Of a stretch of DNA of 64,000 nucleotides, positions 1 to 64,000 are shown piece by piece. Source of the stretch: Streptomyces sp. SAI-127 (GTDB lineage: Bacteria > Actinomycetota > Actinomycetes > Streptomycetales > Streptomycetaceae); the NCBI RefSeq assembly GCF_029894425.1, contig NZ_JARXYJ010000002.1:186001-250000 (forward strand), given 5' to 3'. The notes under the pieces are model-generated. The model saw only the letters and a list, made by a program, of their open reading frames with translations. It had not been told where the DNA came from and ran no database searches. Within the stretch, counting starts at the first letter, position 1. Every line of letters starts with the position of its first letter. Both the position numbers and the translations under genes were made by a program.

Positions 1-171
1 GGTGACCCGCTCGTCGATCGCCTCGCCCGCAGCCGGGCGGTGCAGATCGATGACGAAGACGCGAGCACCGGCGGCGGTCAGGGACCGCGCGGTCGCCGCG
101 CCCAGGCCCCGGCCGCCGCCGGTGACCAGGGCGACCTTTCCGGCGATCGACCGGTCGGGCCTCTCAGCCAT
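1..171 (-). CDS. Short-chain dehydrogenase/reductase, N-terminal part (runs off the left edge)
   Basis: Only the first 57 codons are present; the rest lies beyond the window. Read on the minus strand from ATG at 171, the protein begins MAERPDRSIAGKVALVTGGG and continues RGLGAATARSL. This is the Rossmann cofactor motif TGxxxGxG of classical SDRs, which bind NAD(P)(H) at the N-terminus. The catalytic Ser-Tyr-Lys lies outside the window, so substrate and direction cannot be judged. The start overlaps the stop of the upstream hydrolase by 8 bases, so the two are probably co-transcribed and translationally coupled. Confidence 0.85.
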   Translation of the reverse strand, partial: MAERPDRSIAGKVALVTGGGRGLGAATARSLTAAGARVFVIDLHRPAAGEAIDERVT

Positions 172-1012
172 TGAGGAACTCGAGAACCTCGGGGACGAAC
201 TCCCGGTGGTACTGGAAGACGCCGCCGTGCCCGGAGTTCGGGTAGATCTTCAGGCGGGCGTTCGGGATCCGGCGGGCCATGTCCGCCGAGTTGCTGCTCG
301 CGACCATGAGGTCGTGATCACCGTTGGCGACGAAGACCGGCTGGGTGATCACCGAGAGGTCGTCGGGTGCGTGCAGTCCGGCCGCGCGGATGGCCTTCAG
401 CTGCGCGCGTCGAGCCTGCAGGGAGATTTTTTCGTCGCGATTCTGAGTGCGCTCCTTGAGCCGGGCGAGGTAGTGCTTCGCGGCCCGCTTGCCCTCGGCG
501 TCGCGCGGGAAGAACAGGAATGTCCTGGCGTCCTTCAGGGTGAGCGCGGACTTGACGTACGCCCCGACCGCGACCTTGTTGATCTCCTTGATGCCGCCGC
601 CTCCGCGGGGGCCGGTCCCGGCCAGGACGATCCGGCGCACGAGTTCGGGTGCCTGCAGGGCCACCATCTGTGCGACTCCGCCGCCGAGCGAGAACCCGAG
701 GAGGTCGACCTTCTCGAGTCCCATCGCACGGATGAAGGCGACGGCGTCGCGGCCCATGTCCGCGACGTCGGGCGGCACGGATCCTCCGGACGCGCCGACT
801 CCGCGGTTGTCGAACGCGATCACCCGGCGGTGGGCAGCGATGCCGTCGATGATCCTTGGGTCCCAGTCGTCAAGGACAGCCATCAGGTGGTGCAGGAACA
901 CCACTGGAACACCCTCGGTCGGGCCGAGCTCGCGGTAGGCGAACGGCACCCCGCCGACGTCGATCGTGCGAGTGGGCACGTCGATCCACTTCATGCTCTT
1001 TGTCGTCTTCAT
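164..1012 (-). CDS. Alpha/beta-fold hydrolase
   Basis: This 282-residue protein is a complete alpha/beta hydrolase, the usual size for the family. The nucleophile elbow is GFSLGG (Ser about 108), the likely acid is in NGDHD (about 232-234), and the catalytic His is in GHGG (about 262). An oxyanion-hole type HH pair sits at 41-42. Members include esterases, haloperoxidase-like and C-C hydrolases, and the sequence does not settle which. It is a soluble cytoplasmic enzyme with no signal peptide. It is followed by an SDR gene whose start overlaps its stop, suggesting a two-enzyme operon acting on one small molecule. An AT-rich stretch with repeats precedes it. Confidence 0.9.
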   Translation of the reverse strand: MKTTKSMKWIDVPTRTIDVGGVPFAYRELGPTEGVPVVFLHHLMAVLDDWDPRIIDGIAAHRRVIAFDNRGVGASGGSVPPDVADMGRDAVAFIRAMGLEKVDLLGFSLGGGVAQMVALQAPELVRRIVLAGTGPRGGGGIKEINKVAVGAYVKSALTLKDARTFLFFPRDAEGKRAAKHYLARLKERTQNRDEKISLQARRAQLKAIRAAGLHAPDDLSVITQPVFVANGDHDLMVASSNSADMARRIPNARLKIYPNSGHGGVFQYHREFVPEVLEFLNG

Positions 1013-1059
1013 CTGACCTCATTGGATGCGGCGCGAGGACCGCGGCTCCGGGTAGTTAT

Positions 1060-1088
1060 ATTACGGTCTTTTACCTTACGGTTGTAAT
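1060..1088. promoter_or_regulatory. AT-rich repeat stretch upstream of the hydrolase/SDR operon
   Basis: This is one of few AT-rich patches in the left arm. TTACGGT occurs twice (1061-1067 and 1076-1082) and the segment is bounded by ATTAC and GTAAT. It lies about 50-75 bases upstream of the hydrolase start, where a promoter and operator (for example of a TetR-type repressor) would be expected. No regulator gene is adjacent, so the role is inferred. Confidence 0.3.
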
Positions 1089-1241
1089 GTATATACGCCG
1101 TGTGGGGTGGTGGCAAGTGTTCTCGCGCGGTGACATTCATCCGAGGCGCGATCGGGCAGACGTACCACCCGGCCCAGCCAGTCGAGCGTCCGCCTCTTGC
1201 CCAGGACCTCGCTGTATTCAGCTCTCCAGGGGGCGTTGCCC

Positions 1242-2165
1242 TTATCGTGTGTCACGGGAGCCCTTGCAACCGGCGACTTGTTGGCGAGCATCCGGCGCCC
1301 CGTGACCCGGGACGGCGGGCGTGCGTTCGCCACGAGCCCCGGTCGGGACGGTGCCTGGGAACTCGCGCACCAGGTCGGCGAACGCGTGGGGCGTCTCGGT
1401 CTGAGGTATGTGACCCACGCCCGCGAACAGATGGCTGGACGCACCAGGCAGGCAGCGTCGAGCCTCGTCGAGGTGGTGGTACGGCAGGACGCGGTCCTGA
1501 TCGCCCCACACCACCAGGCTCGGCTCGTCCGCGGCGACCTTCCGCAGGAGCGACTCGCGCCACCGGGACCCGATTCCGCGTCGGGCAGAGGCGAGTCCCT
1601 GCCCGGTCTCCCACACGACCTGAACCGTGCCGGGCTGGGCGGCGATCGCCAGAGCGTGCTTGATGCGCATCGGCGTCGCAAGGTCAGGATTGGCGAAGTT
1701 CAGGTGCTCGATCATGCGGATGCCCGACGGTGTCACCCGGCGGCTCATCGCCCGTCCCGGCACCGGCACGGTAAGCAGGCGAAGCCGCAGAGCGACCTCC
1801 TTGCCGAAGCCGGCACCGTTGACCAGCACCGGATCGCGGCCCGTGCGGACTGCAGTGCGGCTATCTGCTGGGCCACGGCTCCGCCCAGCGAGTTGCCGAT
1901 CACGTGCAGGGGCCGGACCGGAGCTCGCCGACAGCGTTCACCGAGGCGAGAGCACCCCTGGCGAGGTGCAGGCGTCCGCCCGCGGAAGCCTGACCCGGGC
2001 AGGTCGAGCGCGATGACCCGGTACGTCTGGCGAGAGCCTGGCGAACTGCCGTGCAGGTGCAGGTGCAGGTGCAGGTGCAGGTGCAGGATCGGCTCGTGCG
2101 AGGGATCGCCCTCGACGCGGTCGCCGGTCCGGCCCCTGCACGTCGATCATGACGGGGGTGCTCAT
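1242..2165 (-). pseudogene. Frameshifted alpha/beta hydrolase
   Basis: Pieces of one alpha/beta hydrolase are spread over different frames. From ATG at 2165 the protein starts MSTPVMIDVQG, then coding sense moves to another frame (YRVIALDLPGSGF; nucleophile elbow VIGNSLGG near 1884-1905). It shifts again near 1830-1845 to the frame holding the last 195 codons, with the acid in WGDQD and the His in GVGHIPQTETPHAF. No single frame joins all three catalytic residues, so the gene is broken unless the assembly is wrong. A six-copy GTGCAG tract lies inside. Its start overlaps the stop of an upstream remnant as ATGA, which marks a former coupled operon. Confidence 0.7.
2051..2086. repeat. Six tandem copies of GTGCAG
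   Basis: A perfect 6-bp repeat occurs in six copies. On the minus strand it would encode alternating Leu-His inside the N-terminal region of the decayed hydrolase, just where the family has its HG oxyanion motif. Multiples of six keep the frame, so the tract alone is not the frameshift, but it is a classic slippage substrate. Confidence 0.95.
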
Positions 2166-2420
2166 GCCGAGGCCACCAGTTGCGCTGCCCCGACCGTCGA
2201 GAAGACCAGGGCCGACGGATCCGCGATCGGGTCCCGCGCGAGCAGCTGGCGATCGAGGTTGTAGTCCTGGGTCACGGCCCACGGCCTTGACGTGCCCCGC
2301 TGCGGGAAAAGTGCATAGGTGAAGTAACCGTGACGATCCATGGGGGCCAGGAACCAGCAGAGCCACGGTCTCGCCGTCGACGCGCAGAGGATCCGGCCGA
2401 ACGGCGACCATCGTGATTTC
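2162..2420 (-). pseudogene. Remnant of an unidentified gene upstream of the decayed hydrolase
   Basis: A minus-strand reading ending in TGA at 2162-2164 gives a plausible C-terminus with MDRHGYFTYALFPQ, then WAVTQDYNLDRQLL, then LVFSTVGAAQLVASA. Its stop overlaps the ATG of the hydrolase. A neighbouring frame supplies VDGETVALLVPGP just before it, so the reading appears to shift near 2340. I do not recognise the family. It is probably the 3' part of a gene once co-transcribed with the hydrolase. Confidence 0.35.
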
Positions 2421-2495
2421 GTACAGACGGATGGTTGTCGCTTAGGACATCGGTCTCGTGTTTTCGGTTTCTGGCCGGCCCTACGTCCCCGTCCG

Positions 2496-3098
2496 TCACG
2501 GACGGAAGCGTGCGGACCACCCGGGTTCCACCAGACCCCATTCGGCGTCCCATTGCGCGTACCTTCTCCGGTCCAGGACCAGGCGCATGCCCGCCCAGGC
2601 CGCATAGGATCCGCCGGCCACGCCGAGCGCCGCCATACCGCCCACCAGCCAGCCACTGGTCGTCGCGTTGATCGTGGTCGTCGGCGGATCGGTGACTTGT
2701 CCGTCGCGGGTCACCCACACACGTACGGCAGAGCCCTTGGGAGTTCCCGGCCTCACCAGGGCCGCACCCGTCCGCACGACACCGTCGACGTCGGTCCAGC
2801 GAACCGGTGCCGGTCGCTTCGCCCAGTCGCCACCCTCAGCGGTCGACGTCAGCCGGGCGGTGACCTGGTGCCGTTCCGCTGCCTGGGTCCGCACAGTGTG
2901 CATCGACGCTTCGTACGCTGTCCGTCCCGCGCTGACGGCGGCTGCCGGCAGCCCGAGGACCAGAACGACCATCAGAACTCGGCGCATCCAGCACTCGAAC
3001 CTGTCGGACGCACGCCTCAGGGAGTTCCCGCCCTTGGCCGCGTGATCGCCGCGCCTCGGCGGCGGACCGGGTGTGTACGGCGAACCTTGTGTGCTCAT
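2496..3098 (-). CDS. Rv1733c-like transmembrane protein
   Basis: This 200-residue membrane protein starts at ATG 3098, chosen over more upstream codons because GGAAGG stands just before it. After a basic stretch there is a first membrane segment (roughly MVVLVLGLPAAAVSA), then an external domain with AAERHQVTARL and VRVWVTRDGQVTDPP. A second membrane segment follows (GWLVGGMAALGVAGG), then a short basic tail. This layout is that of the Rv1733c family, dormancy-associated in Mycobacterium and common in Streptomyces beside universal stress proteins, as here. Its molecular function is unknown. Confidence 0.75.
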   Translation of the reverse strand: MSTQGSPYTPGPPPRRGDHAAKGGNSLRRASDRFECWMRRVLMVVLVLGLPAAAVSAGRTAYEASMHTVRTQAAERHQVTARLTSTAEGGDWAKRPAPVRWTDVDGVVRTGAALVRPGTPKGSAVRVWVTRDGQVTDPPTTTINATTSGWLVGGMAALGVAGGSYAAWAGMRLVLDRRRYAQWDAEWGLVEPGWSARFRP

Positions 3099-3259
3099 GA
3101 CCCGCCTTCCAACAATTTGCCAGCCGTCCCCCACCATCTGCTCCCACCGTCGAACGGCGGCGGGATCGGGGCACAGGGCCGAAGATCCCTGCCGGGCCGG
3201 CTTTCGGTCCCCGTCCACCGGTGGCCGAAACGGTCCAGCCCCGCAGGCCGCGGTCGCGT

Positions 3260-3681
3260 CGGTCATATCTGGGAACGACCGCGACGGGGCACGGCGCGTG
3301 ATGCAGCAGCGCGTGATTGATCAGACCCAGTCGTAGCCCGGGTCCCCCTTTCTTCTGCGTGCGCCGACGACCAGCAGGTCCGCGGCCGACGCGGCCTCCA
3401 GCAGTGTTCGGCGCACCGGACACCGGGCGGCCACGGCCAGGTTGACCGAGGGTAGCGGCGGCGTTCTCATGCAGCACCTCGCTCGACAACTGCACCGTGG
3501 GATGTCCTTCCCCGGCGCGCTCCGAGGCGGCACTGATCAGGTCGGAAGGCTCGTGATCACCGGCAGCCGTATGCGCGAGGTGGAGTGAGGGACTGTGCCG
3601 GGCCGCCTCGGCCGTGGGCCGGTCCACGGCCTCCGGGCTCGATTCGGATCCGTCGATGCCGACCACCAAGGGAATCGCCAC
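3260..3681 (-). pseudogene. Universal stress protein with two frameshifts
   Basis: From GTG at 3681, with a good ribosome site (GAGAGGAG), the protein begins VAIPLVVGIDGSESSPEAVD, the nucleotide-binding start of a UspA domain. After HENAAAT, coding sense passes to another frame (LLEAASAADLLVVGARRRKG). It then returns to the first frame for the family end LINHALLHHAPCPVAVVP. The two shifts compensate, so a single-domain Usp of about 140 residues would result if both were errors. As written, the conserved middle is scrambled. It stands divergent to the intact tandem Usp at 3893. Confidence 0.65.
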
Positions 3682-3892
3682 CGGACCTGTCTCCTCTCGG
3701 GGCGGGTGCCACGTGCCTGCCTTGCCTCCCCTCTACGGTTCCGCATGCGCCGGGGAGGATATTGGGGTACTCCTCGAAGTAGAGAAGCACCGCGCTCGGC
3801 ATGTCGGCGACGTCCGGAGCAAGCACTCCATCGGACTCGTGCATCGTCACCCACCGTCGTATCCAGTTTCGTACGAGACGGAGGCCGCCGCC

Positions 3893-4756
3893 ATGCAGCC
3901 AGTCATCACCGTGGGCCTGGACGGTTCACCCGAGAGCCTCGCCGCCGCCCGCTGGGCCGCCGACGAGGCCGACAAGCGCAAACTCACGCTGCGCCTGCTG
4001 CACGCGTGGCCACTGCTGGCGCCGGAACCGGCCCGCGTCCCTTCGGAAGTCGATCAGAACTACTGGGCGAAGCGCTTCGTCCACACCGCGCGCGCGGAAC
4101 TGGAATCCAGCCACCCGGGTCTGACCATCATCGGGAGCCTGGTGGCCGAGGACGCCCGGAAAGCCCTGCTCCAGGCGGCGTCGGAATCCGAGCTGATCGT
4201 GCTCGGCTCCCGGGGGCTGGACACCGTCGGAAGCTACTTCCTGGGTGACGTCAGCATGCCGGTCGTTGCGCGGACGGAGCGGCCGGTTGTCCTGATCCGC
4301 ACCGGATACGGGACAGCGCAGCCGACGCCGGCGAGCCGTGTCGTCGTGGCTCTGAAACTCCACGGATCCAGCGACGAACTGCTCGACTTCGCCTTCCACA
4401 CCGCTGCGGTCAGAGAGGTTCCGCTCCTGGCCGTGCACGGCCGAAGCGTGCCGCTCCACGCGCGCGTGCCCTGGGGCGTGGACCACGCCGTCAGCGAAGA
4501 GATGACACGGGACGCGCAGCAGGAGTTGGGCACGGCCCTCCACCGCTGGCGCGAGAAGTACCCACAGGTGGACGCGGCCCACGCCATCCGGCTCGAGACT
4601 CCCGCGAAGGCCGTCGTGCATGCCGCGGAAGGCGCGGCGCTGCTCGTCGTCGGCCGGCGCACACACCGGCACGACATGGCACCCCACCTGGGCCACGTAA
4701 CGCATGCTGCCATCCATCACGGGCGCTGCCCCGTCGCCGTCGTCCCTCATGGCTGA
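3893..4756 (+). CDS. Universal stress protein, tandem UspA domains
   Basis: This 287-residue protein has two UspA domains. The first begins MQPVITVGLDGSPES and ends around LGSRGLDTVGSYFLGDVS with PVVLIR. The second starts near SRVVVALKLHGSSDE and ends GRRTHRHDMAPHLGHVTHAA then CPVAVVPHG. The Gly-rich stretches match the ATP-binding G-2X-G-9X-G(S/T) pattern only loosely in the second domain. GGAGG stands 8 bases before the ATG. Family members bind ATP and act in hypoxia, stationary-phase or redox stress. The Rv1733c-like gene and broken Usp nearby suggest a dormancy-type stress regulon, although I found no convincing DevR box. Confidence 0.88.
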   Translation: MQPVITVGLDGSPESLAAARWAADEADKRKLTLRLLHAWPLLAPEPARVPSEVDQNYWAKRFVHTARAELESSHPGLTIIGSLVAEDARKALLQAASESELIVLGSRGLDTVGSYFLGDVSMPVVARTERPVVLIRTGYGTAQPTPASRVVVALKLHGSSDELLDFAFHTAAVREVPLLAVHGRSVPLHARVPWGVDHAVSEEMTRDAQQELGTALHRWREKYPQVDAAHAIRLETPAKAVVHAAEGAALLVVGRRTHRHDMAPHLGHVTHAAIHHGRCPVAVVPHG

Positions 4757-4944
4757 GCCCGGCCACCTGACAGCCGTACGCCCACGGGGCACTGGCCAGG
4801 CCCCGGGCTTCCGCCGCCCTTGCATGGAGCCGGACCGACGGGAGACGCAGGACGATTTCGTCATCCGATCAGCGGCCACGCTGAGAAGGCTCAGTGATCA
4901 CCTATGAAACGCGGGTACTGCGCCTGGCAGACGTCGGCGTCGGG

Positions 4945-5913
4945 TCACCACTGAGTGATGAGAGGCGTGTCCGGTCCGCGCTGCCGCCAGGCTTCGGTGA
5001 GGCGGACGAGGCGGGTGGGGGCGGCGATGCCGCGCACGGTTGCGATCTTGCCGTCGGTGACGTCGAACGTCACGGTGCCTACGACCTGGTCTCCGAGCAC
5101 GAAGAGGATGGCGGGGGAGTCGTTGACGAGCGCGTAGTGGACGGCGGGCGTGCCGCCGACGAGTCGCCGTTTCGCGGGTGTGGGCTTGAATCCGGCCCGT
5201 GCGATGGCGGCGATGCGCGCGGGAGTGTCGTACTGCAGCAGCGTCTTGGCCAGGCCGGCGCCGTTGGAGTCGGCGATCGCGATCGCGTCGTCGGTGAGCA
5301 GCGCCACGAGCCGTTCAATACGGCCGGAGGTGGCAGCGGCGAGGAATTCCTCGACGATGCCGCGGGCGGACGCCGGGTCGACTTCGCCGCCGCGGCGGCG
5401 CGCGGCGGTGATGCGGTGCCGGGCCCGGTGGAGGTGCTGCTGGCTTGCGGACTCGGTGATGTCGAGGATGTCGGCGATCTCGGCGTGGCTGTAGGAGAAC
5501 GCTTCGCGCAGGAGGTAGACGGCCCGCTCGACGGGTGACAGGCGCTCCATGAGGGTCAGCATGGCCAGAGAGACCGATTCGCGCTGCTCGAACGTGTCGG
5601 CCGGGCCGAGCATCGGGTCCCCGTCGAGTAGCGGTTCGGGCAGCCATGCGCCGACGGTGCGTTCGCGGCGGGCCTGTGCCGAGCGGAGCCGGTCGAGGCA
5701 CAGGTTGGTGATCACCTTGGTCAGCCATGCTTCCGGCACCTTGATCTGCTGCCGGTCGGCGGCCTGCCAATGCATGAACGCGTCCTGTACGGCGTCTTCG
5801 GCGTCGGTGGCGGAGCCCAGCAGCCGGTAGGCCAGCGAGGCCAGCCGGTTCCGGCTGGCCTCGAACTGGCTGGTGCCGAAGCGATCAATGGCGGTTGGGT
5901 CCACGTGGATCAC
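4945..5913 (-). CDS. RNA polymerase sigma factor, ECF41/SigJ type
   Basis: This protein of about 322 residues has sigma-70 region 2 (LASLAYRLLGSATDAEDAVQ, then DAFMHW), region 4 (LSPVERAVYLLREAFSYSHA then EIADILDITESASQQHLHRA) and a SnoaL-like C-terminal domain of about 110 residues. That extension defines ECF41, where it adjusts sigma activity in place of an anti-sigma factor. The first codon is probably GTG 5913, 16 bases after the stop of the oxidoreductase; GTG 5904 is possible and neither has a strong ribosome site. ECF41 genes are typically paired with oxidoreductase or related redox genes, as here. The usual DGGGK linker motif reads DSNGAGLAK and the C-terminal NPDKL reads APTRL, so the signature is divergent. 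Confidence 0.88.
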   Translation of the reverse strand: MIHVDPTAIDRFGTSQFEASRNRLASLAYRLLGSATDAEDAVQDAFMHWQAADRQQIKVPEAWLTKVITNLCLDRLRSAQARRERTVGAWLPEPLLDGDPMLGPADTFEQRESVSLAMLTLMERLSPVERAVYLLREAFSYSHAEIADILDITESASQQHLHRARHRITAARRRGGEVDPASARGIVEEFLAAATSGRIERLVALLTDDAIAIADSNGAGLAKTLLQYDTPARIAAIARAGFKPTPAKRRLVGGTPAVHYALVNDSPAILFVLGDQVVGTVTFDVTDGKIATVRGIAAPTRLVRLTEAWRQRGPDTPLITQW

Positions 5914-5929
5914 CCTAAGTACCAGGCGG

Positions 5930-7129
5930 CTACGCGACCGCTTTTTCGGCGGATGCGTTCGGCGCGGCGGCAAGGGGGCGCTTGCGCTTGGGCAGGCCGA
6001 AGGTCGGGTGCGAGGTGGTCCAGAGCGACATCTTGACGATGCCCGTCTTGATCCGCGCGGCCTTCCGGCCGCCCACATACTTCGGCTTCGCCTGCCCTTC
6101 GGCATCGACCATCTGCAGGATCCCGTCCCGCTGCCCGAGGCTGATGTGGTTGCCCAGGTACTCCAGCCTGGTGTTCGCGATCTTGCGGCCGGTAAGGCGT
6201 CCCACGATCGAGGCCGTGGCCTGCATGCCGGTGTAGCCGGCCGAAGCGCACGACATCGGCAGCGGCCGACCGTTGTCGCCGATGGCGTAGGCACTGTCGC
6301 CGGCAGCGTAGACGTTCGGGTGCGAGACCGACTGCATGGTGCGATCGACGACGATCCGACCGTTCTCGGTGACCTCCAGCCCCCCGGCGGCGGCGATGGG
6401 GCTGACCGCGAACCCAGCCGTCCACACAGTCGCGTCGGACGCCAGGGCAGTGCCGTCGGTGAACAGCACTCGCGCCGCTTCGACGGCTTCGGCCTCGGTG
6501 TGCTCCAGGACTGTGATGCCCAGCCGGTCGCAGGCCCGGTGCAGGTGGCTGCGGGCTCCGGGGGAGAGTTGGGCGCCCAGCTCTCCGCGGGCGACCAGCG
6601 TCACCGACAGGCCGGGCCGGGACTCGGCGATCTCGGTGGCGGTCTCGATGCCGGTCAACCCGTCGCCGACGATCAGCACACTCCCGCCTTCGCCCCGCCC
6701 GCTCAGGCTGTCCAGACGCTCGCGCAGGCGCAGCGCGGAAGGCCGGCCGGCGACGTCGAAGGCGTGCTCGGTCACGCCGGGGACGCCGCGGGCGGTGACG
6801 CGGCTGCCGAGCGCGTAGAGAAGCGTGTCGTAGACGAGTTCACCGCCGCCGTCGGCGTCGGCCACGGCGACGGCCTGGCGCTCGGGGTCGACAGCGGTGA
6901 CACTGGCGAGGCGCAGTCGTATCCCCGTGCCCGCGAAGACGTCGGTGAGCTGTGGAGCCGCGATCGCCCGGCCGGCCGCGAGCTGGTGCAGGCGCAGCCG
7001 CTGGACGAAGTCCGGCTCGGAGTTGACCACGGTGATCTCGGTGTCCGCCGGGGACAGCCGGCGGGCCAGGGTCCCGGCCACGTAGGCCCCGGCGTAGCCG
7101 GCACCGAGGACGACGATGCGGTGCTTCAT
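5930..7129 (-). CDS. NAD(P)/FAD-dependent oxidoreductase, NDH-2-like
   Basis: This 399-residue flavoprotein starts at ATG 7129 with AGGAGC upstream. It has an N-terminal FAD Rossmann motif (VVLGAGYAGAYVAGTLARRL), a central NAD(P) motif (VLIVGDGLTGIETATEIAE), and the C-terminal FAD contact VYAAGDSAYA. This is the pyridine nucleotide-disulfide/type II NADH dehydrogenase fold without a redox-active CxxC pair, so it is not a disulfide reductase. The acceptor (quinone or small molecule) cannot be told. It is the likely partner and target of the downstream ECF41 sigma gene, with a 16-base gap between them. Confidence 0.88.
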   Translation of the reverse strand: MKHRIVVLGAGYAGAYVAGTLARRLSPADTEITVVNSEPDFVQRLRLHQLAAGRAIAAPQLTDVFAGTGIRLRLASVTAVDPERQAVAVADADGGGELVYDTLLYALGSRVTARGVPGVTEHAFDVAGRPSALRLRERLDSLSGRGEGGSVLIVGDGLTGIETATEIAESRPGLSVTLVARGELGAQLSPGARSHLHRACDRLGITVLEHTEAEAVEAARVLFTDGTALASDATVWTAGFAVSPIAAAGGLEVTENGRIVVDRTMQSVSHPNVYAAGDSAYAIGDNGRPLPMSCASAGYTGMQATASIVGRLTGRKIANTRLEYLGNHISLGQRDGILQMVDAEGQAKPKYVGGRKAARIKTGIVKMSLWTTSHPTFGLPKRKRPLAAAPNASAEKAVA

Positions 7130-7167
7130 GTGTCGCTCCTGTCTGTTCGCCTGTTCTCGGTGACTTG

Positions 7168-7194
7168 AGCGGAACAGCGGCCGGATTGCTGACA
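7168..7194 (-). promoter_or_regulatory. Possible ECF41-type promoter before the oxidoreductase/sigma operon
   Basis: On the minus strand TGTCAGC (7194-7188) is followed 16 bases later by CGCT (7171-7168), about 40 bases before the oxidoreductase start. The reported ECF41 consensus is TGTCACA-N16-CGTC, so spacing is exact but two or three bases differ. It would fit autoregulation by the sigma factor encoded downstream. Confidence 0.3.
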
Positions 7195-7488
7195 GGAACG
7201 GCATGTGGCATGGGTCACAGAGCGACGGGAGCGACCTCAGGATGCTCGCGACGCCGAGGCGGAGCAGGTGCAGACCGAGCGTGGGTAGGCGGCGGGTCCC
7301 GTATCAGTTCGAGGCCCGCATGGACATATCCGCCGGCGACTTCGACGGAAGGCAGTTGGTGTGGCGTGCCGTCTGGGCCTCGCTCTGCCAGGCCCGGCAC
7401 GGCACCTTGAGGCCGGGTTTGGTTGTGAGCTGTCGACCGCTGACTTGTTTGTGTCCGCGGGTGTTGAGCAGACTCGGGCGGAGGAAGC

Positions 7489-8454
7489 TCAGTGCGGGAA
7501 TGCCCGCGGCGGACGCTGACGGGGCAGAGTGGCGCGGAAATCCTCGATCACGGAACTCACCTGTCGCATCAGCGAAGTCCGTTCCAGCAGACCGAGGTAG
7601 AGATTGCGGCGGGCCAATCCAGGCAGGTCCACACAGAAGTACAGTGCCATCAGCGGGTTCACGAACAACTCGCCGTCCTTGGTCCTTTCCGTGAACCGGA
7701 CATCGCCGAAGTCACCGCGCACGGCGGCGGCGACGGATCCGTTCACGATGCTCGGGTGGCTCGCGGTGTGGCGCTGGGCGTGCGCTACCGCGTCGAGATA
7801 GAGCGCGCCCTCCCGCGACGCCCCGAGCAGCGAGAACGCCCCGAGATAGGCGCCGTCCCGGTCCAGGGCGGCCAGGTTCTCCAGTACGAGCGAGTGGTTC
7901 ACGCCGTGATAGGCGTCCACTCCGAAGCCGAGGCAGGCCACCAGCCGATGCGGGATTTCGTCGAGCCCGCTCACGGCGGCCAGGCTCGCCATGTCCTCCT
8001 CCGGGGTGCCGAGACCGTGCTCGTCGCCGCGCATCAGGATGTCGGTCCCGCCGTCCACCAGTACGATCGCGTCGACACCGCCGAGATGCGTGATCAGCGT
8101 CCGGTAGGCCGCCCGCAGCGGACCGACCCCGATGCTCGGGAACGCGTACACGGTCGACGGCAGATCCTGCGTCGCGAGCCACTGGGCGAGCGTCCGTTCG
8201 GGAAAGTAGTCGCCGCGCAGGGGGGTTTCGGGCCCGACGGCCGCGACGTCCTGGTCCACCCACACATCGAGGTCCAGGCCGTACAGATCGGCGAAGGACA
8301 GGTTGGCGAGGTACACCTCCTTGCCCGCGGACCGCAGCGCGAGTGCGAGCGGCAGCCCGGCATACACGTCGAAGCCGCCGCCCGCACCGGCGATGAGTAC
8401 CCGTCGCGCGCCGCGCAGGCGGGTGAAGAACGCAGGTTCCCCCAGAGAGATCAC
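7489..8454 (-). CDS. DUF1152 domain-containing protein
   Basis: The core gives VISLGEPAFFTRLRGARRVL then IAGAGGGFDVYAGLPLALAL, the DUF1152 hallmark, followed by an aspartate-rich stretch (VLVDGGTDILMRGDEHGLGT) and a conserved GVDAYHG. I place the start at GTG 8454 because the family begins there. The frame is open up to ATG 8607, which would add 51 serine-rich residues with less typical codon use. Neither start has a clear ribosome site. The function of the family is unknown; the Gly-rich motif suggests nucleotide binding. A perfect short palindrome lies about 45 bases upstream of the chosen start. Confidence 0.75.
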   Translation of the reverse strand: MISLGEPAFFTRLRGARRVLIAGAGGGFDVYAGLPLALALRSAGKEVYLANLSFADLYGLDLDVWVDQDVAAVGPETPLRGDYFPERTLAQWLATQDLPSTVYAFPSIGVGPLRAAYRTLITHLGGVDAIVLVDGGTDILMRGDEHGLGTPEEDMASLAAVSGLDEIPHRLVACLGFGVDAYHGVNHSLVLENLAALDRDGAYLGAFSLLGASREGALYLDAVAHAQRHTASHPSIVNGSVAAAVRGDFGDVRFTERTKDGELFVNPLMALYFCVDLPGLARRNLYLGLLERTSLMRQVSSVIEDFRATLPRQRPPRAFPH

Positions 8455-8494
8455 CGCAGGACGGTACTGCACTTGATCGGGCGATGTCGGTGAA

Positions 8495-8509
8495 TCACCT
8501 GACAGGTGA
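8495..8509. promoter_or_regulatory. Palindrome TCACCT-GAC-AGGTGA
   Basis: A perfect 6-bp inverted repeat with a 3-base centre sits between the DUF1152 gene and the divergent padR gene. It is about 40 bases upstream of the DUF1152 start chosen here, and would lie inside the gene if the longer start were used. It looks like a dimeric repressor operator. The binding protein is not identified; PadR is the nearest candidate. Confidence 0.4.
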
Positions 8510-8698
8510 GGAGGGTGGATCCAGTAGATCTGGCGCGTGAATGACGCCACACCCGAGGATGACGAGCCCAACAGCTTCGTCGAGAACTCGAAGAACCTGT
8601 CGCCCATCTCTCATCTTCGGTCCGCATCTGCTGACCGGCCGTCGCTGTCTGAAGTGATCCCGGCCCGGTATCGGGTCGAGCTGCACGTTGACGCCCAC

Positions 8699-8722
8699 TA
8701 GATACTGAGTGTAGATACTGAG
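8699..8722 (+). promoter_or_regulatory. Tandem TAGATACTGAG repeats directly before padR
   Basis: Two exact copies of TAGATACTGAG (8699-8709, 8712-8722) are separated by TG and end two bases before the PadR start codon. Repeats overlapping the promoter/start region of a padR gene are typical autoregulatory binding sites. TAGATACT also resembles a -10 box, so the transcript may begin very near the start codon. Confidence 0.55.
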
Positions 8723-8724
8723 GT

Positions 8725-9249
8725 ATGACAGTCCCTCTGGCACTTCTCGGACTCCTTGAACGGGAGTCGAGCCACGGCTACGACCTCAAGCGCGACTACG
8801 ACACCTATTTCGGCCGGGGCAAACCGTTGCCCGCCGGGCAGGTCTACTCGACCCTGGGGCGCCTCGCCCGTGACGGCAAGGTCGAGGTGGGTGAGACAGG
8901 GCCCGGTTCGGGGCCGGACCGCAAGCGCTACGTGATCACCGAGCTCGGCGTCACGCAGGTCGAGAGTTGGCTGACCGAGCCGGTCGCGGGTGAACCGCAC
9001 CTGCAGACCGTGCTGTTCACCAAGGTCGTACTCGCGGTGCTGCTCGAGCGCGACCCCCGCGTGTACCTCGACATCCAGCGCGCCGCCCACATGGAGCGGA
9101 TGAGGGAGCTGACCGAACTGCGCCGGACCGGCAGCACGATCGACTCGCTGCTGGCCGATCACGGCGTGTTCCACCTGGAGGCCGATCTGCGGTGGATGGA
9201 CCAGACCGTGGCCCGGCTCGCCGCTCTGACAGCGGAGGTGCGTTCATGA
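8725..9249 (+). CDS. PadR-family transcriptional regulator
   Basis: This 174-residue protein has the PadR winged helix at the N-terminus (LALLGLLERESSHGYDLKRD, then AGQVYSTLGRLARDGKVEV) and a C-terminal alpha-helical dimerisation part rich in charged residues. PadR proteins usually repress a neighbouring transporter or detoxification gene and release DNA on ligand binding. Its stop overlaps the ATG of the ABC ATPase gene (ATGA), so regulator and transporter form one operon. Direct repeats just before the start suggest autoregulation of all three genes. Confidence 0.92.
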   Translation: MTVPLALLGLLERESSHGYDLKRDYDTYFGRGKPLPAGQVYSTLGRLARDGKVEVGETGPGSGPDRKRYVITELGVTQVESWLTEPVAGEPHLQTVLFTKVVLAVLLERDPRVYLDIQRAAHMERMRELTELRRTGSTIDSLLADHGVFHLEADLRWMDQTVARLAALTAEVRS

Positions 9250-9944
9250 GTTCGGACGATGGCTTCCTGGTGGAAGCGCGCGATGTTGTCCTGTCGTTCG
9301 GGAAGACACCCGCACTTCAGGGAGCGAACCTCTCCGCCCGCGCCGGCGAGATCCTCGCCGTCACCGGCCCGAGCGGCTCCGGCAAGTCCACCCTGCTGCA
9401 CTGCCTGGCCGGGATCCTCGTCCCCGACTCCGGCGAGATCTGGTTCGACGGCCGCCGTATCGACACCCAGGGCGAGCCCGAACGCAGCACGCTGCGCCGG
9501 GACCGGTTCGGTTTCGTCTTCCAGTTCGGTCAGCTCGTCCCCGAGCTGACCGCCGAGGAGAACGTCGCACTGCCGCTGCTGCTGGCCAAGTCCCGCAGGG
9601 CGAGCGCGCTGGCCGAGGCCCGATCGTGGTTCGGGCGGCTCGGCCTGGACGGTCTCGAGGGGCGCCGGTCCGGCGAACTCTCCGGCGGACAGGCACAGCG
9701 TGTCGCACTGGCCCGCGCCCTGGTCTCCCGGCCCAAGGTGCTGTTCGCCGACGAGCCGACCGGGTCACTCGACTCGCTCACCGGCGAGCACGTGATGGAC
9801 CTGCTGGTCGCCTCCGTACGGGAGGAGGGCACCACCGTCGTCCTCGTCACCCACGAGCCGCGGGTGGCCGCCTTCGCGAAGCGCGAAGTCATCGTCCGCG
9901 ACGGCAAGGTGACGCCGCTGTTCGTCGAACGGCTCACCTCGTGA
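9246..9944 (+). CDS. ABC transporter ATP-binding protein, MacB/LolD type
   Basis: This 232-residue ATPase has Walker A GPSGSGKST, the Q-loop region FQFGQLVPELTAEEN, signature LSGGQAQR, Walker B VLFADEPTGSLD and switch His in VLVTHEP. The PTGSLD ending is typical of the MacB/LolD/FtsE group, which works with FtsX-like permeases rather than with classic importers. Start ATG 9246 overlaps the padR stop and its own stop overlaps the permease start (GTGA). The substrate may be an antibiotic, peptide or lipid; nothing here decides. Confidence 0.93.
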   Translation: MSSDDGFLVEARDVVLSFGKTPALQGANLSARAGEILAVTGPSGSGKSTLLHCLAGILVPDSGEIWFDGRRIDTQGEPERSTLRRDRFGFVFQFGQLVPELTAEENVALPLLLAKSRRASALAEARSWFGRLGLDGLEGRRSGELSGGQAQRVALARALVSRPKVLFADEPTGSLDSLTGEHVMDLLVASVREEGTTVVLVTHEPRVAAFAKREVIVRDGKVTPLFVERLTS

Positions 9945-12238
9945 TCCGCCTCGGCCTGCGCCTCACCGTGAGCGGCGGCAGGGAGGCCGCCGCCCGCCTG
10001 GCCGTCATCGCGGCCGCCGTCGCCCTGGGCGTCGGTTTGCTGCTGAGCATCCTGGCGGCCATCAACGCCACCGCCACCCAAAACAGCCGCAACGCCTGGC
10101 TCAACACCGGCTCCGGCACCACGACATCGAGCCAGTCGGCGGCGAAGGCGGAGACCGAGCCGCTGTGGTGGCTGCTTCGGGCGGACCACTTCGACGGCAA
10201 AACCATCGGCCGCGTCGACGTAGCCGCCACCGGCCCGAACTCCCCGGTCCCACCGGGCCTTTCACGCCTTCCCGGACCAGGTGAGTACTACGCCTCACCG
10301 GCCCTGAGCAAGCTCCTCCACTCCACCCCGGCCGCCGAACTCGCCGACCGCTACCCCGGCCACCAGATCGGCACGGTCGGCAAGGCGGCGCTCCCGGGCC
10401 CCGACTCCCTGGTCATCGTCGTTGGCCACCACCCCGACCAGCTGGCGAAGCAGCACGACGCCACCCGGGTCACCTCGATCACCACCGTCGCCCCCAGCAG
10501 CTGCAACGGCACCAACTGCACGCTCAGGGCGGGCATCGACGACAGAGGCATCAAGCTCATCCTCTCCGTCGCGGGCACCGCCCTGATCTTCCCCGTGCTC
10601 ATCCTCATCGGCACGGCGACCCGCCTGGCAGCCGCCCGCCGCGAGCAGCGCTTCGCCGCCATGCGCCTGGTGGGCGCCACACCGCGGCAGATCTCCATGA
10701 TTTCGGCCGTCGAATCGACGGTCGCCGCGGTCCTCGGCACGGCCGTCGGCTTCGTCCTCTTCTACTTGTTGCGTCCGCAGTTGGCGGCGGTCAACCTCAC
10801 GAGTACGCCGTACTTCACCGACGACCTCACGCTGCGGACCGGCGACATCCTGCTCGTCGCCGTCGCCGTCCCGGTGGGGGCGGCCATCGCCGCCCGGATC
10901 GCCCTGCGCCGCGTGCAGATCTCCCCGCTCGGGGTCACCCGGCGCATCACGCCGCGCCCGCCGCGTGCCTATCGCCTGATCCCCCTGGCCGCCGGCATCG
11001 CCGAACTCTCGTACACCATCGGCCGGGTGCCCAGGAACACCAACGGCCAGATCTGGGTCTTCGTCCCGGGAATCCTGCTGGTCCTGACCGGACTTGTCAT
11101 CGCCGGCCCCTGGCTGACCATGGCCGGAGCCCGCCTCCTGGCCCGGCAGACCAGCCGCCCCGCGCTGCTCGTCGCGGGCCGGCGGCTCGCGGACGACCCG
11201 AAGGCCGGCTTCCGCGCGGTCAGCGGGCTGGTCCTCGCCCTGTGCGTCACCAGCGCGGCCGTCGGGATCATCGGCTCCCTGAACGCCGAGCGCAGCATCC
11301 CGCAGGCGGGCCGGACGGTTGGCGGCGCCTTGGACGCCAACTACGCCCGAGGCTTCAACTCAGCTACCGGGCGTCAGATCGGCAGCGTGCCCCCGCTCTC
11401 GAAGGCCGCGCTCTCCAACCTGAACTCCGTACCGGGCGTCAACGGCGTGCTGATGATCCACACAAACCCGCTCGGCACCACGGACCCGGCCTATCACGGC
11501 CCCCAAGACGCCGCGTCCCCGCCGATCGCCGGCCTGGCCTCGTGTACGGAACTCGCGAAGATGCCGGCCCACAGCGCATGCGCGTTTGGAGCCCAAGCGG
11601 CATCGGTCACCCAGAACTACGGCAGCCTCGGCACGTACTACTGGCAGGACTGGCCCTCGGCATGGCCCGCTGCCGACATCTCCGCCCAGCGACTCGCCCG
11701 CCTTCCCGTCCAGGAGATCGTCGTGGCCACCGACGGGTCGACTTCGGCGATCGAACGCGCGCGCACCATCCTCGCGAAAACGTATCCCGACCGCGACGCC
11801 CCTTGGACCGTCCGCGAGGACCATGCCCAAAGTGGCGCACAGCTCGCCGGATACCAGCAACTGGCCAATGTCGTCATCCTGGTCAGCTTCCCCATCGCCG
11901 GCTGCAGTCTGGCGGTGAGCGTGGCCGGGGGGCTGCGCGACCGTAAGCGCCCCTTCAGCCTGCTGCGGCTGACGGGCACACAGCTCGGGGTGCTGCGGCG
12001 GGTGGTCCTGCTGGAGAGCGCGGTCCCGCTCCTGGTGGTCGCCGTCGTGGCGATCGGGATGGGCTTCCTGGCCGCCCAGTTGTTCGTACAGGCACAGTTC
12101 AGGTACTCGATCCGGGCACCGGGAATCCAGTACTACGCGATCGTGCTCGCCGGGCTCGCCGCCTCGCTGGGTGTCATCGCGTCCACGATGCCGCTGCTCA
12201 GGCGGATCACGGGACCCGAAACGGCACGCAACGAGTAG
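9941..12238 (+). CDS. FtsX-like ABC transporter permease
   Basis: This permease of about 765 residues starts at GTG 9941, overlapping the ATPase stop. It has an N-terminal membrane helix followed by a large extracytoplasmic domain, then the first FtsX-type membrane block (around VAGTALIFPVLILIGTATRL, then RREQRFAAMRLVGATPRQI). A second extracytoplasmic part and a final membrane block follow (LLRLTGTQLGVLRRVVLLES). The paired R-L-x-G-x-T motifs of the FtsX domains are both visible. The double-domain architecture matches single-chain permeases of Streptomyces PadR-linked transporters that export or sense peptides. Confidence 0.88.
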   Translation: MIRLGLRLTVSGGREAAARLAVIAAAVALGVGLLLSILAAINATATQNSRNAWLNTGSGTTTSSQSAAKAETEPLWWLLRADHFDGKTIGRVDVAATGPNSPVPPGLSRLPGPGEYYASPALSKLLHSTPAAELADRYPGHQIGTVGKAALPGPDSLVIVVGHHPDQLAKQHDATRVTSITTVAPSSCNGTNCTLRAGIDDRGIKLILSVAGTALIFPVLILIGTATRLAAARREQRFAAMRLVGATPRQISMISAVESTVAAVLGTAVGFVLFYLLRPQLAAVNLTSTPYFTDDLTLRTGDILLVAVAVPVGAAIAARIALRRVQISPLGVTRRITPRPPRAYRLIPLAAGIAELSYTIGRVPRNTNGQIWVFVPGILLVLTGLVIAGPWLTMAGARLLARQTSRPALLVAGRRLADDPKAGFRAVSGLVLALCVTSAAVGIIGSLNAERSIPQAGRTVGGALDANYARGFNSATGRQIGSVPPLSKAALSNLNSVPGVNGVLMIHTNPLGTTDPAYHGPQDAASPPIAGLASCTELAKMPAHSACAFGAQAASVTQNYGSLGTYYWQDWPSAWPAADISAQRLARLPVQEIVVATDGSTSAIERARTILAKTYPDRDAPWTVREDHAQSGAQLAGYQQLANVVILVSFPIAGCSLAVSVAGGLRDRKRPFSLLRLTGTQLGVLRRVVLLESAVPLLVVAVVAIGMGFLAAQLFVQAQFRYSIRAPGIQYYAIVLAGLAASLGVIASTMPLLRRITGPETARNE

Positions 12239-12649
12239 GAGGAACGACGTACGGCACGAGCCGCTGCACCCCGCCTGTTCCAGCCTCGCAACCCCGTGTA
12301 CGGGCAGATGAGCTGGAGGGCCTGTTACGCACTTTCGGGTGACGGGACGACGAGGGCTGGGGTGGCGTATTCCGTCGGTCGAAGGCGGGGGCCAAGGCGT
12401 ATACGGGTCGGTGATCTGGTGTGGCGTCAACTTGGTGCGTACGCCGTATAAATGGACGATGCATCCAAGAGTCACAGCAATATGGACGAAGGGTAACGGA
12501 GGGCGCATATCGCGTTCACAACCTGCACAGGGCGGTCATGGTGTGGGTGTGCGGCCGACCGGCCGCCACCCGCACACCGCACCAGCCCGTTCCGCCGCCC
12601 TGTCAGGGGCCGGGAACAGGGCGGGTGCTCGTACAGCCCTGGGGGCTTT
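12239..12649. other. Intergenic region upstream of the lamin-tail protein gene
   Basis: No coding reading with proper actinomycete codon bias was seen. The section around 12440-12510 is less GC-rich (CGTATAAATGGACG and a CAATATGGACGAAGGGTAACG stretch) and probably carries the promoter of the secreted-protein gene that follows. Confidence 0.4.
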
Positions 12650-13162
12650 GTGTCTTCTTCCACGGTGACTGCCCGTCGTCTGTCCGCCGCCGTGTTGGCG
12701 GCCGCCGCGATCGTCGGGGCGGTGGCGCTGCCGGCGTCGGCGGCCGACCACGCCCGGCCCGACCGGACGAAGGTGGAGATCAGCGCGGTCCAGTACGACT
12801 CACCCGGCCGTGAGGACCGCTCGCGGCGCTCGCTGAACAAGGAGTGGGTGGAGCTCACCAACACCTCGCGGCGCACCGTCAACCTCGACGGCTGGACTCT
12901 GAAGAACGAGGACGGCGACACCTACACCTTCGACCACTACCGCCTCGAGGGCCGCGCCACGGTCCGCGTCCACACCGGCCGGGGCCACGACACCGACAGC
13001 GACCTCTACATGGACCGCCGCAACTACGTGTGGGACAACCACTCCGACACCGCCACCCTGCGCAACGACCACGACCGCTTCATCGACGACGAATCCTGGG
13101 GCCGCCACGGCGGTCGCCACCACGGCGGTGGCCACCGCCACGGTGGTGACCGCCACCACTGA
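12650..13162 (+). CDS. Secreted lamin-tail-domain protein with His-rich tail
   Basis: This 170-residue protein starts at GTG 12650. A Sec signal peptide (RRLSAAVLAAAAIVGAVALP ending ASA-AD) precedes a compact lamin-tail (LTD) domain: KVEISAVQYDSPG, NKEWVELTNTSRRTVNLDGW, TLKNEDGDTYTF. The extreme C-terminus is GRHGGRHHGGGHRHGGDRHH, which should bind transition metals. LTD proteins of Streptomyces are small exported proteins of unclear role. The His tail is unusual and suggests metal binding in the cell wall or medium. A strong terminator follows. Confidence 0.85.
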   Translation: MSSSTVTARRLSAAVLAAAAIVGAVALPASAADHARPDRTKVEISAVQYDSPGREDRSRRSLNKEWVELTNTSRRTVNLDGWTLKNEDGDTYTFDHYRLEGRATVRVHTGRGHDTDSDLYMDRRNYVWDNHSDTATLRNDHDRFIDDESWGRHGGRHHGGGHRHGGDRHH

Positions 13163-13213
13163 CCCCCCGGGCATCCGCCGCACCAGGTGATGCCCGCAGG
13201 GTGAGGCGACAGC

Positions 13214-13240
13214 GCCCCGACCGGCTTGCCCGGTCGGGGC
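13214..13240 (+). terminator. Terminator after the lamin-tail gene
   Basis: A perfect 11-bp inverted repeat (GCCCCGACCGG and its complement) closes a 5-base loop about 50 bases after the stop codon. There is no T-run, as usual in Streptomyces. Confidence 0.8.
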
Positions 13241-13387
13241 CATCCGTCTTGTAGCCCCCACCGCTCTCGTCAGGGCTCGGGCGGACCGATGCGCACGGGG
13301 GCTTCCTGTCGCCGCCAGATGGACTGCATCGGGGTGGACTACGAGTCGTGTCTCGCGTGCCACCGAACAGGCCGGCGCTGACCGAGG

Positions 13388-13741
13388 TCAGCAGGCGATC
13401 CGGTCGTGGCAGCTGGTGAAGACGGGAGTGTCGTCGAGGGCGTCGGCCAGAGCGGTGCCGGCGATGGTCGCGACACCGACCGCCATGAAGAAGATGACGA
13501 CCCGCAATTGCAGCGGTAGCGCGTCCCACCGGCGGCGCGCCCGCGACCGGGACTCCTGACGGATCGTGAACCCTGATACGGGGCGGCGCACGCGGAGTTG
13601 CCGGGCGTGCGCACTGTTCGGAAGGCACAGGCCGCCGTCAGGGTGCCCGGCGTCCTGGCCGTGCTGAATCGAGGTACGGATTTCGCGGCCCGCCTCGGCC
13701 CAGACATCGGCACCGCAGATCTTGCAGATGTACGCGGCCAC
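13388..13741 (-). CDS. Small zinc-ribbon-like membrane protein of unknown function
   Basis: The 117 codons begin MAAYICKICGADVW, a CxxC half of a metal-binding knuckle. A basic middle (RQESRSRARRRW) and one membrane helix (LRVVIFFMAVGVATIAGTAL) lead to a short tail with two further Cys (TSCHDRIAC). The Cys pairs could hold one metal only if the tail is on the same membrane side as the N-terminus. Codon bias supports a real gene. I do not recognise the family. Confidence 0.55.
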   Translation of the reverse strand: MAAYICKICGADVWAEAGREIRTSIQHGQDAGHPDGGLCLPNSAHARQLRVRRPVSGFTIRQESRSRARRRWDALPLQLRVVIFFMAVGVATIAGTALADALDDTPVFTSCHDRIAC

Positions 13742-13965
13742 GGCGCTCCCCCCGAGAGACGACGGGGTCAGCGTAGCGGTCGGCCCGAGAGCGCCCGGCC
13801 GGCATGATTTCGACTCCGGCCTGGAGGATCACGCCGGAAACCGACGGCACTGCTGGGGCCGCTCGACGCGGGCCGGCTTTATTCAGTTGCCGCGCCCCGT
13901 GCCCGACCCGCACCATGGGCGAGCCACCGGGAGCTGCCCGGTGCTCCACGAGAGGAGGCACGACC

Positions 13966-14082
13966 GTGAATACGACTGTCCTCGGCCTGCCCGCAGACCG
14001 CCTCCCTCTCGCCTCATGGAGCACCTCCAGCGATGTCTCACGACAATCTCTCGCAGCACCCTCAGTACCCGGCATTTCCTGA
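13966..14082 (+). CDS. 38-codon upstream ORF overlapping the RIO kinase start
   Basis: GTG at 13966 has a near-perfect ribosome site (GAGAGGAGG, 6-8 bases before). It opens a short frame VNTTVLGLPADRLPLASWST that ends at 14082, 50 bases inside the kinase gene and in a different frame. The kinase ATG itself has no ribosome site. The ORF could be a leader peptide that couples translation to the kinase, or the sign of a lost base in a longer kinase N-terminus. A small hairpin (ACCGGG/CCCGGT, 13926-13942) precedes it. Confidence 0.35.
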   Translation: MNTTVLGLPADRLPLASWSTSSDVSRQSLAAPSVPGIS

Positions 14083-14971
14083 CGCCTTCAGCACCGACGC
14101 CAACCGCTACGTCCCGCCGTCGGACGACCTGGGCGACATCGACGACCGGTTCGTCTTCGACTTCCGTGCCTACGACGACCTCGAGGACGGCCAGCGCTGG
14201 TCGACCTGGCTCAGCGTCGAACCACTCTCTCGAGGCCCCGAGCCACTGCCGGACTGGGTGGTGACCTCGCAGGGCGCGATCGACACCGAGCTCGGCATCC
14301 TCAAGACCGGCAAGGAAGCCGACGTTCACCTCGTCGAGCGCGCCGACCCGCTCGACCCCGACGGCGGGGTGGTCATGGCGGCCAAGCGGTACCGCTCTCC
14401 CGAGCACCGTTCCTTCCACCGCTCCGCCTCCTACACCGAGGGCCGTTCGATGAAGCGCTCACGTGACGAGCGGGCCGTCAAGCGCAAGAGCACCTTCGGC
14501 CGGCAGGTCGCGGCCGGCGAGTGGGCGGTGTCCGAGTGGGGTGCGCTGGTGCGGCTCTGGAATCTCGGGCTGCCGGTTCCCTACCCGGTCCAGATCGACG
14601 GCACCGAGATCCTGATGGAGTGGATCACTGTCGTCGACGAGGACGGTGCCGTGGCGACCGCGCCCCGGCTCGCCCAGGTCCGACCCTCCCCCGAGCTGCT
14701 GGCGGCGTACTTCGAGCAGCTGACCGATGCGCTCGCGACGATGGTGCAGAGCGGCATCGTGCACGGCGACCTCTCGGCGTACAACATCCTGGCGGCGGGC
14801 GAGCGGCTGGTCATCATCGACCTGCCACAGATCGTCGATCTGGTCGGCAACCTCAACGGGATGGACTTCCTCCAGCGGGACTGCGCCAACATCTGCGGCT
14901 GGTTCCGCTCGCGGGGCCTCGATGTCGATGAGCACGCGCTGTTCGCGGAGCTGATGGCGCACGCCTTCTGA
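14033..14971 (+). CDS. RIO-type serine protein kinase
   Basis: This 312-residue protein has RIO kinase landmarks: an ATP-lysine region (GILKTGKEADVHLV ... VMAAKRYRSPEHRSF), the catalytic loop IVHGDLSAYNIL (Asp about 246) and the metal-binding IIDLPQ (Asp about 263), which is D-L-P instead of DFG. RIO kinases act on ribosome maturation in archaea and eukaryotes; the bacterial role is poorly known. The ATG has no obvious ribosome site and lies within an upstream ORF that does. A long perfect terminator stem follows the stop. Confidence 0.88.
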   Translation: MSHDNLSQHPQYPAFPDAFSTDANRYVPPSDDLGDIDDRFVFDFRAYDDLEDGQRWSTWLSVEPLSRGPEPLPDWVVTSQGAIDTELGILKTGKEADVHLVERADPLDPDGGVVMAAKRYRSPEHRSFHRSASYTEGRSMKRSRDERAVKRKSTFGRQVAAGEWAVSEWGALVRLWNLGLPVPYPVQIDGTEILMEWITVVDEDGAVATAPRLAQVRPSPELLAAYFEQLTDALATMVQSGIVHGDLSAYNILAAGERLVIIDLPQIVDLVGNLNGMDFLQRDCANICGWFRSRGLDVDEHALFAELMAHAF

Positions 14972-15043
14972 ACCGGGCGGGCCAGACCGTTTCCGACGGC
15001 TCTTGAACGGTCTCTGGGCGGTGACGAGCGAGCCCGACGCGAC

Positions 15044-15080
15044 AGCCGGCGCCACACGAGCCACTCGTGTGGCGCCGGCT
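15044..15080 (+). terminator. Strong terminator after the RIO kinase
   Basis: The 17-bp stem is perfect (AGCCGGCGCCACACGAG with its complement) around a 3-base CCA loop, about 75 bases after the kinase stop. It may act in both directions. Confidence 0.85.
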
Positions 15081-15537
15081 GGCCAGAGGCGCAGTGATCA
15101 CCGGGTGCGCAGGGCGGGAAACTTGCCCGTCGCACGCAGGACGGAGGGGTGTGGGACCGCACCCACGCCGGGGCAGGGCTGCTCCACGCGCTGGACCTGT
15201 GCGCCTTGGCTGCCGTTCCCGAGCCGCCGGATGGTGCCAAGCGACGTGCATTCGCGGCGAGTTGACGGCAAGTAGGGTGCCGCGCCCCGGGGGAGTGGCA
15301 GGAATGGCCTTCGCGCTCTCTGACGGCGGCCACTTACGCGGCCGCCACCGCGGAGGAACCTCCCGCTGAGGCCGAGAGCCCGGAGCCGGCCACCGGATCT
15401 GCCGCGGCGACGGCGATGCCTCGTCCAGCCATGGGCGTTGCAGCACAGTACTTCGCCGAAGCGACTCCAGCTCTCGCTCCGAGCCTCGGCCTCCGCTGCG
15501 CCCGCGCCACCTCACAGCACGGCCGCACGGCGCGACG
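15081..15537. other. Gene-free region between terminator and methyltransferase
   Basis: Roughly 450 bases contain no reading with convincing codon bias, and no repeat or promoter element stands out. The methyltransferase converges into it from the right. Confidence 0.5.
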
Positions 15538-16353
15538 TCACGGCTTGCGGGCGAGCCCGCCGTGTTCGGCGATGACTTCCTGGGTCGGATCGGCGGCGTC
15601 GGGCCGCCAGTGGGGGACCGAGACGACACCGGGGTCCAGAAGCTCCAGGCCGTCGAAGAACGAGGTGATCTCGTCGAGGGTACGCAGGTTGTACGGCACG
15701 GCGCCGCTCTCGTTGTACGCGTCCTGGGCCTGCTCGAAGACCGGGTCGAAGCCTCGCGAACCGTCGTTGATGGAGAGGTAGCTGCCGGACGGCAGCGCTC
15801 CCATCAGGCGGGTGACGATGGAGCGTGCCTGGTCGTGGTCGGCGACGTGGCCCAGGATGTTGCTGAGGATCAGGGCGGTGGGCCGGCTGAAGTCCAGCGT
15901 GTCGGAAGCGGCCGCGAGGATGCGGTCCGGGTCCAGCACGTCGGCGTCGACATAGGCGGTCGCCCCTTCCGGCGTGGAGTAGAGCAGGGCTCGGGCGTGT
16001 GCCAGGACCATCGGGTCGTTGTCGACATAGACGATCCGGGTCTCGGGGGCGAGACGTTGGGCGACCTCGTGCGTGTTCTCGGCGGTCGGCAGGCCCGTTC
16101 CGACGTCCAGGAACTGTCGTATGCCCGCCTCGGCGACCAAGTACGTGATGTTGCGGCGCAGGAACGCACGGCTGCTGCGGGCGATGGTCACGATGCCGGG
16201 GAACACGGCGGTGTACGCGTCGCCGGCCTGCTCGTCGACGGGGTAGTTGTCCTTCCCGCCCAGCCAGTAGTTCCAGATACGGGCCGAGTGCGGCACCGAG
16301 GTGTCGATCTTCTGATGCGCCGCCGGTTCGGGCGTGGTGGCGTGGTCGGGCAT
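15538..16353 (-). CDS. SAM-dependent methyltransferase, SAV2177/DUF574 family
   Basis: The 271 residues carry every mark of the family: the N-terminal SARIWNYWLGGKDNYPVDEQ motif, SAM site FLDVGTGLPTAENTHEVAQ, acidic loop VYVDNDPMVLAHARAL, and later ADVLDPD and SNILGHV. Streptomyces encode many paralogues of this Rossmann methyltransferase, often near regulators and antibiotic clusters; substrates are unknown. It is monocistronic here, preceded by an AT-richer promoter zone (about 16390-16450). Confidence 0.92.
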   Translation of the reverse strand: MPDHATTPEPAAHQKIDTSVPHSARIWNYWLGGKDNYPVDEQAGDAYTAVFPGIVTIARSSRAFLRRNITYLVAEAGIRQFLDVGTGLPTAENTHEVAQRLAPETRIVYVDNDPMVLAHARALLYSTPEGATAYVDADVLDPDRILAAASDTLDFSRPTALILSNILGHVADHDQARSIVTRLMGALPSGSYLSINDGSRGFDPVFEQAQDAYNESGAVPYNLRTLDEITSFFDGLELLDPGVVSVPHWRPDAADPTQEVIAEHGGLARKP

Positions 16354-16590
16354 GTCTACCGTCCGTCTTTCCGCTGAAGCGAGGAGTTCCGGTCACAACT
16401 TATGGCCCGACACCCGTGCTCCGTACGTCAGTTCACATATTCGGTGTGTCTGTGCGGGCCGGCTGGTCCGGCTTCTATCAGGGACACGCGGACCAGGTCG
16501 CCGTAGTGCTCATCCAGCGGTGTGCCGGTGCGACGGGCCATCGCCTGCCCGGATGGGCGCTCGCGCAAGTCAATAGGTCAGGATGTGCGC

Positions 16591-17133
16591 ATGACACACA
16601 GCGCGCGTGCCCTGCTTTCTCTCCTTCTGCTGCCAGTGCTTCTCACTGGATGTGGCGCGGACAAGAAGAACGGGACGGCAGCCGCCGACCTCGACGCTGC
16701 CGCCCAGTCCTGGGGCGTCGCGCCGGAACTTGTCTATGTCACCGAGGTCTCCGGCTTCACGGTGTGGCAGCCGTCGGTCGGCGTGTACGGGGATGACGAT
16801 TTCGCCGCCGTGTATCGGTCCGAGAATGATGCCGCCCCGTTCGGACTCTTCGTGGATCGCCTCACGCTGACAGCCGACAACTGCCCTGAGCAGCCGCTGG
16901 TCGAGGGGGCGACCGAGCGCGTCACCTGTGAGCACGACGGCGCGGTCTGGTACCGCAAGGCAGGCGACCACCACGAATACGCGGTGCCCCGCGACGGCGT
17001 GGTGATCCGGATCAGCGCTGACGCCGACAAGGTCGACCGCACCGTTCTACGCAAGGCAGCTGAGGCGGTCCACCGCCCGGACAACGCCGAACTGGCCGCG
17101 CTCCTGACCTCCACAAATGGCGCGGACACCTGA
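16591..17133 (+). CDS. Small exported lipoprotein
   Basis: This 180-residue protein starts at ATG 16591, preceded by GGTCAGGA. A lipoprotein signal is clear: SARALLSLLLLPVLLTGCGA with lipobox LTGC, so it should be anchored outside the membrane by a diacylglyceryl Cys. The mature part has two Cys (about DNCPEQP and RVTCEHD) that may form a disulfide. I recognise no enzyme motif. It stands alone on the plus strand. Confidence 0.8.
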   Translation: MTHSARALLSLLLLPVLLTGCGADKKNGTAAADLDAAAQSWGVAPELVYVTEVSGFTVWQPSVGVYGDDDFAAVYRSENDAAPFGLFVDRLTLTADNCPEQPLVEGATERVTCEHDGAVWYRKAGDHHEYAVPRDGVVIRISADADKVDRTVLRKAAEAVHRPDNAELAALLTSTNGADT

Positions 17134-17284
17134 GCAGACGACAGCAGTCGCTCAGCTGCCCGCCGAACGAGCTCTGCTCGGTCGCGTTGATGGCCAGGGC
17201 CCAGCGGGCTTTGACGGTGATTCCTTCCGGTGGCGTAGGTGCAGCGGGTAGCCGGGCGCAGGTTGCTACCAGGTGGCCGGCCCC

Positions 17285-18529
17285 TCATGGTTCAAGGGAT
17301 GCGTTGTCCCTCGTTCCATCACGGGCAGTGGTCTGGGATGACTCGTCGGGCATCCGATGGCTGAACAGCGCGGCGAGCGCCGTGACGGCAGCGAGAGCAA
17401 CTGCCGTGGTGCGCGGTCCTGTGGCGTCGATGAGCTGGCCGCCGAGTGCTGCTCCGGCGGCCGATCCCAGGTTGTAGCCGGAACCGAGCCAGGCGTTGGC
17501 CTCGGCATGACGTGATGTGTGGATGCGTTCGTCCACCAGCAGATAGGCGATGACGAACAGGGGTGTCATGGGCAGGCCCACGCAGAAAGCCGCCAGGATC
17601 ACCCAGGGGGAGGTGGCGCATGCGGCCAGGACGAGTGCGCCGGCGCCGAGTGCGAGCGTCGACGCGGTGTAGCGGAGTCGAAGCGAGGCCTTCCAGGTAC
17701 GGCGGCCGTAGAGGAGCCCTCCTGCCAGGCCGCCCAGGGAGAACGCGGCGAAGGAGTAGCCGGAGGAAGTGACTCCGGAGAAGCCGGCGGTGGCTTGCGG
17801 GATGATGACGTTCAGTCCGCCGGCGCACAGCCCGAGAGTGATGATCGGTACGACGATTCCCTGGCCGACGGTGGAGCGGATGAGGGATCCCTGGCCGGGC
17901 GCCGAGTTCGAGCCGGAGGCCGTTTCCGCCTCGGCAGCCGGCAGGGCGTGGAGAAGGCGGCTCAGCCCCAGGGCGGCGAGCGGCAGGAGCGCCGCGCCGG
18001 CGACCAGCGTCCACGGGGGACTGGTCAGAGACATCCCAGCCGTGCCCAGGAGAGGGGCGACGATGAAGGTCACCTCCTCGATCGTCGAGTCGAGGGCGTG
18101 GACGCTCTGCAGGTGCTGCTTGTCCGGCATGAGCCGGGACCAGACGGCGCGCAGAGTCGGAGCCAGCGGAGGCAGCAGGGCTCCGGCCGCCGTGATCACC
18201 GTCAGAGGTACGGCCCACATGCGCAGGCTCAGTGTCGCCGCGCCGATGACGAACAGGGCGGCGCTGGCGGCGGACATCCCGATCAGTGCCCACGGACCTC
18301 GGCGTGCGCACCAGCGGGCGCGGGCCGGGCCCGGCAGAGCGATGGCGAGCATCAGCGCGCCCGAGGCGAGACCGGCGGCGCCGATACCGTGTCGCTGGGT
18401 GAAGGAGATCAGTACGGCGAAGGGGATCAGCCCTGATGCCAGGCGTGTGAGGATGCCCAGTGCGAGCACCGTCCTGGTCTGCGGCAGGGCCAGCGTGGCG
18501 CGGTAGCGGGGCGTGGCCGGGTCACTCAC
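17285..18529 (-). CDS. MFS transporter
   Basis: This protein of about 414 residues from GTG 18529 is highly hydrophobic along its whole length, with about 12 predicted membrane helices. It has the MFS inter-domain character (two halves, TLALPQTRTVLALGILTRLA in the first, SYSFAAFSLGGLAGGLLYGR in the second) and late features typical of drug exporters. The start overlaps the stop of the YcaQ-like gene (GTGA). Substrate unknown; efflux of a small molecule is the default guess. Confidence 0.88.
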   Translation of the reverse strand: MSDPATPRYRATLALPQTRTVLALGILTRLASGLIPFAVLISFTQRHGIGAAGLASGALMLAIALPGPARARWCARRGPWALIGMSAASAALFVIGAATLSLRMWAVPLTVITAAGALLPPLAPTLRAVWSRLMPDKQHLQSVHALDSTIEEVTFIVAPLLGTAGMSLTSPPWTLVAGAALLPLAALGLSRLLHALPAAEAETASGSNSAPGQGSLIRSTVGQGIVVPIITLGLCAGGLNVIIPQATAGFSGVTSSGYSFAAFSLGGLAGGLLYGRRTWKASLRLRYTASTLALGAGALVLAACATSPWVILAAFCVGLPMTPLFVIAYLLVDERIHTSRHAEANAWLGSGYNLGSAAGAALGGQLIDATGPRTTAVALAAVTALAALFSHRMPDESSQTTARDGTRDNASLEP

Positions 18530-19645
18530 GAGACGGCTCCTGCCGATGGTGTTGCTGCGCTGAAGAGGGGAATCTCGCGCGCGCCGCCCCACTCGCACAA
18601 CGTCTGCAGGGCGCTGTGCAGATGGTCGGGATCGTGTCCGTCGGCGACCTGCCAGCCCTCCACGTGGGCGTGGCCCTTGCTGACACGGACGGCAATGCGT
18701 CCGGTGGTCTCTGTACCGGCCAGCACCGGCATGCCGAAGTAGCCGCACTGGCGGGTGCGTGCCGGTTTGTAGGCCTCCAGGAGGTATTCGACCCCGAAGA
18801 GGCTCCGCACGGGGGCGGTGCCAGATGAGGGAGTCGAAGGGGGACAGCGGGGTGGTGGCGTCCTTGATGACCGCGGTCGTATGCAACTCCAGGTGTGACG
18901 CCCAGGCAGGTTCTGGCCACCCCTCGACGCGAGCGGGTTCCGCGTTTTCGAGTTCGCCCAGAGATACGGTGACCGTTTTGACCGGTAGGCGGAAGTAGTC
19001 GGCGATGTCACCGGCCGTGACGACGCCCAGGGCCCGCAGCGCCGTACGGGTGAGCGTTCTCACGCACTCGGCGGGGCTGAGGTCACGTTCGCGGAGATCC
19101 TGGGGGATCGCGGCCTCGGTCAGCTGGTAGAGGCGCTGCCAGCCCCGCCGGTTGACGCACGCGACCTCGCCGGTGGCCAGCAGCCACTCCAGCGCCCACT
19201 TGTGCACGGACGACCGCTCCCAGCCGCTGCCTTGGGCTCCGCCCAGATCGCTGATGATCACCGCCCCGCGCTTGGCCAGAACCGCCCGTACGTGATCACA
19301 CGCGGCGGGATCGACCGTTGGACCGCTCCATCCGCGCGTCGCGTAGTGGCGGCGCCGGAACCCGAACAGCGGCCACAGTTCGAGCGGGATCAGCGACGCG
19401 GCGTGGGTCCAGTACTCGAAGAGGACCGGCGGATCGGCGTCGTCGATGAGCCGCCTTGCATCCGATGGCGCCCCCCGGGCGAGCTGCACGAGTTCGTGGG
19501 AGCGCCGTACCACGTTGATGGTGTCGAGCTGGATACAGCCCAGGGCCCGCAAGGTGGCCTGTGCATCCTGCGCGGGCGTGGACAGATGGAGGCCCTGGGC
19601 GCTGACGGCGACAGCCCGTGCCTCGCGCAGTGACAGCTCATGCAC
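18526..19645 (-). pseudogene. YcaQ-like winged-helix protein with one frameshift
   Basis: From GTG 19645 the protein runs VHELSLREARAVAVSAQGLH then ATLRALGCIQLDTINVVRRS and keeps family sense to PLSPFDSLIWHRP. Near 18811-18816 (a run of five Gs) the reading must shift by one base to reach RSLFGVEYLLEAYKPARTRQ and CGYFGMPVL. The joined protein would be about 370 residues, full length for the crosslink-repair DNA glycosylase YcaQ family, with QLDT and EAYKP motifs intact. Because the single shift sits in a homopolymer, a base-calling error is quite possible. The gene overlaps the MFS gene by 4 bases. Confidence 0.75.
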
Positions 19646-19871
19646 TGGCGTTCTCCGCCTCCGGTTCGGTTTCGTAAAGGCCTTTGGTCTGCAGGGAGTC
19701 AGCGTGCAGCAGGACGATCCGGGCAATGGGCTGGCCGCGTCGCACCGTGGTGGCCCGCGTCGGACGCACCGCGATACTGACGCCGTTGTCCTCTCCCATG
19801 CGGGCATAGTGCTCTCGGAGGCCGTCAACTTTGTCCTGTGTGTGGAAAAAGAGGGCCTGGATGCTGCACAA
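19638..19871 (-). CDS. Small protein of unknown function upstream of the YcaQ-like gene
   Basis: A 77-codon reading from TTG 19871 gives LCSIQALFFHTQDKVDGLRE, HYARMGEDNGVSIAVRP and GLYETEPEAENASA. Its stop overlaps the GTG of the YcaQ-like gene by 8 bases, and codon use looks coding. The start is uncertain, with no good ATG or ribosome site. It may be an independent small protein or the tail of a lost gene. I do not recognise it. Confidence 0.4.
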   Translation of the reverse strand: MCSIQALFFHTQDKVDGLREHYARMGEDNGVSIAVRPTRATTVRRGQPIARIVLLHADSLQTKGLYETEPEAENASA

Positions 19872-19978
19872 GTACTTCCCACTCTGGAAAATCGTTGTTA
19901 CGTTCCTCTCCGAAAGCCTGACGACGCAGTCGGCGGAGACAGGCGTCCGGGGCCCAGTCGTGGGTGAGGGGAGGGATC

Positions 19979-21169
19979 GTGAGACGGATGACTGCTCGAC
20001 CTGAGAACACTCATCAGGCGCGACTGCTTCGTCTGCTGCGTGACAACGGGTCCAACTCCCGTGCCCAGCTGGGTGATCTGGTGGACCTGTCCCGTTCGAA
20101 GCTGGCAGTCGAGGTTGACCGACTGCTGGAGACGGGGCTGGTCGTCGCGGACGGGCTGGCCCCGTCCCGGGGCGGCCGCCGGTCGCACAACATCCGGCTC
20201 GCGCCGACTCTGCGTTTCCTCGGTGTCGCCATCGGTGCCACCTCGATCGATGTCGCCGTGACGAATGCGGAGTTGGAGGTCCTGGGGCATCTGAACCATC
20301 CGATGGACGTCCGCGAGGGCCCGGTCGCGGTCTTCGAGCAAGTCCTGGCGATGGCGGCGAAGTTGAGGGCCTCGGGGCTCGCGGAGGGTTTCGACGGCGC
20401 CGGCATCGGCGTCCCGGGACCGGTCCGCTTCCCCGAGGGTGTTCCGGTGGCTCCGCCGATCATGCCGGGCTGGGACGGCTTTCCCGTGCGGGAGGCGCTC
20501 AGTCAGGAACTCGGCTGTCCGGTCATGGTCGACAACGACGTGAACCTGATGGCGATGGGGGAGATGCACGCGGGTGTCGCACGCTCCGTGGGTGACTTCC
20601 TCTGCGTGAAGATCGGTACCGGCATCGGCTGCGGCATCGTCGTCGGTGGTGAGGTCTACCGGGGTACCACCGGCAGTGCCGGCGACATCGGTCATATCCA
20701 GGTGGAACCGGAAGGCCGCGCGTGCGTGTGCGGCAACCGGGGCTGTCTGGAAGCCCACTTCAGCGGTGCCGCGCTCGCCGGTGACGCGGAGCAGGCCGCG
20801 CGTGAGGGCCGCTCGGCACACCTCGCCGCCCGGTTGGAGGCAGCCGGACGGCTGACGGCCGAGGATGTGTCGGCTGCGGCGGCGGCCGGGGACCCGGTGG
20901 CTCTGGAGCTGATCCGCGAGGGCGGAAAACGCCTGGGGCAGGTCATCGCAGGGCTCGTCAGTTTCTTCAATCCGGGACTGGTGGTGATCGGTGGCGGCGT
21001 GACCGGGCTCGGGCACACGTTGCTGGCCAGTGTCCGGACCCAGGTGTACCGGCAGTCGTTGCCGCTGGCCACGGGCAACTTGCCGCTCGTGCTGGGGGAG
21101 TTGGGACCGGCTGCCGGAGCGATCGGCGCGGCCCGGCTCATCAGCGACCACGTCTTCTCACCGGCCTGA
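19979..21169 (+). CDS. ROK-family transcriptional regulator
   Basis: This protein of about 396 residues starts at GTG 19979, chosen because GGGAGGG lies 4-8 bases ahead; ATG 19988 is too far from it. The N-terminal winged helix (ARLLRLLRDNGSNSRAQLGD, then LSRSKLAVEVDRLLETGLV) precedes the ROK sugar-kinase-like fold: GVPGPVRF, VDNDVNLMAMGE, KIGTGIGCGIVVGGEVYRG, and the zinc site CVCGNRGCLE. ROK regulators respond to sugars. This one heads an ABC importer and sugar-enzyme operon on the same strand, so it most likely controls that operon. Confidence 0.92.
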   Translation: MRRMTARPENTHQARLLRLLRDNGSNSRAQLGDLVDLSRSKLAVEVDRLLETGLVVADGLAPSRGGRRSHNIRLAPTLRFLGVAIGATSIDVAVTNAELEVLGHLNHPMDVREGPVAVFEQVLAMAAKLRASGLAEGFDGAGIGVPGPVRFPEGVPVAPPIMPGWDGFPVREALSQELGCPVMVDNDVNLMAMGEMHAGVARSVGDFLCVKIGTGIGCGIVVGGEVYRGTTGSAGDIGHIQVEPEGRACVCGNRGCLEAHFSGAALAGDAEQAAREGRSAHLAARLEAAGRLTAEDVSAAAAAGDPVALELIREGGKRLGQVIAGLVSFFNPGLVVIGGGVTGLGHTLLASVRTQVYRQSLPLATGNLPLVLGELGPAAGAIGAARLISDHVFSPA

Positions 21170-21582
21170 CCGACCGCTGCCTGACCCCGTCGGCATCGGT
21201 CGGCAGCGGATCACCACGTGCCCCAGTGCAACCCGGTGGCGCCACCAACCAAGCGCCGCCGCCACCAAGCATCAGCGCGACCTCCTTGGCGAACCCGCAA
21301 CCCGGTGCGCCGCGGCAACCCCGTGACGTCCCGGCGACATCGGCAGAGGAACCGGCGCACCCGTAGCGCCACCGCAACAGCCACAGCACCGCCGTATCCG
21401 CCCACGAAGCGTCGGCGGCCGTCCCCCTGCATGGTTACCGGGCGATCAAGCCTGCCCTGCCCTTCTCAGCCGCTGCGCCGGCCCGGCGCACACGACGCCA
21501 GGGCCCACACGGCCTCCCACGTAACCGAGACATCCAGCCCAGCCTGCCCACTCACGGCCCGTATCCGCCGAGGGGATTCCTC
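21170..21582. other. Leader region between ROK regulator and sugar ABC operon
   Basis: About 410 bases contain no credible gene. A perfect 12-bp palindrome (GGTGGCGCCACC, 21235-21246) and several ACCCGGTG-type repeats are present. The promoter or operator of the ABC operon should lie here, but I could not define it. Confidence 0.4.
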
Positions 21583-23106
21583 ATGGCACCACAACCACCC
21601 CTGCTCACCATGTCCGGTATCACCAAGTCGTTCCCGGGCGTTCGCGCCCTGGACGGCGTGGATCTCGAGGTCCAGTCCGGCGAGGTCCACTGTCTGCTAG
21701 GCCAGAACGGGGCCGGCAAGTCCACTTTGATCAAAGTGCTCGCCGGGGCTCACCAGCCGGACAGTGGTGAGATCACCTGGCGGGGTGAGGCCGTGACGCT
21801 GGGGTCGCCGATCGCCGCCATGCGTCTGGGCATTGCCACCATCTACCAGGAACTCGATCTGATCGAGGGGTTGTCCGTCGCGGAGAACGTCTTTCTCGGA
21901 CATGAGCCCACGTCGGCCGGGTTCGTGGTGCGTGGCTCCGCCGCCCGTACGGCGACCGCGGAGCTGCTGAAACGTCTGGGGCACGCGGAGATCGATCCGA
22001 CGCGGCTCGTCGGTGACCTGTCCGCGGCGCAGCAGCAGATCGTCTCGATGGCCCGCGCGCTGTCCCACGAGGTTCGGTTGATCGTGATGGACGAGCCGTC
22101 GGCGGCGCTCGACCCCGAAGAGGTGGACAACCTCTTCAGGATCGTGGGCGATCTGACGGCCGAGGGCGTCGCCGTCGTCTACATCTCCCACCGTCTTGAG
22201 GAGATCCGGCGCATCGGCGACCGGGTCACGGTACTGAAGGAGGGCCGGTCGGTCGCGGGCGGCCTGCCCGCCAAGTCCACACCGACCCGTGAGGTCGTGG
22301 CCCTGATGACCGGGCGGAACGTGGAGTACGTCTTCCCCGACCGCCCCAAGGCCGGGTTCGCCGCGGAGCGAAAGCCCGTGCTGAAAGTCGAAGGGCTCAG
22401 CAGGCAAGGGGAGTTCGCCCCTGTCGATCTGGAGCTGCGGCCCGGTGAGATCGTCGGTCTGGCCGGGCTCGTCGGGTCCGGACGCAGCGAGATCCTGGAG
22501 ACGATCTACGGTGCTCGCAAGCCCGACGAAGGCCGTGTCCTGGTCGACGGCACACCTCTGCGTCCCGGAAGTGTGCGCGCCGCCGTGAGCGCCGGCATCG
22601 GTCTCGCGCCCGAGGAACGCAAGGCGCAGGCCCTGCTGATGCTGGAGTCCGTCAGCAGCAACGTCTCGATCTCCACGCTGTCCCGGTTCGCCCGCGCGGG
22701 CTGGCTCGACCGGCGTACCGAGCGCGCCGCGACGCACCGGGCGGTGCGGGAACTGTCCCTGCGGCCGGACAATCCCGACGCCGCGATCAGGACCCTGTCC
22801 GGCGGCAACCAGCAGAAAGCCGTGCTCGCACGCTGGCTGTTGCGAGGCTGCAAGGTGCTGTTGCTGGACGAGCCGACCAGGGGTGTCGACATCGGCGCCC
22901 GGGCGGAGCTCTACGCAGTGATTCGCCGGCTGGCCGACGAGGGTCTGGCCGTACTTCTCGTGTCCAGTGAGGTGCCCGAGGTCCTGGGGCTCGCCGACCG
23001 GGTGCTGGTGCTCCGCGAAGGCAGCGTCGTGCACACGGCGGACGCCCGGGAGCTCGACGAGCACCGCGTACTTGATCTTGTGATGGAAGGGAGCCCGACG
23101 CCATGA
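21583..23106 (+). CDS. Sugar ABC transporter ATP-binding protein, RbsA type
   Basis: The 507 residues form two fused ATPase domains, as in ribose/xylose/inositol importers. Domain 1 has Walker A GQNGAGKST, a weakened signature LSAAQQQ, and Walker B LIVMDEPSAALD. Domain 2 has the degenerate P-loop GLVGSGRSE typical of RbsA, a strong signature LSGGNQQK and Walker B VLLLDEPTRGVD. Its stop overlaps the permease start (ATGA). With the permease and binding protein it makes a CUT2-type importer for a monosaccharide or cyclitol. Confidence 0.94.
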   Translation: MAPQPPLLTMSGITKSFPGVRALDGVDLEVQSGEVHCLLGQNGAGKSTLIKVLAGAHQPDSGEITWRGEAVTLGSPIAAMRLGIATIYQELDLIEGLSVAENVFLGHEPTSAGFVVRGSAARTATAELLKRLGHAEIDPTRLVGDLSAAQQQIVSMARALSHEVRLIVMDEPSAALDPEEVDNLFRIVGDLTAEGVAVVYISHRLEEIRRIGDRVTVLKEGRSVAGGLPAKSTPTREVVALMTGRNVEYVFPDRPKAGFAAERKPVLKVEGLSRQGEFAPVDLELRPGEIVGLAGLVGSGRSEILETIYGARKPDEGRVLVDGTPLRPGSVRAAVSAGIGLAPEERKAQALLMLESVSSNVSISTLSRFARAGWLDRRTERAATHRAVRELSLRPDNPDAAIRTLSGGNQQKAVLARWLLRGCKVLLLDEPTRGVDIGARAELYAVIRRLADEGLAVLLVSSEVPEVLGLADRVLVLREGSVVHTADARELDEHRVLDLVMEGSPTP

Positions 23107-24131
23107 CGCAGCCGACCACTGCGGCGCACGAGGATGCGCCGACGTCCGCCGCCAAGTCCGACGGGGAGCAGCACAGTTCGCGCCGATCGGGTCCGCGGTG
23201 GGACGTGCGTACTCTGTCGTTGCTCGGTGTCCTCGCCGTCCTCGTGGCGGTCGGTGGGATCACCGCACCGGACGAGTTCCTCGCGACGAGCAATCTGCAG
23301 CTCGTCCTCACCCAGGCGTCCGTGATCGGCGTCGTCACCGTCGGCATGACGTTCGTCATCACCAGCGGCGGCATCGACCTGTCGGTCGGCGCGATCGTGG
23401 CGCTCGCCTCGGTGTGGGCGACGACCGTGGCCACACAGGAGTTCGGCTTCGCGGGCATCCTGTTCACCGCGGTGATCGTCGGTGTGGGCTGTGGTCTCGT
23501 GAACGGTCTGCTGATCGCCTACGGCAGGATGGTGCCGTTCATCGCGACGCTGGCCATGCTCGCCTCCGCCCGGGGCCTCGCGCTGCAGATCACGGACGGC
23601 AGCACGCAGATCGTGAGCGTCGAGTCGGTGCTCGATCTCGGTGCCAGGGACTCCTACATCCTCGGCATCCCGCCCCTTGTCCTGATCTTCGCCGCGGTCA
23701 CCGTCATCGGCTGGCTGGTGCTCAACCGCACCACCTTCGGCCGCCGCACCGTCGCGGTCGGCGGCAACGCGGAAGCGGCCCGCCTCGCCGGTATCGACGT
23801 GCGCCGCCAGCGCCTGTACCTGTACCTGCTGTCCGGGCTGTGCTGCGGGATCGCCGCGTTCATGCTGATCGTGCTCGCCGGCTCGGGTCAGAACACCAAC
23901 GGCAACCTCTACGAGCTTGACGCCATCGCCGCGGCGATCATCGGCGGCACCCTGCTCAGCGGGGGCCGCGGCACCATCATCGGCTCCGTCCTCGGCGTTC
24001 TGGTCTTCACCACGATCACCAACATCTTCGCTCTGAACAACCTCGAGACCGCTGTCCAGCAGATCGCGAAGGGCGCGATCATCGTCGCCGCCGTGCTGGT
24101 CCAGCGCCGCTCGCTGCACGGCGACACCTGA
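23103..24131 (+). CDS. Sugar ABC transporter permease, RbsC type
   Basis: The 342 residues contain a long hydrophilic N-terminus of about 35 residues and 8-10 membrane helices. The family signature is FVITSGGIDLSVGAIVALAS and later NAEAARLAGIDVRRQRLYLY, the EAA-like coupling loop, then IIGGTLLSGGRGTIIGSVLG. It overlaps the ATPase gene by four bases. A perfect 12-bp hairpin follows the stop and separates it from the binding-protein gene. Confidence 0.93.
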   Translation: MTQPTTAAHEDAPTSAAKSDGEQHSSRRSGPRWDVRTLSLLGVLAVLVAVGGITAPDEFLATSNLQLVLTQASVIGVVTVGMTFVITSGGIDLSVGAIVALASVWATTVATQEFGFAGILFTAVIVGVGCGLVNGLLIAYGRMVPFIATLAMLASARGLALQITDGSTQIVSVESVLDLGARDSYILGIPPLVLIFAAVTVIGWLVLNRTTFGRRTVAVGGNAEAARLAGIDVRRQRLYLYLLSGLCCGIAAFMLIVLAGSGQNTNGNLYELDAIAAAIIGGTLLSGGRGTIIGSVLGVLVFTTITNIFALNNLETAVQQIAKGAIIVAAVLVQRRSLHGDT

Positions 24132-24144
24132 CACCGTGCAGCAC

Positions 24145-24177
24145 GCCGGACGGCGGCCCCTGACACCGCCGTCCGGC
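24145..24177 (+). promoter_or_regulatory. Intercistronic hairpin between permease and binding protein genes
   Basis: A perfect 12-bp stem (GCCGGACGGCGG and complement) encloses a 9-base loop, 13 bases after the permease stop and about 50 before the binding-protein start. Such hairpins in importer operons often protect the binding-protein message or partly terminate, giving unequal expression. Confidence 0.7.
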
Positions 24178-24229
24178 ACCCCACCTCCTCCGTCCGACGC
24201 ACACCGCCCAGCCGAAGGGTCGATCCGTC

Positions 24230-25279
24230 ATGGCAAGAACCGCCGCCACCAGCCGCAGAGCACTGCTGTTCGGCACCGCCGCCGTTTCCGCCGGCGCGCT
24301 GCTCACGGCCTGTACCAGCAATGAGCCCAAGGACCAGGAACAGGCCGCGGACAACGCTGCTCCGGTCGCGGACGACAAGGCGGGCAAGGCCGTCACCATC
24401 GGCTTCGCCGGACCCCAGGCCGACCACGGCTGGCTCAACGCCATCAACTCCAACGCCAAGTCCCGTGCGAAGAAGTACGCGGACGTCACGCTGGAGATCA
24501 CCGAGGGCTCCAACGACACCGCCCAGCAGATCGGTCAGGTCCAGACACTGATCAACAAGAAGGTCGACGTACTGGTCATCCTGCCGGCCGACGGCAAGGC
24601 GCTCACCCAGGTCGGCCTGCAGGCAATGAGGGCGGGTATCCCCGTCGTCAACCTGGACCGCGTGTTCGCCTCCCCGCAGGCGTACCGCTGCTGGATCGGC
24701 GGCGACAACTACGGGATGGGCCTCAACGCCGGCCACTACATCGGCGAACAGCTCAAGGGCAAGAAGAACGCCAAGGTCGTCGAACTCGCCGGCCTCGACA
24801 ACCTCGAACTGACCCAGCAGCGCACAAAGGGCTTCGACGACGCCCTGAAGAACTACCCCAACATCCGCAAGGTGGCCCGCCAGGCGGCCGACTTCACGGT
24901 CGAGTCCGGCCAGGCCAAGATGGCACAACTGCTGCAGGCCCAGTCAGGCTTCGACGCGCTGTGGAACCACGACGACGACCAGGGCGTGGGTGCGCTGCGC
25001 GCCATCGACCAGGCCGGACGCGACGACTTCCTGATGGTCGGCGGCGCGGGCGCCAAGTCCGCGATGGACGCCATCAAGGCCGGCAACAGCGTGCTGAAGG
25101 CGACCGTCCTGTACCCGCCGACCATGGCCGCCTCCGCCATCGATCTCGCCCGGGCGCTCGGCCAGTCCAAGGGCATAGGCGGTCTCGCCGAGTTCGAGAT
25201 CCCGTCCTCGCTGACCCTCTACTCGGCCGTGGTCACCAAGGACAACGTCGACCAGTACCTGCCGACCGGCTTCATCTGA
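24230..25279 (+). CDS. Sugar-binding lipoprotein of the ABC importer, RbsB type
   Basis: The 349 residues start with SRRALLFGTAAVSAGALLTA-C, a lipoprotein signal with lipobox LTAC and a twin-arginine flavour. The mature part is a periplasmic-binding-protein-1 fold: VTIGFAGPQADHGWLNAINS, repeated DVLVILPADGKALTQ, and PVVNLDRVFASPQAYRCWIG. This is the ligand receptor of the importer encoded just upstream. The group binds ribose, galactose, inositol and similar ligands. The enzymes downstream (Gfo/Idh, isomerase, inositol-phosphate-synthase-like) make a cyclitol or unusual sugar attractive. Confidence 0.92.
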   Translation: MARTAATSRRALLFGTAAVSAGALLTACTSNEPKDQEQAADNAAPVADDKAGKAVTIGFAGPQADHGWLNAINSNAKSRAKKYADVTLEITEGSNDTAQQIGQVQTLINKKVDVLVILPADGKALTQVGLQAMRAGIPVVNLDRVFASPQAYRCWIGGDNYGMGLNAGHYIGEQLKGKKNAKVVELAGLDNLELTQQRTKGFDDALKNYPNIRKVARQAADFTVESGQAKMAQLLQAQSGFDALWNHDDDQGVGALRAIDQAGRDDFLMVGGAGAKSAMDAIKAGNSVLKATVLYPPTMAASAIDLARALGQSKGIGGLAEFEIPSSLTLYSAVVTKDNVDQYLPTGFI

Positions 25280-25347
25280 CCGGACCGGGCCGCGGGCCCC
25301 GCGCACACCACGACGATTCAGTGACACTCCGACGAGGAGGATTCCGT

Positions 25348-26544
25348 ATGGAACAGAGGGACAGTCGGACCGCACCGCCGACACTCGGCGTGGGGATGGT
25401 CGGCTACGCCTTCATGGGCGCCGCGCACTCACAGGGGTGGCGCACCGTAGGGCACGTGTTCGACCTGCCGCTGCGGCCGGTCATGGCCGCGATCGCCGGC
25501 CGCGACGCGCACGGTGTGCGGGCGGCGGCCGACAAGCACGGCTGGGCCGCGGCGGAGACCGACTGGCGCGCCCTCATAGCCCGCGACGACGTGCACCTCG
25601 TCGACATCTGCACACCGGGCGACAGTCATGCGGAGATCGCGATCGCGGCGCTGGAGGCGGGCAAGCACGTGCTGTGCGAGAAGCCGCTGGCCAATTCGGT
25701 CGCCGAGGCGGAGGCCATGGTCGCAGCCGCCGAAGCGGCCCGGTCGCGCGGGCAGTTGGCCATGGTGGGTTTCAACTACCGGCGCGTGCCGGCCCTCACC
25801 TTCGCGCGCGGCCTCGTCGCGGACGGCAGGCTCGGCACGCTGCGCCACGTACGGGTCAGCTACTGCCAGGACTGGCTGGTCGACCCCGACTTCCCGCTGA
25901 CGTGGCGGCTGCAGCGGGAGCACGCCGGATCGGGGGCGCTCGGCGACCTGGGCGCACACATCGTCGACCTTGCCCAGTACCTGGCGGGTGAGGTCCTGGT
26001 CGGCGTCTCCGCCCAGATGGAGACCTTCGTCAAGGAACGCCCCCGTCTCGACGGTGCATCCTCCGGCCTGACGGCATCCGGCGGCCCGCTGCGTGGGCCG
26101 GTGACGGTCGACGACGCGGCCGTCTTCACGGGCCGGCTCGCCTCGGGGGCGCTCGCCACGTTCGAGGCGACCCGGATGGCGTCAGGACGCAAGAACGCCC
26201 TGCGGCTGGAGATCAACGGTGAGTTCGGTTCGCTCGCCTTCGACCTGGAGCGGCTCAACGAGCTGTCCTTCCACGACCATCGGGAGCCCGCCGCCACGGC
26301 GGGGTTCCGCAGGATCGTCGTCACCGAGGCCGACCACCCCTACCTGGACGCCTGGTGGCCGCCCGGCCACGGCCTCGGCTACGAGCACACCTTCGTCCAT
26401 CAGGCCCGCGACCTCGTCGAGGCCATTGCGTCCGGCGCCGACCCGAGGCCGTCGTTCGCCGACGGGCTGCAGGTCCAGCGGGTGCTCGCGGCCGTGGAGG
26501 AGAGCGCCGAGAAGAACTCCGTCTACACCCCGATAGCCGTCTGA
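25348..26544 (+). CDS. Gfo/Idh/MocA family oxidoreductase
   Basis: This 398-residue protein starts at ATG 25348 with GAGGAGG upstream. The N-terminal Rossmann motif is [19 protein letters not shown], followed by the conserved [10 protein letters not shown] and, in the C-terminal domain, [20 protein letters not shown]. These NAD(P)-dependent enzymes oxidise cyclitols and sugars (inositol 2-dehydrogenase, glucose-fructose oxidoreductase types). Its position between the importer and a sugar-phosphate isomerase suggests the first catabolic step on the imported compound. Confidence 0.92.
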
Positions 26545-26560
26545 GGAGGCTTGGAAAAGG

Positions 26561-27568
26561 ATGCCGCGTCAGTTCACGCTCTTCACCGGCCAGTGGGCCG
26601 ACCTCCCCCTCGAAGAGGTCTGCCGTCTCGCGCGCGACTTCGGCTACGACGGGCTCGAACTCGCCTGCTGGGGCGATCACTTCGAGGTCGACAAGGCGCT
26701 CGCGGATCCGTCGTATCTGGACTCCCGGCGCGCGCTGCTCGACAAGTACGGCCTCAAGTGCTGGGCGATCTCCAACCACCTGGTCGGCCAGGCCGTCTGC
26801 GACGCCATCATCGACGAACGCCACCGGGCCATCCTGCCGGGCGAGGTGTGGGGCGACGGCGATGCGGAAGGGGTCCGGCGGCGGGCCGCGAACCGGATGA
26901 AGGACACCGCGCGGGCCGCACGCGCCTTCGGCGTCGACACCGTCATCGGCTTCACCGGCTCCGCCATCTGGCACCTGGTCGCGATGTTCCCGCCCGCCCC
27001 CGAGTCGATGATCGACCGCGGGTACGAGGACTTCGCCGAGCGCTGGAACCCGATCCTGGACGTCTTCGACGCGCAGGGCGTGCGGTTCGCCCACGAGGTC
27101 CACCCCAGCGAGATCGCCTACGACTACTGGACCACCCAGCGCGCTCTGGAGGCGGTGGGCCACCGGGCGGCCTTCGGCCTCAACTTCGACCCCTCCCACT
27201 TCGTGTGGCAGGACCTGGACCCGGTCGGTTTCCTCTACGACTTCCGCGACCGGATCTACCACGTCGACTGCAAGGAAGCCCGCAAGCGCCTCGACGGCCG
27301 CAACGGCCGCCTCGGCTCCCACCTGCCCTGGGGCGACCCGCGCCGCGGCTGGGACTTCGTCTCCGCCGGCCACGGTGACGTTCCCTGGGAGGACGTCTTC
27401 CGCATGCTGCGCTCCATCGACTACCAGGGCCCGGTCTCGGTCGAGTGGGAGGACGCCGGCATGGACCGGCTCCAGGGCGCACCCGAGGCACTGAACCGGC
27501 TGAAGGCGTACGACTTCGAGCCGCCGTCGGCCTCGTTCGACGCGGCTTTCGGCGGTGGCGACAACTAG
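26561..27568 (+). CDS. Sugar phosphate isomerase/epimerase, xylose-isomerase-like TIM barrel
   Basis: The 335-residue AP-endonuclease-2/xylose-isomerase-like barrel begins [20 protein letters not shown]. Metal ligands are recognisable: Glu in AHEVHPSE, Asp/His in [10 protein letters not shown], Asp in YHVDCKEA and Glu in VSVEWEDAG. It lies 16 bases behind the Gfo/Idh gene. Relatives include IolE/IolI of inositol breakdown and hydroxypyruvate isomerases. Its exact reaction is not determined. Confidence 0.9.
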
Positions 27569-28062
27569 GGCGCTTTGCAGCAGGAGGCGAAGCCGGCACC
27601 GCCCGCTCCCGGTGGGAGTGCTGACGAACTGTTACGGGAGGGTCGCCGGGTCCATCCGGGCTGCCCGAACACGGCTTTGTCCTGGATCTGGAAGAAGTTC
27701 GTTGTTTCGCTGCGCAAGGGGTTCCGGTCGAGGACGAACGGGGCTACGGTCCACTTCGTGCACAGGCACCACACAGCGGTTCGGGACTGACGGCGCATCA
27801 AGGCCGTACGGCGCACCCTTCGTTCGACCGACCAACCGAGGACGACCCTGCACAGCGCAGGGCCAAGAACCCTCAGGCACCGCGTATTTCTCAGCGGCGG
27901 CCCATTGCCGCCCCCTCGCACGCCGCAACCGCGCGCACCACGGAGCAGCTCTCCGGGCCGCGGCCAAAGCCGTCCCAAGGCCGACGGTGAGCGGGAGGCC
28001 CTCGAGCCCCTGCCCACCGTCCTCCACCACATCGGAACCTCGACATGGCAGGGAGGCAGCCC
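27569..28062. other. Intergenic region, no supported gene
   Basis: Nearly 500 bases separate the isomerase from the inositol-phosphate-synthase-like gene. The part around 27670-27780 has lower GC and poor codon bias (GTTCGTTGTTTCGCTGCGC area), suggesting foreign or decayed sequence, but I recognise no family. Confidence 0.4.
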
Positions 28063-29214
28063 GTGAACCACGACGGGAACGCATCGGAGCCCCAGACCGG
28101 CGGACGGACCGCACGCACCGGTGTCTGGTTCGTCGGAGCCCGCGGATCGGTCGCCACCACCGCCGTCGCCGGATGCGCGGCGGTCACCGCCCAACTGCGG
28201 CCGCCGACCGGCATGGTCACCGAGACCGCACCCTTCGACGGCACAGGCCTGCCGTCCCTGTCCGCACTCGTCTTCGGCGGCCATGACACCGCCCACTGCC
28301 CGCTGCCCAAGCGGGCCGAACACCTCACCGACGCCGGCGTCCTGCCGCACGGGCTCGGCCCCGCCGTGCGCGCCGAACTGCAGGCCGCGGACGAGGAGAT
28401 ACGGCTCGGCGGCCCGCTCCCGGGCGATACCCGAAGCGACGAGGAACTCATCGCGGACTTCGCGGCCGACCTCACCTCGTTCCGCGTGCGCAACGCACTG
28501 GCACGGGTGGTCGTCGTCAACGTCTCCTCCACCGAGCCGCTGCCCGCGCCCGACGCCGTACGGCTGCCGCCCAGCTCCCTCTACGCGGCCGCCGCCGTGC
28601 GAGCCGGCTGCCCCTACGTCAACTTCACGCCGTCCACCGGTTTGCGCACCCCGGCCCTCATGGATGCCGCCGCGGCCGGCGCACTGCCCCACGCGGGCCG
28701 TGACGGCAAGACCGGCCAGACCCTGTTGCGAGCCGTGCTCGCCCCGATGTTCGTCCAGCGTGCCCTCGAGGTGCGAGCCTGGTCCGGCACCAATCTGCTG
28801 GGCGGCGGTGACGGGGCGGCCCTGGCCGATCCGGGCGCGGCCGCGGCGAAGAACGCCGGCAAGGAACGCGTCCTGGCCGACACCCTCGGGCACACACCGC
28901 AGGGCGAGGTGCACATCGACGACGTCCCCGCCCTCGGCGACTGGAAGACCGCCTGGGACCACATCGCCTTCGACGGCTTCCTCGGCACCCGCATGATCCT
29001 GCAGACCACCTGGCAGGGCTGCGACTCGGCCCTGGCCGCACCCCTCGTACTCGACCTGGCCCGACTGGTCGCCCGCGCTCACGAGGCGGGCCTGTCCGGC
29101 CCGCTCACGGAGCTGGGCTTCTACTTCAAGGACCCCGACGGGGGCCCGGCGGGTCTCTCGGAACAGTTCACCGCGCTGCTGTCGTTCGCCGACCGTCTGC
29201 GGGAGTCGCGGTGA
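28063..29214 (+). CDS. Inositol-3-phosphate synthase family protein
   Basis: This protein of about 383 residues starts at GTG 28063, chosen over ATG 28045 because GGGAGG stands at the right distance. The NAD site is VWFVGARGSVATTAVAGCAA; other family landmarks are VVVVNVSSTEPLP, YVNFTPSTGL, and a phosphate/lysine region GRDGKTGQTLLRAVLAPMF followed by SGTNLLGGGDG. The true enzyme cyclises glucose 6-phosphate to inositol phosphate; this branch is divergent and often sits with a UbiA-like prenyltransferase in Streptomyces. Here the overlapping downstream gene is exactly such a prenyltransferase, but broken. Confidence 0.85.
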   Translation: MNHDGNASEPQTGGRTARTGVWFVGARGSVATTAVAGCAAVTAQLRPPTGMVTETAPFDGTGLPSLSALVFGGHDTAHCPLPKRAEHLTDAGVLPHGLGPAVRAELQAADEEIRLGGPLPGDTRSDEELIADFAADLTSFRVRNALARVVVVNVSSTEPLPAPDAVRLPPSSLYAAAAVRAGCPYVNFTPSTGLRTPALMDAAAAGALPHAGRDGKTGQTLLRAVLAPMFVQRALEVRAWSGTNLLGGGDGAALADPGAAAAKNAGKERVLADTLGHTPQGEVHIDDVPALGDWKTAWDHIAFDGFLGTRMILQTTWQGCDSALAAPLVLDLARLVARAHEAGLSGPLTELGFYFKDPDGGPAGLSEQFTALLSFADRLRESR

Positions 29215-29879
29215 TCCGCTCTCGCCCGGCCGGCCTCGCCCCACCCGCAGCGGTACGCACCCAGAAGTCCGCCCGGCCCGGCGACGACCAGAACCCCGCG
29301 GGCCTTCGCGAGAGGCGCGGGCGACGGGCACGGCTGCGGGACTGGACCGAACTGCTGCGCGCCTCCGCGCTGTTCACCGTGCCCGGCGACGCGCTCGCCG
29401 GTGCCGCCGCCACCGGTCGGCGGCCCAACCGGGGCACGGCCTACGCGGCGGGCGCCTCGCTGCGTCTCAACGGAGCGGGCAGGGCGCTCGACGGCTGCGC
29501 CGACCGCGACGAGGACGCCGTCGAGCGCCCCCATCGGCGGGCCCCCTCCGGCCGTATCTCTCCTGCGGCGGCGCCGGGGGCGACCGGACTCCCGACCGCG
29601 GCCGGACTCACGTTCGCCGCCCGCGCCGGCCGTCCCGCAGCCGCGGTGGCACCGGCACTGACCGCCACCAGCTGGACGTACGACCTCCGGTTGAAACACA
29701 CCCCCGCGGCCCCGGCGGCCACCGCGCCGGCCCGCGAGAAGCACCGCCTGCGTTGCCGTACGGCGGTCATGCCCCTCGCCCCGTCACCTGTTGGCGGCAG
29801 CCACTGCCGCCTCACCACGAGCGACGACGTACGCGCGCTCGTCCTGGTCTCCACCCCCCGCGCAGTATCCGGCCGTTGA
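29211..29879 (+). pseudogene. Truncated SCO3242-like (UbiA-type) prenyltransferase
   Basis: The frame opens at GTG 29211, overlapping the previous stop. Residues about 43-165 read like the N-terminal half of an SCO3242-type membrane prenyltransferase (LRDWTELLRASALFTVPGDA, CADRDEDAVERPHRRAPSGR, SWTYDLRLKHTPAAPAA). After about residue 170 the similarity stops; a neighbouring frame still shows a faint tail (LLAAATAA). The usual length is near 290-300 residues with 8-9 helices, so the last helices are gone. The normally Asn-Asp-rich first motif reads LDGCADRDED. Catalytic activity is unlikely. Confidence 0.65.
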
Positions 29880-29983
29880 GCGGCCACCGAAGTGAAGTCC
29901 CTTCTCCTGCGGCACGCCGGCCTCGCCGGAGGCTCAAGCCGTCGGGTACCCGCAGCACTGCGACGACGAAAGAGAGAACCACT

Positions 29984-31147
29984 GTGACCGCGTTCAACGA
30001 CGAAGCCGTCACCGGCGACGCCCTGCGCCGCACACTCGGCGTCAGCCGCCGCCGCTTCCTCAGCACCTGCACGGCCGTCACCGGGGCGGCGATCGCGGCC
30101 CCGGTCTTCGGCGCCGCGCCCGCCCTGGCGCAGAACAGATCGGAAGCCGCCGGCGATGACCGTGGCCGTTCCGCCCTGGTCCCGCCGCACAAGCGCGGCA
30201 TCATTCTCTACACCGTCCGGGACGCCATCGGCCGCGACCCGCTGGCCTCCGACCTTCCCTCCGGCTTCCGTGAGGTGTTCAAGCAGCTGTCGCGCTTCGG
30301 CTACCGCCAGGTGGAGTTCGCAGGGTACGGCCAGCACGCCAACGCGCCCGGCGGCGCCGATCTGGGCACGGTCCAGGGCGCGAAGCTGCTGCGCTCCTGG
30401 CTCGACGAGTACGGGCTGCGGGCGCAGGGCAGCCATGGCTACATCCCGCCGTCCTGGCCGCTGACGCCGTCCGACCGGGACACGTTCAAGCGCTGGCTGG
30501 AGATCGCCAACATCCTCGGCATGGAGCACATGGGAACCGGCGCCGACCCCACCAACACCCCCTACCGGGCCGACTGGGACGTCGCCGCGCAGAAGTGGAA
30601 CACCCTGGGCGCCATCGCGTGCCGCGAGGGCATCAAGCTCTACACCCACAACCACGACAGCGCCTACGACTTCCTGCTCGACGGTGGCCCGCTCGACTCC
30701 CAGGGCCGTCCGACCCGCAGCTCCGGCATCCGCAAGCTCGAGTACTTCCTGAAGGTGACGGACCGCAAGAGCGTCTACCTGGAGCTGGACGTCTTCTGGG
30801 CGCACGTGGCCCAGTACAAGTTCCACACGTACACCGCCCACGACGGCTCACAGCGCGAGCGCGTCTTCGACCCGGCCGCACTCGTGGAGCGCAACAGCAC
30901 CCGTTTCCCGCTTTTCCACGCCAAGGACGGTGTCGTCAACCTCCAGAGCGGCCTGGGCTACGACATGGTGCCGTTCGGCACGGGTGACATCGACTACCGG
31001 CGGTTCTTCACCCGGGTGGGGGCGAAGAACTACCGCAACCCGATGGTCGAGCAGGACAACGCACCCAGCACGAGCGTTCCCGGCCAGTCCCTGGACTTCG
31101 CCCGCATCGGCTACGACAACCTCGCGGCGCTGCGCGCCCGCCACTGA
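29984..31147 (+). CDS. Tat-exported sugar phosphate isomerase/epimerase-like protein
   Basis: This protein of about 387 residues from GTG 29984 (AGAGAGA upstream) begins with a twin-arginine signal: GVSRRRFLSTCTAVTGAAI followed by AAPVFGAAPALAQ, so it should be exported folded. The mature part is a xylose-isomerase-like TIM barrel (GIILYTVRDAIGRDPLASDL; KLYTHNHDSAYDFL; VYLELDVFWAHVAQ; FPLFHAKDGV; NPMVEQDN). The metal ligands fit those His, Asp, His and Glu motifs. Such exported barrels often stand beside secreted sugar dehydrogenases, as here, and probably process extracellular sugar derivatives. Confidence 0.88.
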   Translation: MTAFNDEAVTGDALRRTLGVSRRRFLSTCTAVTGAAIAAPVFGAAPALAQNRSEAAGDDRGRSALVPPHKRGIILYTVRDAIGRDPLASDLPSGFREVFKQLSRFGYRQVEFAGYGQHANAPGGADLGTVQGAKLLRSWLDEYGLRAQGSHGYIPPSWPLTPSDRDTFKRWLEIANILGMEHMGTGADPTNTPYRADWDVAAQKWNTLGAIACREGIKLYTHNHDSAYDFLLDGGPLDSQGRPTRSSGIRKLEYFLKVTDRKSVYLELDVFWAHVAQYKFHTYTAHDGSQRERVFDPAALVERNSTRFPLFHAKDGVVNLQSGLGYDMVPFGTGDIDYRRFFTRVGAKNYRNPMVEQDNAPSTSVPGQSLDFARIGYDNLAALRARH

Positions 31148-31228
31148 CGGAGCGTCATCCGCGGTGCCCGCCCGGCGTCCTGGCGTCGGGCGGGGCCCCG
31201 GGCATGCCCGAAAAGACTGGAAACAACA

Positions 31229-31264
31229 GGACAAACTTTCCTTGAGATTATTGAAACTTTGTCC
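31229..31264. promoter_or_regulatory. Inverted repeat before the secreted sugar dehydrogenase
   Basis: GGACAAACTTTC is followed after exactly 12 bases by GAAACTTTGTCC, matching its reverse complement at 11 of 12 positions. It stands just upstream of a -35-like TTGACG and in an unusually AT-rich patch. It looks like the operator of a sugar-responsive regulator; the ROK protein at 19979 is a candidate, unproven. Confidence 0.55.
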
Positions 31265-31294
31265 TTGACGAGTTGAAAGTGGGCGCCCTAGCGT
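31265..31294 (+). promoter_or_regulatory. Promoter-like -35/-10 pair for the sugar dehydrogenase
   Basis: TTGACG (31265-31270) and TAGCGT (31289-31294) are 18 bases apart and directly follow the inverted repeat, which would place an operator immediately upstream of the polymerase site. The start codon lies about 58 bases further on. Confidence 0.45.
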
Positions 31295-31351
31295 CCAACT
31301 CACGCATTCCGCCTGGCTTTTCACCCGCCGGCCAGACCAAAGGAGTTCTGA

Positions 31352-33472
31352 GTGCGCAACAGACGGATCGTCACCCTCGTGGGGGCGGCTGCGTTGGCAG
31401 GAGCCGTCGGGCTCCTGCCCCTCTCCCCAGCGCAGGCCGCCAAACCGGACCCCGCACCGCCGGCTTCGTCGGACTTCCAGAAGGTCACCCTCAACGACCG
31501 CCCGGGCGAGCCCATGGCCCTCGCCGTCCTTCCCGACCGGCGGGTGCTGCACACGGCGCGCACGGGAGAGGTCCGCGTCCACGACCCCAAGAGCGGCGTG
31601 AACTTCCTTGCCGCCGACATGAAGAAGAGCCCCGCAGGGCTCTACCAGCACGACGAAGAAGGCGTACAGGGCATCGCCGTCGATCCCGGCTTCGCCAAGA
31701 ACCACTGGGTCTACCTCTACTACTCGCCCCGCCTCGACACCCCCATGGACGACCCGGCCACGCCGGGAGTCAACGAAGGGGACGCGCCGCAGTCCGGCAC
31801 GGCCGAGGACTTCGCCAAGTACAAGGGCGTCACCCGCCTGTCACGGTTCAAACTCGTGGGCAACAAACTCGACTTCGCCACCGAGCAGAAGGTCATCGAC
31901 GTACCGGCCGACCGCGGCATCTGCTGCCATGTCGGCGGCAAGATCGACTTCGACCGCAAGGGCAACCTGTTCCTGTCGACCGGCGACGACTCCAACCCGT
32001 TCTCCTCCGACGGCTACGCCCCGCTCGACGACCGCACCGACCGCAACCCGGCCTACGACGCGCGGCGCACCGCGGGCAACACCAACGACCTGCGCGGCAA
32101 GGTCCTGCGCATCCAGGTCAAGCCCGGCGGCGGATACGAGATACCGCGTGGCAACCTCTTCGCGCCGGGCACCGCGAAGACCCGCCCCGAGATCTACGCC
32201 ATGGGTCTGCGCAACCCGTTCCGCTTCGGGGTCGACGACAAGACCGGCGAGGTCTACGTCGGCGACTACTCTCCCGATGCCAACAACGCCAACCCCGACC
32301 GCGGCCCCGCCGGCCACGGGCGCTGGATGGTCATCGACCGCCCCGCCAACTACGGCTGGCCGTTCTGCGTGACCCAGGACATGCCGTACCAGGACTACGA
32401 CTTCGCCACCCAGAAGTCGAGCGGCGCCTTCAACTGCGCCAAGCCCGTCAACGACTCGCGTCACAACACCGGCCGCAGCGAGCTGCCGCCGGTCACCGAC
32501 GCGGAGATCGTGTACGGCTACGGAGCGTCCGAGGAGTTCCCTGAGCTCGGCACGGGCGGCATCGGCCCCATGGGCGGCCCGGTGTACCAGTACGACAAGC
32601 GCAACAAGGCCCAGAACCGCTGGCCCCAGTACTTCGACGGCAAGCCGCTCTTCTACGAGTGGACCCGTGACCAGATGAAGGCCATCACCCTCGGCAAGAA
32701 GAACGAGGTTCTCAAGATCGAGGACGCGATCCCCACGATCAAGACGGACGGCCCGATCGACGCCGAGTTCGGCCCCGACGGCGCGTTGTACGTCCTGGAG
32801 TACGGCACCGGGTACTTCGCGGAGCTGCCCGAGGCCCAGCTCTCCCGCATCGACTTCACCCGGGGCAACCGCACCCCGGAGCCCAAGGTCGCCGCGGACC
32901 TGGTCAACGGCACCAGCCCGCTCACCGTCCAGTTCTCCAGCGCCGGCACGAAGGACGCCGACGGCGACGCCCTCCGCTATGCCTGGGACTTCGACGCCGA
33001 CGGCACGGTCGACTCCAGGGAGGCGAACCCGAAGCACACGTTCACCAAGAACGGCGTCTTCGACGCCACGCTGAAGGTCACCGACAGCACCGGGCGTTCG
33101 GCCTCCGCGTCCGTTCCCGTCGTCGTCGGCAACAAGGCGCCGGTCGTCTCGCTCACCACCGACCCGGCCCCGCACGGCGGCACCGCGTTCCACTGGGGTG
33201 ACACGGTCACCTGGCAGGTCACCGTCACCGACGACCAGCCGGTGGACTGTGCGAAGGTCAGCGTCTCGTTCATCCTGGGCCACGACTCGCACGGACACCC
33301 GCTGTCGACGAGCAACGGCTGCTCCGGATCCTTCAAGACCTTCGTGGACGGCGGTCACTCCGGTTCGGACAACCTCAAGGCGGTCTTCAACGCCACCTAC
33401 ACCGACACGCCCCCGGACGGCCTGCCGTCCCTCTCGGGCAGCGCCGAGGTCGCCCTGACCCCGGCCGACTGA
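31352..33472 (+). CDS. Secreted PQQ-type glucose/sorbosone dehydrogenase with PKD domain
   Basis: This 706-residue protein starts at GTG 31352 with AAAGGAG upstream. It has a Sec signal (VGAAALAGAVGLLPLSPAQA), then a six-bladed soluble aldose dehydrogenase propeller: EEGVQGIAVDPGFAKNHWVY, LSRFKLVGN, CCHVGGKIDFDRKGNLFLST, GLRNPFRFGVDDKTGEVYVG, DGPIDAEFGPDGALYVLEYG. A PKD domain follows at about residues 510-590 (DGDALRYAWDFDADG), then a further beta domain. Family members oxidise extracellular sugars, with PQQ inferred from the fold only. The preceding inverted repeat and following terminator make this a single regulated transcription unit. Confidence 0.9.
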   Translation: MRNRRIVTLVGAAALAGAVGLLPLSPAQAAKPDPAPPASSDFQKVTLNDRPGEPMALAVLPDRRVLHTARTGEVRVHDPKSGVNFLAADMKKSPAGLYQHDEEGVQGIAVDPGFAKNHWVYLYYSPRLDTPMDDPATPGVNEGDAPQSGTAEDFAKYKGVTRLSRFKLVGNKLDFATEQKVIDVPADRGICCHVGGKIDFDRKGNLFLSTGDDSNPFSSDGYAPLDDRTDRNPAYDARRTAGNTNDLRGKVLRIQVKPGGGYEIPRGNLFAPGTAKTRPEIYAMGLRNPFRFGVDDKTGEVYVGDYSPDANNANPDRGPAGHGRWMVIDRPANYGWPFCVTQDMPYQDYDFATQKSSGAFNCAKPVNDSRHNTGRSELPPVTDAEIVYGYGASEEFPELGTGGIGPMGGPVYQYDKRNKAQNRWPQYFDGKPLFYEWTRDQMKAITLGKKNEVLKIEDAIPTIKTDGPIDAEFGPDGALYVLEYGTGYFAELPEAQLSRIDFTRGNRTPEPKVAADLVNGTSPLTVQFSSAGTKDADGDALRYAWDFDADGTVDSREANPKHTFTKNGVFDATLKVTDSTGRSASASVPVVVGNKAPVVSLTTDPAPHGGTAFHWGDTVTWQVTVTDDQPVDCAKVSVSFILGHDSHGHPLSTSNGCSGSFKTFVDGGHSGSDNLKAVFNATYTDTPPDGLPSLSGSAEVALTPAD

Positions 33473-33492
33473 CCGGCGACGACGACACCGCG

Positions 33493-33519
33493 ACGGGGCG
33501 CCACTTCGGGGCGCCCCGT
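33493..33519 (+). terminator. Terminator after the sugar dehydrogenase
   Basis: A perfect 10-bp stem (ACGGGGCGCC and complement) encloses a 7-base loop, 20 bases after the stop codon. Confidence 0.8.
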
Positions 33520-33561
33520 TGTCGCGCGACGACATCGCGACCGGTGCCGGTGCGCACGATC

Positions 33562-33740
33562 CGCCGCCAGGGGGTTGAAGGCGGCGGCACTGCGGGGGAA
33601 GACGAGGTTGCCGTACCCGTCGCCGCGAGCAGCCCGCACGAGCACGACGTCGGTGGTGATGGCCTCCGCGAGGATGTACGTCCGGCCGGCGAAGGCGGGT
33701 ATACCGGTGCCACCGGCGCGTAGCCGTTCGGCGGGCGTCC
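33562..33740 (-). pseudogene. CoA-transferase alpha-subunit remnant
   Basis: On the minus strand the reading ERLRAGGTGIPAF is joined directly to GRTYILAEAITTDVVLVRAA and RGDGYGNLVFPRSAAAFNPL. Both pieces match acyl-CoA:acetate/3-ketoacid CoA-transferase subunit A, but in the family about 40-45 residues lie between them. The segment is therefore a scrap with an internal deletion, without start or proper end. The rest of 33520-34193 holds no supported gene. Confidence 0.6.
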
Positions 33741-34193
33741 TGTCTTCCCGGCCTCCTGACGCGAGTCTTTGGCCAGAAGGAAGGGTCGTTGGGGCACGCC
33801 CGGCATACATGGCCGCGTCCCGCCGTGAACCCGGCAGCGGGTCCGGCCGGGCCTGGTCCTCCGGGGATCCGTCCGGCCGCTCATGGCGACCTGGTCCGGA
33901 GCAGACCGCCACCAGGGCGACGGGCACTCACTGCCGCCGTCATGGGACTACGCGGCCACCCCCTGCGGACCGTGCCCGACCGTCGCCGCAACCGACTCCT
34001 GAGGGGTCTGGCCCGCCCATCCCGAGGACGATCCGGGCCTTGGGTGAGCCGAGCGCCGGGCGATCACGCATCCGGGCAGGTGAAACCACGTGGGGGAGCC
34101 CGGCTCCGGGGGTGCCGGTTGGACCCGCCAGGCTCGGGCACTCGGGGCACGGCCGACGGGCAACCCGGTCCAGGCAGTCCCTTGGAGGTATCC

Positions 34194-34691
34194 GTGGCTG
34201 TTCGCCATCGTCTTGTCAAAGTCAGCCCGAGCGCTGTGTGGGCCGTCCTCGCCGACGGCCACCGGTATGCCGAGTGGGTGGTGGGAACCTCCCATTCCGA
34301 GCCGGTTCGCGGGCAGTGGCCGCACCAGGACGCGGCGATCCGCTTCCAGGTCCCACTCGGCCCGCTCAAGCTGGTCAACGAGACGGTCGTACGCCGCTGC
34401 GAGGAAGGCGTGGGCCTGGAGCTGGAGGCCCACGCCGGACCGCTGGGCACCGCACGCATCGCGATCGAACTGCGGCCGTGGGGCGAGCACTGCCTCGCGA
34501 TCGTGGACGAGCACCCCCTCCAGGGCGCAGGCGGCCGACTGCACAACGTCGGCTTCGAAGCGCTGATCCAGATGCGCCACCGCACCATGCTGGCCCGCCT
34601 CGCCCGGCTGTGCGAGAACGGCGTGCGAGAGGCCCGCGAGGCTCCGCGGCAGGCGTCGGTGCAGGGTGTGGCGGGAGCCGGGCATGCCTGA
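34194..34691 (+). CDS. SRPBCC family protein
   Basis: The 165 residues start at GTG 34194 with TTGGAGG five bases before. The pattern RHRLVKVSPSAVWAVLADGH, RYAEWVVGT and later LELEAHAGPLGTARIAIELR is that of the START/Bet v1-like polyketide-cyclase group, which binds hydrophobic ligands in a deep cavity. The stop overlaps the start of a FAD oxidoreductase by 8 bases, and five more same-strand genes follow closely. A ligand-handling partner for the oxidoreductase is likely. Confidence 0.85.
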   Translation: MAVRHRLVKVSPSAVWAVLADGHRYAEWVVGTSHSEPVRGQWPHQDAAIRFQVPLGPLKLVNETVVRRCEEGVGLELEAHAGPLGTARIAIELRPWGEHCLAIVDEHPLQGAGGRLHNVGFEALIQMRHRTMLARLARLCENGVREAREAPRQASVQGVAGAGHA

Positions 34692-36303
34692 CGCCGTGGT
34701 GATCGGAGCGGGCCCCAACGGCCTGGTCGCCGCCAACCTGCTCGCGGACGCCGGGTGGAGCGTCGAGGTGCTGGAGGAGCAGCCGGAGCCGGGCGGCGCC
34801 GTCCGCCACGACCACGGCGTCGATCCCGCCTACGTCAGCGACGTCTTCAGCGCCTTCTACCCGCTCGCGGCCGCCTCTCCGGTCCTGTCCGCGCTGCGCC
34901 TGGACCGGTACGGGCTGCGCTGGACCCACGCGCCCAGCGTGCTCGCCCACCCGCTCACCGACGGCAGCTGCGCCCTCCTGGACCGTGACATCGACACCAC
35001 CGCCGCGTCCCTCGACGCGTTCGCACCGGGCGACGGGGCCGCCTGGCGGCGACTGCACGACGTATGGGAGTCTCTGCGCCCCGACATCCTGGACGCCCTG
35101 TTCACCCCCTTCCCGCCCCTGCGCGCGACGGCACGGCTGGCACGGCGGCTGCGGGCCGGGGGCGGACTGCGCATGGCACGCACCCTGGTCCTGCCGGTGC
35201 GTCGCCTGGGCGAGGAGGAGTTCCGCGGCCAGGGCGGCCGGCTGCTGCTGGCAGGCAACGCCCTGCACGCCGATCTCGCCCCCGAGTCGGCGGGCAGCGG
35301 CGGCTTCGGCTGGCTGATGGGCATGCTGGGACAGACGTACGGCTTCCCCGTCCCGGTCGGCGGCTCCGGCGCCCTGACCGAGGCCCTGGCCCGACGCCTG
35401 CAGGATCGGGGCGGGCGGATCCGTTGCGGGCAGCGCGTCGAGCGGATCGTCGTCCGCGGCGGGCGGGCCGTCGGCGTGCGGACGGCGGCCGGTGACGCGG
35501 TGGTGGCGCGCCGGGCGGTGCTGGCGGACGTGTCGGTGCCCGCCCTGTACGGCGATCTCCTCGACGCCGAGCACCTGCCCGCGCAGCTTCAGGAGGACCT
35601 GCGCCGCTTCCAGTGGGACTTCGCCACGTTCAAGGTGGACTGGGCGCTGGACGGCCCGGTGCCCTGGCAGGCCGAGCAGGCGTCCCGGGCGGGCACCGTG
35701 CACCTCGCCGACGGCCTGGACGAGCTCACTCGTTTCGCCGCGCAGATCGCCATGCGGGAGGTACCGGACCGGCCCTTCCTGCTGTTCGGCCAGATGACCA
35801 CCGCCGACGCCACCCGCTCCCCGCAGGGCACCGAATCGGCCTGGGCCTACACCCACATCCCCCACGAGATCGGCGCCGACGCCGGCGACGAGGGCATCAC
35901 CGGCCGCTGGGACACCAAGGGCCAGGAACTCATGGCCGACCGCGTCGAACGCCAGGTGGAACGCTTCGCGCCCGGCTTCCGCTCCCTGGTCCGCGCCCGC
36001 CGCATCCTGGCGCCCCCCACCCTCGAGTCCCTCGACGCCAATCTGCACGGCGGCGCCATCAACGGAGGCACGACCGCGATCCACCAGCAGCTCGTCTTCC
36101 GCCCGGCCCCCGGCACCGGGCGCCCCGAGACCACCGTCCCCGGCCTCTTCCTGGCCTCCGCCGGGGCCCACCCGGGCGGCGGCGTCCACGGCGCACCGGG
36201 CGCCAACGCCGCCCGTGCCGTACTGCACCGCCACCGGGCACCCGGTCTGGCCCGCGCCCAACGGCTGCTGACCCGCCGCGACCGCACCGGAGCCGGCCGC
36301 TGA
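34684..36303 (+). CDS. FAD-dependent oxidoreductase, phytoene-desaturase-like
   Basis: This protein of about 539 residues starts at ATG 34684. The N-terminal FAD motif is VVIGAGPNGLVAANLLADAG followed by VEVLEEQPEPGGAVR; the C-terminal cofactor end is LFLASAGAHPGGGVHGAPGA. This layout is of the CrtI/phytoene desaturase-related NAD(P)/FAD family (amine-oxidase superfamily). No carotenoid genes are nearby, so the substrate is probably another hydrophobic compound. It is translationally coupled to the SRPBCC gene. Confidence 0.9.
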   Translation: MPDAVVIGAGPNGLVAANLLADAGWSVEVLEEQPEPGGAVRHDHGVDPAYVSDVFSAFYPLAAASPVLSALRLDRYGLRWTHAPSVLAHPLTDGSCALLDRDIDTTAASLDAFAPGDGAAWRRLHDVWESLRPDILDALFTPFPPLRATARLARRLRAGGGLRMARTLVLPVRRLGEEEFRGQGGRLLLAGNALHADLAPESAGSGGFGWLMGMLGQTYGFPVPVGGSGALTEALARRLQDRGGRIRCGQRVERIVVRGGRAVGVRTAAGDAVVARRAVLADVSVPALYGDLLDAEHLPAQLQEDLRRFQWDFATFKVDWALDGPVPWQAEQASRAGTVHLADGLDELTRFAAQIAMREVPDRPFLLFGQMTTADATRSPQGTESAWAYTHIPHEIGADAGDEGITGRWDTKGQELMADRVERQVERFAPGFRSLVRARRILAPPTLESLDANLHGGAINGGTTAIHQQLVFRPAPGTGRPETTVPGLFLASAGAHPGGGVHGAPGANAARAVLHRHRAPGLARAQRLLTRRDRTGAGR

Positions 36304-36318
36304 CGTCAAGGAGAACCC

Positions 36319-36798
36319 GTGAACCACGTCCAGGAAGCCCCCGACACCCCCGAAAGCCCGGAAGGCCCCGACCGCAACCACCGGCGGCCGCCCGGGGTCG
36401 ACGACAAGACCGTCGAGGCCCTCGGCGCGCTGTCCAAGGCCCTGGAGACGACCGAGCGGGCCAGAGGCAGTCTGTACGCGTTCCATCAGCTGACCGGAGG
36501 CGCCGACCTGGAGCTGGACCGTGCCGTCCGGCTGCTGCGCGAAGCCGGTCACCCCGAATGGGCCGAGAAGGTCCGCGCGGAGATCCTGGGGCGCAACGTC
36601 ATCCCCGGGCATTGGACGTTCCAGATCGTCGAGGCCTACAACGCCACCTACTACCGCCCCTTCCAGGAACTGGAGTCGAGCGCGGTGGCGGAGCTCGCAC
36701 AGGGCCGCGACCACCTGTACGAAGCGGAGATGAAGGAAGAGCGCCGCACCCCCGGCCACCCCGACCACGCCGCGTGCCCACCGGGCCCGGAGACCTGA
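36319..36798 (+). CDS. Conserved hypothetical protein
   Basis: The 159 residues start at GTG 36319 with AAGGAGA before it. After a Pro/Asp-rich flexible N-terminus of about 30 residues, a helical domain follows with ALSKALETTERARGSLYAFH, ADLELDRAVRLLREAGHPEW and GRNVIPGHWTFQIVEAYNAT. The final 25 residues are again Pro-rich. No enzyme motif or signal peptide is visible. It is embedded between an oxidoreductase and an SDR and may be an accessory protein of that set. Confidence 0.75.
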   Translation: MNHVQEAPDTPESPEGPDRNHRRPPGVDDKTVEALGALSKALETTERARGSLYAFHQLTGGADLELDRAVRLLREAGHPEWAEKVRAEILGRNVIPGHWTFQIVEAYNATYYRPFQELESSAVAELAQGRDHLYEAEMKEERRTPGHPDHAACPPGPET

Positions 36799-36871
36799 GG
36801 CGCATCCGGACACCCCGTCGGCACGGAAGTGTCGGCATGGGGGCACAGTCCGACGGAAAGAAGGTCAGCCC

Positions 36872-37756
36872 GTGCGCAGCAGCCCGCTCGCCGGCCGGAC
36901 GGTGGCCGTCACCGGAGCAGCCCGCGGTCTGGGCGCGGCCATGGCCCGCGAGATCGCCCGCCGCGGCGCCCGGGTCGCGCTGCTCGGCCACGAGAAGGCC
37001 GCCCTGGACACGGTGGCCGCGTCCCTGCCGGGCCCGGCGCTGGCCATCGAGGTCGACGTCACCGACCCGGCCGCGCTCGCCGCGGCGGCCGCCGCCGTGC
37101 GGGCCCATCTCGGCCCGCCCTCGGCCGTCGTGGCGAACGCGGGCATCGCGGAAGGGGGCCCGTTCCTCGCCTCGGACCCGGCTGCCTGGAGCCGCGTCAT
37201 CGACGTCAACCTCACCGGCAGCGCCCACACGGCCCGGGCGTTCCTGCCGGACCTCATCGACACGGCGGGCTACTTCCTCCAGATCGCCTCGCTGGCATCG
37301 CTGGGCGCCGCACCGCTGATGAGCGCCTACTGCGCATCCAAGGCGGGGGCCGAAGCGTTCGCGCACGCCCTGCGGGCGGAGGTGGCGCACCGGGGCGTCG
37401 CCGTGGGCATCGGCTACCTCAACTGGACCGACACCGACATGATCCGCGACGCCGACCGGTATGCGGTGCTGCGTGAACTGCGCACCCACATGCCCCCGCC
37501 GGCCCGCCGCGTGTACCCGGTGGAAACGGTCGCCGCACGCCTGGTGACGGGTCTGGAGCGGCGCCGTACGACCGTGTACGCGCCGGCCTGGCTGCGGCTG
37601 GCCCAACCGGTGCGCGCGGCCCTGCCGTCCGTGGTGCTGCGGGTGTCACGCCGCGCGCTGCCCCGTCTGGAGGCCGAGAAGCCCGTCGAATACACCGGTC
37701 CCCTCGGCGCAGGAGGCCTCGCCGACCGCGCGGCCCGCGCGCCGCGCAAGAACTGA
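36872..37756 (+). CDS. Short-chain dehydrogenase/reductase
   Basis: The 294 residues from GTG 36872 show a full classical SDR: TGAARGLGAA (14-23) for the cofactor, NAG in VVANAGIAEG, and the catalytic set Ser about 140, Tyr 153 and Lys 157 in SAYCASKAGAEAF. The C-terminal 50 residues are longer than in typical SDRs and basic (LEAEKPVEYTGPLGAGG), as in SDRs acting on lipid-like substrates. It lies in the same-strand group with the phytoene-desaturase-like enzyme. Confidence 0.92.
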   Translation: MRSSPLAGRTVAVTGAARGLGAAMAREIARRGARVALLGHEKAALDTVAASLPGPALAIEVDVTDPAALAAAAAAVRAHLGPPSAVVANAGIAEGGPFLASDPAAWSRVIDVNLTGSAHTARAFLPDLIDTAGYFLQIASLASLGAAPLMSAYCASKAGAEAFAHALRAEVAHRGVAVGIGYLNWTDTDMIRDADRYAVLRELRTHMPPPARRVYPVETVAARLVTGLERRRTTVYAPAWLRLAQPVRAALPSVVLRVSRRALPRLEAEKPVEYTGPLGAGGLADRAARAPRKN

Positions 37757-37767
37757 GCAGGTGAGCC

Positions 37768-38256
37768 GTGCAGACCTTTCTGCCCCACCCCGACTTCCGG
37801 GCGACGGCACTGCTGCTGGACCGGCGACGGCTGGGCAAACAGCGGGTCGAGGCCCTGCAGGTGCTGCGTGGCCTGACCGTCCCCGGATACGGCTGGCGCA
37901 GACACCCGGCCGTACGGATGTGGACGGGGTACGAGGAGGCGCTCGTACGGTACGGCCTGGAGATCTGCCGGGTCTGGCGCGCACGGGGACACCAGGACAG
38001 CTGTGCCGCCTCGCTCGCCGCCGGCCTGGCCGCGCACCGGCCCGGCGCCGCGGTGCGCGAGCAGTGGCAACTGGCCGCCGCCCGCGAACTGCCTCCCTGG
38101 CTCGGCGACGAGGCCTTCCACGAAAGCCACCGCTCGGCACTCGTCCGCAAGGAACCGGAGGTGTACGCCGCTCTGTTCCCCGACGCACCAGCTGATCTGC
38201 CCTACGTGTGGCCGGCGTCGGACCGCGAGCCGCAGCAGGCGCACGTCGGCCGGTAA
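37768..38256 (+). CDS. MSMEG_6728-like protein (pyrimidine-dimer glycosylase related)
   Basis: The 162 residues begin MQTFLPHPDFRATALLLDRR then RLGKQRVEALQVLRGL, the N-terminus of the MSMEG_6728 group, related by sequence to T4-type pyrimidine dimer DNA glycosylase. WRRHPAVRMWTGYEEALVRY and the ending FHESHRSALVRKEPEVYAAL also fit. Activity has not been shown for most members. It starts 12 bases after the SDR. Confidence 0.7.
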   Translation: MQTFLPHPDFRATALLLDRRRLGKQRVEALQVLRGLTVPGYGWRRHPAVRMWTGYEEALVRYGLEICRVWRARGHQDSCAASLAAGLAAHRPGAAVREQWQLAAARELPPWLGDEAFHESHRSALVRKEPEVYAALFPDAPADLPYVWPASDREPQQAHVGR

Positions 38257-38309
38257 CCCCATGCACGGGCAGGCGGACACTGGAAGCAGCAGAAGAGGGG
38301 AGGCCGGTC

Positions 38310-39164
38310 ATGCTGACGGCAGTCCGTGAACAGTTGGGCCAGGCCCTGTTCCGCCGCGTCGCGGGCCCCGACGGACCGGCGAACCGCGCCCGCATCCATG
38401 ACAGCCCGGGCCCGCGCTGGTTCGCACCCGACCGCCCGATCCGCACGGTCCACGGCGATGCCTCGATGTTCATCGGCGGGCTCGCCGCGCTTCTCCTGCA
38501 GTCCCTGCACCCGCTCGCCATGGCGGCGGTGGCCGGGCACTCCGGTTACCGCGGCGACCCGTGGGGCCGCCTCCAGCGCACCAGCACCTTCCTGGCCGTG
38601 ACGACCTACGGCCCAGCGGAGGACGCCCAGCGGGCCGTCGACCACGTCCGCGGCATCCACGACCGCATCCGCGGGACGACCAGCGATGGAACGCCGTACC
38701 ACGCGGCCGACCCGCACCTGCTCGCCTGGGTTCACGTCGCCGAGACGGAGAGCTTCCTGCGCGCCCACGAACGGTACGGAGCCCGCCCGCTGGACCCTGC
38801 CGGCTACGACGCCTACGTCGCTGACACCGCACGCGTCGCCGAGGCGCTGGGCGTCATCGCGCCACCCCGCGACCGCGGCGAACTGTCGGAGCGCCTGACT
38901 GCCTACCGCCCCGAACTGCACGCCACCCCGGAAGCCCGAGCCGCCGCCCGTTTCCTCCTCCTCCGGCCCCCACTGCCCCTCGTGGTGCGCCCGTTCTACG
39001 GCGGTCTCGCCGCCAACGCCATAGCGCTCCTCCCTTCCTGGGCCCGCGACATGCTGTGGCTGCCGCGCCTGCCCCTGGTGGACGACCTCGCCGTGCGGCC
39101 CACCGGCCAGGCCCTGACCCGCACCATCCGCTGGGCCATGACCCCACCACGGTCCGGCGGCTAG
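38310..39164 (+). CDS. Oxygenase MpaB/DUF2236 family protein
   Basis: This protein of about 284 residues starts at ATG 38310 with GAGGGGAGG upstream. Typical features are IRTVHGDASMFIGGLAALLL, QSLHPLAMAAVAGHSGYRGD and WVHVAETESFLRAHERYG; the conserved His and Asp/Arg positions bind heme in the MpaB/Lcp branch. MpaB cleaves a farnesyl chain and Lcp cleaves rubber. With a phytoene-desaturase-like enzyme, an SDR and an SRPBCC protein in the same run, a terpenoid or lipid substrate is a reasonable inference. Confidence 0.88.
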   Translation: MLTAVREQLGQALFRRVAGPDGPANRARIHDSPGPRWFAPDRPIRTVHGDASMFIGGLAALLLQSLHPLAMAAVAGHSGYRGDPWGRLQRTSTFLAVTTYGPAEDAQRAVDHVRGIHDRIRGTTSDGTPYHAADPHLLAWVHVAETESFLRAHERYGARPLDPAGYDAYVADTARVAEALGVIAPPRDRGELSERLTAYRPELHATPEARAAARFLLLRPPLPLVVRPFYGGLAANAIALLPSWARDMLWLPRLPLVDDLAVRPTGQALTRTIRWAMTPPRSGG

Positions 39165-39257
39165 ACGGGGTCCTTGCCTATGACGGAGGGCGGATACATC
39201 GCTGGCTTGGGACACCGGATGGTGTCGTACCGGGCGCCACGTCCCTATCGTTGCGCC

Positions 39258-40052
39258 ATGACGGACGAACAGTTGCCGGCACAGGTCTTCCCGAACCGCT
39301 TTCCCGAGGCGGTGGACTCCCGGCCGGGGGTGCCGCAGGACCGCTGCCACTGCTTCAGCCAGGTCCGGGTCAGTCCGCCCGGCGCGACGACGTCCTTCCA
39401 CGCCGAGATCCAGGACACCAGCGCTCCGGGCTGGCTCCGGCTGCTGGAGCTGATCGAGGAGGCGGCGGCCGACGGTCGGGAGGAGTTCCGCCCGCTGCCG
39501 GAGCTGAGCCCTGAGGAGCGGCGGCAGATCGTGACCCTGCCGGCGTCGATCGGACGGCTGACGGCGGTGCGGACCCTTGTGCTGTACGGAAGCAACCTGG
39601 TCCGGATACCTCCGGAGATCGGCGACATGACAAGCCTGGAGGAGTTCAGCCCCTACACTTCGCGACGGTTGCACTGGTTCCCGTACGAGATCACGCGGTG
39701 CGGTCGGCTGGTGGACAGCACGGTGAGTACGCGCTCGATCTACGGCAACTACAAGTACCGGCCGCCGTTCCCGCAGCTTCTCCCACCTGGCGATACGGTC
39801 CTGGACCTCGAGGACCTGGCTCCCGCCCGCTGGGGTACCACCGCGGCCCGCACCTGCAGTGTCTGCACCGGGCCCATCTCGTCGACGGGCCCGCACCAGG
39901 CGTGGCTCTCCCGGGTGGTGGCGACCGACGTCCTGCCAGTCCTGGTCAACGCCTGCTCCCAGGCATGCCTCGACACCCTGCCACCTGGGGCCAAGGGCCA
40001 CATCCCAACGCCTCATCGGGGCGGCGCGATCGAACAGCCTCCGTCGCGCTGA
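39258..40052 (+). CDS. Leucine-rich-repeat-like hypothetical protein
   Basis: This protein of about 264 residues starts at ATG 39258. There is no ribosome site, but TATCGT lies 7 bases ahead, so a leaderless message is possible. The middle shows short LRR-like turns (IVTLPASIGRLTAVRTLVLY, then LVRIPPEIGDMTSLEEFSPY). The C-terminus has two Cys pairs (CSVCTG and CSQAC) that could form a zinc knuckle. An interaction role is suggested by the repeats; nothing enzymatic is recognisable. Confidence 0.7.
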   Translation: MTDEQLPAQVFPNRFPEAVDSRPGVPQDRCHCFSQVRVSPPGATTSFHAEIQDTSAPGWLRLLELIEEAAADGREEFRPLPELSPEERRQIVTLPASIGRLTAVRTLVLYGSNLVRIPPEIGDMTSLEEFSPYTSRRLHWFPYEITRCGRLVDSTVSTRSIYGNYKYRPPFPQLLPPGDTVLDLEDLAPARWGTTAARTCSVCTGPISSTGPHQAWLSRVVATDVLPVLVNACSQACLDTLPPGAKGHIPTPHRGGAIEQPPSR

Positions 40053-40269
40053 CTGTCGTCACGGCACCGGGCATGTGCGCTTGCCACCCCGGCCCTCAGG
40101 GAGGCGCCCGAGACCTCACCCACGCCAGACACACTCTTCGACTTCGGCCCCGACGCCGCCCAGATCCTCGCGCCAGGACGCTCTCCCCGTGTCCGCGCAG
40201 ACGGCGACCGACCGGTCCGCCGCCGAGGCAACTCCGGTCGGCCTGCTGCCCGACACCCTGACCGACCGC

Positions 40270-40502
40270 GGCAACGCAAATCTCTTCAGATCGGCGAGGC
40301 GGCATCGCTCGCCGATTGGCTCCAGAGTCAGCTGGAACCCAAGGGCGTCGGCGTCGTCATCCAGGCCGAACACACCTGCATGACCCTGCGCGGCGTCCAG
40401 GCCACCGGCGCCACCACCATGACCTCCACCCTCCTGGGCCTGCTGCGCACCGATGCCCGATCGCGCAGTGAGTTCCTCGCACTGACAGGTCTGCCCCGCT
40501 GA
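40270..40502 (+). pseudogene. folE: 3' remnant of GTP cyclohydrolase I
   Basis: The last about 70 codons of a FolE-type protein are readable: EAASLADWLQSQLEPKGVGV, VIQAEHTCMTLRGVQATGAT, LRTDARSRSEFLALTG, ending at TGA 40500. The Cys and the AEHTCMTLRG motif belong to the zinc/substrate site of the true enzyme, but about two thirds of the protein (usual about 200 residues) and the start are missing. It cannot be functional. The upstream 40053-40270 is non-coding as far as I can see. Confidence 0.75.
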
Positions 40503-40522
40503 CCGGCGATCTCGTCCGGACG

Positions 40523-41004
40523 TCATGACGGCAGGAGGGCAAGCAGGGCGTGGGGCAGGATGCCGCCGTGCCGGTAGTAGTCGGCCCCGGTGGGGATGTC
40601 GAGCCGTACCTGTGCGGTCAACTTCTGCGAGGTGCTGGGACCTTGGGCCTCGACCGTGACCTTGCGGGGCAGCTCGGCCAGTCTGCGGATGGTGTAGGTT
40701 TCCTCGCCCGTCAGGCCAGCAGTCGTGCGCTTGGCCCGGGGGCGAACTGCAGCGGCAGGGCGCCCATGCCGATCAGCTTGGAGCGGTGGATGCGCTCGAA
40801 CGACTCGGCGAGCACGGCTTTGACGCCGAGCAGCGCGATGCCCTCGGCGGCCCAGTCCCGCGACGAGCCGGAGCCGTACTCCTTGCCGGCGAGGACCAGC
40901 AGCGGGACGCCCTCGGTGGCGCACGGCGCCGCCGCCTTGTAGATGGTGGTCTGCTCGTGTGCCCGGGCGACTGCCGTGCCGATCTCACCCCAGGTCAAGG
41001 GCAT
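40523..41004 (-). pseudogene. acnA: 3' remnant of aconitate hydratase
   Basis: The reading [40 protein letters not shown] and [20 protein letters not shown] is the swivelling fourth domain of aconitase. Near 40720-40740, in a C/G run, it shifts one base to [19 protein letters not shown] and ADYYRHGGILPHALLALL, the natural end of the protein. Only about 160 of some 900 residues exist and the Fe-S domains are absent. This is a dead 3' piece, convergent with the folE scrap. Confidence 0.8.
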
Positions 41005-41078
41005 CGCGCCGGCAGCCCGGCTGCCGATGCGTCAATCCGCGGACATCGGGGTGCTGTTCGGTGTCGGTTCTCCGCGGA

Positions 41079-41570
41079 TCAGGCGAGCCTGATGGTGCCG
41101 TCCGTGACGGTGATGTCCGTCGACGGCAGGGGGCGGGGCGCCGGGCCCGAGATGACCTTGCCGTCCGCGATGGCGAACCTGCTCTTGTGGCAGGGGCACA
41201 CGATCGCGCCGTTCTCCACCGAGGTGACGGTGCAGCCCTGATGCGTGCAGACCGCCGAAAACGCCTTGAAGTCGCCCTCGGTCGGCTGGGTGACGACCAC
41301 TTTCGCGTCCCGGTCGACAAGGCCGCCTCCCACGGGGACGTCGGACGCCTTGCCCAGCGCCGCGCCGCCACCGGAGGTACCGGAAGGGGCGGCGGACGGT
41401 TCACCGCTCTGGGACGGGGGCGATCCGTCCTGCCCGGGGCTCAGGTCCGGTCCCCTTTCCTTCTCCTTGGTGCCGCACGCGGACAGTGCGGCCGCGAGGC
41501 CGGCGGCTCCCGCCCCCGCCATGACGTTGCGGCGGGTGCGAGGTCCGGCGATGCCGGAGGGCTCGGCCAT
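41079..41570 (-). CDS. Rieske (2Fe-2S) domain lipoprotein
   Basis: The 163 residues carry twin arginines (PRTRRNVMAGAGAAGLAAAL) and a lipobox-like LSAC (Cys 32), so it is probably Tat-exported and lipid-anchored. After a Ser/Pro-rich linker of about 40 residues comes a Rieske domain with ligands C108-T-H110 and C125-P-C127-H128 (CTHQGC and CPCHKS), including the disulfide pair C113/C127. Small exported Rieske proteins are common in Streptomyces; their redox partner is unknown. It marks the left flank of the peptide cluster and is read away from it. Confidence 0.9.
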   Translation of the reverse strand: MAEPSGIAGPRTRRNVMAGAGAAGLAAALSACGTKEKERGPDLSPGQDGSPPSQSGEPSAAPSGTSGGGAALGKASDVPVGGGLVDRDAKVVVTQPTEGDFKAFSAVCTHQGCTVTSVENGAIVCPCHKSRFAIADGKVISGPAPRPLPSTDITVTDGTIRLA

Positions 41571-42064
41571 GAGTCACTTCCTGTCACTCGGATCGAATCG
41601 GGCGGGCGAGGCGGCGCCGCCCGGTATCGGGAGGTGAACGCTCAGTCCACCGTAGCGATCGACGGCAGCCCTGATCGCGGGATTCCGGTGGACGTCGCGT
41701 CGCACTTCGGCCATTTCCGGAACGGTCACGGAACTGCGGGCAGTCCACCTCCCGCGGCATGCTCACAATGCTGCGCAGGAGGTGTCAAGGGTGTCCCGCC
41801 CGGTCGCTCCGACGGGGTTTGGGGACCGTATGTTCAACTGGCACGAGGCCGCAGTTGAACGTACGCATGGGCGGTACCGAATATTGATCGCCTGCCTGAC
41901 GTCGGGTCATAGTGCTGTGCGGTGAGGACGAGCCGTGGGCCCGGGGAGCCGAATTCCACCCGGCGCGCCGGTCTTTGAGGACTTCCGTTCTCCCGCCGTT
42001 CTGCTTTTCTGCCCGCGCTCCGGCAGGGGGTTTTCATGACCGTGCGAGAGACGACGTACGTCGA
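41571..42064. other. Divergent intergenic region at the left edge of the NRPS cluster
   Basis: About 490 bases separate the Rieske gene from the first cluster gene. They contain the spaced inverted repeat described separately and, after it, an AT-richer section (CCGAATATTGATCG around 41877-41890) that could hold the promoter of the biosynthetic genes. A short frame from ATG 42031 ends after a few codons and is not credible. Confidence 0.5.
41828..41864. promoter_or_regulatory. Candidate cluster operator 1 (GTTCAACTG-N11-CAGTTGAAC)
   Basis: A perfect 9-bp inverted repeat at 41832-41840 and 41852-41860 has half-sites 20 bases apart. It extends to 12 of 13 matches outward (GTATGTTCAACTG). It lies about 205 bases before the first biosynthetic gene. 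The same half-sites with the same 11-base gap recur upstream of the exporter at 47670, so a cluster-specific regulator is the simplest explanation. Confidence 0.6.
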
Positions 42065-43084
42065 ATGGTCCGCGCCATGCTGCAACTGACCGACGTGGAC
42101 GTGGCGGCACTCCTGGAGAAGACCGATGTCGTCGGCACCGTGCGTGAGGTGTTCCTGGCGCACGCGGCGGGCCGCACCGTGCTTCCCGAGGAGAGCTGCC
42201 TGCGGTGGACCAACGACGAGGGCGAGTCCTGCCGCAGCCTCAACATGCCTGGTCTGGTGGAGATCGACGGCCGACGGTTCGCCGGCACGAAAATCATCAA
42301 CGCGAGCCTGGGCAATCCCGCTCGGGGGCTGGCCCGTGCCGGTGGCCTGATCCTCCTCTTCGACCTCACCACCGCCCGGCCGGTGTGCGCCCTGGACGCG
42401 GCCCACATCTCCGCCGGGCGCACCGCGGCGGTCAGCGTGCTCGCCACCGAACTGCTGTGGGCGGCACCCGCGCGGGCCGTCGCCGTCGTCGGAGCCGGAG
42501 CACTGGCCGAAGCCCACCTGGACCTGGCGTTGCGCCGATGGCCCTCGGTCCGGCGGGTGCGGATCCACGACCGGGTCCGGGAACGCGCGGCGGCCCTCGC
42601 CGAACGCCTCGGGGACACGCACCGCACGGTCGCCTTCCACGTCACAGCCACCGCGGAGCAGGCGGTGCGCGAGGCGGATCTCGTCATCCCCGTGACCACC
42701 ACGACCAGCGGCTACATTCCCGCCGACTGGATCGCCGAGGGGGCCGTCGTCGTCAACGTGTCGCTCGACGACCTCACCCCCGAGGCGCTGAGCGCAGCCG
42801 ACCAGGTTGTCGTGGACGACTGGAGCCTGGTGGCGGCCGACACCACCCGGATCCTCGGCAGGATGCACCGTGCCGGGGACGTCCTGCCGCCACCGCGTCA
42901 CCGCGACCCGCAGGGTGCCCGGCCCCGGCCCGCTGTCGAGGTCACCGCCGAACTGTGCGACCTCGTCGGCGGATCCGCGGCCGGCCGCACCTCCGCCACG
43001 GACCGCGTCATCGTCAACCCCTTCGGCATGTCCCTGCACGACGTGGCGGTGGCGGGAAGGATCTATCAGGAATTCTTGACATAG
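42065..43084 (+). CDS. Ornithine cyclodeaminase/mu-crystallin family enzyme
   Basis: This protein of about 339 residues starts at ATG 42065; ATG 42077 is the alternative. Family marks are GTKIINASLGNPARGLARAG, HISAGRTAAVSVLATELL and the Rossmann motif AVAVVGAGALAEAHLDLAL, then ADLVIPVTTTTSGYIPADWI. In antibiotic clusters this family includes SbnB and VioK types, which help make 2,3-diaminopropionate, and true proline-forming cyclodeaminases. No cysteine-synthase-like SbnA partner is visible in the window, so the product is open. It is the first gene of the peptide cluster and is read toward the NRPS. Confidence 0.85.
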   Translation: MVRAMLQLTDVDVAALLEKTDVVGTVREVFLAHAAGRTVLPEESCLRWTNDEGESCRSLNMPGLVEIDGRRFAGTKIINASLGNPARGLARAGGLILLFDLTTARPVCALDAAHISAGRTAAVSVLATELLWAAPARAVAVVGAGALAEAHLDLALRRWPSVRRVRIHDRVRERAAALAERLGDTHRTVAFHVTATAEQAVREADLVIPVTTTTSGYIPADWIAEGAVVVNVSLDDLTPEALSAADQVVVDDWSLVAADTTRILGRMHRAGDVLPPPRHRDPQGARPRPAVEVTAELCDLVGGSAAGRTSATDRVIVNPFGMSLHDVAVAGRIYQEFLT

Positions 43085-43339
43085 CCAGCTCCTGCTCTGA
43101 CCGGCGACGTCACGGAACGAACCGTCATCGCCCGGTGGGGAGTGCGAAGCAGCGTTCGCTACGGCAGCGCAGAGCACACAGCAATCGGATTTTGTGCGGA
43201 TGTCGATGTCGAAGGATCGCGACCGATGGTGCCCGGAAACGGGCCGACTCGTCGGCAGCACCTTCTCAACGGGCCGAAGAGAACTTCTCGACGGCGTATC
43301 CGGAAATTCGCCGCATCATGGCATGAGAGGAACACCAGA

Positions 43340-44341
43340 ATGGACAGGCTGGAACTCGACCCGGCGGAGATCAGCGCGGTCGACGAACTCCTCGACGAGT
43401 GCGCGGACGCTTTCGCCACCCTCGACACCGAGGACGCCCTGCACCGGGCCACCGTGCTCGCCCACGAACTCCCCAACAGGATCCGCCTCCACCTCAACGC
43501 CTTCCGCCTGGAACAGCTCTCGGGCGTCCTGTGCGTCTCCGGCTACCGCGTCGACCAGACACGGCTGGGACCCACCCCGTCCCACTGGCGCAACCGGACC
43601 GGGCCGTCCCCCGCCCACCGGGAAGAACTGCTCCTCATGCTGTACAGCTCCCTGCTCGGCGACCCGTTCTGCTGGGCCACCCAGCAGGACGGCCGGATGA
43701 TCCACGACATCGTGCCCATCCAGGGCCACGAACACGAACAACTCGGCTCCAGTAGCGAGGCGTTGCTCACCTGGCACACCGAGGACGCCTTCCATCCGCT
43801 CCGCGGGGACTTCCTCTCCTTCGCCTGCCTGCGGAACCCCTACCGCGCCGCGACGACCGTCGGATACGCCGACGCGCTTCGGCTGCCGGACGACCTGCGG
43901 GAGGTCCTCCTCCAGGAGCGGTTCGTCATCTGCCCGGACGAGTCCCACCTCGGCAAGAACAACTCGCGCCCCACCGCGGGGGCGTTCGACACCATCGAGC
44001 GGATGCAGAAGGACCCCGACCGGGTGGCGGTCCTCTTCGGCGACCCGGAACAGCCCTATCTGAGGGCCGACCCCTACTTCATGCGCGTCGACGACGAGGA
44101 CGACGAGGCACGCCTCGCACTGGACGCCCTGGTGAAGGCGATGGACGAGGTGATGTTCGACGTCGTCCTCGAGAGCGGCGACTTCTGCTTCCTCGACAAC
44201 TTCCGTGTCGTCCACGGCCGCAAGCCGTTCAAGGCCCGCCACGACGGGACCGACCGCTGGCTGAAGCGCATCAACGTCACCGGCGACCTCCGCAAGTCCC
44301 GGGCCGCCCGGGAGGCCAGGGCAGTCCGGGCCAGCCGCTGA
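43340..44341 (+). CDS. Fe(II)/2-oxoglutarate arginine beta-hydroxylase, VioC-like
   Basis: The 333 residues belong to the clavaminate-synthase-like oxygenases. The iron triad is H146-T-E148 in LLTWHTEDAFHPLRGDF and H292 in NFRVVHGRKPF; the 2-oxoglutarate Arg is about 306 in GTDRWLKRINVTGDLRKS. This wording is that of VioC and its streptothricin counterpart, which hydroxylate free L-arginine at C3. The next gene is a VioD-like PLP enzyme, so the pair should convert arginine to capreomycidine. AsnO- or MppO-type specificity is the main alternative. Confidence 0.85.
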   Translation: MDRLELDPAEISAVDELLDECADAFATLDTEDALHRATVLAHELPNRIRLHLNAFRLEQLSGVLCVSGYRVDQTRLGPTPSHWRNRTGPSPAHREELLLMLYSSLLGDPFCWATQQDGRMIHDIVPIQGHEHEQLGSSSEALLTWHTEDAFHPLRGDFLSFACLRNPYRAATTVGYADALRLPDDLREVLLQERFVICPDESHLGKNNSRPTAGAFDTIERMQKDPDRVAVLFGDPEQPYLRADPYFMRVDDEDDEARLALDALVKAMDEVMFDVVLESGDFCFLDNFRVVHGRKPFKARHDGTDRWLKRINVTGDLRKSRAAREARAVRASR

Positions 44342-44368
44342 ATCCGACCCCGACATCGAGGCGACACC

Positions 44369-45484
44369 ATGAGACTGCGATCAGCGCCCCTCGAAGACTG
44401 GCTGCGCGACTACTACTTCACCGCCGAGATCGACATCAGCTCCAGCGGTGTCCACTCCTACTCCATGGCGGAACTGCGGGCGCTCACCGGACTGCGCCAC
44501 GCCGACGTCGACCGGCTCGTCTTCGACGACGGCTACTCCCTGGGCGCGCCCGAGGTGCGGGCCGCGGTGGCACGCCATGTCGGAGGCGTCGAGCCCGACC
44601 ACGTCATGACGACGAGCGGCTCCGGGGAGGCCATCTCCCTCGTGCTGAGCGCGCTGCTCCAGGCCGGCGACGAGGTCGTCGTCGTGGAGCCCGGCTACCA
44701 CCTGCTCAGCGAGTACGCGACCGCGCTCGGCTGCCGGATCAGTACCTGGTGGCTGGACCCGGAGCGGGACTGGCGGCCGGACCTCGACGAACTGGCCTCC
44801 CTGGTCACTCCGCGCACCCGGGCCATCATCGTCAACTTCCCGCAGAACCCGACCGGAGCCACCCTCACCGAGACGGAGCTGCACCGGCTGCTCGCCATCG
44901 CCGACCGGGTCGGCGCGTACGTGCTGTGGGACGGGGCCTTCACCGACCTCACCTACGACGCGCCGCCGCTGCCCAGCGCCCCGGCGCTGTACGACCGGGC
45001 GGTGGGCTTCGGCACCTTCTCCAAGGCGTTCGGGCTGCCCGGCCTGCGATTCGGCTGGTGCGTCGCGCCGCCTGCCCTGCTCACCGACTGTGTGCGCATC
45101 CGGGACTACACCACCCTGCACGTCTCACCGCTCGTCGAACTCCTGGCCCTCGGCGTTCTGGACAACGCGCAGGCGTTCATCCAACCGCGCTGGGAGCAGG
45201 CCGCGGCGGGCCGCGCCACCCTGCTGGAGTGGGCGGCGGCCCACTCCGACCTCGTCTCCCTCGCGGCCCCGGCCGGCGGGGTCACGGCCTTCCCGCGGCT
45301 GAAGGGGCTCGGCGACACGGACGAGTTCTGCGACGAGCTGTTCCAGAAGCGGGGCGTCCTGGTCATCCCGGGCTCCTGCTTCGGACAACCCCAGCACGTG
45401 CGCGTCGGCTTCGGCGGCAGGGCCGAACAGCTCACCGAGGGACTGGACCGGCTGGCGGACGCGCTGAGCGAGGCCCGCCGCTGA
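44369..45484 (+). CDS. Capreomycidine synthase, VioD-like PLP enzyme
   Basis: The 371-residue fold-type-I aminotransferase opens with APLEDWLRDYYFTAEIDISS then SGVHSYSMAELRAL, an N-terminus specific to the VioD group. PLP contacts follow: NFPQNPTGA, LWDGAFTDLTYD and the Schiff-base Lys 219 in FGTFSKAFGLPGLRFGW. VioD replaces the 3-hydroxyl of hydroxyarginine by an intramolecular guanidine attack, closing the six-membered cyclic guanidine capreomycidine. It follows the hydroxylase by 27 bases. A strong terminator ends this three-gene supply unit. Confidence 0.82.
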   Translation: MRLRSAPLEDWLRDYYFTAEIDISSSGVHSYSMAELRALTGLRHADVDRLVFDDGYSLGAPEVRAAVARHVGGVEPDHVMTTSGSGEAISLVLSALLQAGDEVVVVEPGYHLLSEYATALGCRISTWWLDPERDWRPDLDELASLVTPRTRAIIVNFPQNPTGATLTETELHRLLAIADRVGAYVLWDGAFTDLTYDAPPLPSAPALYDRAVGFGTFSKAFGLPGLRFGWCVAPPALLTDCVRIRDYTTLHVSPLVELLALGVLDNAQAFIQPRWEQAAAGRATLLEWAAAHSDLVSLAAPAGGVTAFPRLKGLGDTDEFCDELFQKRGVLVIPGSCFGQPQHVRVGFGGRAEQLTEGLDRLADALSEARR

Positions 45485-45519
45485 GCGTGCTTCGACCCCC
45501 GGTGGTCCCCCTGTGGGGG

Positions 45520-45555
45520 GATGGCGCCGCCCCTCCGGCGAGGGACGGCGCCATC
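45520..45555 (+). terminator. Terminator after the capreomycidine genes
   Basis: A 15-bp stem (GATGGCGCCGCCCCT against its complement, one mismatch) has a 6-base loop and starts 36 bases after the stop. It separates the precursor genes from the two-component system. Confidence 0.8.
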
Positions 45556-45596
45556 GCTGTCGCAGGGGACGTTCCCGCCCGGCCGCGACTGCCATA

Positions 45597-46910
45597 ATGA
45601 CCCGCGTGAACCGTGCGACAGCCTGGCATGACGCCTGGACAGGGACGCGAGGCCGGGTCGCGGCAGACCCCCGCGCACGGATGCTCGTCACGGTGTCGCT
45701 CGGCCTGCTGGCCGTCGCCGAATCACTCGTGGAGTTCGTCGCCTCGCACGGGTCCATCCCCCGCCTCTTCGCGGACACCGCCTCCACGGCCGCCCGGGAC
45801 GGCAGTTCCACCGGAGTACAGTTCACGATGATCGTGGGCCTGCTCTGCCTGTCCACCGCCCTGCCGCTCGCCCTCCTGCGGCCCCTGACAGCCGGCCTCA
45901 CCGTCACCGCCGCGAGCATCGGCTCGCTCACGATCTTCCACACCCTGACCCTGGCGGGCATCGCCGCCCAGCTCGTCGCCCAGTACCGGCTCGCCCGCAG
46001 CGGACTGGTCCTCGCGGCGGGGCTGTGCGGGGTGCCCTTCCTCGCGCTGGCGCTGCCCGCCTCCGACGACACTGCCTACCGGGTCCGGATCGTCCTGCTC
46101 GCGGCCCTTGTACCCGCGGTCGCTCTCGCGGGACTGGCCCGACGCGCCGGGGCACACCACCGCGAACACACCGCTGTCCGTGAGGTGATGGCCGGCACCC
46201 AGTGGGAGAACGCGGCCCGCGGCGAACGCGCCCGTATCGTCCGCGAGCTCCACGACGTGGTCGGCCACCACATCTCCATGATCGCCGTGCAGGCCGAGAC
46301 GGCCCGGGTCGCCACCGCCGGTATGCCCGCCCAGGGAGCCGAACGGCTGCTCGGTATCGGCGACACCGCCCGGGCCGCCCTCACCGAGATGCGCCGCCTG
46401 CTGGGCGTCCTCCGCGAGGACACCGAGTCCGTCACCGGTGGGGAGCGCCGACCGCAGCCGGACCTGCGCCGGCTCAACGAACTCCTCGACGAAGCCCGTA
46501 CGGCGTCCGGGACGTCCGTCCGGCTGATCCTGAGCGGATCCCCGCGCGAGCTCGACCCCGGCATCGAGCTCGCCGCCTACCGCATCGTCCAGGAGTCCCT
46601 GACCAACGCCCGCAAACACGCGACAGGTGCCGCCGTCGACGTCGAACTGCACTACGCCGACGATGCGTTGCACCTGCGGGTCCGCGACAACGGACCCGGC
46701 CCGCCCCTCGCGGCCACGGACGGGGGACACGGGCTGCTCGGCATGCGGGAACGCGCCGCAGCCGTCGGCGGAGACGTCCGTACCGGTCCCGCCGCCGGCG
46801 GCGGGTTCCGCGTCGAGGCGCGCTTTCCCGCTGCCCCGGACGGCGGGGCCTCCCGGGTGCCGACCCCGGTGGCACCCCGCCCGGAAGCCACAACGGAAGA
46901 GAGTTCATGA
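45597..46910 (+). CDS. Sensor histidine kinase, NarL/DesK type
   Basis: This protein of about 437 residues has an N-terminal membrane part with around five or six helices and a HisKA_3 dimerisation motif [20 protein letters not shown] (phospho-His about 219). An HATPase domain follows, with LTNARKHA and NGPGPP ... [13 protein letters not shown]. There is no obvious extracellular sensor domain, so the signal may be read in the membrane. CATAAT overlaps the ATG, so the true product may be leaderless from GTG 45606. Its stop overlaps the regulator gene (ATGA). Probably it governs this cluster. Confidence 0.9.
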
Positions 46911-47608
46911 GCACGCCCTCCGCGCCGATCCGGATCGTGATCGCCGACGACCACCTGGTGGTCCGCACCGGCTTCGCCGCGCTGCTGGACTCCCAGCCCG
47001 ACTTCACCGTCGTCGAGACCGCGTCCAACGGAACCGAGGCGGTGCGCGTCTGCCGCGAGAAGTCCCCCGACGTCGTGCTGATGGACATCCGGATGCCGGA
47101 GATGGACGGCATCGAGGCCACCCGCCAACTCGTCGGCGCCGCGCCTGACGCCGGCGGCGCACCGCGCGTCCTCATTCTCACCACCTTCGACCTCGACGAG
47201 TACGTCTACGACGCCCTGCGCGCCGGTGCCAGTGGCTTCCTCCTCAAGGAGGCCACGGCGGAACGCCTCTTCGACGCCGTACGTGTCGTCGCCGCCGGTG
47301 ACGCGCTCCTCGCACCCGGTATCACCCGTCGGCTCATCAGCGAGTTCGCCCTGATGCCCGCCAAGGCCGAGACCGGGCCTCCGCCCGGTCTGCAGGACCT
47401 CACGGCCCGTGAGACCGAGGTCATGCTGCTCATCGCCGAGGGCCTGTCCAACCCGGAGATCGCCGCCCGTCTCGTCGTCGGCGAGGAGACGGTCAAGACC
47501 CACGTCAGCCGCATCCTCACCAAGCTGGGGCTGCGCGACCGCACCCAGGCCGTCATCGCGGCGTACGAGTCCGGGCTCGTCGTCCCGCGCGTACGGAAAG
47601 CCGAATAG
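46907..47608 (+). CDS. Response regulator, NarL/LuxR family
   Basis: The 233 residues show a receiver domain ([20 protein letters not shown]; phospho-Asp about 60 in [13 protein letters not shown]; Lys in FLLKE) and a C-terminal LuxR helix-turn-helix ([20 protein letters not shown], then [20 protein letters not shown]). It is the cognate partner of the overlapping kinase gene. As the only DNA-binding regulator inside the visible cluster, it is the first candidate for the two matching inverted repeats at 41832 and 47670. Confidence 0.93.
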
Positions 47609-47669
47609 CCGGGCCTTCAGCGGCGTCCCGCACCGGCCCGCGCGCGCGAAGAGGCACCTTTGCGCGGGT

Positions 47670-47698
47670 GTTCAACTGCGGCACTGCGGCATTTGAAT
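47670..47698. promoter_or_regulatory. Candidate cluster operator 2 (GTTCAACTG-N11-CATTTGAAT)
   Basis: GTTCAACTG at 47670-47678 and CATTTGAAT at 47690-47698 are again separated by 11 bases, as in the site at 41832. The left half-site is identical, and the right matches at 7 of 9. It stands about 125 bases before the exporter start, in the only gap between regulator and exporter genes. Confidence 0.55.
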
Positions 47699-47821
47699 CC
47701 GTCTGAATCCGCCGGGAACTGAACGCGTTGCCACCTCCGGTCGCCCTCGGGGATGCTTGCAGCCGAGCGAAGCTGTGCCGTGAGGAAATACGCGAGGAAA
47801 TCCCGTGAGGAGAGGTTCGCT

Positions 47822-49783
47822 GTGAAAGTGACGGTGCAGGCGCCGGCGGGAGATAATCCCGACGAACTGCCGGACATGGGCCCGGAATCCGACCGGCCGC
47901 AGACATCCCAGGGAATTCGCCCCGGAACAGTGGGAAGAATTGTTCCGTTCGCGAAACCCTATCGGTGGCAGCTGTTGTTCCTGGTGACCGCGTCCGCACT
48001 CGGCGCCGTCGTGACCGCGGCCGGCCCGCTGCTTTTCGGGGTCGTCATCGACAAGGGCATCGTCCCCGGCAAGACGGACGTCGTCATCGCGGTGGCCGCC
48101 GCCCTCCTCGGCCTCGCCCTCCTCGACGCGCTGACCCAGTACTTCCAGGCCAGACTCTCCGCGCAGATCGGCGAGGGCCTGGTGTACGACCTGCGCACCC
48201 TGGTGTTCCGGCATGTGCAGGCACAGCCGCTGGCGTTCTTCACCCGCTCCCAGACCGGCTCCCTGGTCAGCCGGCTCAACACCGACGTCATCGGAGCGCA
48301 GCAGGCGATCACCGTGCTGATGGCGGAAACGGTCAACACCGTGCTGACCCTGGTCCTGGTGCTGGCCGCCATGTTCTACCTGTCGTGGCAGCTCAGCCTC
48401 GTGGCCCTGCTCATGGTCCCCTTCTTCCTCATCCCCGGAAAGATCATCGGCCGCCGTATGCAGAGCCTCGCCCGCGGGACGATGCAACTCAACGCGGAGA
48501 TGGGCTCCTTGATGAACGAGCGCTTCAACGTCGCCGGCGCGATGCTCAACAAGCTCTTCGGGCGCCCCGAGCGCGAGGTAGCCCACTTCTCCGAACGGGC
48601 CCGAGGCGTCCGCGACATCGGCGTGCAGACCAACGTGACCGCGCAGATGCTCGGCATCGTCATGGGCCTCACCGCCTCAGTGACCCTCGCCCTGCTCTTC
48701 GGCGTCGGCGGGCTCCTCGTCATCGACGACGCCTTCGCCCTCGGCACCCTGGTCTCCCTGGTCACGCTCGTCGGCCGCCTCTACACCCCGATCCAGCAGC
48801 TGTCGAGCGTGCAGGCCAACGCCATGACCGCCCTCGTCAGCTTCGACCGCGTCTTCGAGATCCTCGACCTCGACGCCCTGGTGAAGGAACGTCCCGGAGC
48901 CACCTCGCTGCGCTCCGGCCCCTCGGCACACGACACCACCGCGCCCGAGGTCGAGTTCGACAAGGTCTCCTTTCGCTACCCCAGTGCCGCCGACGTCTCC
49001 CTGGCCTCCTTGGAGTCGACCGCCCGGCCCGCCGGCGAACGCGAGGACGACGCGTGGGTCCTCGACGAGGTGAGCTTCCGGGCGCCCGCGGGGAAACTCA
49101 CCGCCCTCGTCGGCCGCTCGGGAGCCGGCAAGACCACCATCACCCACCTGATGCCCCGCTTCTACGACCCCGTCGCCGGGGCGGTGCGGATCGACGGCCA
49201 GGACCTGCGTGACGTCACTCTCGGCTCGCTGCAGGACACCGTCGGAGTCGTCACCCAGGACGCCCACCTCTTCCACGACACCATCCGCCACAACCTGCTG
49301 TACGCCCGCCCGGACGCCACCGAACCGGAGCTCGTCGAGGCCTGCGAGGCGGCACAGATCTGGACCCACATCGCCGCCCTCCCCAACGGGCTCGACACTG
49401 TCGTAGGGGACCGCGGCTATCGTCTGTCGGGCGGGGAGAAACAGCGCTTGGCGCTGGCCCGGCTGCTGCTGAAGGCACCGCCCGTGGTTGTGCTCGACGA
49501 GGCCACCGCCCACCTGGACTCGGAGTCGGAGGCCGCGATCCAACGCGCCCTGAAGACCGCGCTGGCAGGCCGCACCTCGGTGGTCATCGCCCACCGGCTG
49601 TCCACCATCCGCGAGGCCGACCAGATCCTCGTCGTCGACGGCGGCAGGATCCGCGAGCGCGGCACCCACGAGTCGCTCCTGTCCGTCGGCGGCCTCTACG
49701 CGGATCTGTACCACACGCAGTTCGCCCGGCAGCCGACCGCCGGGGAGGCGGCCGCACCCGACCCCGCGGGCACCGCGAGCTGA
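47822..49783 (+). CDS. ABC exporter, fused membrane and ATPase domains
   Basis: This protein of about 653 residues starts at GTG 47822 with GAGGAGAGG in good position. The N-terminal six-helix exporter domain (WQLLFLVTASALGAVVTAAG ... QTGSLVSRLNTDVIGAQQAI) is followed by an ATPase domain with Walker A GRSGAGKTT, signature LSGGEKQR, Walker B VVVLDEATAHLD and switch His IAHRLSTI. Half-size exporters of this type act as homodimers and commonly secrete the cluster product and give self-resistance. It is preceded by candidate operator 2. Confidence 0.92.
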   Translation: MKVTVQAPAGDNPDELPDMGPESDRPQTSQGIRPGTVGRIVPFAKPYRWQLLFLVTASALGAVVTAAGPLLFGVVIDKGIVPGKTDVVIAVAAALLGLALLDALTQYFQARLSAQIGEGLVYDLRTLVFRHVQAQPLAFFTRSQTGSLVSRLNTDVIGAQQAITVLMAETVNTVLTLVLVLAAMFYLSWQLSLVALLMVPFFLIPGKIIGRRMQSLARGTMQLNAEMGSLMNERFNVAGAMLNKLFGRPEREVAHFSERARGVRDIGVQTNVTAQMLGIVMGLTASVTLALLFGVGGLLVIDDAFALGTLVSLVTLVGRLYTPIQQLSSVQANAMTALVSFDRVFEILDLDALVKERPGATSLRSGPSAHDTTAPEVEFDKVSFRYPSAADVSLASLESTARPAGEREDDAWVLDEVSFRAPAGKLTALVGRSGAGKTTITHLMPRFYDPVAGAVRIDGQDLRDVTLGSLQDTVGVVTQDAHLFHDTIRHNLLYARPDATEPELVEACEAAQIWTHIAALPNGLDTVVGDRGYRLSGGEKQRLALARLLLKAPPVVVLDEATAHLDSESEAAIQRALKTALAGRTSVVIAHRLSTIREADQILVVDGGRIRERGTHESLLSVGGLYADLYHTQFARQPTAGEAAAPDPAGTAS

Positions 49784-49912
49784 CCTGGCGCCGACCGCGA
49801 CCCGCGGACCGGGCCGCACTGTCCCTCGGCCCTTTCCCCGTTTCCCCGTTCCACGTTCTGCACCACCCCTGCACGGAAATGGCCATGTCCTTCGTCGTAA
49901 GAGGAGACCGTC

Positions 49913-50137
49913 GTGCGCACTGTGAGCTTCGACTTCGAAACCCCCGGAAAGCGGTTCAAGGTACTGATCAACCACGAGGAGCAGTACTCGCTGTGGCCGG
50001 CCGACCTCGACGTGCCGGGCGGCTGGGAGGAGACCGGCGTGTGCGCCTCCAAGGAGGAGTGCGACCAGTACCTGGAGGAGACCTGGACCGACATGCGGCC
50101 CAAGAGCCTGCGCCTCGCGCTCGACGGTGAGCAGTAG
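49913..50137 (+). CDS. MbtH-like protein
   Basis: The 74 residues from GTG 49913 (GAGGAGA upstream) match the MbtH family: FKVLINHEEQYSLWPADLDV, PGGWEETG, CDQYLEETWTDMRPKSLR, including the three conserved Trp. MbtH proteins bind and activate NRPS adenylation domains. It lies between the exporter and the NRPS and most likely serves the NRPS encoded about 0.9 kb downstream. Confidence 0.95.
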   Translation: MRTVSFDFETPGKRFKVLINHEEQYSLWPADLDVPGGWEETGVCASKEECDQYLEETWTDMRPKSLRLALDGEQ

Positions 50138-50145
50138 GCGACCGG

Positions 50146-50943
50146 ATGCCGCACGTATTCACCAACGGCATACGGCTCTCCTACGAACGGTCGGGCCGCG
50201 GTGAACGAGTGCTCATGATCATGGGTTCCTCGGCCGGGGGTCGGGTCTGGACCCTGCACCAGACCCCCGCGCTCACCAAGGCCGGCTACCAGACCATCAC
50301 CTTCGACAGCCGGGGGATCGCCCCGTCCGACATCCCGCCCGGGAAGTACAGCCTCGCCGACATGGTCGCCGACACCAAGGGCCTCATCGAGGCGCTGGAC
50401 GCCGGACCCTGTCGAATCGTCGGCACCTCCCTGGGAGCGCTGATCGCGCAGGAACTCGCGATCGGCTGGCCGCACCTCGTCCGGTGCGCGGTCCTGATCG
50501 GCACCAAGGCACGCTCGGACGCCGTCCGGGTGGCCCTCGGGCGGGCGGAACGGGCTCTGCTGGACGGCGGGGTGAAGCTGCCCGCCGAGTACGAAGCGGC
50601 CATGTCGGTGCTGCAGATGCTCTCGCCGGCCACGATCAACGACGACAAGGCCGTCTCCCTGTGGCTGGAGACGTTCCGGCTCTCCGGCGGCGAGGCGTCC
50701 CCGGGCCAGACCTGGATCGACACCGACGAGGACCGCCGCAAGGCACTGCGGGACGTGGCGGCACCCTGCCGCGTCATCGCCTTCGCCGACGACTTCGTGA
50801 CCCCGCCCCATCTGTCCGCGGAAGTCGCCGACGCCATTCCGGAATGCGACTACGTCGAGATTCCCGAATGCGGCCACTTCGGTTATCTCGAACGCCCGGA
50901 CGAGGTCAACAAGGCAATCATCGAATTTCTGGACACGCACTAG
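50146..50943 (+). CDS. Alpha/beta hydrolase of the NRPS cluster
   Basis: The 265 residues, nine bases after mbtH, form an alpha/beta hydrolase: nucleophile GTSLGA (Ser 95), acid in FADDFVTP (about 215-216) and His 244 in ECGHFGYLERPDEV. It lacks the longer lid of typical type II thioesterases and looks more like epoxide-hydrolase or proline-iminopeptidase relatives. It could edit stalled NRPS intermediates, remove a leader group or tailor the product. Confidence 0.88.
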   Translation: MPHVFTNGIRLSYERSGRGERVLMIMGSSAGGRVWTLHQTPALTKAGYQTITFDSRGIAPSDIPPGKYSLADMVADTKGLIEALDAGPCRIVGTSLGALIAQELAIGWPHLVRCAVLIGTKARSDAVRVALGRAERALLDGGVKLPAEYEAAMSVLQMLSPATINDDKAVSLWLETFRLSGGEASPGQTWIDTDEDRRKALRDVAAPCRVIAFADDFVTPPHLSAEVADAIPECDYVEIPECGHFGYLERPDEVNKAIIEFLDTH

Positions 50944-51010
50944 AAGCACAGGCACACACGCGCGGGAAGAGCGCGAGTGGATTTCACGCGAGTGGCTTAG
51001 TGGGGGCGTC

Positions 51011-54000
51011 ATGCACGGTGAACCGAACTCCTGGCGTGACCAGTCGGCGGACCTGCCGGCCCTGGAGCTGCCCACGGACCGCCCCCGCGCCACGGGCGGC
51101 CCCACTCGGACGGCGGTGGTCCGGTTCGACGTGCCGCCCACGACCGCACAGCGGCTCAGGGAACTGTCCCGCACCGGCGGAACGAACGTGCGCACCCTCG
51201 TGCTCGCGGCCCTGAGCGTCCTGATGGGCCGCTACGCGGGCACGGACGACGTGGTGGTGGCCGAGGACGGGGCGGTGGCCCGCACCGACCTCAGCGGCGA
51301 GCCGTCCTTCGCCGAACTGCCCGGCCGCATACACGCGACCACGGGCGGCTCCACCCGCCACCCGGTCCGCTTCTCCTGCACGGGCCCCGGCGACCGCGGT
51401 GAGCCGGAGGCGGCGAGCGACCTGCTGCTCCACGTGTCCGACGCACAACACGGCTTCCTGTCGGGGGAGTTCAGGTACGACACCGCCCTGTTCGACACAG
51501 CGACGGTGGAACGGACCGCCCGTCACCTCCTGGCCCTGATCGAGACCGCAGCCGAGCACCCGCACCGCTGCGTGCACGAACTGGCGGTACTGATGCCCGA
51601 CGAACGCGACGCCCTGATCCGCGCGGGCGACGGACCCGCGCTCGCGCTTCCGCCGGCCGCCGGGGTGCACGAGCTGATCGCGCACTGGGCCGCACGCAGC
51701 CCGGACGCGGTCGCGGTGGTGTCCGGTGACCGCGTGCTGACCTACGGCGCACTGCTGGCGCGGGCGAACCGGCTGGCACACCGCCTGCGGGGGATGGGCG
51801 TCGGCCCCGAGTCGGTCGTGGGGCTGTGCCTGGAACGCGGTGCCGACATGGTGGTCGCCGTACTCGCGGTCTGGCAGGCCGGTGGCGCGTACCTGCCCCT
51901 CGACCCCGCGTACCCGGCCCAGCGGCTGGAGTACATGCTCGCCGACAGTGGCGCCACGGTGCTGGTCGGCGGCTCCGGGCAGGTGGAGGCGCTGCCCGCC
52001 GACCGCGTGGTGCGCCTGGAGGACCGGTACCTGTGGGAGGCGCTGCCGTCGTCCGCCCCGGACACCGAAGCACGCCCCGCCCAACTGGCCTACGTCATCT
52101 ACACCTCAGGCTCGACGGGACAGCCCAAGGGCGTACAGGTCGCCCACGCGGGACTGCTGAACCTGGCGGTCGCCTTTCGCCCGGTGCTCGGTGCGGCTCC
52201 CGGAACGCGGGCCCTGCAGTTCGCCTCGCTCAGTTTCGACGCGGCCGTCCTCGACGTGGCGATGACGCTCGCAGCCGGCGGGACGCTCGTGGTGGCTTCG
52301 TCGACGGACCGCGCACAGCCGGGCTCGCTCGAAACCCTCGTACGGGCCCAGGCGGTCACCATGGCCAGCGTGTCGCCCTCGCTGCTGGGCGTCCTGGAAC
52401 CGGGGGCCCTGGCGGACGTGGGCGCGATGCTGGTCGGCTCGGAGCGGGTCGGCACCCAGGTGGCCCGGGACTGGGCCCCCGGGCGGCGGCTGGTGAACGG
52501 GTACGGGCCGACGGAGACGTCGGTCATCGCCTGCGTGGGCCCCGTGGACGCCGACGCGCCCGGAGCGCCGCCGATCGGCGGGCCGCTGCCCAATACGCGC
52601 GTCTACGTCCTTGACCCCACCCTTGAGCCGGTGCCGGTGGGCGCCGTGGGAGAGCTGTTCATCGCGGGCCCCCAGCTGGCCCGCGGCTACGGCGGGCGTG
52701 CCGCACTGACCGGCGAGCGGTTCGTGGCAGACCCCTTCGCCGCGGACGGCTCCCGCATGTACCGCTCGGGCGACCGCGTCCGGTGGTTGGCCGACGGACG
52801 CCTGGAGTTCGTCACACGGGCGGACGGCCAGCTGAAGGTCCGCGGCTTCCGCGTCGAGCCGGGCGAGGTGGAGGAAGCGCTGGCCGCCCACGAGGGTGTG
52901 CGCGCGGTGGCCGTGACCGCGTTCGGCGAGGGTGAGGCACGCCGACTCGCGGCGTACGTGGTGCCGTCGGACCCGGCACTCGGCATGCCGCCGGTGGACA
53001 CCCTGCGCGACCTCGCGGGACGGCGGCTGCCGGACTTCATGGTGCCGTCGGCTTTCGTGGAACTGACCGCGCTGCCACTGACCACCAACGGCAAACTCGA
53101 CCGGTCCGCCCTCCCCGCACCCGAGCACGCGCAACTGACCCAGGGACCGTACGTCGCTCCGGTCACCCGTACCGAGGAAGTCCTCGCCGGGATCTGGGCG
53201 CGGCTCCTCGGCGTCGACCGGGTGGGCGCCCGGGACAGCTTCTTCGAACTGGGCGGACACTCGCTGCTGGCCGCCCAGGTCATGTCCCGCATCCGCCAGA
53301 CCTTCGGCGTGGAACTGCCCCTCGCGGTGCTCTTCGAGCAGCCGACCGTACGGCAGCTGGCGGCGGCTGTCGCGGACGCGGCCGGCGCTACGGGTGCACC
53401 CGCAGGCACGGGCGCTCCGGTGTTCGAGGCGGTCGGCCGGGGCGACGAGGCCCTGCCGCTGTCGTTCGGGCAGCAGCGGCTGTGGTTCCTCGACCAACTC
53501 GACCCGGGCTCCGCCGAGTACAACCTGCCTCTGCGCCTGCACATCGACCACACGCTGGACGTCCCTGCCCTCCAAGCCGCCCTGGACACGGTCCTGGCCC
53601 GGCACGAAGCGCTCCGCACCCGCCTTGCACCCGGCCAGGACGGCACCGTGTACCAGGCGATCGACGAGCCCGCGCCCTTCCCGCTGCCCGTGGTCGACGT
53701 GTCCGCCGCCCCGGCCCCCCGACGCGAGTGCCAACGGCTGGCACACCAGGAGGCGATGGCCCCCTTCGACCTCGCGAACGGTCCGCTGATCCGCGCCGTC
53801 CTCATCAGATCGGCCCCCGACGACCACCTCCTGGCGCTGTCCGCACACCACGCCGTCTTCGACGAGTGGTCCGACCTCGTCCTCCAGCGCGAACTGTGGG
53901 CCCTGTACGCCGCGTTCCGCGCGGGTCGGCCGAATCCGCTGCCACCGCTCCCGGTCCAGTATGCCGACTTCGCCGTCTGGCAGCGACGGTCGCTGACCGG

Positions 54001-57000
54001 CGACGTACTTGATGATCAACTCGCCTACTGGCGAACGCAGTTGGCCGACATGTCGATGCCGCAACTGCCCACCGACCGGCCGCGGCCCCTCGTTCGGCCC
54101 ACCGAGGGAGCCGTCACACGGTTCACTGTCCCGGCACACACCGCTGAGGCGCTGCGAACGGTGGCACGGGAACACGGCGCCACCATGTTCATGACCCTCC
54201 TGGCCGCCTTCGACGTCCTCCTCGGCAAGTACACCGGCACTCAGGACGTGGTGGTCGGTACGCCGGTGGCGAACCGGAACCGTGCCGAGACGGAGGATCT
54301 GATCGGGTTCTTCGTGAACACGCTGGTGATGCGGACGGACCTGTCCGGCGACCCGACGTTCCGCGAACTGCTGGGGCGGGTACGGGAGACGGCTCTGGGC
54401 GCGTACGCCCACCAGGATCTGCCGTTCGAGCAACTCGTGGACACGCTCGTGACCGAGCGGGACCGATCGCGCAGCCCGCTCTTCCAGACCATGTTCAGCT
54501 ACGGCACCACGGGCGGCGCCTACGTCAATCCGGGCACGCTGCCCGTGAAATGCGACCTCGCCCTGCGCCTGGTGGAGAGCGGCGATGGGCTGCTGGGGGA
54601 GATCGAGTACAGCACGGCGTTGTTCGACGCGGGGACCGTGGAGCGGTTGTCGGGTCATCTGGTGCGGCTGTTGGAGGCGGTGGCGGAGGATGCGGGGCGG
54701 CGGGTTGGTGAGCTTCCTGTGCTGTCCGTTGATGAGCGTGAGCGGGTGGTGCGGGGCTGGAACGGCGCCCAGGCCGCTCTGCCGTCGGTGGGTGGGGTGC
54801 ATGAGCTGATCGCTGCGCGTGCGAACAAGGCGCCGGATGCGGTGGCGGTGGTGTCCGGTGGTCGCACGTTGACGTATGGCGGGTTGGTGGCGCGGGCGAG
54901 TCGGCTGGCGCATGTGCTGCGGGGCCGGGGTGTTGGTGCGGAGTCGGTGGTGGGCCTGTGTCTGCCTCGCGGTGTCGACATGGTGGTGGCGGTGCTGGGG
55001 GTGTGGCTGGCGGGCGGCACGTATCTGCCACTGGATCCCGAGTATCCGGTGGAGCGGCTGGAGTTCATGGTCGCCGACAGCGGGGCGCAGGTGGTTCTCC
55101 GTGAAGGTGATCTGGTGCTTTCGGAGGATCTGCCGTCGGCGGCTCCCGACAATGCCGTAGCGCCGGGCCAGTTGGCGTATGTGATCTATACGTCGGGTTC
55201 GACGGGCCGTCCCAAGGGTGTGCAGGTGTCTCACGGCAGTGTGGTCGGCATGGTGACCGCGCTGGGCTCGGAGCTTGGGGCCGAGGCGGGCGTGCGGGTG
55301 TTGCAGTTCGCGTCTTTCAGCTTCGATGCGGCGGTGCTGGATGTTGCTGTGACCCTGGCTCACGGCGGCACGTTGGTGGTGGCGAGCGCGGGGGAGCGGG
55401 CTGAGCCCGACGCACTGACGTCCATGATCTGCGCGGAGGGCGTGGGTGCGGCCAGTGTCGTGCCGTCGCTGCTGGGTGTGCTGGACCCCGAGCGCGTGCG
55501 TGGCATCGAGAGGCTGTTGTTGGGGGCGGAGCGGCTGACGGAGCAGGTGGCGCGGGCGTGGGCTCCGGGTCGTCGTCTGGTGAACACCTACGGTCCGACC
55601 GAGGCGACGGTAATGGTCACCGCAGGTGCGGTCGACGGGTCGGAGGGTGTGCCGCCGATCGGCTTGCCGGTCGCCAACGCGCGCCTGTACGTCCTGGACA
55701 CCTCCTTGCATCCGGTCCCCGTGGGTGTGGTGGGCGAGGTGTTCATCGCAGGCCCCCAGGTGGCCCGCGGCTATGCCGGTCGCCCCGGCCTGACTGGTGA
55801 GCGTTTCCTTCCTGACCTGTTCGCTGCCGACGGCTCTCGTATGTACCGTTCGGGCGACCGGGCCCGCTGGCTTCCCGATGGACGGCTGGACTTTGTGGGC
55901 CGGGCGGACCAGCAGGTCAAGGTCCGCGGGTTCCGGATCGAACCGGGCGAGATCGAAGCCGTCCTGACCACGCATCCCCGGATCCGTACCGCCGTCGTGG
56001 TCCCGTTCGGCGACGAGGACGACCGCCGGCTGGTGGCCTACCTCGTTCCCGAGGACGCAGCCGAAGGCATCCCGACCGTCACCGACCTTCGCACCCACGC
56101 CGGCGCTCACCTGCCCGCCTTCATGATCCCGTCCGTCTTCACGCCCATCGACACGTTGCCCCTCACCCCCAACGGCAAGCTCGACCGCTCGGCACTCCCG
56201 GAGCCGGAGCGGCGAGGGCTGTCCGGGTACGTGCAGCCGGCCTCTCCCACCGAGGAGTTGCTCGCCGGTGTCTGGAGTCGTCTGCTCGGTGTCGCCCGCC
56301 TCGGGGTCACGGACAACTTCTTCGAGCTGGGCGGTCATTCGCTGCTTGCGACGCGGGTCGGCTCCCGGATCCGCGACCTGCTGTCGGTGGACGTGCCGCT
56401 CTCCGCGGTGTTCGACCGCCCCACCGTGCGGGAGCTGGCCGCGCTGGTGGACCGTTCGGCGCGGGGGACGGCCGTACCCCCTGTGACGGCGGTGGACCGG
56501 GACCGGCCGCTGCCGTTGTCGTTCGCGCAGCAGCGGTTGTGGTTCCTGGACCAGCTGGAGCCTGGGTCCGCGGAATACACCATCGCTCTGCCGGTGTGGT
56601 TGCGCGGGGAGAAGCCGGACGTGGAGGCGCTCGGTGCCGCGCTGGGCGCGATCGTGGCACGCCATGAGGTGCTGCGGACGCGGCTCGTCGTCGGTGCCGA
56701 CGGTGTGCCGTACCAGTGTGTGGACGCGCCGTCCGGGTTCCCGTTGCCGCTTGTCGACGTGTCGGGGGAGCCGGACCCGGTCGGCGCGGCGCGGGAATTG
56801 GTGGCGGGTGATGCGGCCGTGCCGTTCGATCTGGCGCAGGGGCCGTTGGTGCGGGCCACGCTGGTGCGGCTGGCCCCGGACCAGCACGTGCTGGCGGTGA
56901 CCGTGCACCACGTCGTGTTCGACGAGTGGTCGGACCGCGTCTTCCGGCGTGAACTGTCGGCCTTCTACGAGGCGTTCCAGAACGTGCAGCCCGTCCCGCT

Positions 57001-60000
57001 CGCACCGCTGCCCCTGCAGTACGCGGACTTCGCGGCCTGGCAGCGGCAGTGGCTGACCGGTGCCGCGCTCGCCTCGCAGCTCGCCTACTGGGTCGATCAG
57101 CTGGCAGACCTCCCGGAGCTGGAGCTGCCGGTTGACCGAAAGCGCCCGCCCGTGCGGTCGGCCGAGGGCGCGGTGCTGCGGTTCACCGTCCCCGCGCACA
57201 CCACCGAGGCCCTGCGGAGGCTGTCCCGTACGCATGACTCGACGATGTTCATGACGCTGCTGGCCGCGCTCGGCGTGCTGCTCGGCCGCTACGGCGGCGC
57301 CGAGGACGTGGCGGTCGGCACCCCGGTGGCGAACCGGAACCGTGCCGAGACCGAGGATTTGATCGGCTTCTTCGTCAACACACTGGTCATGCGGACCGAC
57401 CTGTCCGGTGATCCCACGTTCGCCGAACTCCTCGCCCGGGTACGGGAGATGGCCCTCGGCGCGTTCACCCACCAGGACCTGCCGTTCGAGCAGCTGGTGG
57501 ACGAGCTGGTCGTCGAGCGGGACCGCTCCCGTACCCCCTTGTTCCAGGTCATGTTCAACTACGCCACGTGGGAGGCCGGGGACGTCCTGACCGACGTGCT
57601 GCCCGCCAAGTACGACCTCCTCGTCACGGTCGGCGACACCGGCGGCGACCACGGTCTCAGCTGCGAGATGCAGTACAGCACCGCCTTGTTCGACGCGACC
57701 ACGATCGACCGGATGACCGGGCACTTCGTGAGCCTGCTGGAGAGGGTGGCCGAGGCCCCGGAGCGGCCGTTGTCGCAGGTGCCGACGCTGCCGGCGCACG
57801 AGCTGGATCTGCTGGCCGCCGAGTGGCACGGCGGCGCCGTCCCCGACCTCGTCGCCCGCGGGGTGCACGAGCTGGTCGCCGACCGGGCCGCGGCCCGTCC
57901 CGACTCCGTGGCCCTGGTCTGCGGTGAGCGAAGGCTGACGTACGGCGGGCTGGTGGAACGCGCCAACCGGCTCGCCCACCGGCTGCGTGACGCGGGCGTG
58001 GGCACCGAGTCGGTGGTCGGGCTGTGCCTGGACCGAGGTGTCGACACCGTCGTGGCGATGCTGGCCGTATGGCAGGCCGGAGGGGCCTGGCTGTCCGTCG
58101 ATCCCCAGTACCCGGCCGAACGGCTGGAGTTCATGCTCGCCGACAGCCGTGCCGCGCTCGTGGTGACACAGGACCACCACGCCGGCCTACTGCCCGACGG
58201 CGTGGCGCCCCTCCTGGTGCTCGACGATCCGGCGACGGCCGCCGCGATCAGCACGGGCCCGCACACCGCCCCCAGGGGGGCGCCCCACCCGGAACAGCTC
58301 GCTTACGTGATCTACACCTCCGGTTCCACCGGCCGGCCCAAGGCCGTCCAGGTCGCGCATGCGAGCGTGATCCGTCTGTTCGAGGCCGCTGAAGCCTGCG
58401 GCGCACTCACGCTCCCACCGGAAAGCGTGTGGAGTGTCAGCCACTCCTTCGCCTTCGACTTCTCGGTCTGGGAGGTCTGGGGTCCTCTGACTCGGGGCGC
58501 CCGCAGTGTCGTCGTGCCCATGGACCGTGTGCGCGAGCCTTGGCGGCTGCGCGAGGTGCTGGCTGCCGAGGGTGTCACCCACCTGAGTGCCACACCGGAG
58601 TTGTTCCGCCAGCTGTCCGAAGCGGTCGAGCCCGGGCGCGACCTGCCCGCGCTCGGGTTCGTGGTGTTCGGCGGTGACGTGCTTCAGCGCCCGCACGTGG
58701 CCCGCTGGAGCGCGGCACACGGCCTGGACACCCCCGCCCTGGTCAACATGTACGGGATCACCGAGACGACGGTGCACGTCACCCACCACCGCATCGGTTC
58801 CGCGGACCTCGCGGGCGATCCGGGGCTGCCGGTGGGGCGAGGGCTTCCCGGCTGGCGGGTGTACGTGCTCGACGAACGGCTCCACCCCGTACCGGTGGGC
58901 GTGCCGGGCGAGCTGTACATCGGCGGCGCCGGTGTCGCCCGCGGATACGGCGGCCGGGCGGCGCTGACCGCGGAGCGGTTCCTCGCGGATCCCTTCGCCG
59001 GGGACGGTACGCGGATGTACCGCTCCGGAGACCGGGCGCGCCGACTGCCGGGCGGGGTGCTGGAGTTCGTGGGCCGTGGGGACAAGCAGGTCAAGGTGCG
59101 CGGGTTCCGGATCGAGCCGGGCGAGATCGAGGCCCGGCTGACCGCTCATCCGGGCGTACGCTCCGCGGTGGTCACGGCCCACGGCGACGGCGCGCACCGC
59201 CTGCTCGCGGCCTACCTGGTCCCCGCGGACCACTCCTTGGGCGTCCCGGCGGCGGCCGAGCTGCGGGAACACCTGCGGCACGGGCTGCCGGACTTCATGG
59301 TCCCGTCCGCCTTCGTCGAGCTGGCCGCGTTGCCGCTGACCGCGAACGGCAAGCTCGACCGGGCCGCGCTGCCCGTGCCGCAACCGCACCACGGGGAACG
59401 GCCCCTGGCGGAAAGGGCGTCGGACGGTGACGGTTTCGTGGCGCCGAGAGGCCCGTCGGAGGAACTGCTGGCCGGCATCTGGGCCCATGTGCTCGACGTG
59501 GAGCGGGTCGGCGCCCACGACAACTTCTTCGAGCTGGGTGGACACTCACTGCTGGCGACCCAGGTCGTGTTCCGCATCCGTGAGGCGTTCTCGGTCGAGC
59601 TGCCTCTCGCCGACCTGTTCGACCGGCCGACGGTACGCGACCTGGCGCCGCTCCTGGACCGCTCGGATGCCGGCATCATCGTGCCGCGCATGGCACGGGT
59701 CGACCGGGACCGTCCGCTGCCACTGTCGTTCGCCCAGCAACGCCTGTGGTTCCTCGACCAGTTGGAGCCCGGTTCCGTCGAGTACGCGCTGCTGTCCCCG
59801 GTGCACTGGAACGGACACCTGGACGTCGCCGCGCTCCGGGCGGCCCTGGGCGGGATGGTCACACGGCACGAGGTGCTGCGGACCCGGCTCGTCGCGGACG
59901 CCGACGGGGTTCCCCGGCAGGTGATCGATCCGCCGCACCCGTTCGTGCTGCCCGTGGTGGACGTCTCCACCGGTACGGACCCCGCAGCGGTCGCACGGCG

Positions 60001-63000
60001 CCTGGTCGCGGCGGACGCCGGAGTGCCGTTCGACCTTGCGGCCGGTCCGCTGGTGCGGGCCACACTGATCAGTCTGGCCCGCGAGGAACATGTGCTGGCA
60101 CTCGCCATCCACCACGTGGTGTTCGACGAGTGGTCCGACCGGATCTTCCACCGTGAGTTGATGGCGCTGTACGAGGCGTTCCGTGCGGGGGAGTCCGATC
60201 CGCTGCCGGCGCTGGAGGTGCAGTACGCGGACTTCGCGGTGTGGCAGCGGCAGTGGCTGGACGGTGACGTGCTGGAGCGGCAGCTGTCGTACTGGCGTGA
60301 GCGTCTGTCCGCGGCTCCGGACACCGAACTCCCCATCGACCGGCCCCGTCCGCCCGTGCGCTCGTCCGCGGGGGCCCGGTGGCGGTTCGCCCTTCCCCAG
60401 GAGGTCGTCGAGGGCCTGCGGGGGTTGTCGCGTGAGTGTGGTGTGTCGATGTTCATGACGCTGCTGGCGGCGTATGCGGTGTTGTTGGGTCGGTATGCGG
60501 GGTCGGAGGACGTGGTGGTGGGCACGCCGGTGGCGAACCGGAACCGTGCCGAGACGGAGGATCTGATCGGGTTCTTCGTGAACACGTTGGTGATGCGGGC
60601 GGATCTGTCGGGGGATCCGTCGTTCCGTGAGGTGTTGGGGAGGGTGCGGGAGACGGCGCTGGGTGCGTATGCGCATCAGGATGTGCCGTTCGAGCAGGTG
60701 GTGGACGCGTTGGTGGCCGAGCGGGACCGGTCGCGCACGCCGCTGTTCCAGGCCCTGCTCAACTACGACTTCGTCGAGAGCGACGCGCCCCGCTCGGCCA
60801 CCGGGCAGACGGTCGACCGCAGCGGCAGCGCCGCCGACGTCGTCGCGAAGTACGACCTGCGACTGGTGCTCAGTGACGACGGACACGGCCTGGATGCCGA
60901 GTTCGAGTACAGCCGCGCGCTCTTCGACGCGACGACCGTGGAGCAGATGGCGGACCACCTCGTCACCCTGCTGAGCGCCGTGGCCACGGACGCGGACCGC
61001 ACCCTGTCACGGCTGCCCGTGCTGCCGGCCCACGAACTGGACCGGCTGCTCAGGGAGTGGAACGACGCCGAGGTCCCCGTCCCCCCGGCGGGCGGCGTAC
61101 CCGAACTGATCGCCGAGCGCGCAGCGACGGCCGCGGACACGGTGGCGGTGGTCTCCGGTGACCACACGCTGACCTACGGCGCCCTCGTCGCCCGCGCCCA
61201 CCGGCTGGCCCACTACCTGCGGGCCGTCGGCGTCGGCGCGGAATCGGTCGTGGCGCTGTGTCTGCCCCGCGGAGCCGACATGATCGTGACCGTCCTGGCC
61301 GTGTGGCAGGCCGGAGGAGCGTATCTGCCGCTGGACCCCGAGTACCCGGCCGAACGCCTCGGCTTCATGCTCACCGACAGCGGCGCAGAAGTGGTGATCG
61401 GCACCGAGGACCTGGTCGACGAACTCCCGGTCGGCCGGCTGCGCACGGTCGTCCTCGACGACCCCTCGGTGCGCGCCGTTCTGGACGCGCAGCCCACCGA
61501 GGCCCCCGACGTCGCTGTCCTCCCGGGCCAACTCGCCTACGTCATCTACACGTCGGGCTCCACCGGCCGGCCCAAGGGCGTGCAGGTCACGCACGGCGGG
61601 GCGCTGAACTACGTCGTCTCCGTGGTGGACCGGGCCGGCTGGGGCGCCGGCGAGCGGTTCGGACTGCTGCAGCCCGCCGTCACCGACCTCGGCAACACCG
61701 TCGTGTTCGGCTGCCTCGCGTCCGGTGGCGTCCTGCACATCCTCGACGGGGACGTCGCGCTCGACGGCCGTGCCGTCGCGGGCTACCTGGCCGGCTGGGC
61801 GGTGGACTGGGTCAAGGTGGTGCCGTCCCACCTGGCGGCCCTGGCCGCCGACGCCGGCGTGGAGGGGCTGATCCCCGGTCGGGGCCTCATGCTGGGCGGG
61901 GAGGGAGCCTCGCCGGTCTGGCTGGGCGGCCTGCTGGAGGCCGCCGGAGAACGGGCCGTCGTCAACCACTACGGCCCGACCGAGGCAACGGTCGGCGTGG
62001 TCGCCGGCCGACTCGATGCAGGAGTGCTGGCCGACGGTGTGGTGCCGCTGGGGACCCCCTTGGCCAACACCCGCGTCTACGTGCTCGACGCCGCCCTGCG
62101 CCCGGTGCCGATCGGCATGGTGGGTGAGCTGTACGTCGCGGGCCCCCAGGTGGCGCGCGGCTACCGGGGCCGGCCCGCGCTGACGGCGGAGCGGTTCGTG
62201 CCCGACGCCTTCGCCGGCGACGGCACCCGCATGTACCGTACCGGCGACCGCGCACGGTGGCGTGCGGACGGCCGCCTGGAGTTCCTGGGCCGCATCGACG
62301 CCCAGCTCAAGGTGCGTGGGTACCGTGTCGAGCCCGGCGAGGTGGAGGCGGCACTCGTCTCCCACGCCCTGGTGCGCTCGGCCGTCGTGACCGCCCGGGG
62401 CGAGGGACGGGGACGCCGCCTGGTGGCCTACCTGGTGCCGGCCGACCATGACGAGGGACTGCCGCCGGTGGCGGAACTGCGCGCGTACGCGGGCTCACGC
62501 CTGCCCGAGCACATGGTGCCCTCGGTCTTCGTCGAGCTCGGGGAGTTCCCCCTCACCGCCAACGGCAAGCTCGATCGAGCCGCCCTGCCCGAACCGGACG
62601 CCGAGGAGTCCGAGACCGGTACATACACTCCGTCGGTCACCGCCACCGAGGAACTCCTGACCGGCATATGGTCCGACGTCCTGGGGATCGGCCGGGTGGG
62701 AACCCTCGACGACTTCTTCGACCTGGGCGGGCATTCCCTGCTCGCCACCCAGGTGATCTCCCGGATCCGTGAGGTGTTCGGCACCGAGGTGCCGTTGTCG
62801 GCCCTGTTCGACGCGCCGACGGTGCGCGGGTTCGCCGCGGTGGTCGACAACTCGGCCGCGGGTCTCGCCGTACCCCCTGTGACCGCGGTGGACCGGGACC
62901 GTACGCTGCCGTTGTCGTTCGGCCAGCAACGCCTGTGGTTCCTCGAGCAGTTGGGCGGCGGGTCGCCCGAGTACAACCTCACGGCGGGCATCCGCCTCGA

Positions 63001-64000
63001 CGGCGACCTGGATGCGTCGGCGCTGCAGGCGGCGCTGAGCCGGATCACGGCCCGGCACGAGGTGCTGCGCACCCGTCTGGTGGCGGGCGCGGACGGGCTG
63101 GCGACCCAGGTGATCGACCCGCCGCGCCCCTTCCCCCTGCCGGTCGTCGACGTGTCCGACACGTCGCAGCCGGAAGCGGCCGCACGTGCCCTGGCCGCGG
63201 CGGACGCCGCCCTGCCCTTCGACCTGTCGGCCGGCCCGCTGATCCGCGGAGTCCTGGTCACGGTCGCCGCCGACCGGCACCTGCTGGCCCTGGCGATGCA
63301 CCACGCCGTGTCCGACGAGTGGTCCGGCCGACTTCTGCGCGGCGAACTGACCGCCCTGTACGAGGCGTTCCGGGCGGGCCGGCCCGATCCGCTGCCGCCG
63401 TTGGCGGTGCAGTACGCCGACTTCGCCCTCTGGCAGCGCCAGTGGCTGGACGGCGACGTCCTGCGGAGCCAACTCGACTACTGGCGCGCCCAGTTGGCCG
63501 GTGCACCCGTACTGGAACTGCCCACCGACCGGCCCCGCCCGGCGGTGCGTTCCAGCGAGGGCGGGGTCGTCGACTTCCGCGTCCCCGTGGACACGGCCCG
63601 CCGACTGCGCGAGCTGACCCGCGGCAACGGCGCCACGATGTCCATGACGCTGCTGGCCGCGTTCAGCGTGCTGCTGGGCCGCTACGCGGGCTCGCGGGAC
63701 GTGGTGGTCGGCACGCCGGTGGCGAACCGGAACCGTGCCGAGACCGAGGATCTGATCGGGTTCTTCGTGAACACCCTGGTCCTGCGGACCGATCTGTCCG
63801 GTGATCCCACGTTCGCCGAACTCCTCGCCCGGGTTCGGGAGACGGCGCTCGGCGCGTACGCACACCAGGACCTGCCGTTCGAGCAGCTTGTGGAAGAACT
63901 CGTCGTCGAGCGGGACCGCTCCCGCAGCCCCCTGTTCCAGGTCCTGTTCAACTACGACACCGCCGACACGGACAAGCCCGACATGGCACCGGGCAGTCCG
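51011..64000 (+). CDS. Multimodular nonribosomal peptide synthetase (open at the right edge)
   Basis: The frame is open from ATG 51011 (TGGGGGC upstream) to the window end: 4,330 codons without a stop. Domain order is half-C, A1-T1, C2-A2-T2, C3-A3-T3, C4-A4-T4, C5 (cut). Carrier serines lie in LGGHSLL at about residues 751, 1777, 2846 and 3909. The four complete C-domain active sites read HHxxxDEW at about 946, 1966, 3034 and 4097. No epimerase, methyltransferase or thioesterase domain is present so far. The pocket residues suggest Thr-like for A3 and Asp-like for A4; A1 and A2 are nearly identical to each other and unassigned. Capreomycidine is presumably loaded by a later module. Confidence 0.96.
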   Translation, partial: MHGEPNSWRDQSADLPALELPTDRPRATGGPTRTAVVRFDVPPTTAQRLRELSRTGGTNVRTLVLAALSVLMGRYAGTDDVVVAEDGAVARTDLSGEPSFAELPGRIHATTGGSTRHPVRFSCTGPGDRGEPEAASDLLLHVSDAQHGFLSGEFRYDTALFDTATVERTARHLLALIETAAEHPHRCVHELAVLMPDERDALIRAGDGPALALPPAAGVHELIAHWAARSPDAVAVVSGDRVLTYGALLARANRLAHRLRGMGVGPESVVGLCLERGADMVVAVLAVWQAGGAYLPLDPAYPAQRLEYMLADSGATVLVGGSGQVEALPADRVVRLEDRYLWEALPSSAPDTEARPAQLAYVIYTSGSTGQPKGVQVAHAGLLNLAVAFRPVLGAAPGTRALQFASLSFDAAVLDVAMTLAAGGTLVVASSTDRAQPGSLETLVRAQAVTMASVSPSLLGVLEPGALADVGAMLVGSERVGTQVARDWAPGRRLVNGYGPTETSVIACVGPVDADAPGAPPIGGPLPNTRVYVLDPTLEPVPVGAVGELFIAGPQLARGYGGRAALTGERFVADPFAADGSRMYRSGDRVRWLADGRLEFVTRADGQLKVRGFRVEPGEVEEALAAHEGVRAVAVTAFGEGEARRLAAYVVPSDPALGMPPVDTLRDLAGRRLPDFMVPSAFVELTALPLTTNGKLDRSALPAPEHAQLTQGPYVAPVTRTEEVLAGIWARLLGVDRVGARDSFFELGGHSLLAAQVMSRIRQTFGVELPLAVLFEQPTVRQLAAAVADAAGATGAPAGTGAPVFEAVGRGDEALPLSFGQQRLWFLDQLDPGSAEYNLPLRLHIDHTLDVPALQAALDTVLARHEALRTRLAPGQDGTVYQAIDEPAPFPLPVVDVSAAPAPRRECQRLAHQEAMAPFDLANGPLIRAVLIRSAPDDHLLALSAHHAVFDEWSDLVLQRELWALYAAFRAGRPNPLPPLPVQYADFAVWQRRSLTGDVLDDQLAYWRTQLADMSMPQLPTDRPRPLVRPTEGAVTRFTVPAHTAEALRTVAREHGATMFMTLLAAFDVLLGKYTGTQDVVVGTPVANRNRAETEDLIGFFVNTLVMRTDLSGDPTFRELLGRVRETALGAYAHQDLPFEQLVDTLVTERDRSRSPLFQTMFSYGTTGGAYVNPGTLPVKCDLALRLVESGDGLLGEIEYSTALFDAGTVERLSGHLVRLLEAVAEDAGRRVGELPVLSVDERERVVRGWNGAQAALPSVGGVHELIAARANKAPDAVAVVSGGRTLTYGGLVARASRLAHVLRGRGVGAESVVGLCLPRGVDMVVAVLGVWLAGGTYLPLDPEYPVERLEFMVADSGAQVVLREGDLVLSEDLPSAAPDNAVAPGQLAYVIYTSGSTGRPKGVQVSHGSVVGMVTALGSELGAEAGVRVLQFASFSFDAAVLDVAVTLAHGGTLVVASAGERAEPDALTSMICAEGVGAASVVPSLLGVLDPERVRGIERLLLGAERLTEQVARAWAPGRRLVNTYGPTEATVMVTAGAVDGSEGVPPIGLPVANARLYVLDTSLHPVPVGVVGEVFIAGPQVARGYAGRPGLTGERFLPDLFAADGSRMYRSGDRARWLPDGRLDFVGRADQQVKVRGFRIEPGEIEAVLTTHPRIRTAVVVPFGDEDDRRLVAYLVPEDAAEGIPTVTDLRTHAGAHLPAFMIPSVFTPIDTLPLTPNGKLDRSALPEPERRGLSGYVQPASPTEELLAGVWSRLLGVARLGVTDNFFELGGHSLLATRVGSRIRDLLSVDVPLSAVFDRPTVRELAALVDRSARGTAVPPVTAVDRDRPLPLSFAQQRLWFLDQLEPGSAEYTIALPVWLRGEKPDVEALGAALGAIVARHEVLRTRLVVGADGVPYQCVDAPSGFPLPLVDVSGEPDPVGAARELVAGDAAVPFDLAQGPLVRATLVRLAPDQHVLAVTVHHVVFDEWSDRVFRRELSAFYEAFQNVQPVPLAPLPLQYADFAAWQRQWLTGAALASQLAYWVDQLADLPELELPVDRKRPPVRSAEGAVLRFTVPAHTTEALRRLSRTHDSTMFMTLLAALGVLLGRYGGAEDVAVGTPVANRNRAETEDLIGFFVNTLVMRTDLSGDPTFAELLARVREMALGAFTHQDLPFEQLVDELVVERDRSRTPLFQVMFNYATWEAGDVLTDVLPAKYDLLVTVGDTGGDHGLSCEMQYSTALFDATTIDRMTGHFVSLLERVAEAPERPLSQVPTLPAHELDLLAAEWHGGAVPDLVARGVHELVADRAAARPDSVALVCGERRLTYGGLVERANRLAHRLRDAGVGTESVVGLCLDRGVDTVVAMLAVWQAGGAWLSVDPQYPAERLEFMLADSRAALVVTQDHHAGLLPDGVAPLLVLDDPATAAAISTGPHTAPRGAPHPEQLAYVIYTSGSTGRPKAVQVAHASVIRLFEAAEACGALTLPPESVWSVSHSFAFDFSVWEVWGPLTRGARSVVVPMDRVREPWRLREVLAAEGVTHLSATPELFRQLSEAVEPGRDLPALGFVVFGGDVLQRPHVARWSAAHGLDTPALVNMYGITETTVHVTHHRIGSADLAGDPGLPVGRGLPGWRVYVLDERLHPVPVGVPGELYIGGAGVARGYGGRAALTAERFLADPFAGDGTRMYRSGDRARRLPGGVLEFVGRGDKQVKVRGFRIEPGEIEARLTAHPGVRSAVVTAHGDGAHRLLAAYLVPADHSLGVPAAAELREHLRHGLPDFMVPSAFVELAALPLTANGKLDRAALPVPQPHHGERPLAERASDGDGFVAPRGPSEELLAGIWAHVLDVERVGAHDNFFELGGHSLLATQVVFRIREAFSVELPLADLFDRPTVRDLAPLLDRSDAGIIVPRMARVDRDRPLPLSFAQQRLWFLDQLEPGSVEYALLSPVHWNGHLDVAALRAALGGMVTRHEVLRTRLVADADGVPRQVIDPPHPFVLPVVDVSTGTDPAAVARRLVAADAGVPFDLAAGPLVRATLISLAREEHVLALAIHHVVFDEWSDRIFHRELMALYEAFRAGESDPLPALEVQYADFAVWQRQWLDGDVLERQLSYWRERLSAAPDTELPIDRPRPPVRSSAGARWRFALPQEVVEGLRGLSRECGVSMFMTLLAAYAVLLGRYAGSEDVVVGTPVANRNRAETEDLIGFFVNTLVMRADLSGDPSFREVLGRVRETALGAYAHQDVPFEQVVDALVAERDRSRTPLFQALLNYDFVESDAPRSATGQTVDRSGSAADVVAKYDLRLVLSDDGHGLDAEFEYSRALFDATTVEQMADHLVTLLSAVATDADRTLSRLPVLPAHELDRLLREWNDAEVPVPPAGGVPELIAERAATAADTVAVVSGDHTLTYGALVARAHRLAHYLRAVGVGAESVVALCLPRGADMIVTVLAVWQAGGAYLPLDPEYPAERLGFMLTDSGAEVVIGTEDLVDELPVGRLRTVVLDDPSVRAVLDAQPTEAPDVAVLPGQLAYVIYTSGSTGRPKGVQVTHGGALNYVVSVVDRAGWGAGERFGLLQPAVTDLGNTVVFGCLASGGVLHILDGDVALDGRAVAGYLAGWAVDWVKVVPSHLAALAADAGVEGLIPGRGLMLGGEGASPVWLGGLLEAAGERAVVNHYGPTEATVGVVAGRLDAGVLADGVVPLGTPLANTRVYVLDAALRPVPIGMVGELYVAGPQVARGYRGRPALTAERFVPDAFAGDGTRMYRTGDRARWRADGRLEFLGRIDAQLKVRGYRVEPGEVEAALVSHALVRSAVVTARGEGRGRRLVAYLVPADHDEGLPPVAELRAYAGSRLPEHMVPSVFVELGEFPLTANGKLDRAALPEPDAEESETGTYTPSVTATEELLTGIWSDVLGIGRVGTLDDFFDLGGHSLLATQVISRIREVFGTEVPLSALFDAPTVRGFAAVVDNSAAGLAVPPVTAVDRDRTLPLSFGQQRLWFLEQLGGGSPEYNLTAGIRLDGDLDASALQAALSRITARHEVLRTRLVAGADGLATQVIDPPRPFPLPVVDVSDTSQPEAAARALAAADAALPFDLSAGPLIRGVLVTVAADRHLLALAMHHAVSDEWSGRLLRGELTALYEAFRAGRPDPLPPLAVQYADFALWQRQWLDGDVLRSQLDYWRAQLAGAPVLELPTDRPRPAVRSSEGGVVDFRVPVDTARRLRELTRGNGATMSMTLLAAFSVLLGRYAGSRDVVVGTPVANRNRAETEDLIGFFVNTLVLRTDLSGDPTFAELLARVRETALGAYAHQDLPFEQLVEELVVERDRSRSPLFQVLFNYDTADTDKPDMAPGSP
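51040..51600 (+). other. NRPS: truncated condensation domain (C-terminal lobe only)
   Basis: The protein starts at the LELPTDRPRA linker that normally lies in the middle of a C domain, then shows LVLAALSVLMGRYAGTDDVV and TALFDTATVERTARHLL. The N-terminal lobe with HHxxxDG is absent. The GTPVANRNR block that should follow DDVVV is also missing. It cannot condense and is probably a relic that makes module 1 the loading module. Confidence 0.8.
51650..53115 (+). other. NRPS: adenylation domain A1
   Basis: Core motifs include YVIYTSGSTGQPKGVQV, NGYGPTETS, MYRSGDRVRW and NGKLDR. The pocket read by alignment to GrsA is about D-A-L-S-L-G-G-V-I-K. It does not match a code I know with certainty; a hydrophobic or aromatic residue is most likely. 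Confidence 0.8.
53150..53390 (+). other. NRPS: carrier domain T1
   Basis: The FFELGGHSLLAAQVMSRIR motif has the phosphopantetheine Ser at codon 53261 (residue about 751). Confidence 0.85.
53440..54690 (+). other. NRPS: condensation domain C2
   Basis: It begins PLSFGQQRLWFLDQLDPGSA and has the active site HHAVFDEWS (residue about 946), then GTPVANRNRAETEDLIGFFV. No LxxTxE/Dual signature is seen, so a standard L-L condensing type is likely. The Gly of HHxxxDG is Glu. Confidence 0.8.
54770..56200 (+). other. NRPS: adenylation domain A2
   Basis: Motifs include YVIYTSGSTGRPKGVQV, NTYGPTEAT, MYRSGDRARW and NGKLDR. The pocket is about D-A-L-S-L-G-T-V-M-K, differing from A1 at only two positions, so both probably activate related residues. 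Much of 54590-55640 uses G/T-ending codons, unlike its flanks. Confidence 0.8.
56225..56455 (+). other. NRPS: carrier domain T2
   Basis: NFFELGGHSLLATRV has the pantetheine Ser at codon 56339 (residue about 1777). Confidence 0.85.
56500..57790 (+). other. NRPS: condensation domain C3
   Basis: PLSFAQQRLWFLDQLEPGSA opens the domain; the active site is HHVVFDEWS (residue about 1966). The later part is nearly identical in DNA to C5 (for example GTCCGGTGATCCCACGTTCG). Confidence 0.8.
57855..59370 (+). other. NRPS: adenylation domain A3, Thr-like pocket
   Basis: This domain differs from its neighbours, with SFAFDFSVWEVWGPL and NMYGITETTVHV. The pocket is about D-F-W-S-V-G-M-V-H-K, close to the common threonine code DFWNIGMVHK. 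Threonine or a beta-hydroxy analogue is predicted. Confidence 0.75.
59435..59670 (+). other. NRPS: carrier domain T3
   Basis: NFFELGGHSLLATQV has the pantetheine Ser at codon 59546 (residue about 2846). Confidence 0.85.
59700..61020 (+). other. NRPS: condensation domain C4
   Basis: PLSFAQQRLWFLDQLEPGSV opens the domain; the active site is HHVVFDEWS (residue about 3034). The section 60420-60730 switches abruptly to G/T-ending codons, a sign of recombination. Confidence 0.8.
61090..62590 (+). other. NRPS: adenylation domain A4, Asp-like pocket
   Basis: Key segments are QPAVTDLGNTVVFG, VKVVPSHLAAL, GLMLGGEG and NHYGPTEATVGV. The pocket is about D-L-T-K-M-G-H-V-G-K, one or two residues from the aspartate code DLTKVGHIGK; the His favours Asp over Asn. 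Confidence 0.75.
62630..62860 (+). other. NRPS: carrier domain T4
   Basis: DFFDLGGHSLLATQV has the pantetheine Ser at codon 62735 (residue about 3909). Confidence 0.85.
62880..64000 (+). other. NRPS: condensation domain C5, cut by the window end
   Basis: PLSFGQQRLWFLEQLGGGSP opens the domain; the active site is HHAVSDEWS (residue about 4097) and LFNYDTADTDKPDM is near the window edge. At least one more module follows. Confidence 0.8.

What the first reader, a model, noticed from the sequence alone, without database searches (positions are those of the whole stretch)
42065..64000. NRPS cluster with a capreomycidine supply pathway, product unknown
Seen: a VioC-like hydroxylase (HTE...H triad), a VioD-like PLP enzyme (APLEDWL...DISSSGVHSY), an ornithine-cyclodeaminase relative, a two-component system, an exporter, MbtH, and a large NRPS in one direction. 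Known: VioC and VioD make capreomycidine from arginine in viomycin; the streptothricin pathway uses homologues. Inferred: the NRPS makes a linear or cyclic peptide that contains capreomycidine and at least five residues, starting X-X-Thr-Asp. The predicted opening does not match viomycin, capreomycin, streptothricin, muraymycin or chymostatin as I know them, so it may be a new peptide.
Basis: partly seen in the sequence, partly recalled or inferred. Interest (0 to 1): 0.85.

Follow-up and report, generated by a model that had tools for sequence, protein, structure and literature searches.

The report
Giant 24-module peptide assembly line
A Streptomyces gene cluster seems to build an unusually long non-ribosomal peptide (probably 24 building blocks) from rare amino acids, including a cyclic-arginine relative, and no known product was found to match it.

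Summary
The finding is real but is only the left edge of something larger. Right of the window lie the rest of four NRPS proteins (A-D: 6, 2, 7, 9 modules; 24 in all), then genes for Dpg (DpgA-C), Hpg, a Dap-type pathway and a carbamoyltransferase. VioD passes the capreomycidine-synthase cut-off (536 vs 390.9 bits); the hydroxylase narrowly passes VioC (427.8 vs 418.6) but has streptothricin OrfP-type pocket residues, so hydroxy-capreomycidine stays open. The line recurs in two other single-contig Streptomyces genomes; Actinomadura oligospora has a counterpart with 24 adenylation domains. Only A starts with a defunct condensation domain, only C has a thioesterase, and D's acidic tail suits C's beta-hairpin docking domain. 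I infer the order A-B-D-C: one 24-residue, arylglycine-rich cationic peptide, about 3.2 kDa before tailoring. A 15-mer from A-B-C, D apart, is the main rival. Product, residues and order are inferred, not shown.

The parts
42065..43084 (+). SbnB/ornithine-cyclodeaminase-like gene, predicted half of a 2,3-diaminopropionate pathway
   Evidence: TIGR03944 SbnB 211.8 bits, below cut-off 326.9; left end of the conserved block in G109 and G098
43340..44341 (+). VioC/OrfP-type Fe(II)/2-oxoglutarate arginine hydroxylase
   Evidence: TIGR03946 427.8 bits (cut-off 418.6), NF041363 GntD 467 (345); PDB 4m23 (OrfP by recall) 334, VioC 276 bits; triad H/E/H and OrfP-type Q/G/Y residues
44369..45484 (+). VioD-type PLP capreomycidine synthase
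   Evidence: TIGR03947 536 bits, cut-off 390.9; K219, the presumed PLP lysine, invariant in 17 aligned sequences
45681..46910 (+). sensor histidine kinase
   Evidence: conserved in G109, G098
46907..47608 (+). NarL-type response regulator
47822..49783 (+). MsbA-type ABC exporter
   Evidence: TIGR02203 428 bits (below cut-off 602); conserved in G109, G098
49922..50137 (+). MbtH-like protein
   Evidence: sequence and recalled family; no NCBIfam hit at E 1e-5; 80% (G098) and 87% (G109) identical in relatives
50146..50943 (+). alpha/beta hydrolase, possible editing thioesterase
   Evidence: 82-85% identical in relatives
51011..64000 (+). NRPS protein A, modules 1 to 4 and the condensation domain of module 5; the gene runs on to position 70591 in extended window coordinates (6526 aa, 6 modules, C-terminal epimerase)
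51011..51610 (+). degenerate half condensation domain at the start of protein A (no HHxxxD motif): marks the starter module
   Evidence: Pfam Condensation, best stretch covers profile positions 198-275 of 456; no HH motif; similar starts, by eye, in G109, G098 and A. nitritigenes
51653..53380 (+). module 1 A-T, code DALSLGGVIK (arylglycine, Hpg candidate); approximate limits
53378..56455 (+). module 2 C-A-T, code DALSLGTVMK (Dpg predicted); approximate limits
56453..59665 (+). module 3 C-A-T, code DFWSVGMVHK (Thr, recalled); approximate limits
59663..62860 (+). module 4 C-A-T, code DLTKMGHVGK (Asp, recalled); approximate limits

Best explanation
This is the left edge of one biosynthetic cluster of about 111-114 kb that makes a long, arylglycine-rich, cationic non-ribosomal peptide. 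Shown by sequence: four NRPS proteins with 24 modules; five epimerase domains (after M6, M10, M17, M18, M20, in gene order), each followed by a condensation domain of a different motif type (DCL by recall); one thioesterase, at the end of C; genes for capreomycidine (or its hydroxy form), Dpg, Hpg and, less firmly, Dap/ureidoalanine; a CmlA-type diiron beta-hydroxylase, an FkbM methyltransferase, a PMT-type glycosyltransferase and transporters. Inferred: the chain starts on A (its condensation domain is only a remnant), passes through its terminal epimerase to B, then to D, whose acidic C-terminal strand (EYEEFEL) docks on the beta-hairpin domain of C, and is released by C's thioesterase. Predicted order: [Hpg/Dpg]-Dpg-Thr-Asp-[Hpg/Dpg]-D-Cap-Cap-Dpg | Asp-D-Tyr-D-Dpg-Phe-D-[Leu-like]-Gly-Gly-Gln-[Phe/Tyr] | Tyr-D-Dpg-Dpg-[Dap/Uda/Cap]-Dpg-Gly-[Phe/Tyr]; about 3.2 kDa before tailoring. 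Likely use: an exported antibiotic, by analogy with Hpg-rich peptides such as ramoplanin and feglymycin; no activity evidence.
For: 24 carrier and 24 adenylation domains. The line recurs in G109 and G098 with 6/2/7/9 adenylation domains each; codes are identical in all three at 14 of 24 positions. DpgA/B/C over cut-offs (644/425, 316/140, 718/530 bits). The six DALSLGTVMK domains group (0.884) with five DALSVG[T/A]VIK domains of G542, M1/M5 as sister (0.986); G542's 16-module line has eight such domains in all, two DALHLGLLCK (recalled Hpg code) domains and both Hpg and Dpg genes. M6/M7 group at 0.994 with DVGE[VL]TA[IV]DK domains from VioC/VioD clusters of Actinomadura and Catenulispora; no SbnA/SbnB/carbamoyltransferase homologue was found in the 180 kb and 80 kb read of the two Actinomadura clusters. 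TubC_N docking domain on C, 40.5 bits. D's acidic tail is kept in 5 of 5 D-type proteins read, and passages of PMC6195595 and PMC9113145 describe the last five residues of such a tail pairing with the beta-hairpin. A. oligospora has a D/A/B/C set with 24 adenylation domains.
Against: Residue labels rest on recalled code rules; M6/M7 read DVGEATAVDK or DVGEGSAVDK depending on the alignment. M12 groups only weakly (0.38), with putative Cap domains of other clusters, so Cap and Dap could be swapped. The protein order is indirect: B and C are adjacent genes in both genera, A. oligospora has the gene order D-A-B-C, and a docking strand can be dispensable in vivo (PMC13324335 passages); PMC6195595 also says TubC's own domain is dimeric and binds differently. 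SbnA, SbnB and carbamoyltransferase scores are below curated cut-offs. No canonical Hpg code occurs in the line although Hpg-type genes are there. No dedicated DpgD was found among the cluster proteins scanned. No product data.
Confidence: 0.55

Rival explanations
1. Two products or a branch: A-B-C make a 15-residue peptide released by C's thioesterase, and the nine-module protein D acts separately, is unused, or makes a second peptide released in trans.
For: A, B and C overlap by a few bases; D lies behind the FkbM gene. C's docking domain could instead accept B, which also ends in a carrier domain with a conserved tail. D begins with a full condensation domain of its own.
Against: D has no release domain, and no starter or lipid genes were recognised by eye among the cluster proteins. 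Its acidic tail is kept in 5 of 5 D-type proteins in two genera, and D sits in the same conserved block in all three Streptomyces read.
Confidence: 0.25
2. The order is D-A-B-C: D starts the chain and A continues it, giving a 24-residue peptide with a different sequence.
For: Gene order D-A-B-C in A. oligospora.
Against: A's first condensation domain is a degenerate half without the HHxxxD motif here, with similar starts by eye in G109, G098 and A. nitritigenes, so it should not accept a chain.
Confidence: 0.1
3. The cyclic-arginine residue is 4-hydroxycapreomycidine (streptothricin-like) rather than capreomycidine, or enduracididine-related.
For: The hydroxylase has Q/G/Y where VioC and CmnC have L/S/D (residues defined in PMC9513391, passages); it scores higher with OrfP-type 4m23 than with VioC (334 vs 276 bits) and with GntD.
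Against: VioD is far over the capreomycidine-synthase cut-off and shares a 0.935 clade with the viomycin-like G018/G127, apart from a group I take, without proof, to be streptothricin-like. Q/G/Y is in 19 of 30 hydroxylase rows and L/S/D in 2 of 30, so Q/G/Y may be the ancestral state.
Confidence: 0.3
4. The cluster makes an already described antibiotic whose gene cluster is not in the collections searched.
For: MIBiG and antiSMASH were not available; subscription papers are mostly missing from the library.
Against: No characterised peptide that I recall combines Cap, Dpg, Hpg and 15-24 residues. Searches listed only one software paper and one review holding both Cap and (di)hydroxyphenylglycine; neither was read.
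Confidence: 0.1

Closest known systems
Viomycin/capreomycin (tuberactinomycin) clusters, here represented by unnamed G018 and G127 (my reading of their gene sets)
   Same: VioC-, VioD-, SbnA-, SbnB- and carbamoyltransferase-type genes together (identities 37-61%)
   Different: Those have few modules, a different presumed Cap code (DPQDVGIVNK, assignment recalled) and hydroxylase residues L/S/D; here 24 modules plus Hpg/Dpg genes and residues Q/G/Y
Ramoplanin/enduracidin lipodepsipeptides (recalled; 17 residues and a fatty-acid tail per an abstract in the listing)
   Same: Hpg supply, MbtH, alpha/beta hydrolase, regulator, exporter, PMT-type glycosyltransferase, D-residues, C-terminal thioesterase (ramoplanin side recalled)
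   Different: No lipid-starter genes recognised by eye; Dpg and Cap supply; 24 rather than 17 modules; different predicted sequence
Feglymycin-like Hpg/Dpg lines; nearest read here is the 16-module line of G542
   Same: Presumed Dpg adenylation domains of one clade, DpgA-C and HmO-HpgT fusion, related exporter
   Different: No VioC/VioD homologue seen in the 140 kb read of G542; fewer modules; different order. Feglymycin has 13 residues (PMC5133696 passages)
Faulknamycin/cyclofaulknamycin (flk), D-capreomycidine hexapeptides
   Same: VioC-type hydroxylase and a D-Cap residue
   Different: Six modules and the PLP enzyme encoded outside the cluster (PMC8399532 passages); here 24 modules with VioD next to VioC
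Actinomadura oligospora and A. nitritigenes clusters (L015, L016 and flanks)
   Same: VioC, VioD, CmlA, MbtH, hydrolase; tandem DVGE..DVGE modules; A- and D-type proteins with similar ends in both, B- and C-type in A. oligospora
   Different: No Hpg, Dpg or Dap gene homologues seen in the stretches read; other residues; gene order D-A-B-C in A. oligospora

Membership tests
Capreomycidine (VioC/VioD) supply pathway | PLP capreomycidine synthase | tested here: met
   TIGR03947 536 vs 390.9 bits
Capreomycidine (VioC/VioD) supply pathway | Fe(II)/2-oxoglutarate arginine hydroxylase with intact triad | tested here: met
   TIGR03946 427.8 vs 418.6 bits; H/E/H
Capreomycidine (VioC/VioD) supply pathway | VioC/CmnC-type pocket residues L/S/D | tested here: not met
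   Q/G/Y as in OrfP
Capreomycidine (VioC/VioD) supply pathway | Enzyme product is capreomycidine | not testable with these tools
   needs enzyme assay
Multimodular NRPS | C-A-T modules with release domain | tested here: met
   24 A and 24 T; thioesterase 53.7 bits at the end of C
Tuberactinomycin cluster | SbnA, SbnB and carbamoyltransferase with VioC/VioD | tested here: inconclusive
   homologues present but below NCBIfam cut-offs
Tuberactinomycin cluster | short pentapeptide-type line | tested here: not met
   24 modules
Ramoplanin-type lipodepsipeptide | lipid-initiating condensation domain and fatty-acid genes | tested here: inconclusive
   half condensation domain on A; D's first condensation domain was not typed; no acyl-ligase or ACP recognised by eye
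Ramoplanin-type lipodepsipeptide | 17-module line with known sequence | tested here: not met
   24 modules and other codes
Vancomycin-type glycopeptide | seven modules with P450 cross-linking enzymes | tested here: not met
   24 modules; no P450 recognised by eye among the proteins printed, not profiled for all
Dpg pathway | DpgA, DpgB, DpgC | tested here: met
   644/425, 316/140, 718/530 bits
Dpg pathway | DpgD | tested here: inconclusive
   of eight cluster proteins scanned only DpgC touches the DpgD model, weakly; rest of genome not searched
Hpg pathway | HmaS, HmO, HpgT, prephenate dehydrogenase | tested here: inconclusive
   HPPD-family 316.6 bits, FMN_dh-aminotransferase fusion, PDH; HmaS not told from HPPD by model

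The most novel reading that the evidence does not exclude
A family of about 24-residue non-ribosomal peptides spans at least Streptomyces and Actinomadura, built by four proteins read out of gene order (A-B-D-C through a strand-to-hairpin dock), with a conserved adjacent pair of cyclic-guanidine residues (Cap-Cap, the first D in Streptomyces). In Streptomyces it is set in a chain of up to eight Hpg/Dpg residues. It would be among the longest peptides assigned to actinobacterial NRPSs (recalled comparison) and a cationic arylglycine scaffold of an undescribed type.
Probability: 0.4. Interest if true: 0.78.

Novelty: new variant of a known kind. Interest (0 to 1): 0.62.

Why it matters
Hpg- and Dpg-rich peptides include cell-wall antibiotics, and cyclic guanidines occur in ribosome- and cell-wall-targeting ones (recalled). 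A conserved line joining both, more than three times longer than vancomycin's seven modules, is a concrete discovery target with a predicted mass and sequence. It also offers a clean test of whether a docking pair can override gene order in a very large NRPS, and of a possible new Cap-type adenylation code (DVGExTAxDK).

Tried and rejected
Code look-up in papers: no paper held the codes searched. Looking for known giant lines returned mainly Pseudomonas syringopeptin papers and reviews (20 listed of 110); none of the listed papers held the word trigintamicin, which I recall as a 30-residue peptide. A plain collinear A-B-C-D line was rejected because D has no release domain and C has one. That the cluster is a viomycin, streptothricin, ramoplanin or glycopeptide cluster was rejected on module number and codes. 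That the M17 and M22 condensation domains are dead, because a pattern missed them, was rejected: they read HHVVSDD. That the contig is a known plasmid: the first 20 kb of the window matched 53 plasmid records, none over 80% of the query, the five listed covering 11-12%, so this is not settled. Of the Nonomuraea, Dactylosporangium, Actinoplanes and Catenulispora relatives only parts were read, no whole line. The DpgC class search gave hits in 392 of 394 genomes because of general hydratase similarity; only the 12 of 394 over cut-off (own genome included) were considered, and five loci in four of the other genomes were read, four of those loci put in the tree. VioC and VioD trees: hits shorter than 75% of the query or with stops were dropped; 30 and 36 rows kept, some of them the same gene fetched twice.

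Full report
WHERE IT IS. The window is G000:C2:186001-250000, + strand, in a genome of 10,720,516 bases and 3 contigs; contig C2 has 383,814 bases. The nearest named relative of the VioD gene is in Streptomyces pseudovenezuelae DSM 40212 (98%), then S. humi MUSC 119 (92%). I read C2:166001-369000. Coordinates below are window coordinates, extended past 64000.

OBSERVATION. All named genes are present. The VioD-type protein scores 536 bits against TIGR03947 (cut-off 390.9). The hydroxylase scores 427.8 against VioC TIGR03946 (cut-off 418.6) and 467 against GntD NF041363 (cut-off 345). The cyclodeaminase relative scores 211.8 against SbnB (cut-off 326.9, not reached).

THE WHOLE LINE. NRPS A 51011-70591 (6526 aa), B 70588-76983 (2131 aa), C 76980-101384 (8134 aa), D from about 102239 or 102344 to 135040 (10.9 kaa). 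Carrier motifs number 6+2+7+9 = 24 and adenylation domains 24. An FkbM-type methyltransferase lies between C and D. After D come an ABC transporter set, an SbnA-like protein (269.7 bits, cut-off 349.95), an ornithine-carbamoyltransferase-like protein (232.9, cut-off 280.85), a CmlA-type diiron hydroxylase (CmlA_N 282.5), an HPPD-family protein (316.6, cut-off 277), an FMN-dehydrogenase/aminotransferase fusion, DpgA, DpgB, DpgC (all over cut-off), a prephenate dehydrogenase, an HTH regulator that I call StrR-like from recall (Pfam shows HTH_23), and a PMT-type glycosyltransferase.

CODES (substrate labels are recalled rules unless said). Gene order M1-M24: DALSLGGVIK, DALSLGTVMK, DFWSVGMVHK (Thr), DLTKMGHVGK (Asp), DALSLGGVIK, DVGEATAVDK, DVGEATAVDK, DALSLGTVMK, DASTVAAVCK (Tyr), DALSLGTVMK, DALSLGTVMK, DAEDIGAITK, DALSLGTVMK, DILQLGMIWK (Gly), DAWTFAAVCK (Phe-like), DLTKMGHIGK (Asp), DASTVAAVCK (Tyr), DALSLGTVMK, DAWTVAAVCK (Phe), DAWFLGVIAK (Leu-like), DILQLGMIWK, DILQLGMIWK (Gly, Gly), DAWQFGLIDK (Gln), DAWTFAAVCK. 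In another alignment M6/M7 read DVGEGSAVDK, so two or three of their letters are uncertain.

CONSERVATION. A VioD-type match at E <= 1e-80 occurs in 20 of 392 Streptomyces genomes, own genome included. I read the full neighbourhood in two single-contig ones, G109 and G098. Both have the block from SbnB to the regulator in the same order and 6/2/7/9 adenylation domains. Codes are identical in all three lines at 14 of 24 positions; M5 in G098 is DALSLGTVMK, and M15 and M24 vary among aromatic-type codes. In G098 the start of B is not in one open frame with the rest (1604 aa), and the prephenate dehydrogenase was not found in the 140 kb read. The glycosyltransferase lies left of the block in G098 (72%) and right of it here, and is weak in G109 (38%). 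Sixteen genes from 25396 to 41570 were tested: none was found in the roughly 11.6 kb left of the block in G109 and G098; only the Rieske-protein gene was found in the 7-8 kb held left of the block in S. pseudovenezuelae and S. humi. So I place the left limit at 42065.

DPG AND HPG. The window line's six DALSLGTVMK domains join five of those eight (the others had not been fetched when the tree was made) in one clade (0.884), with M1/M5 as sister group (0.986). By elimination I read the DALS..TV group as Dpg and M1/M5 as Hpg or Dpg. This is inference.

CYCLIC GUANIDINE AND DAP. M6/M7 group at 0.994 with DVGE[VL]TA[IV]DK domains of A. oligospora, A. nitritigenes and a Catenulispora MAG, all from loci with VioC and VioD genes. 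In the stretches read of the two Actinomadura clusters no SbnA, SbnB or carbamoyltransferase homologue was found at E 1e-15. M6-type domains at E <= 1e-135 occur in 4 of 392 Streptomyces genomes, all four among the 20 with VioD; that search scored only four candidates per genome. I therefore read M6/M7 as Cap and M12 as Dap or ureidoalanine. Against this, M12 falls, with 0.38 support only, beside DVEE/SAEE domains of other VioC/VioD clusters, and both Actinomadura lines have further DAGD/DVGD-type codes that could also load a basic residue.

HYDROXYLASE. The metal triad is intact. PMC9513391 (passages) names three positions, L/S/D in CmnC/VioC and Q/G/Y in OrfP. The window protein has Q/G/Y, and so do all six homologues above 60% identity; over all 30 rows Q/G/Y is in 19 and L/S/D in 2, the viomycin-like G018 and G127. 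The product may thus be capreomycidine or hydroxy-capreomycidine.

STEREOCHEMISTRY AND ORDER. Epimerases follow M6, M10, M17, M18 and M20, and each is followed by a condensation domain of HHLLLDGWS or HHMLLDGWS type. A begins with a half condensation domain without a catalytic motif; starts that look the same by eye are in G109, G098 and A. nitritigenes. A ends in an epimerase and B begins with the matching condensation domain. C begins with a TubC_N docking domain (40.5 bits) and ends with a thioesterase (53.7 bits). D ends EYEEFEL here, EYEAFEL in G109, EYEEFDL in G098, DYEEFVF in A. oligospora and EFEEFEF in A. nitritigenes. Passages of PMC9113145 and PMC6195595 say that the last five residues of such a tail form a strand on the beta-hairpin with salt bridges; C's presumed second strand is basic (GRLRVFAP). 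Against D between B and C: B and C are neighbouring genes in both genera, and B has a conserved tail of its own. PMC13324335 (passages) reports that such a tail can be dispensable in vivo, and PMC6195595 that TubC's own domain is a dimer with a different binding site. I favour A-B-D-C.

ACTINOMADURA COUNTERPART. In A. oligospora, 180 kb read as one stretch hold D-, A-, B- and C-type proteins with 8, 4, 6 and 6 adenylation domains (24; carrier motifs 25), similar protein ends, and TubC_N-like and thioesterase-like ends on C (by eye, not profiled). So the architecture is not confined to Streptomyces; the residues differ.

LITERATURE. Papers were searched. Of PMC8399532, PMC9513391, PMC5133696, PMC9113145, PMC6195595 and PMC13324335 I saw passages, of PMC6710260 passages and section 10; the others only as search listings. 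PMC6710260 reports soil clusters found with VioD primers; the section read names no product.

MASS. With Hpg at M1/M5, Cap at M6/M7 and Dap, Uda or Cap at M12, the linear untailored 24-mer would be 3211, 3254 or 3279 Da, and the 15-mer 2119, 2162 or 2187 Da.

Noticed in passing
window 40711-41004 (-): A 97-aa open frame carrying only part of an Aconitase_C domain, beside the cluster's left edge; looks like the remnant of a larger gene.
   Followed up: partly
window 41079-41570 (-): Rieske [2Fe-2S] protein gene just left of the cluster, found beside it in S. pseudovenezuelae and S. humi but not in G109 or G098.
   Followed up: partly
window 17285-19645 (-): A 786-aa called frame joins an AlkZ-like DNA glycosylase match (residues 32-282) with an MFS-transporter match (661-773); fusion or calling error not resolved.
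   Followed up: no
window 4899-7280: An FAD oxidoreductase and sigma-70 factor pair is 84-91% identical to stretches on the five Streptomyces and Embleya plasmid records listed, perhaps a mobile pair.
   Followed up: no
L022 3-1273; G070:C67:115100-116370: In Streptomyces sp. or43 (L022) and in unnamed G070 the VioD homologue appears as two overlapping pieces: broken gene or assembly error.
   Followed up: no
   Followed up: partly
L020, L021, L024-L027, L032: Cyanobacterial contigs (and one labelled Gracilibacteria) encode VioD relatives, six of seven paired with VioC relatives, 45-50% identical, some beside NRPS domains.
   Followed up: no
P0021: UniRef lists a 70% identical VioD-type protein, B8YGQ2, from Catenulispora yoronensis; its cluster and product were not traced.
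   Followed up: no
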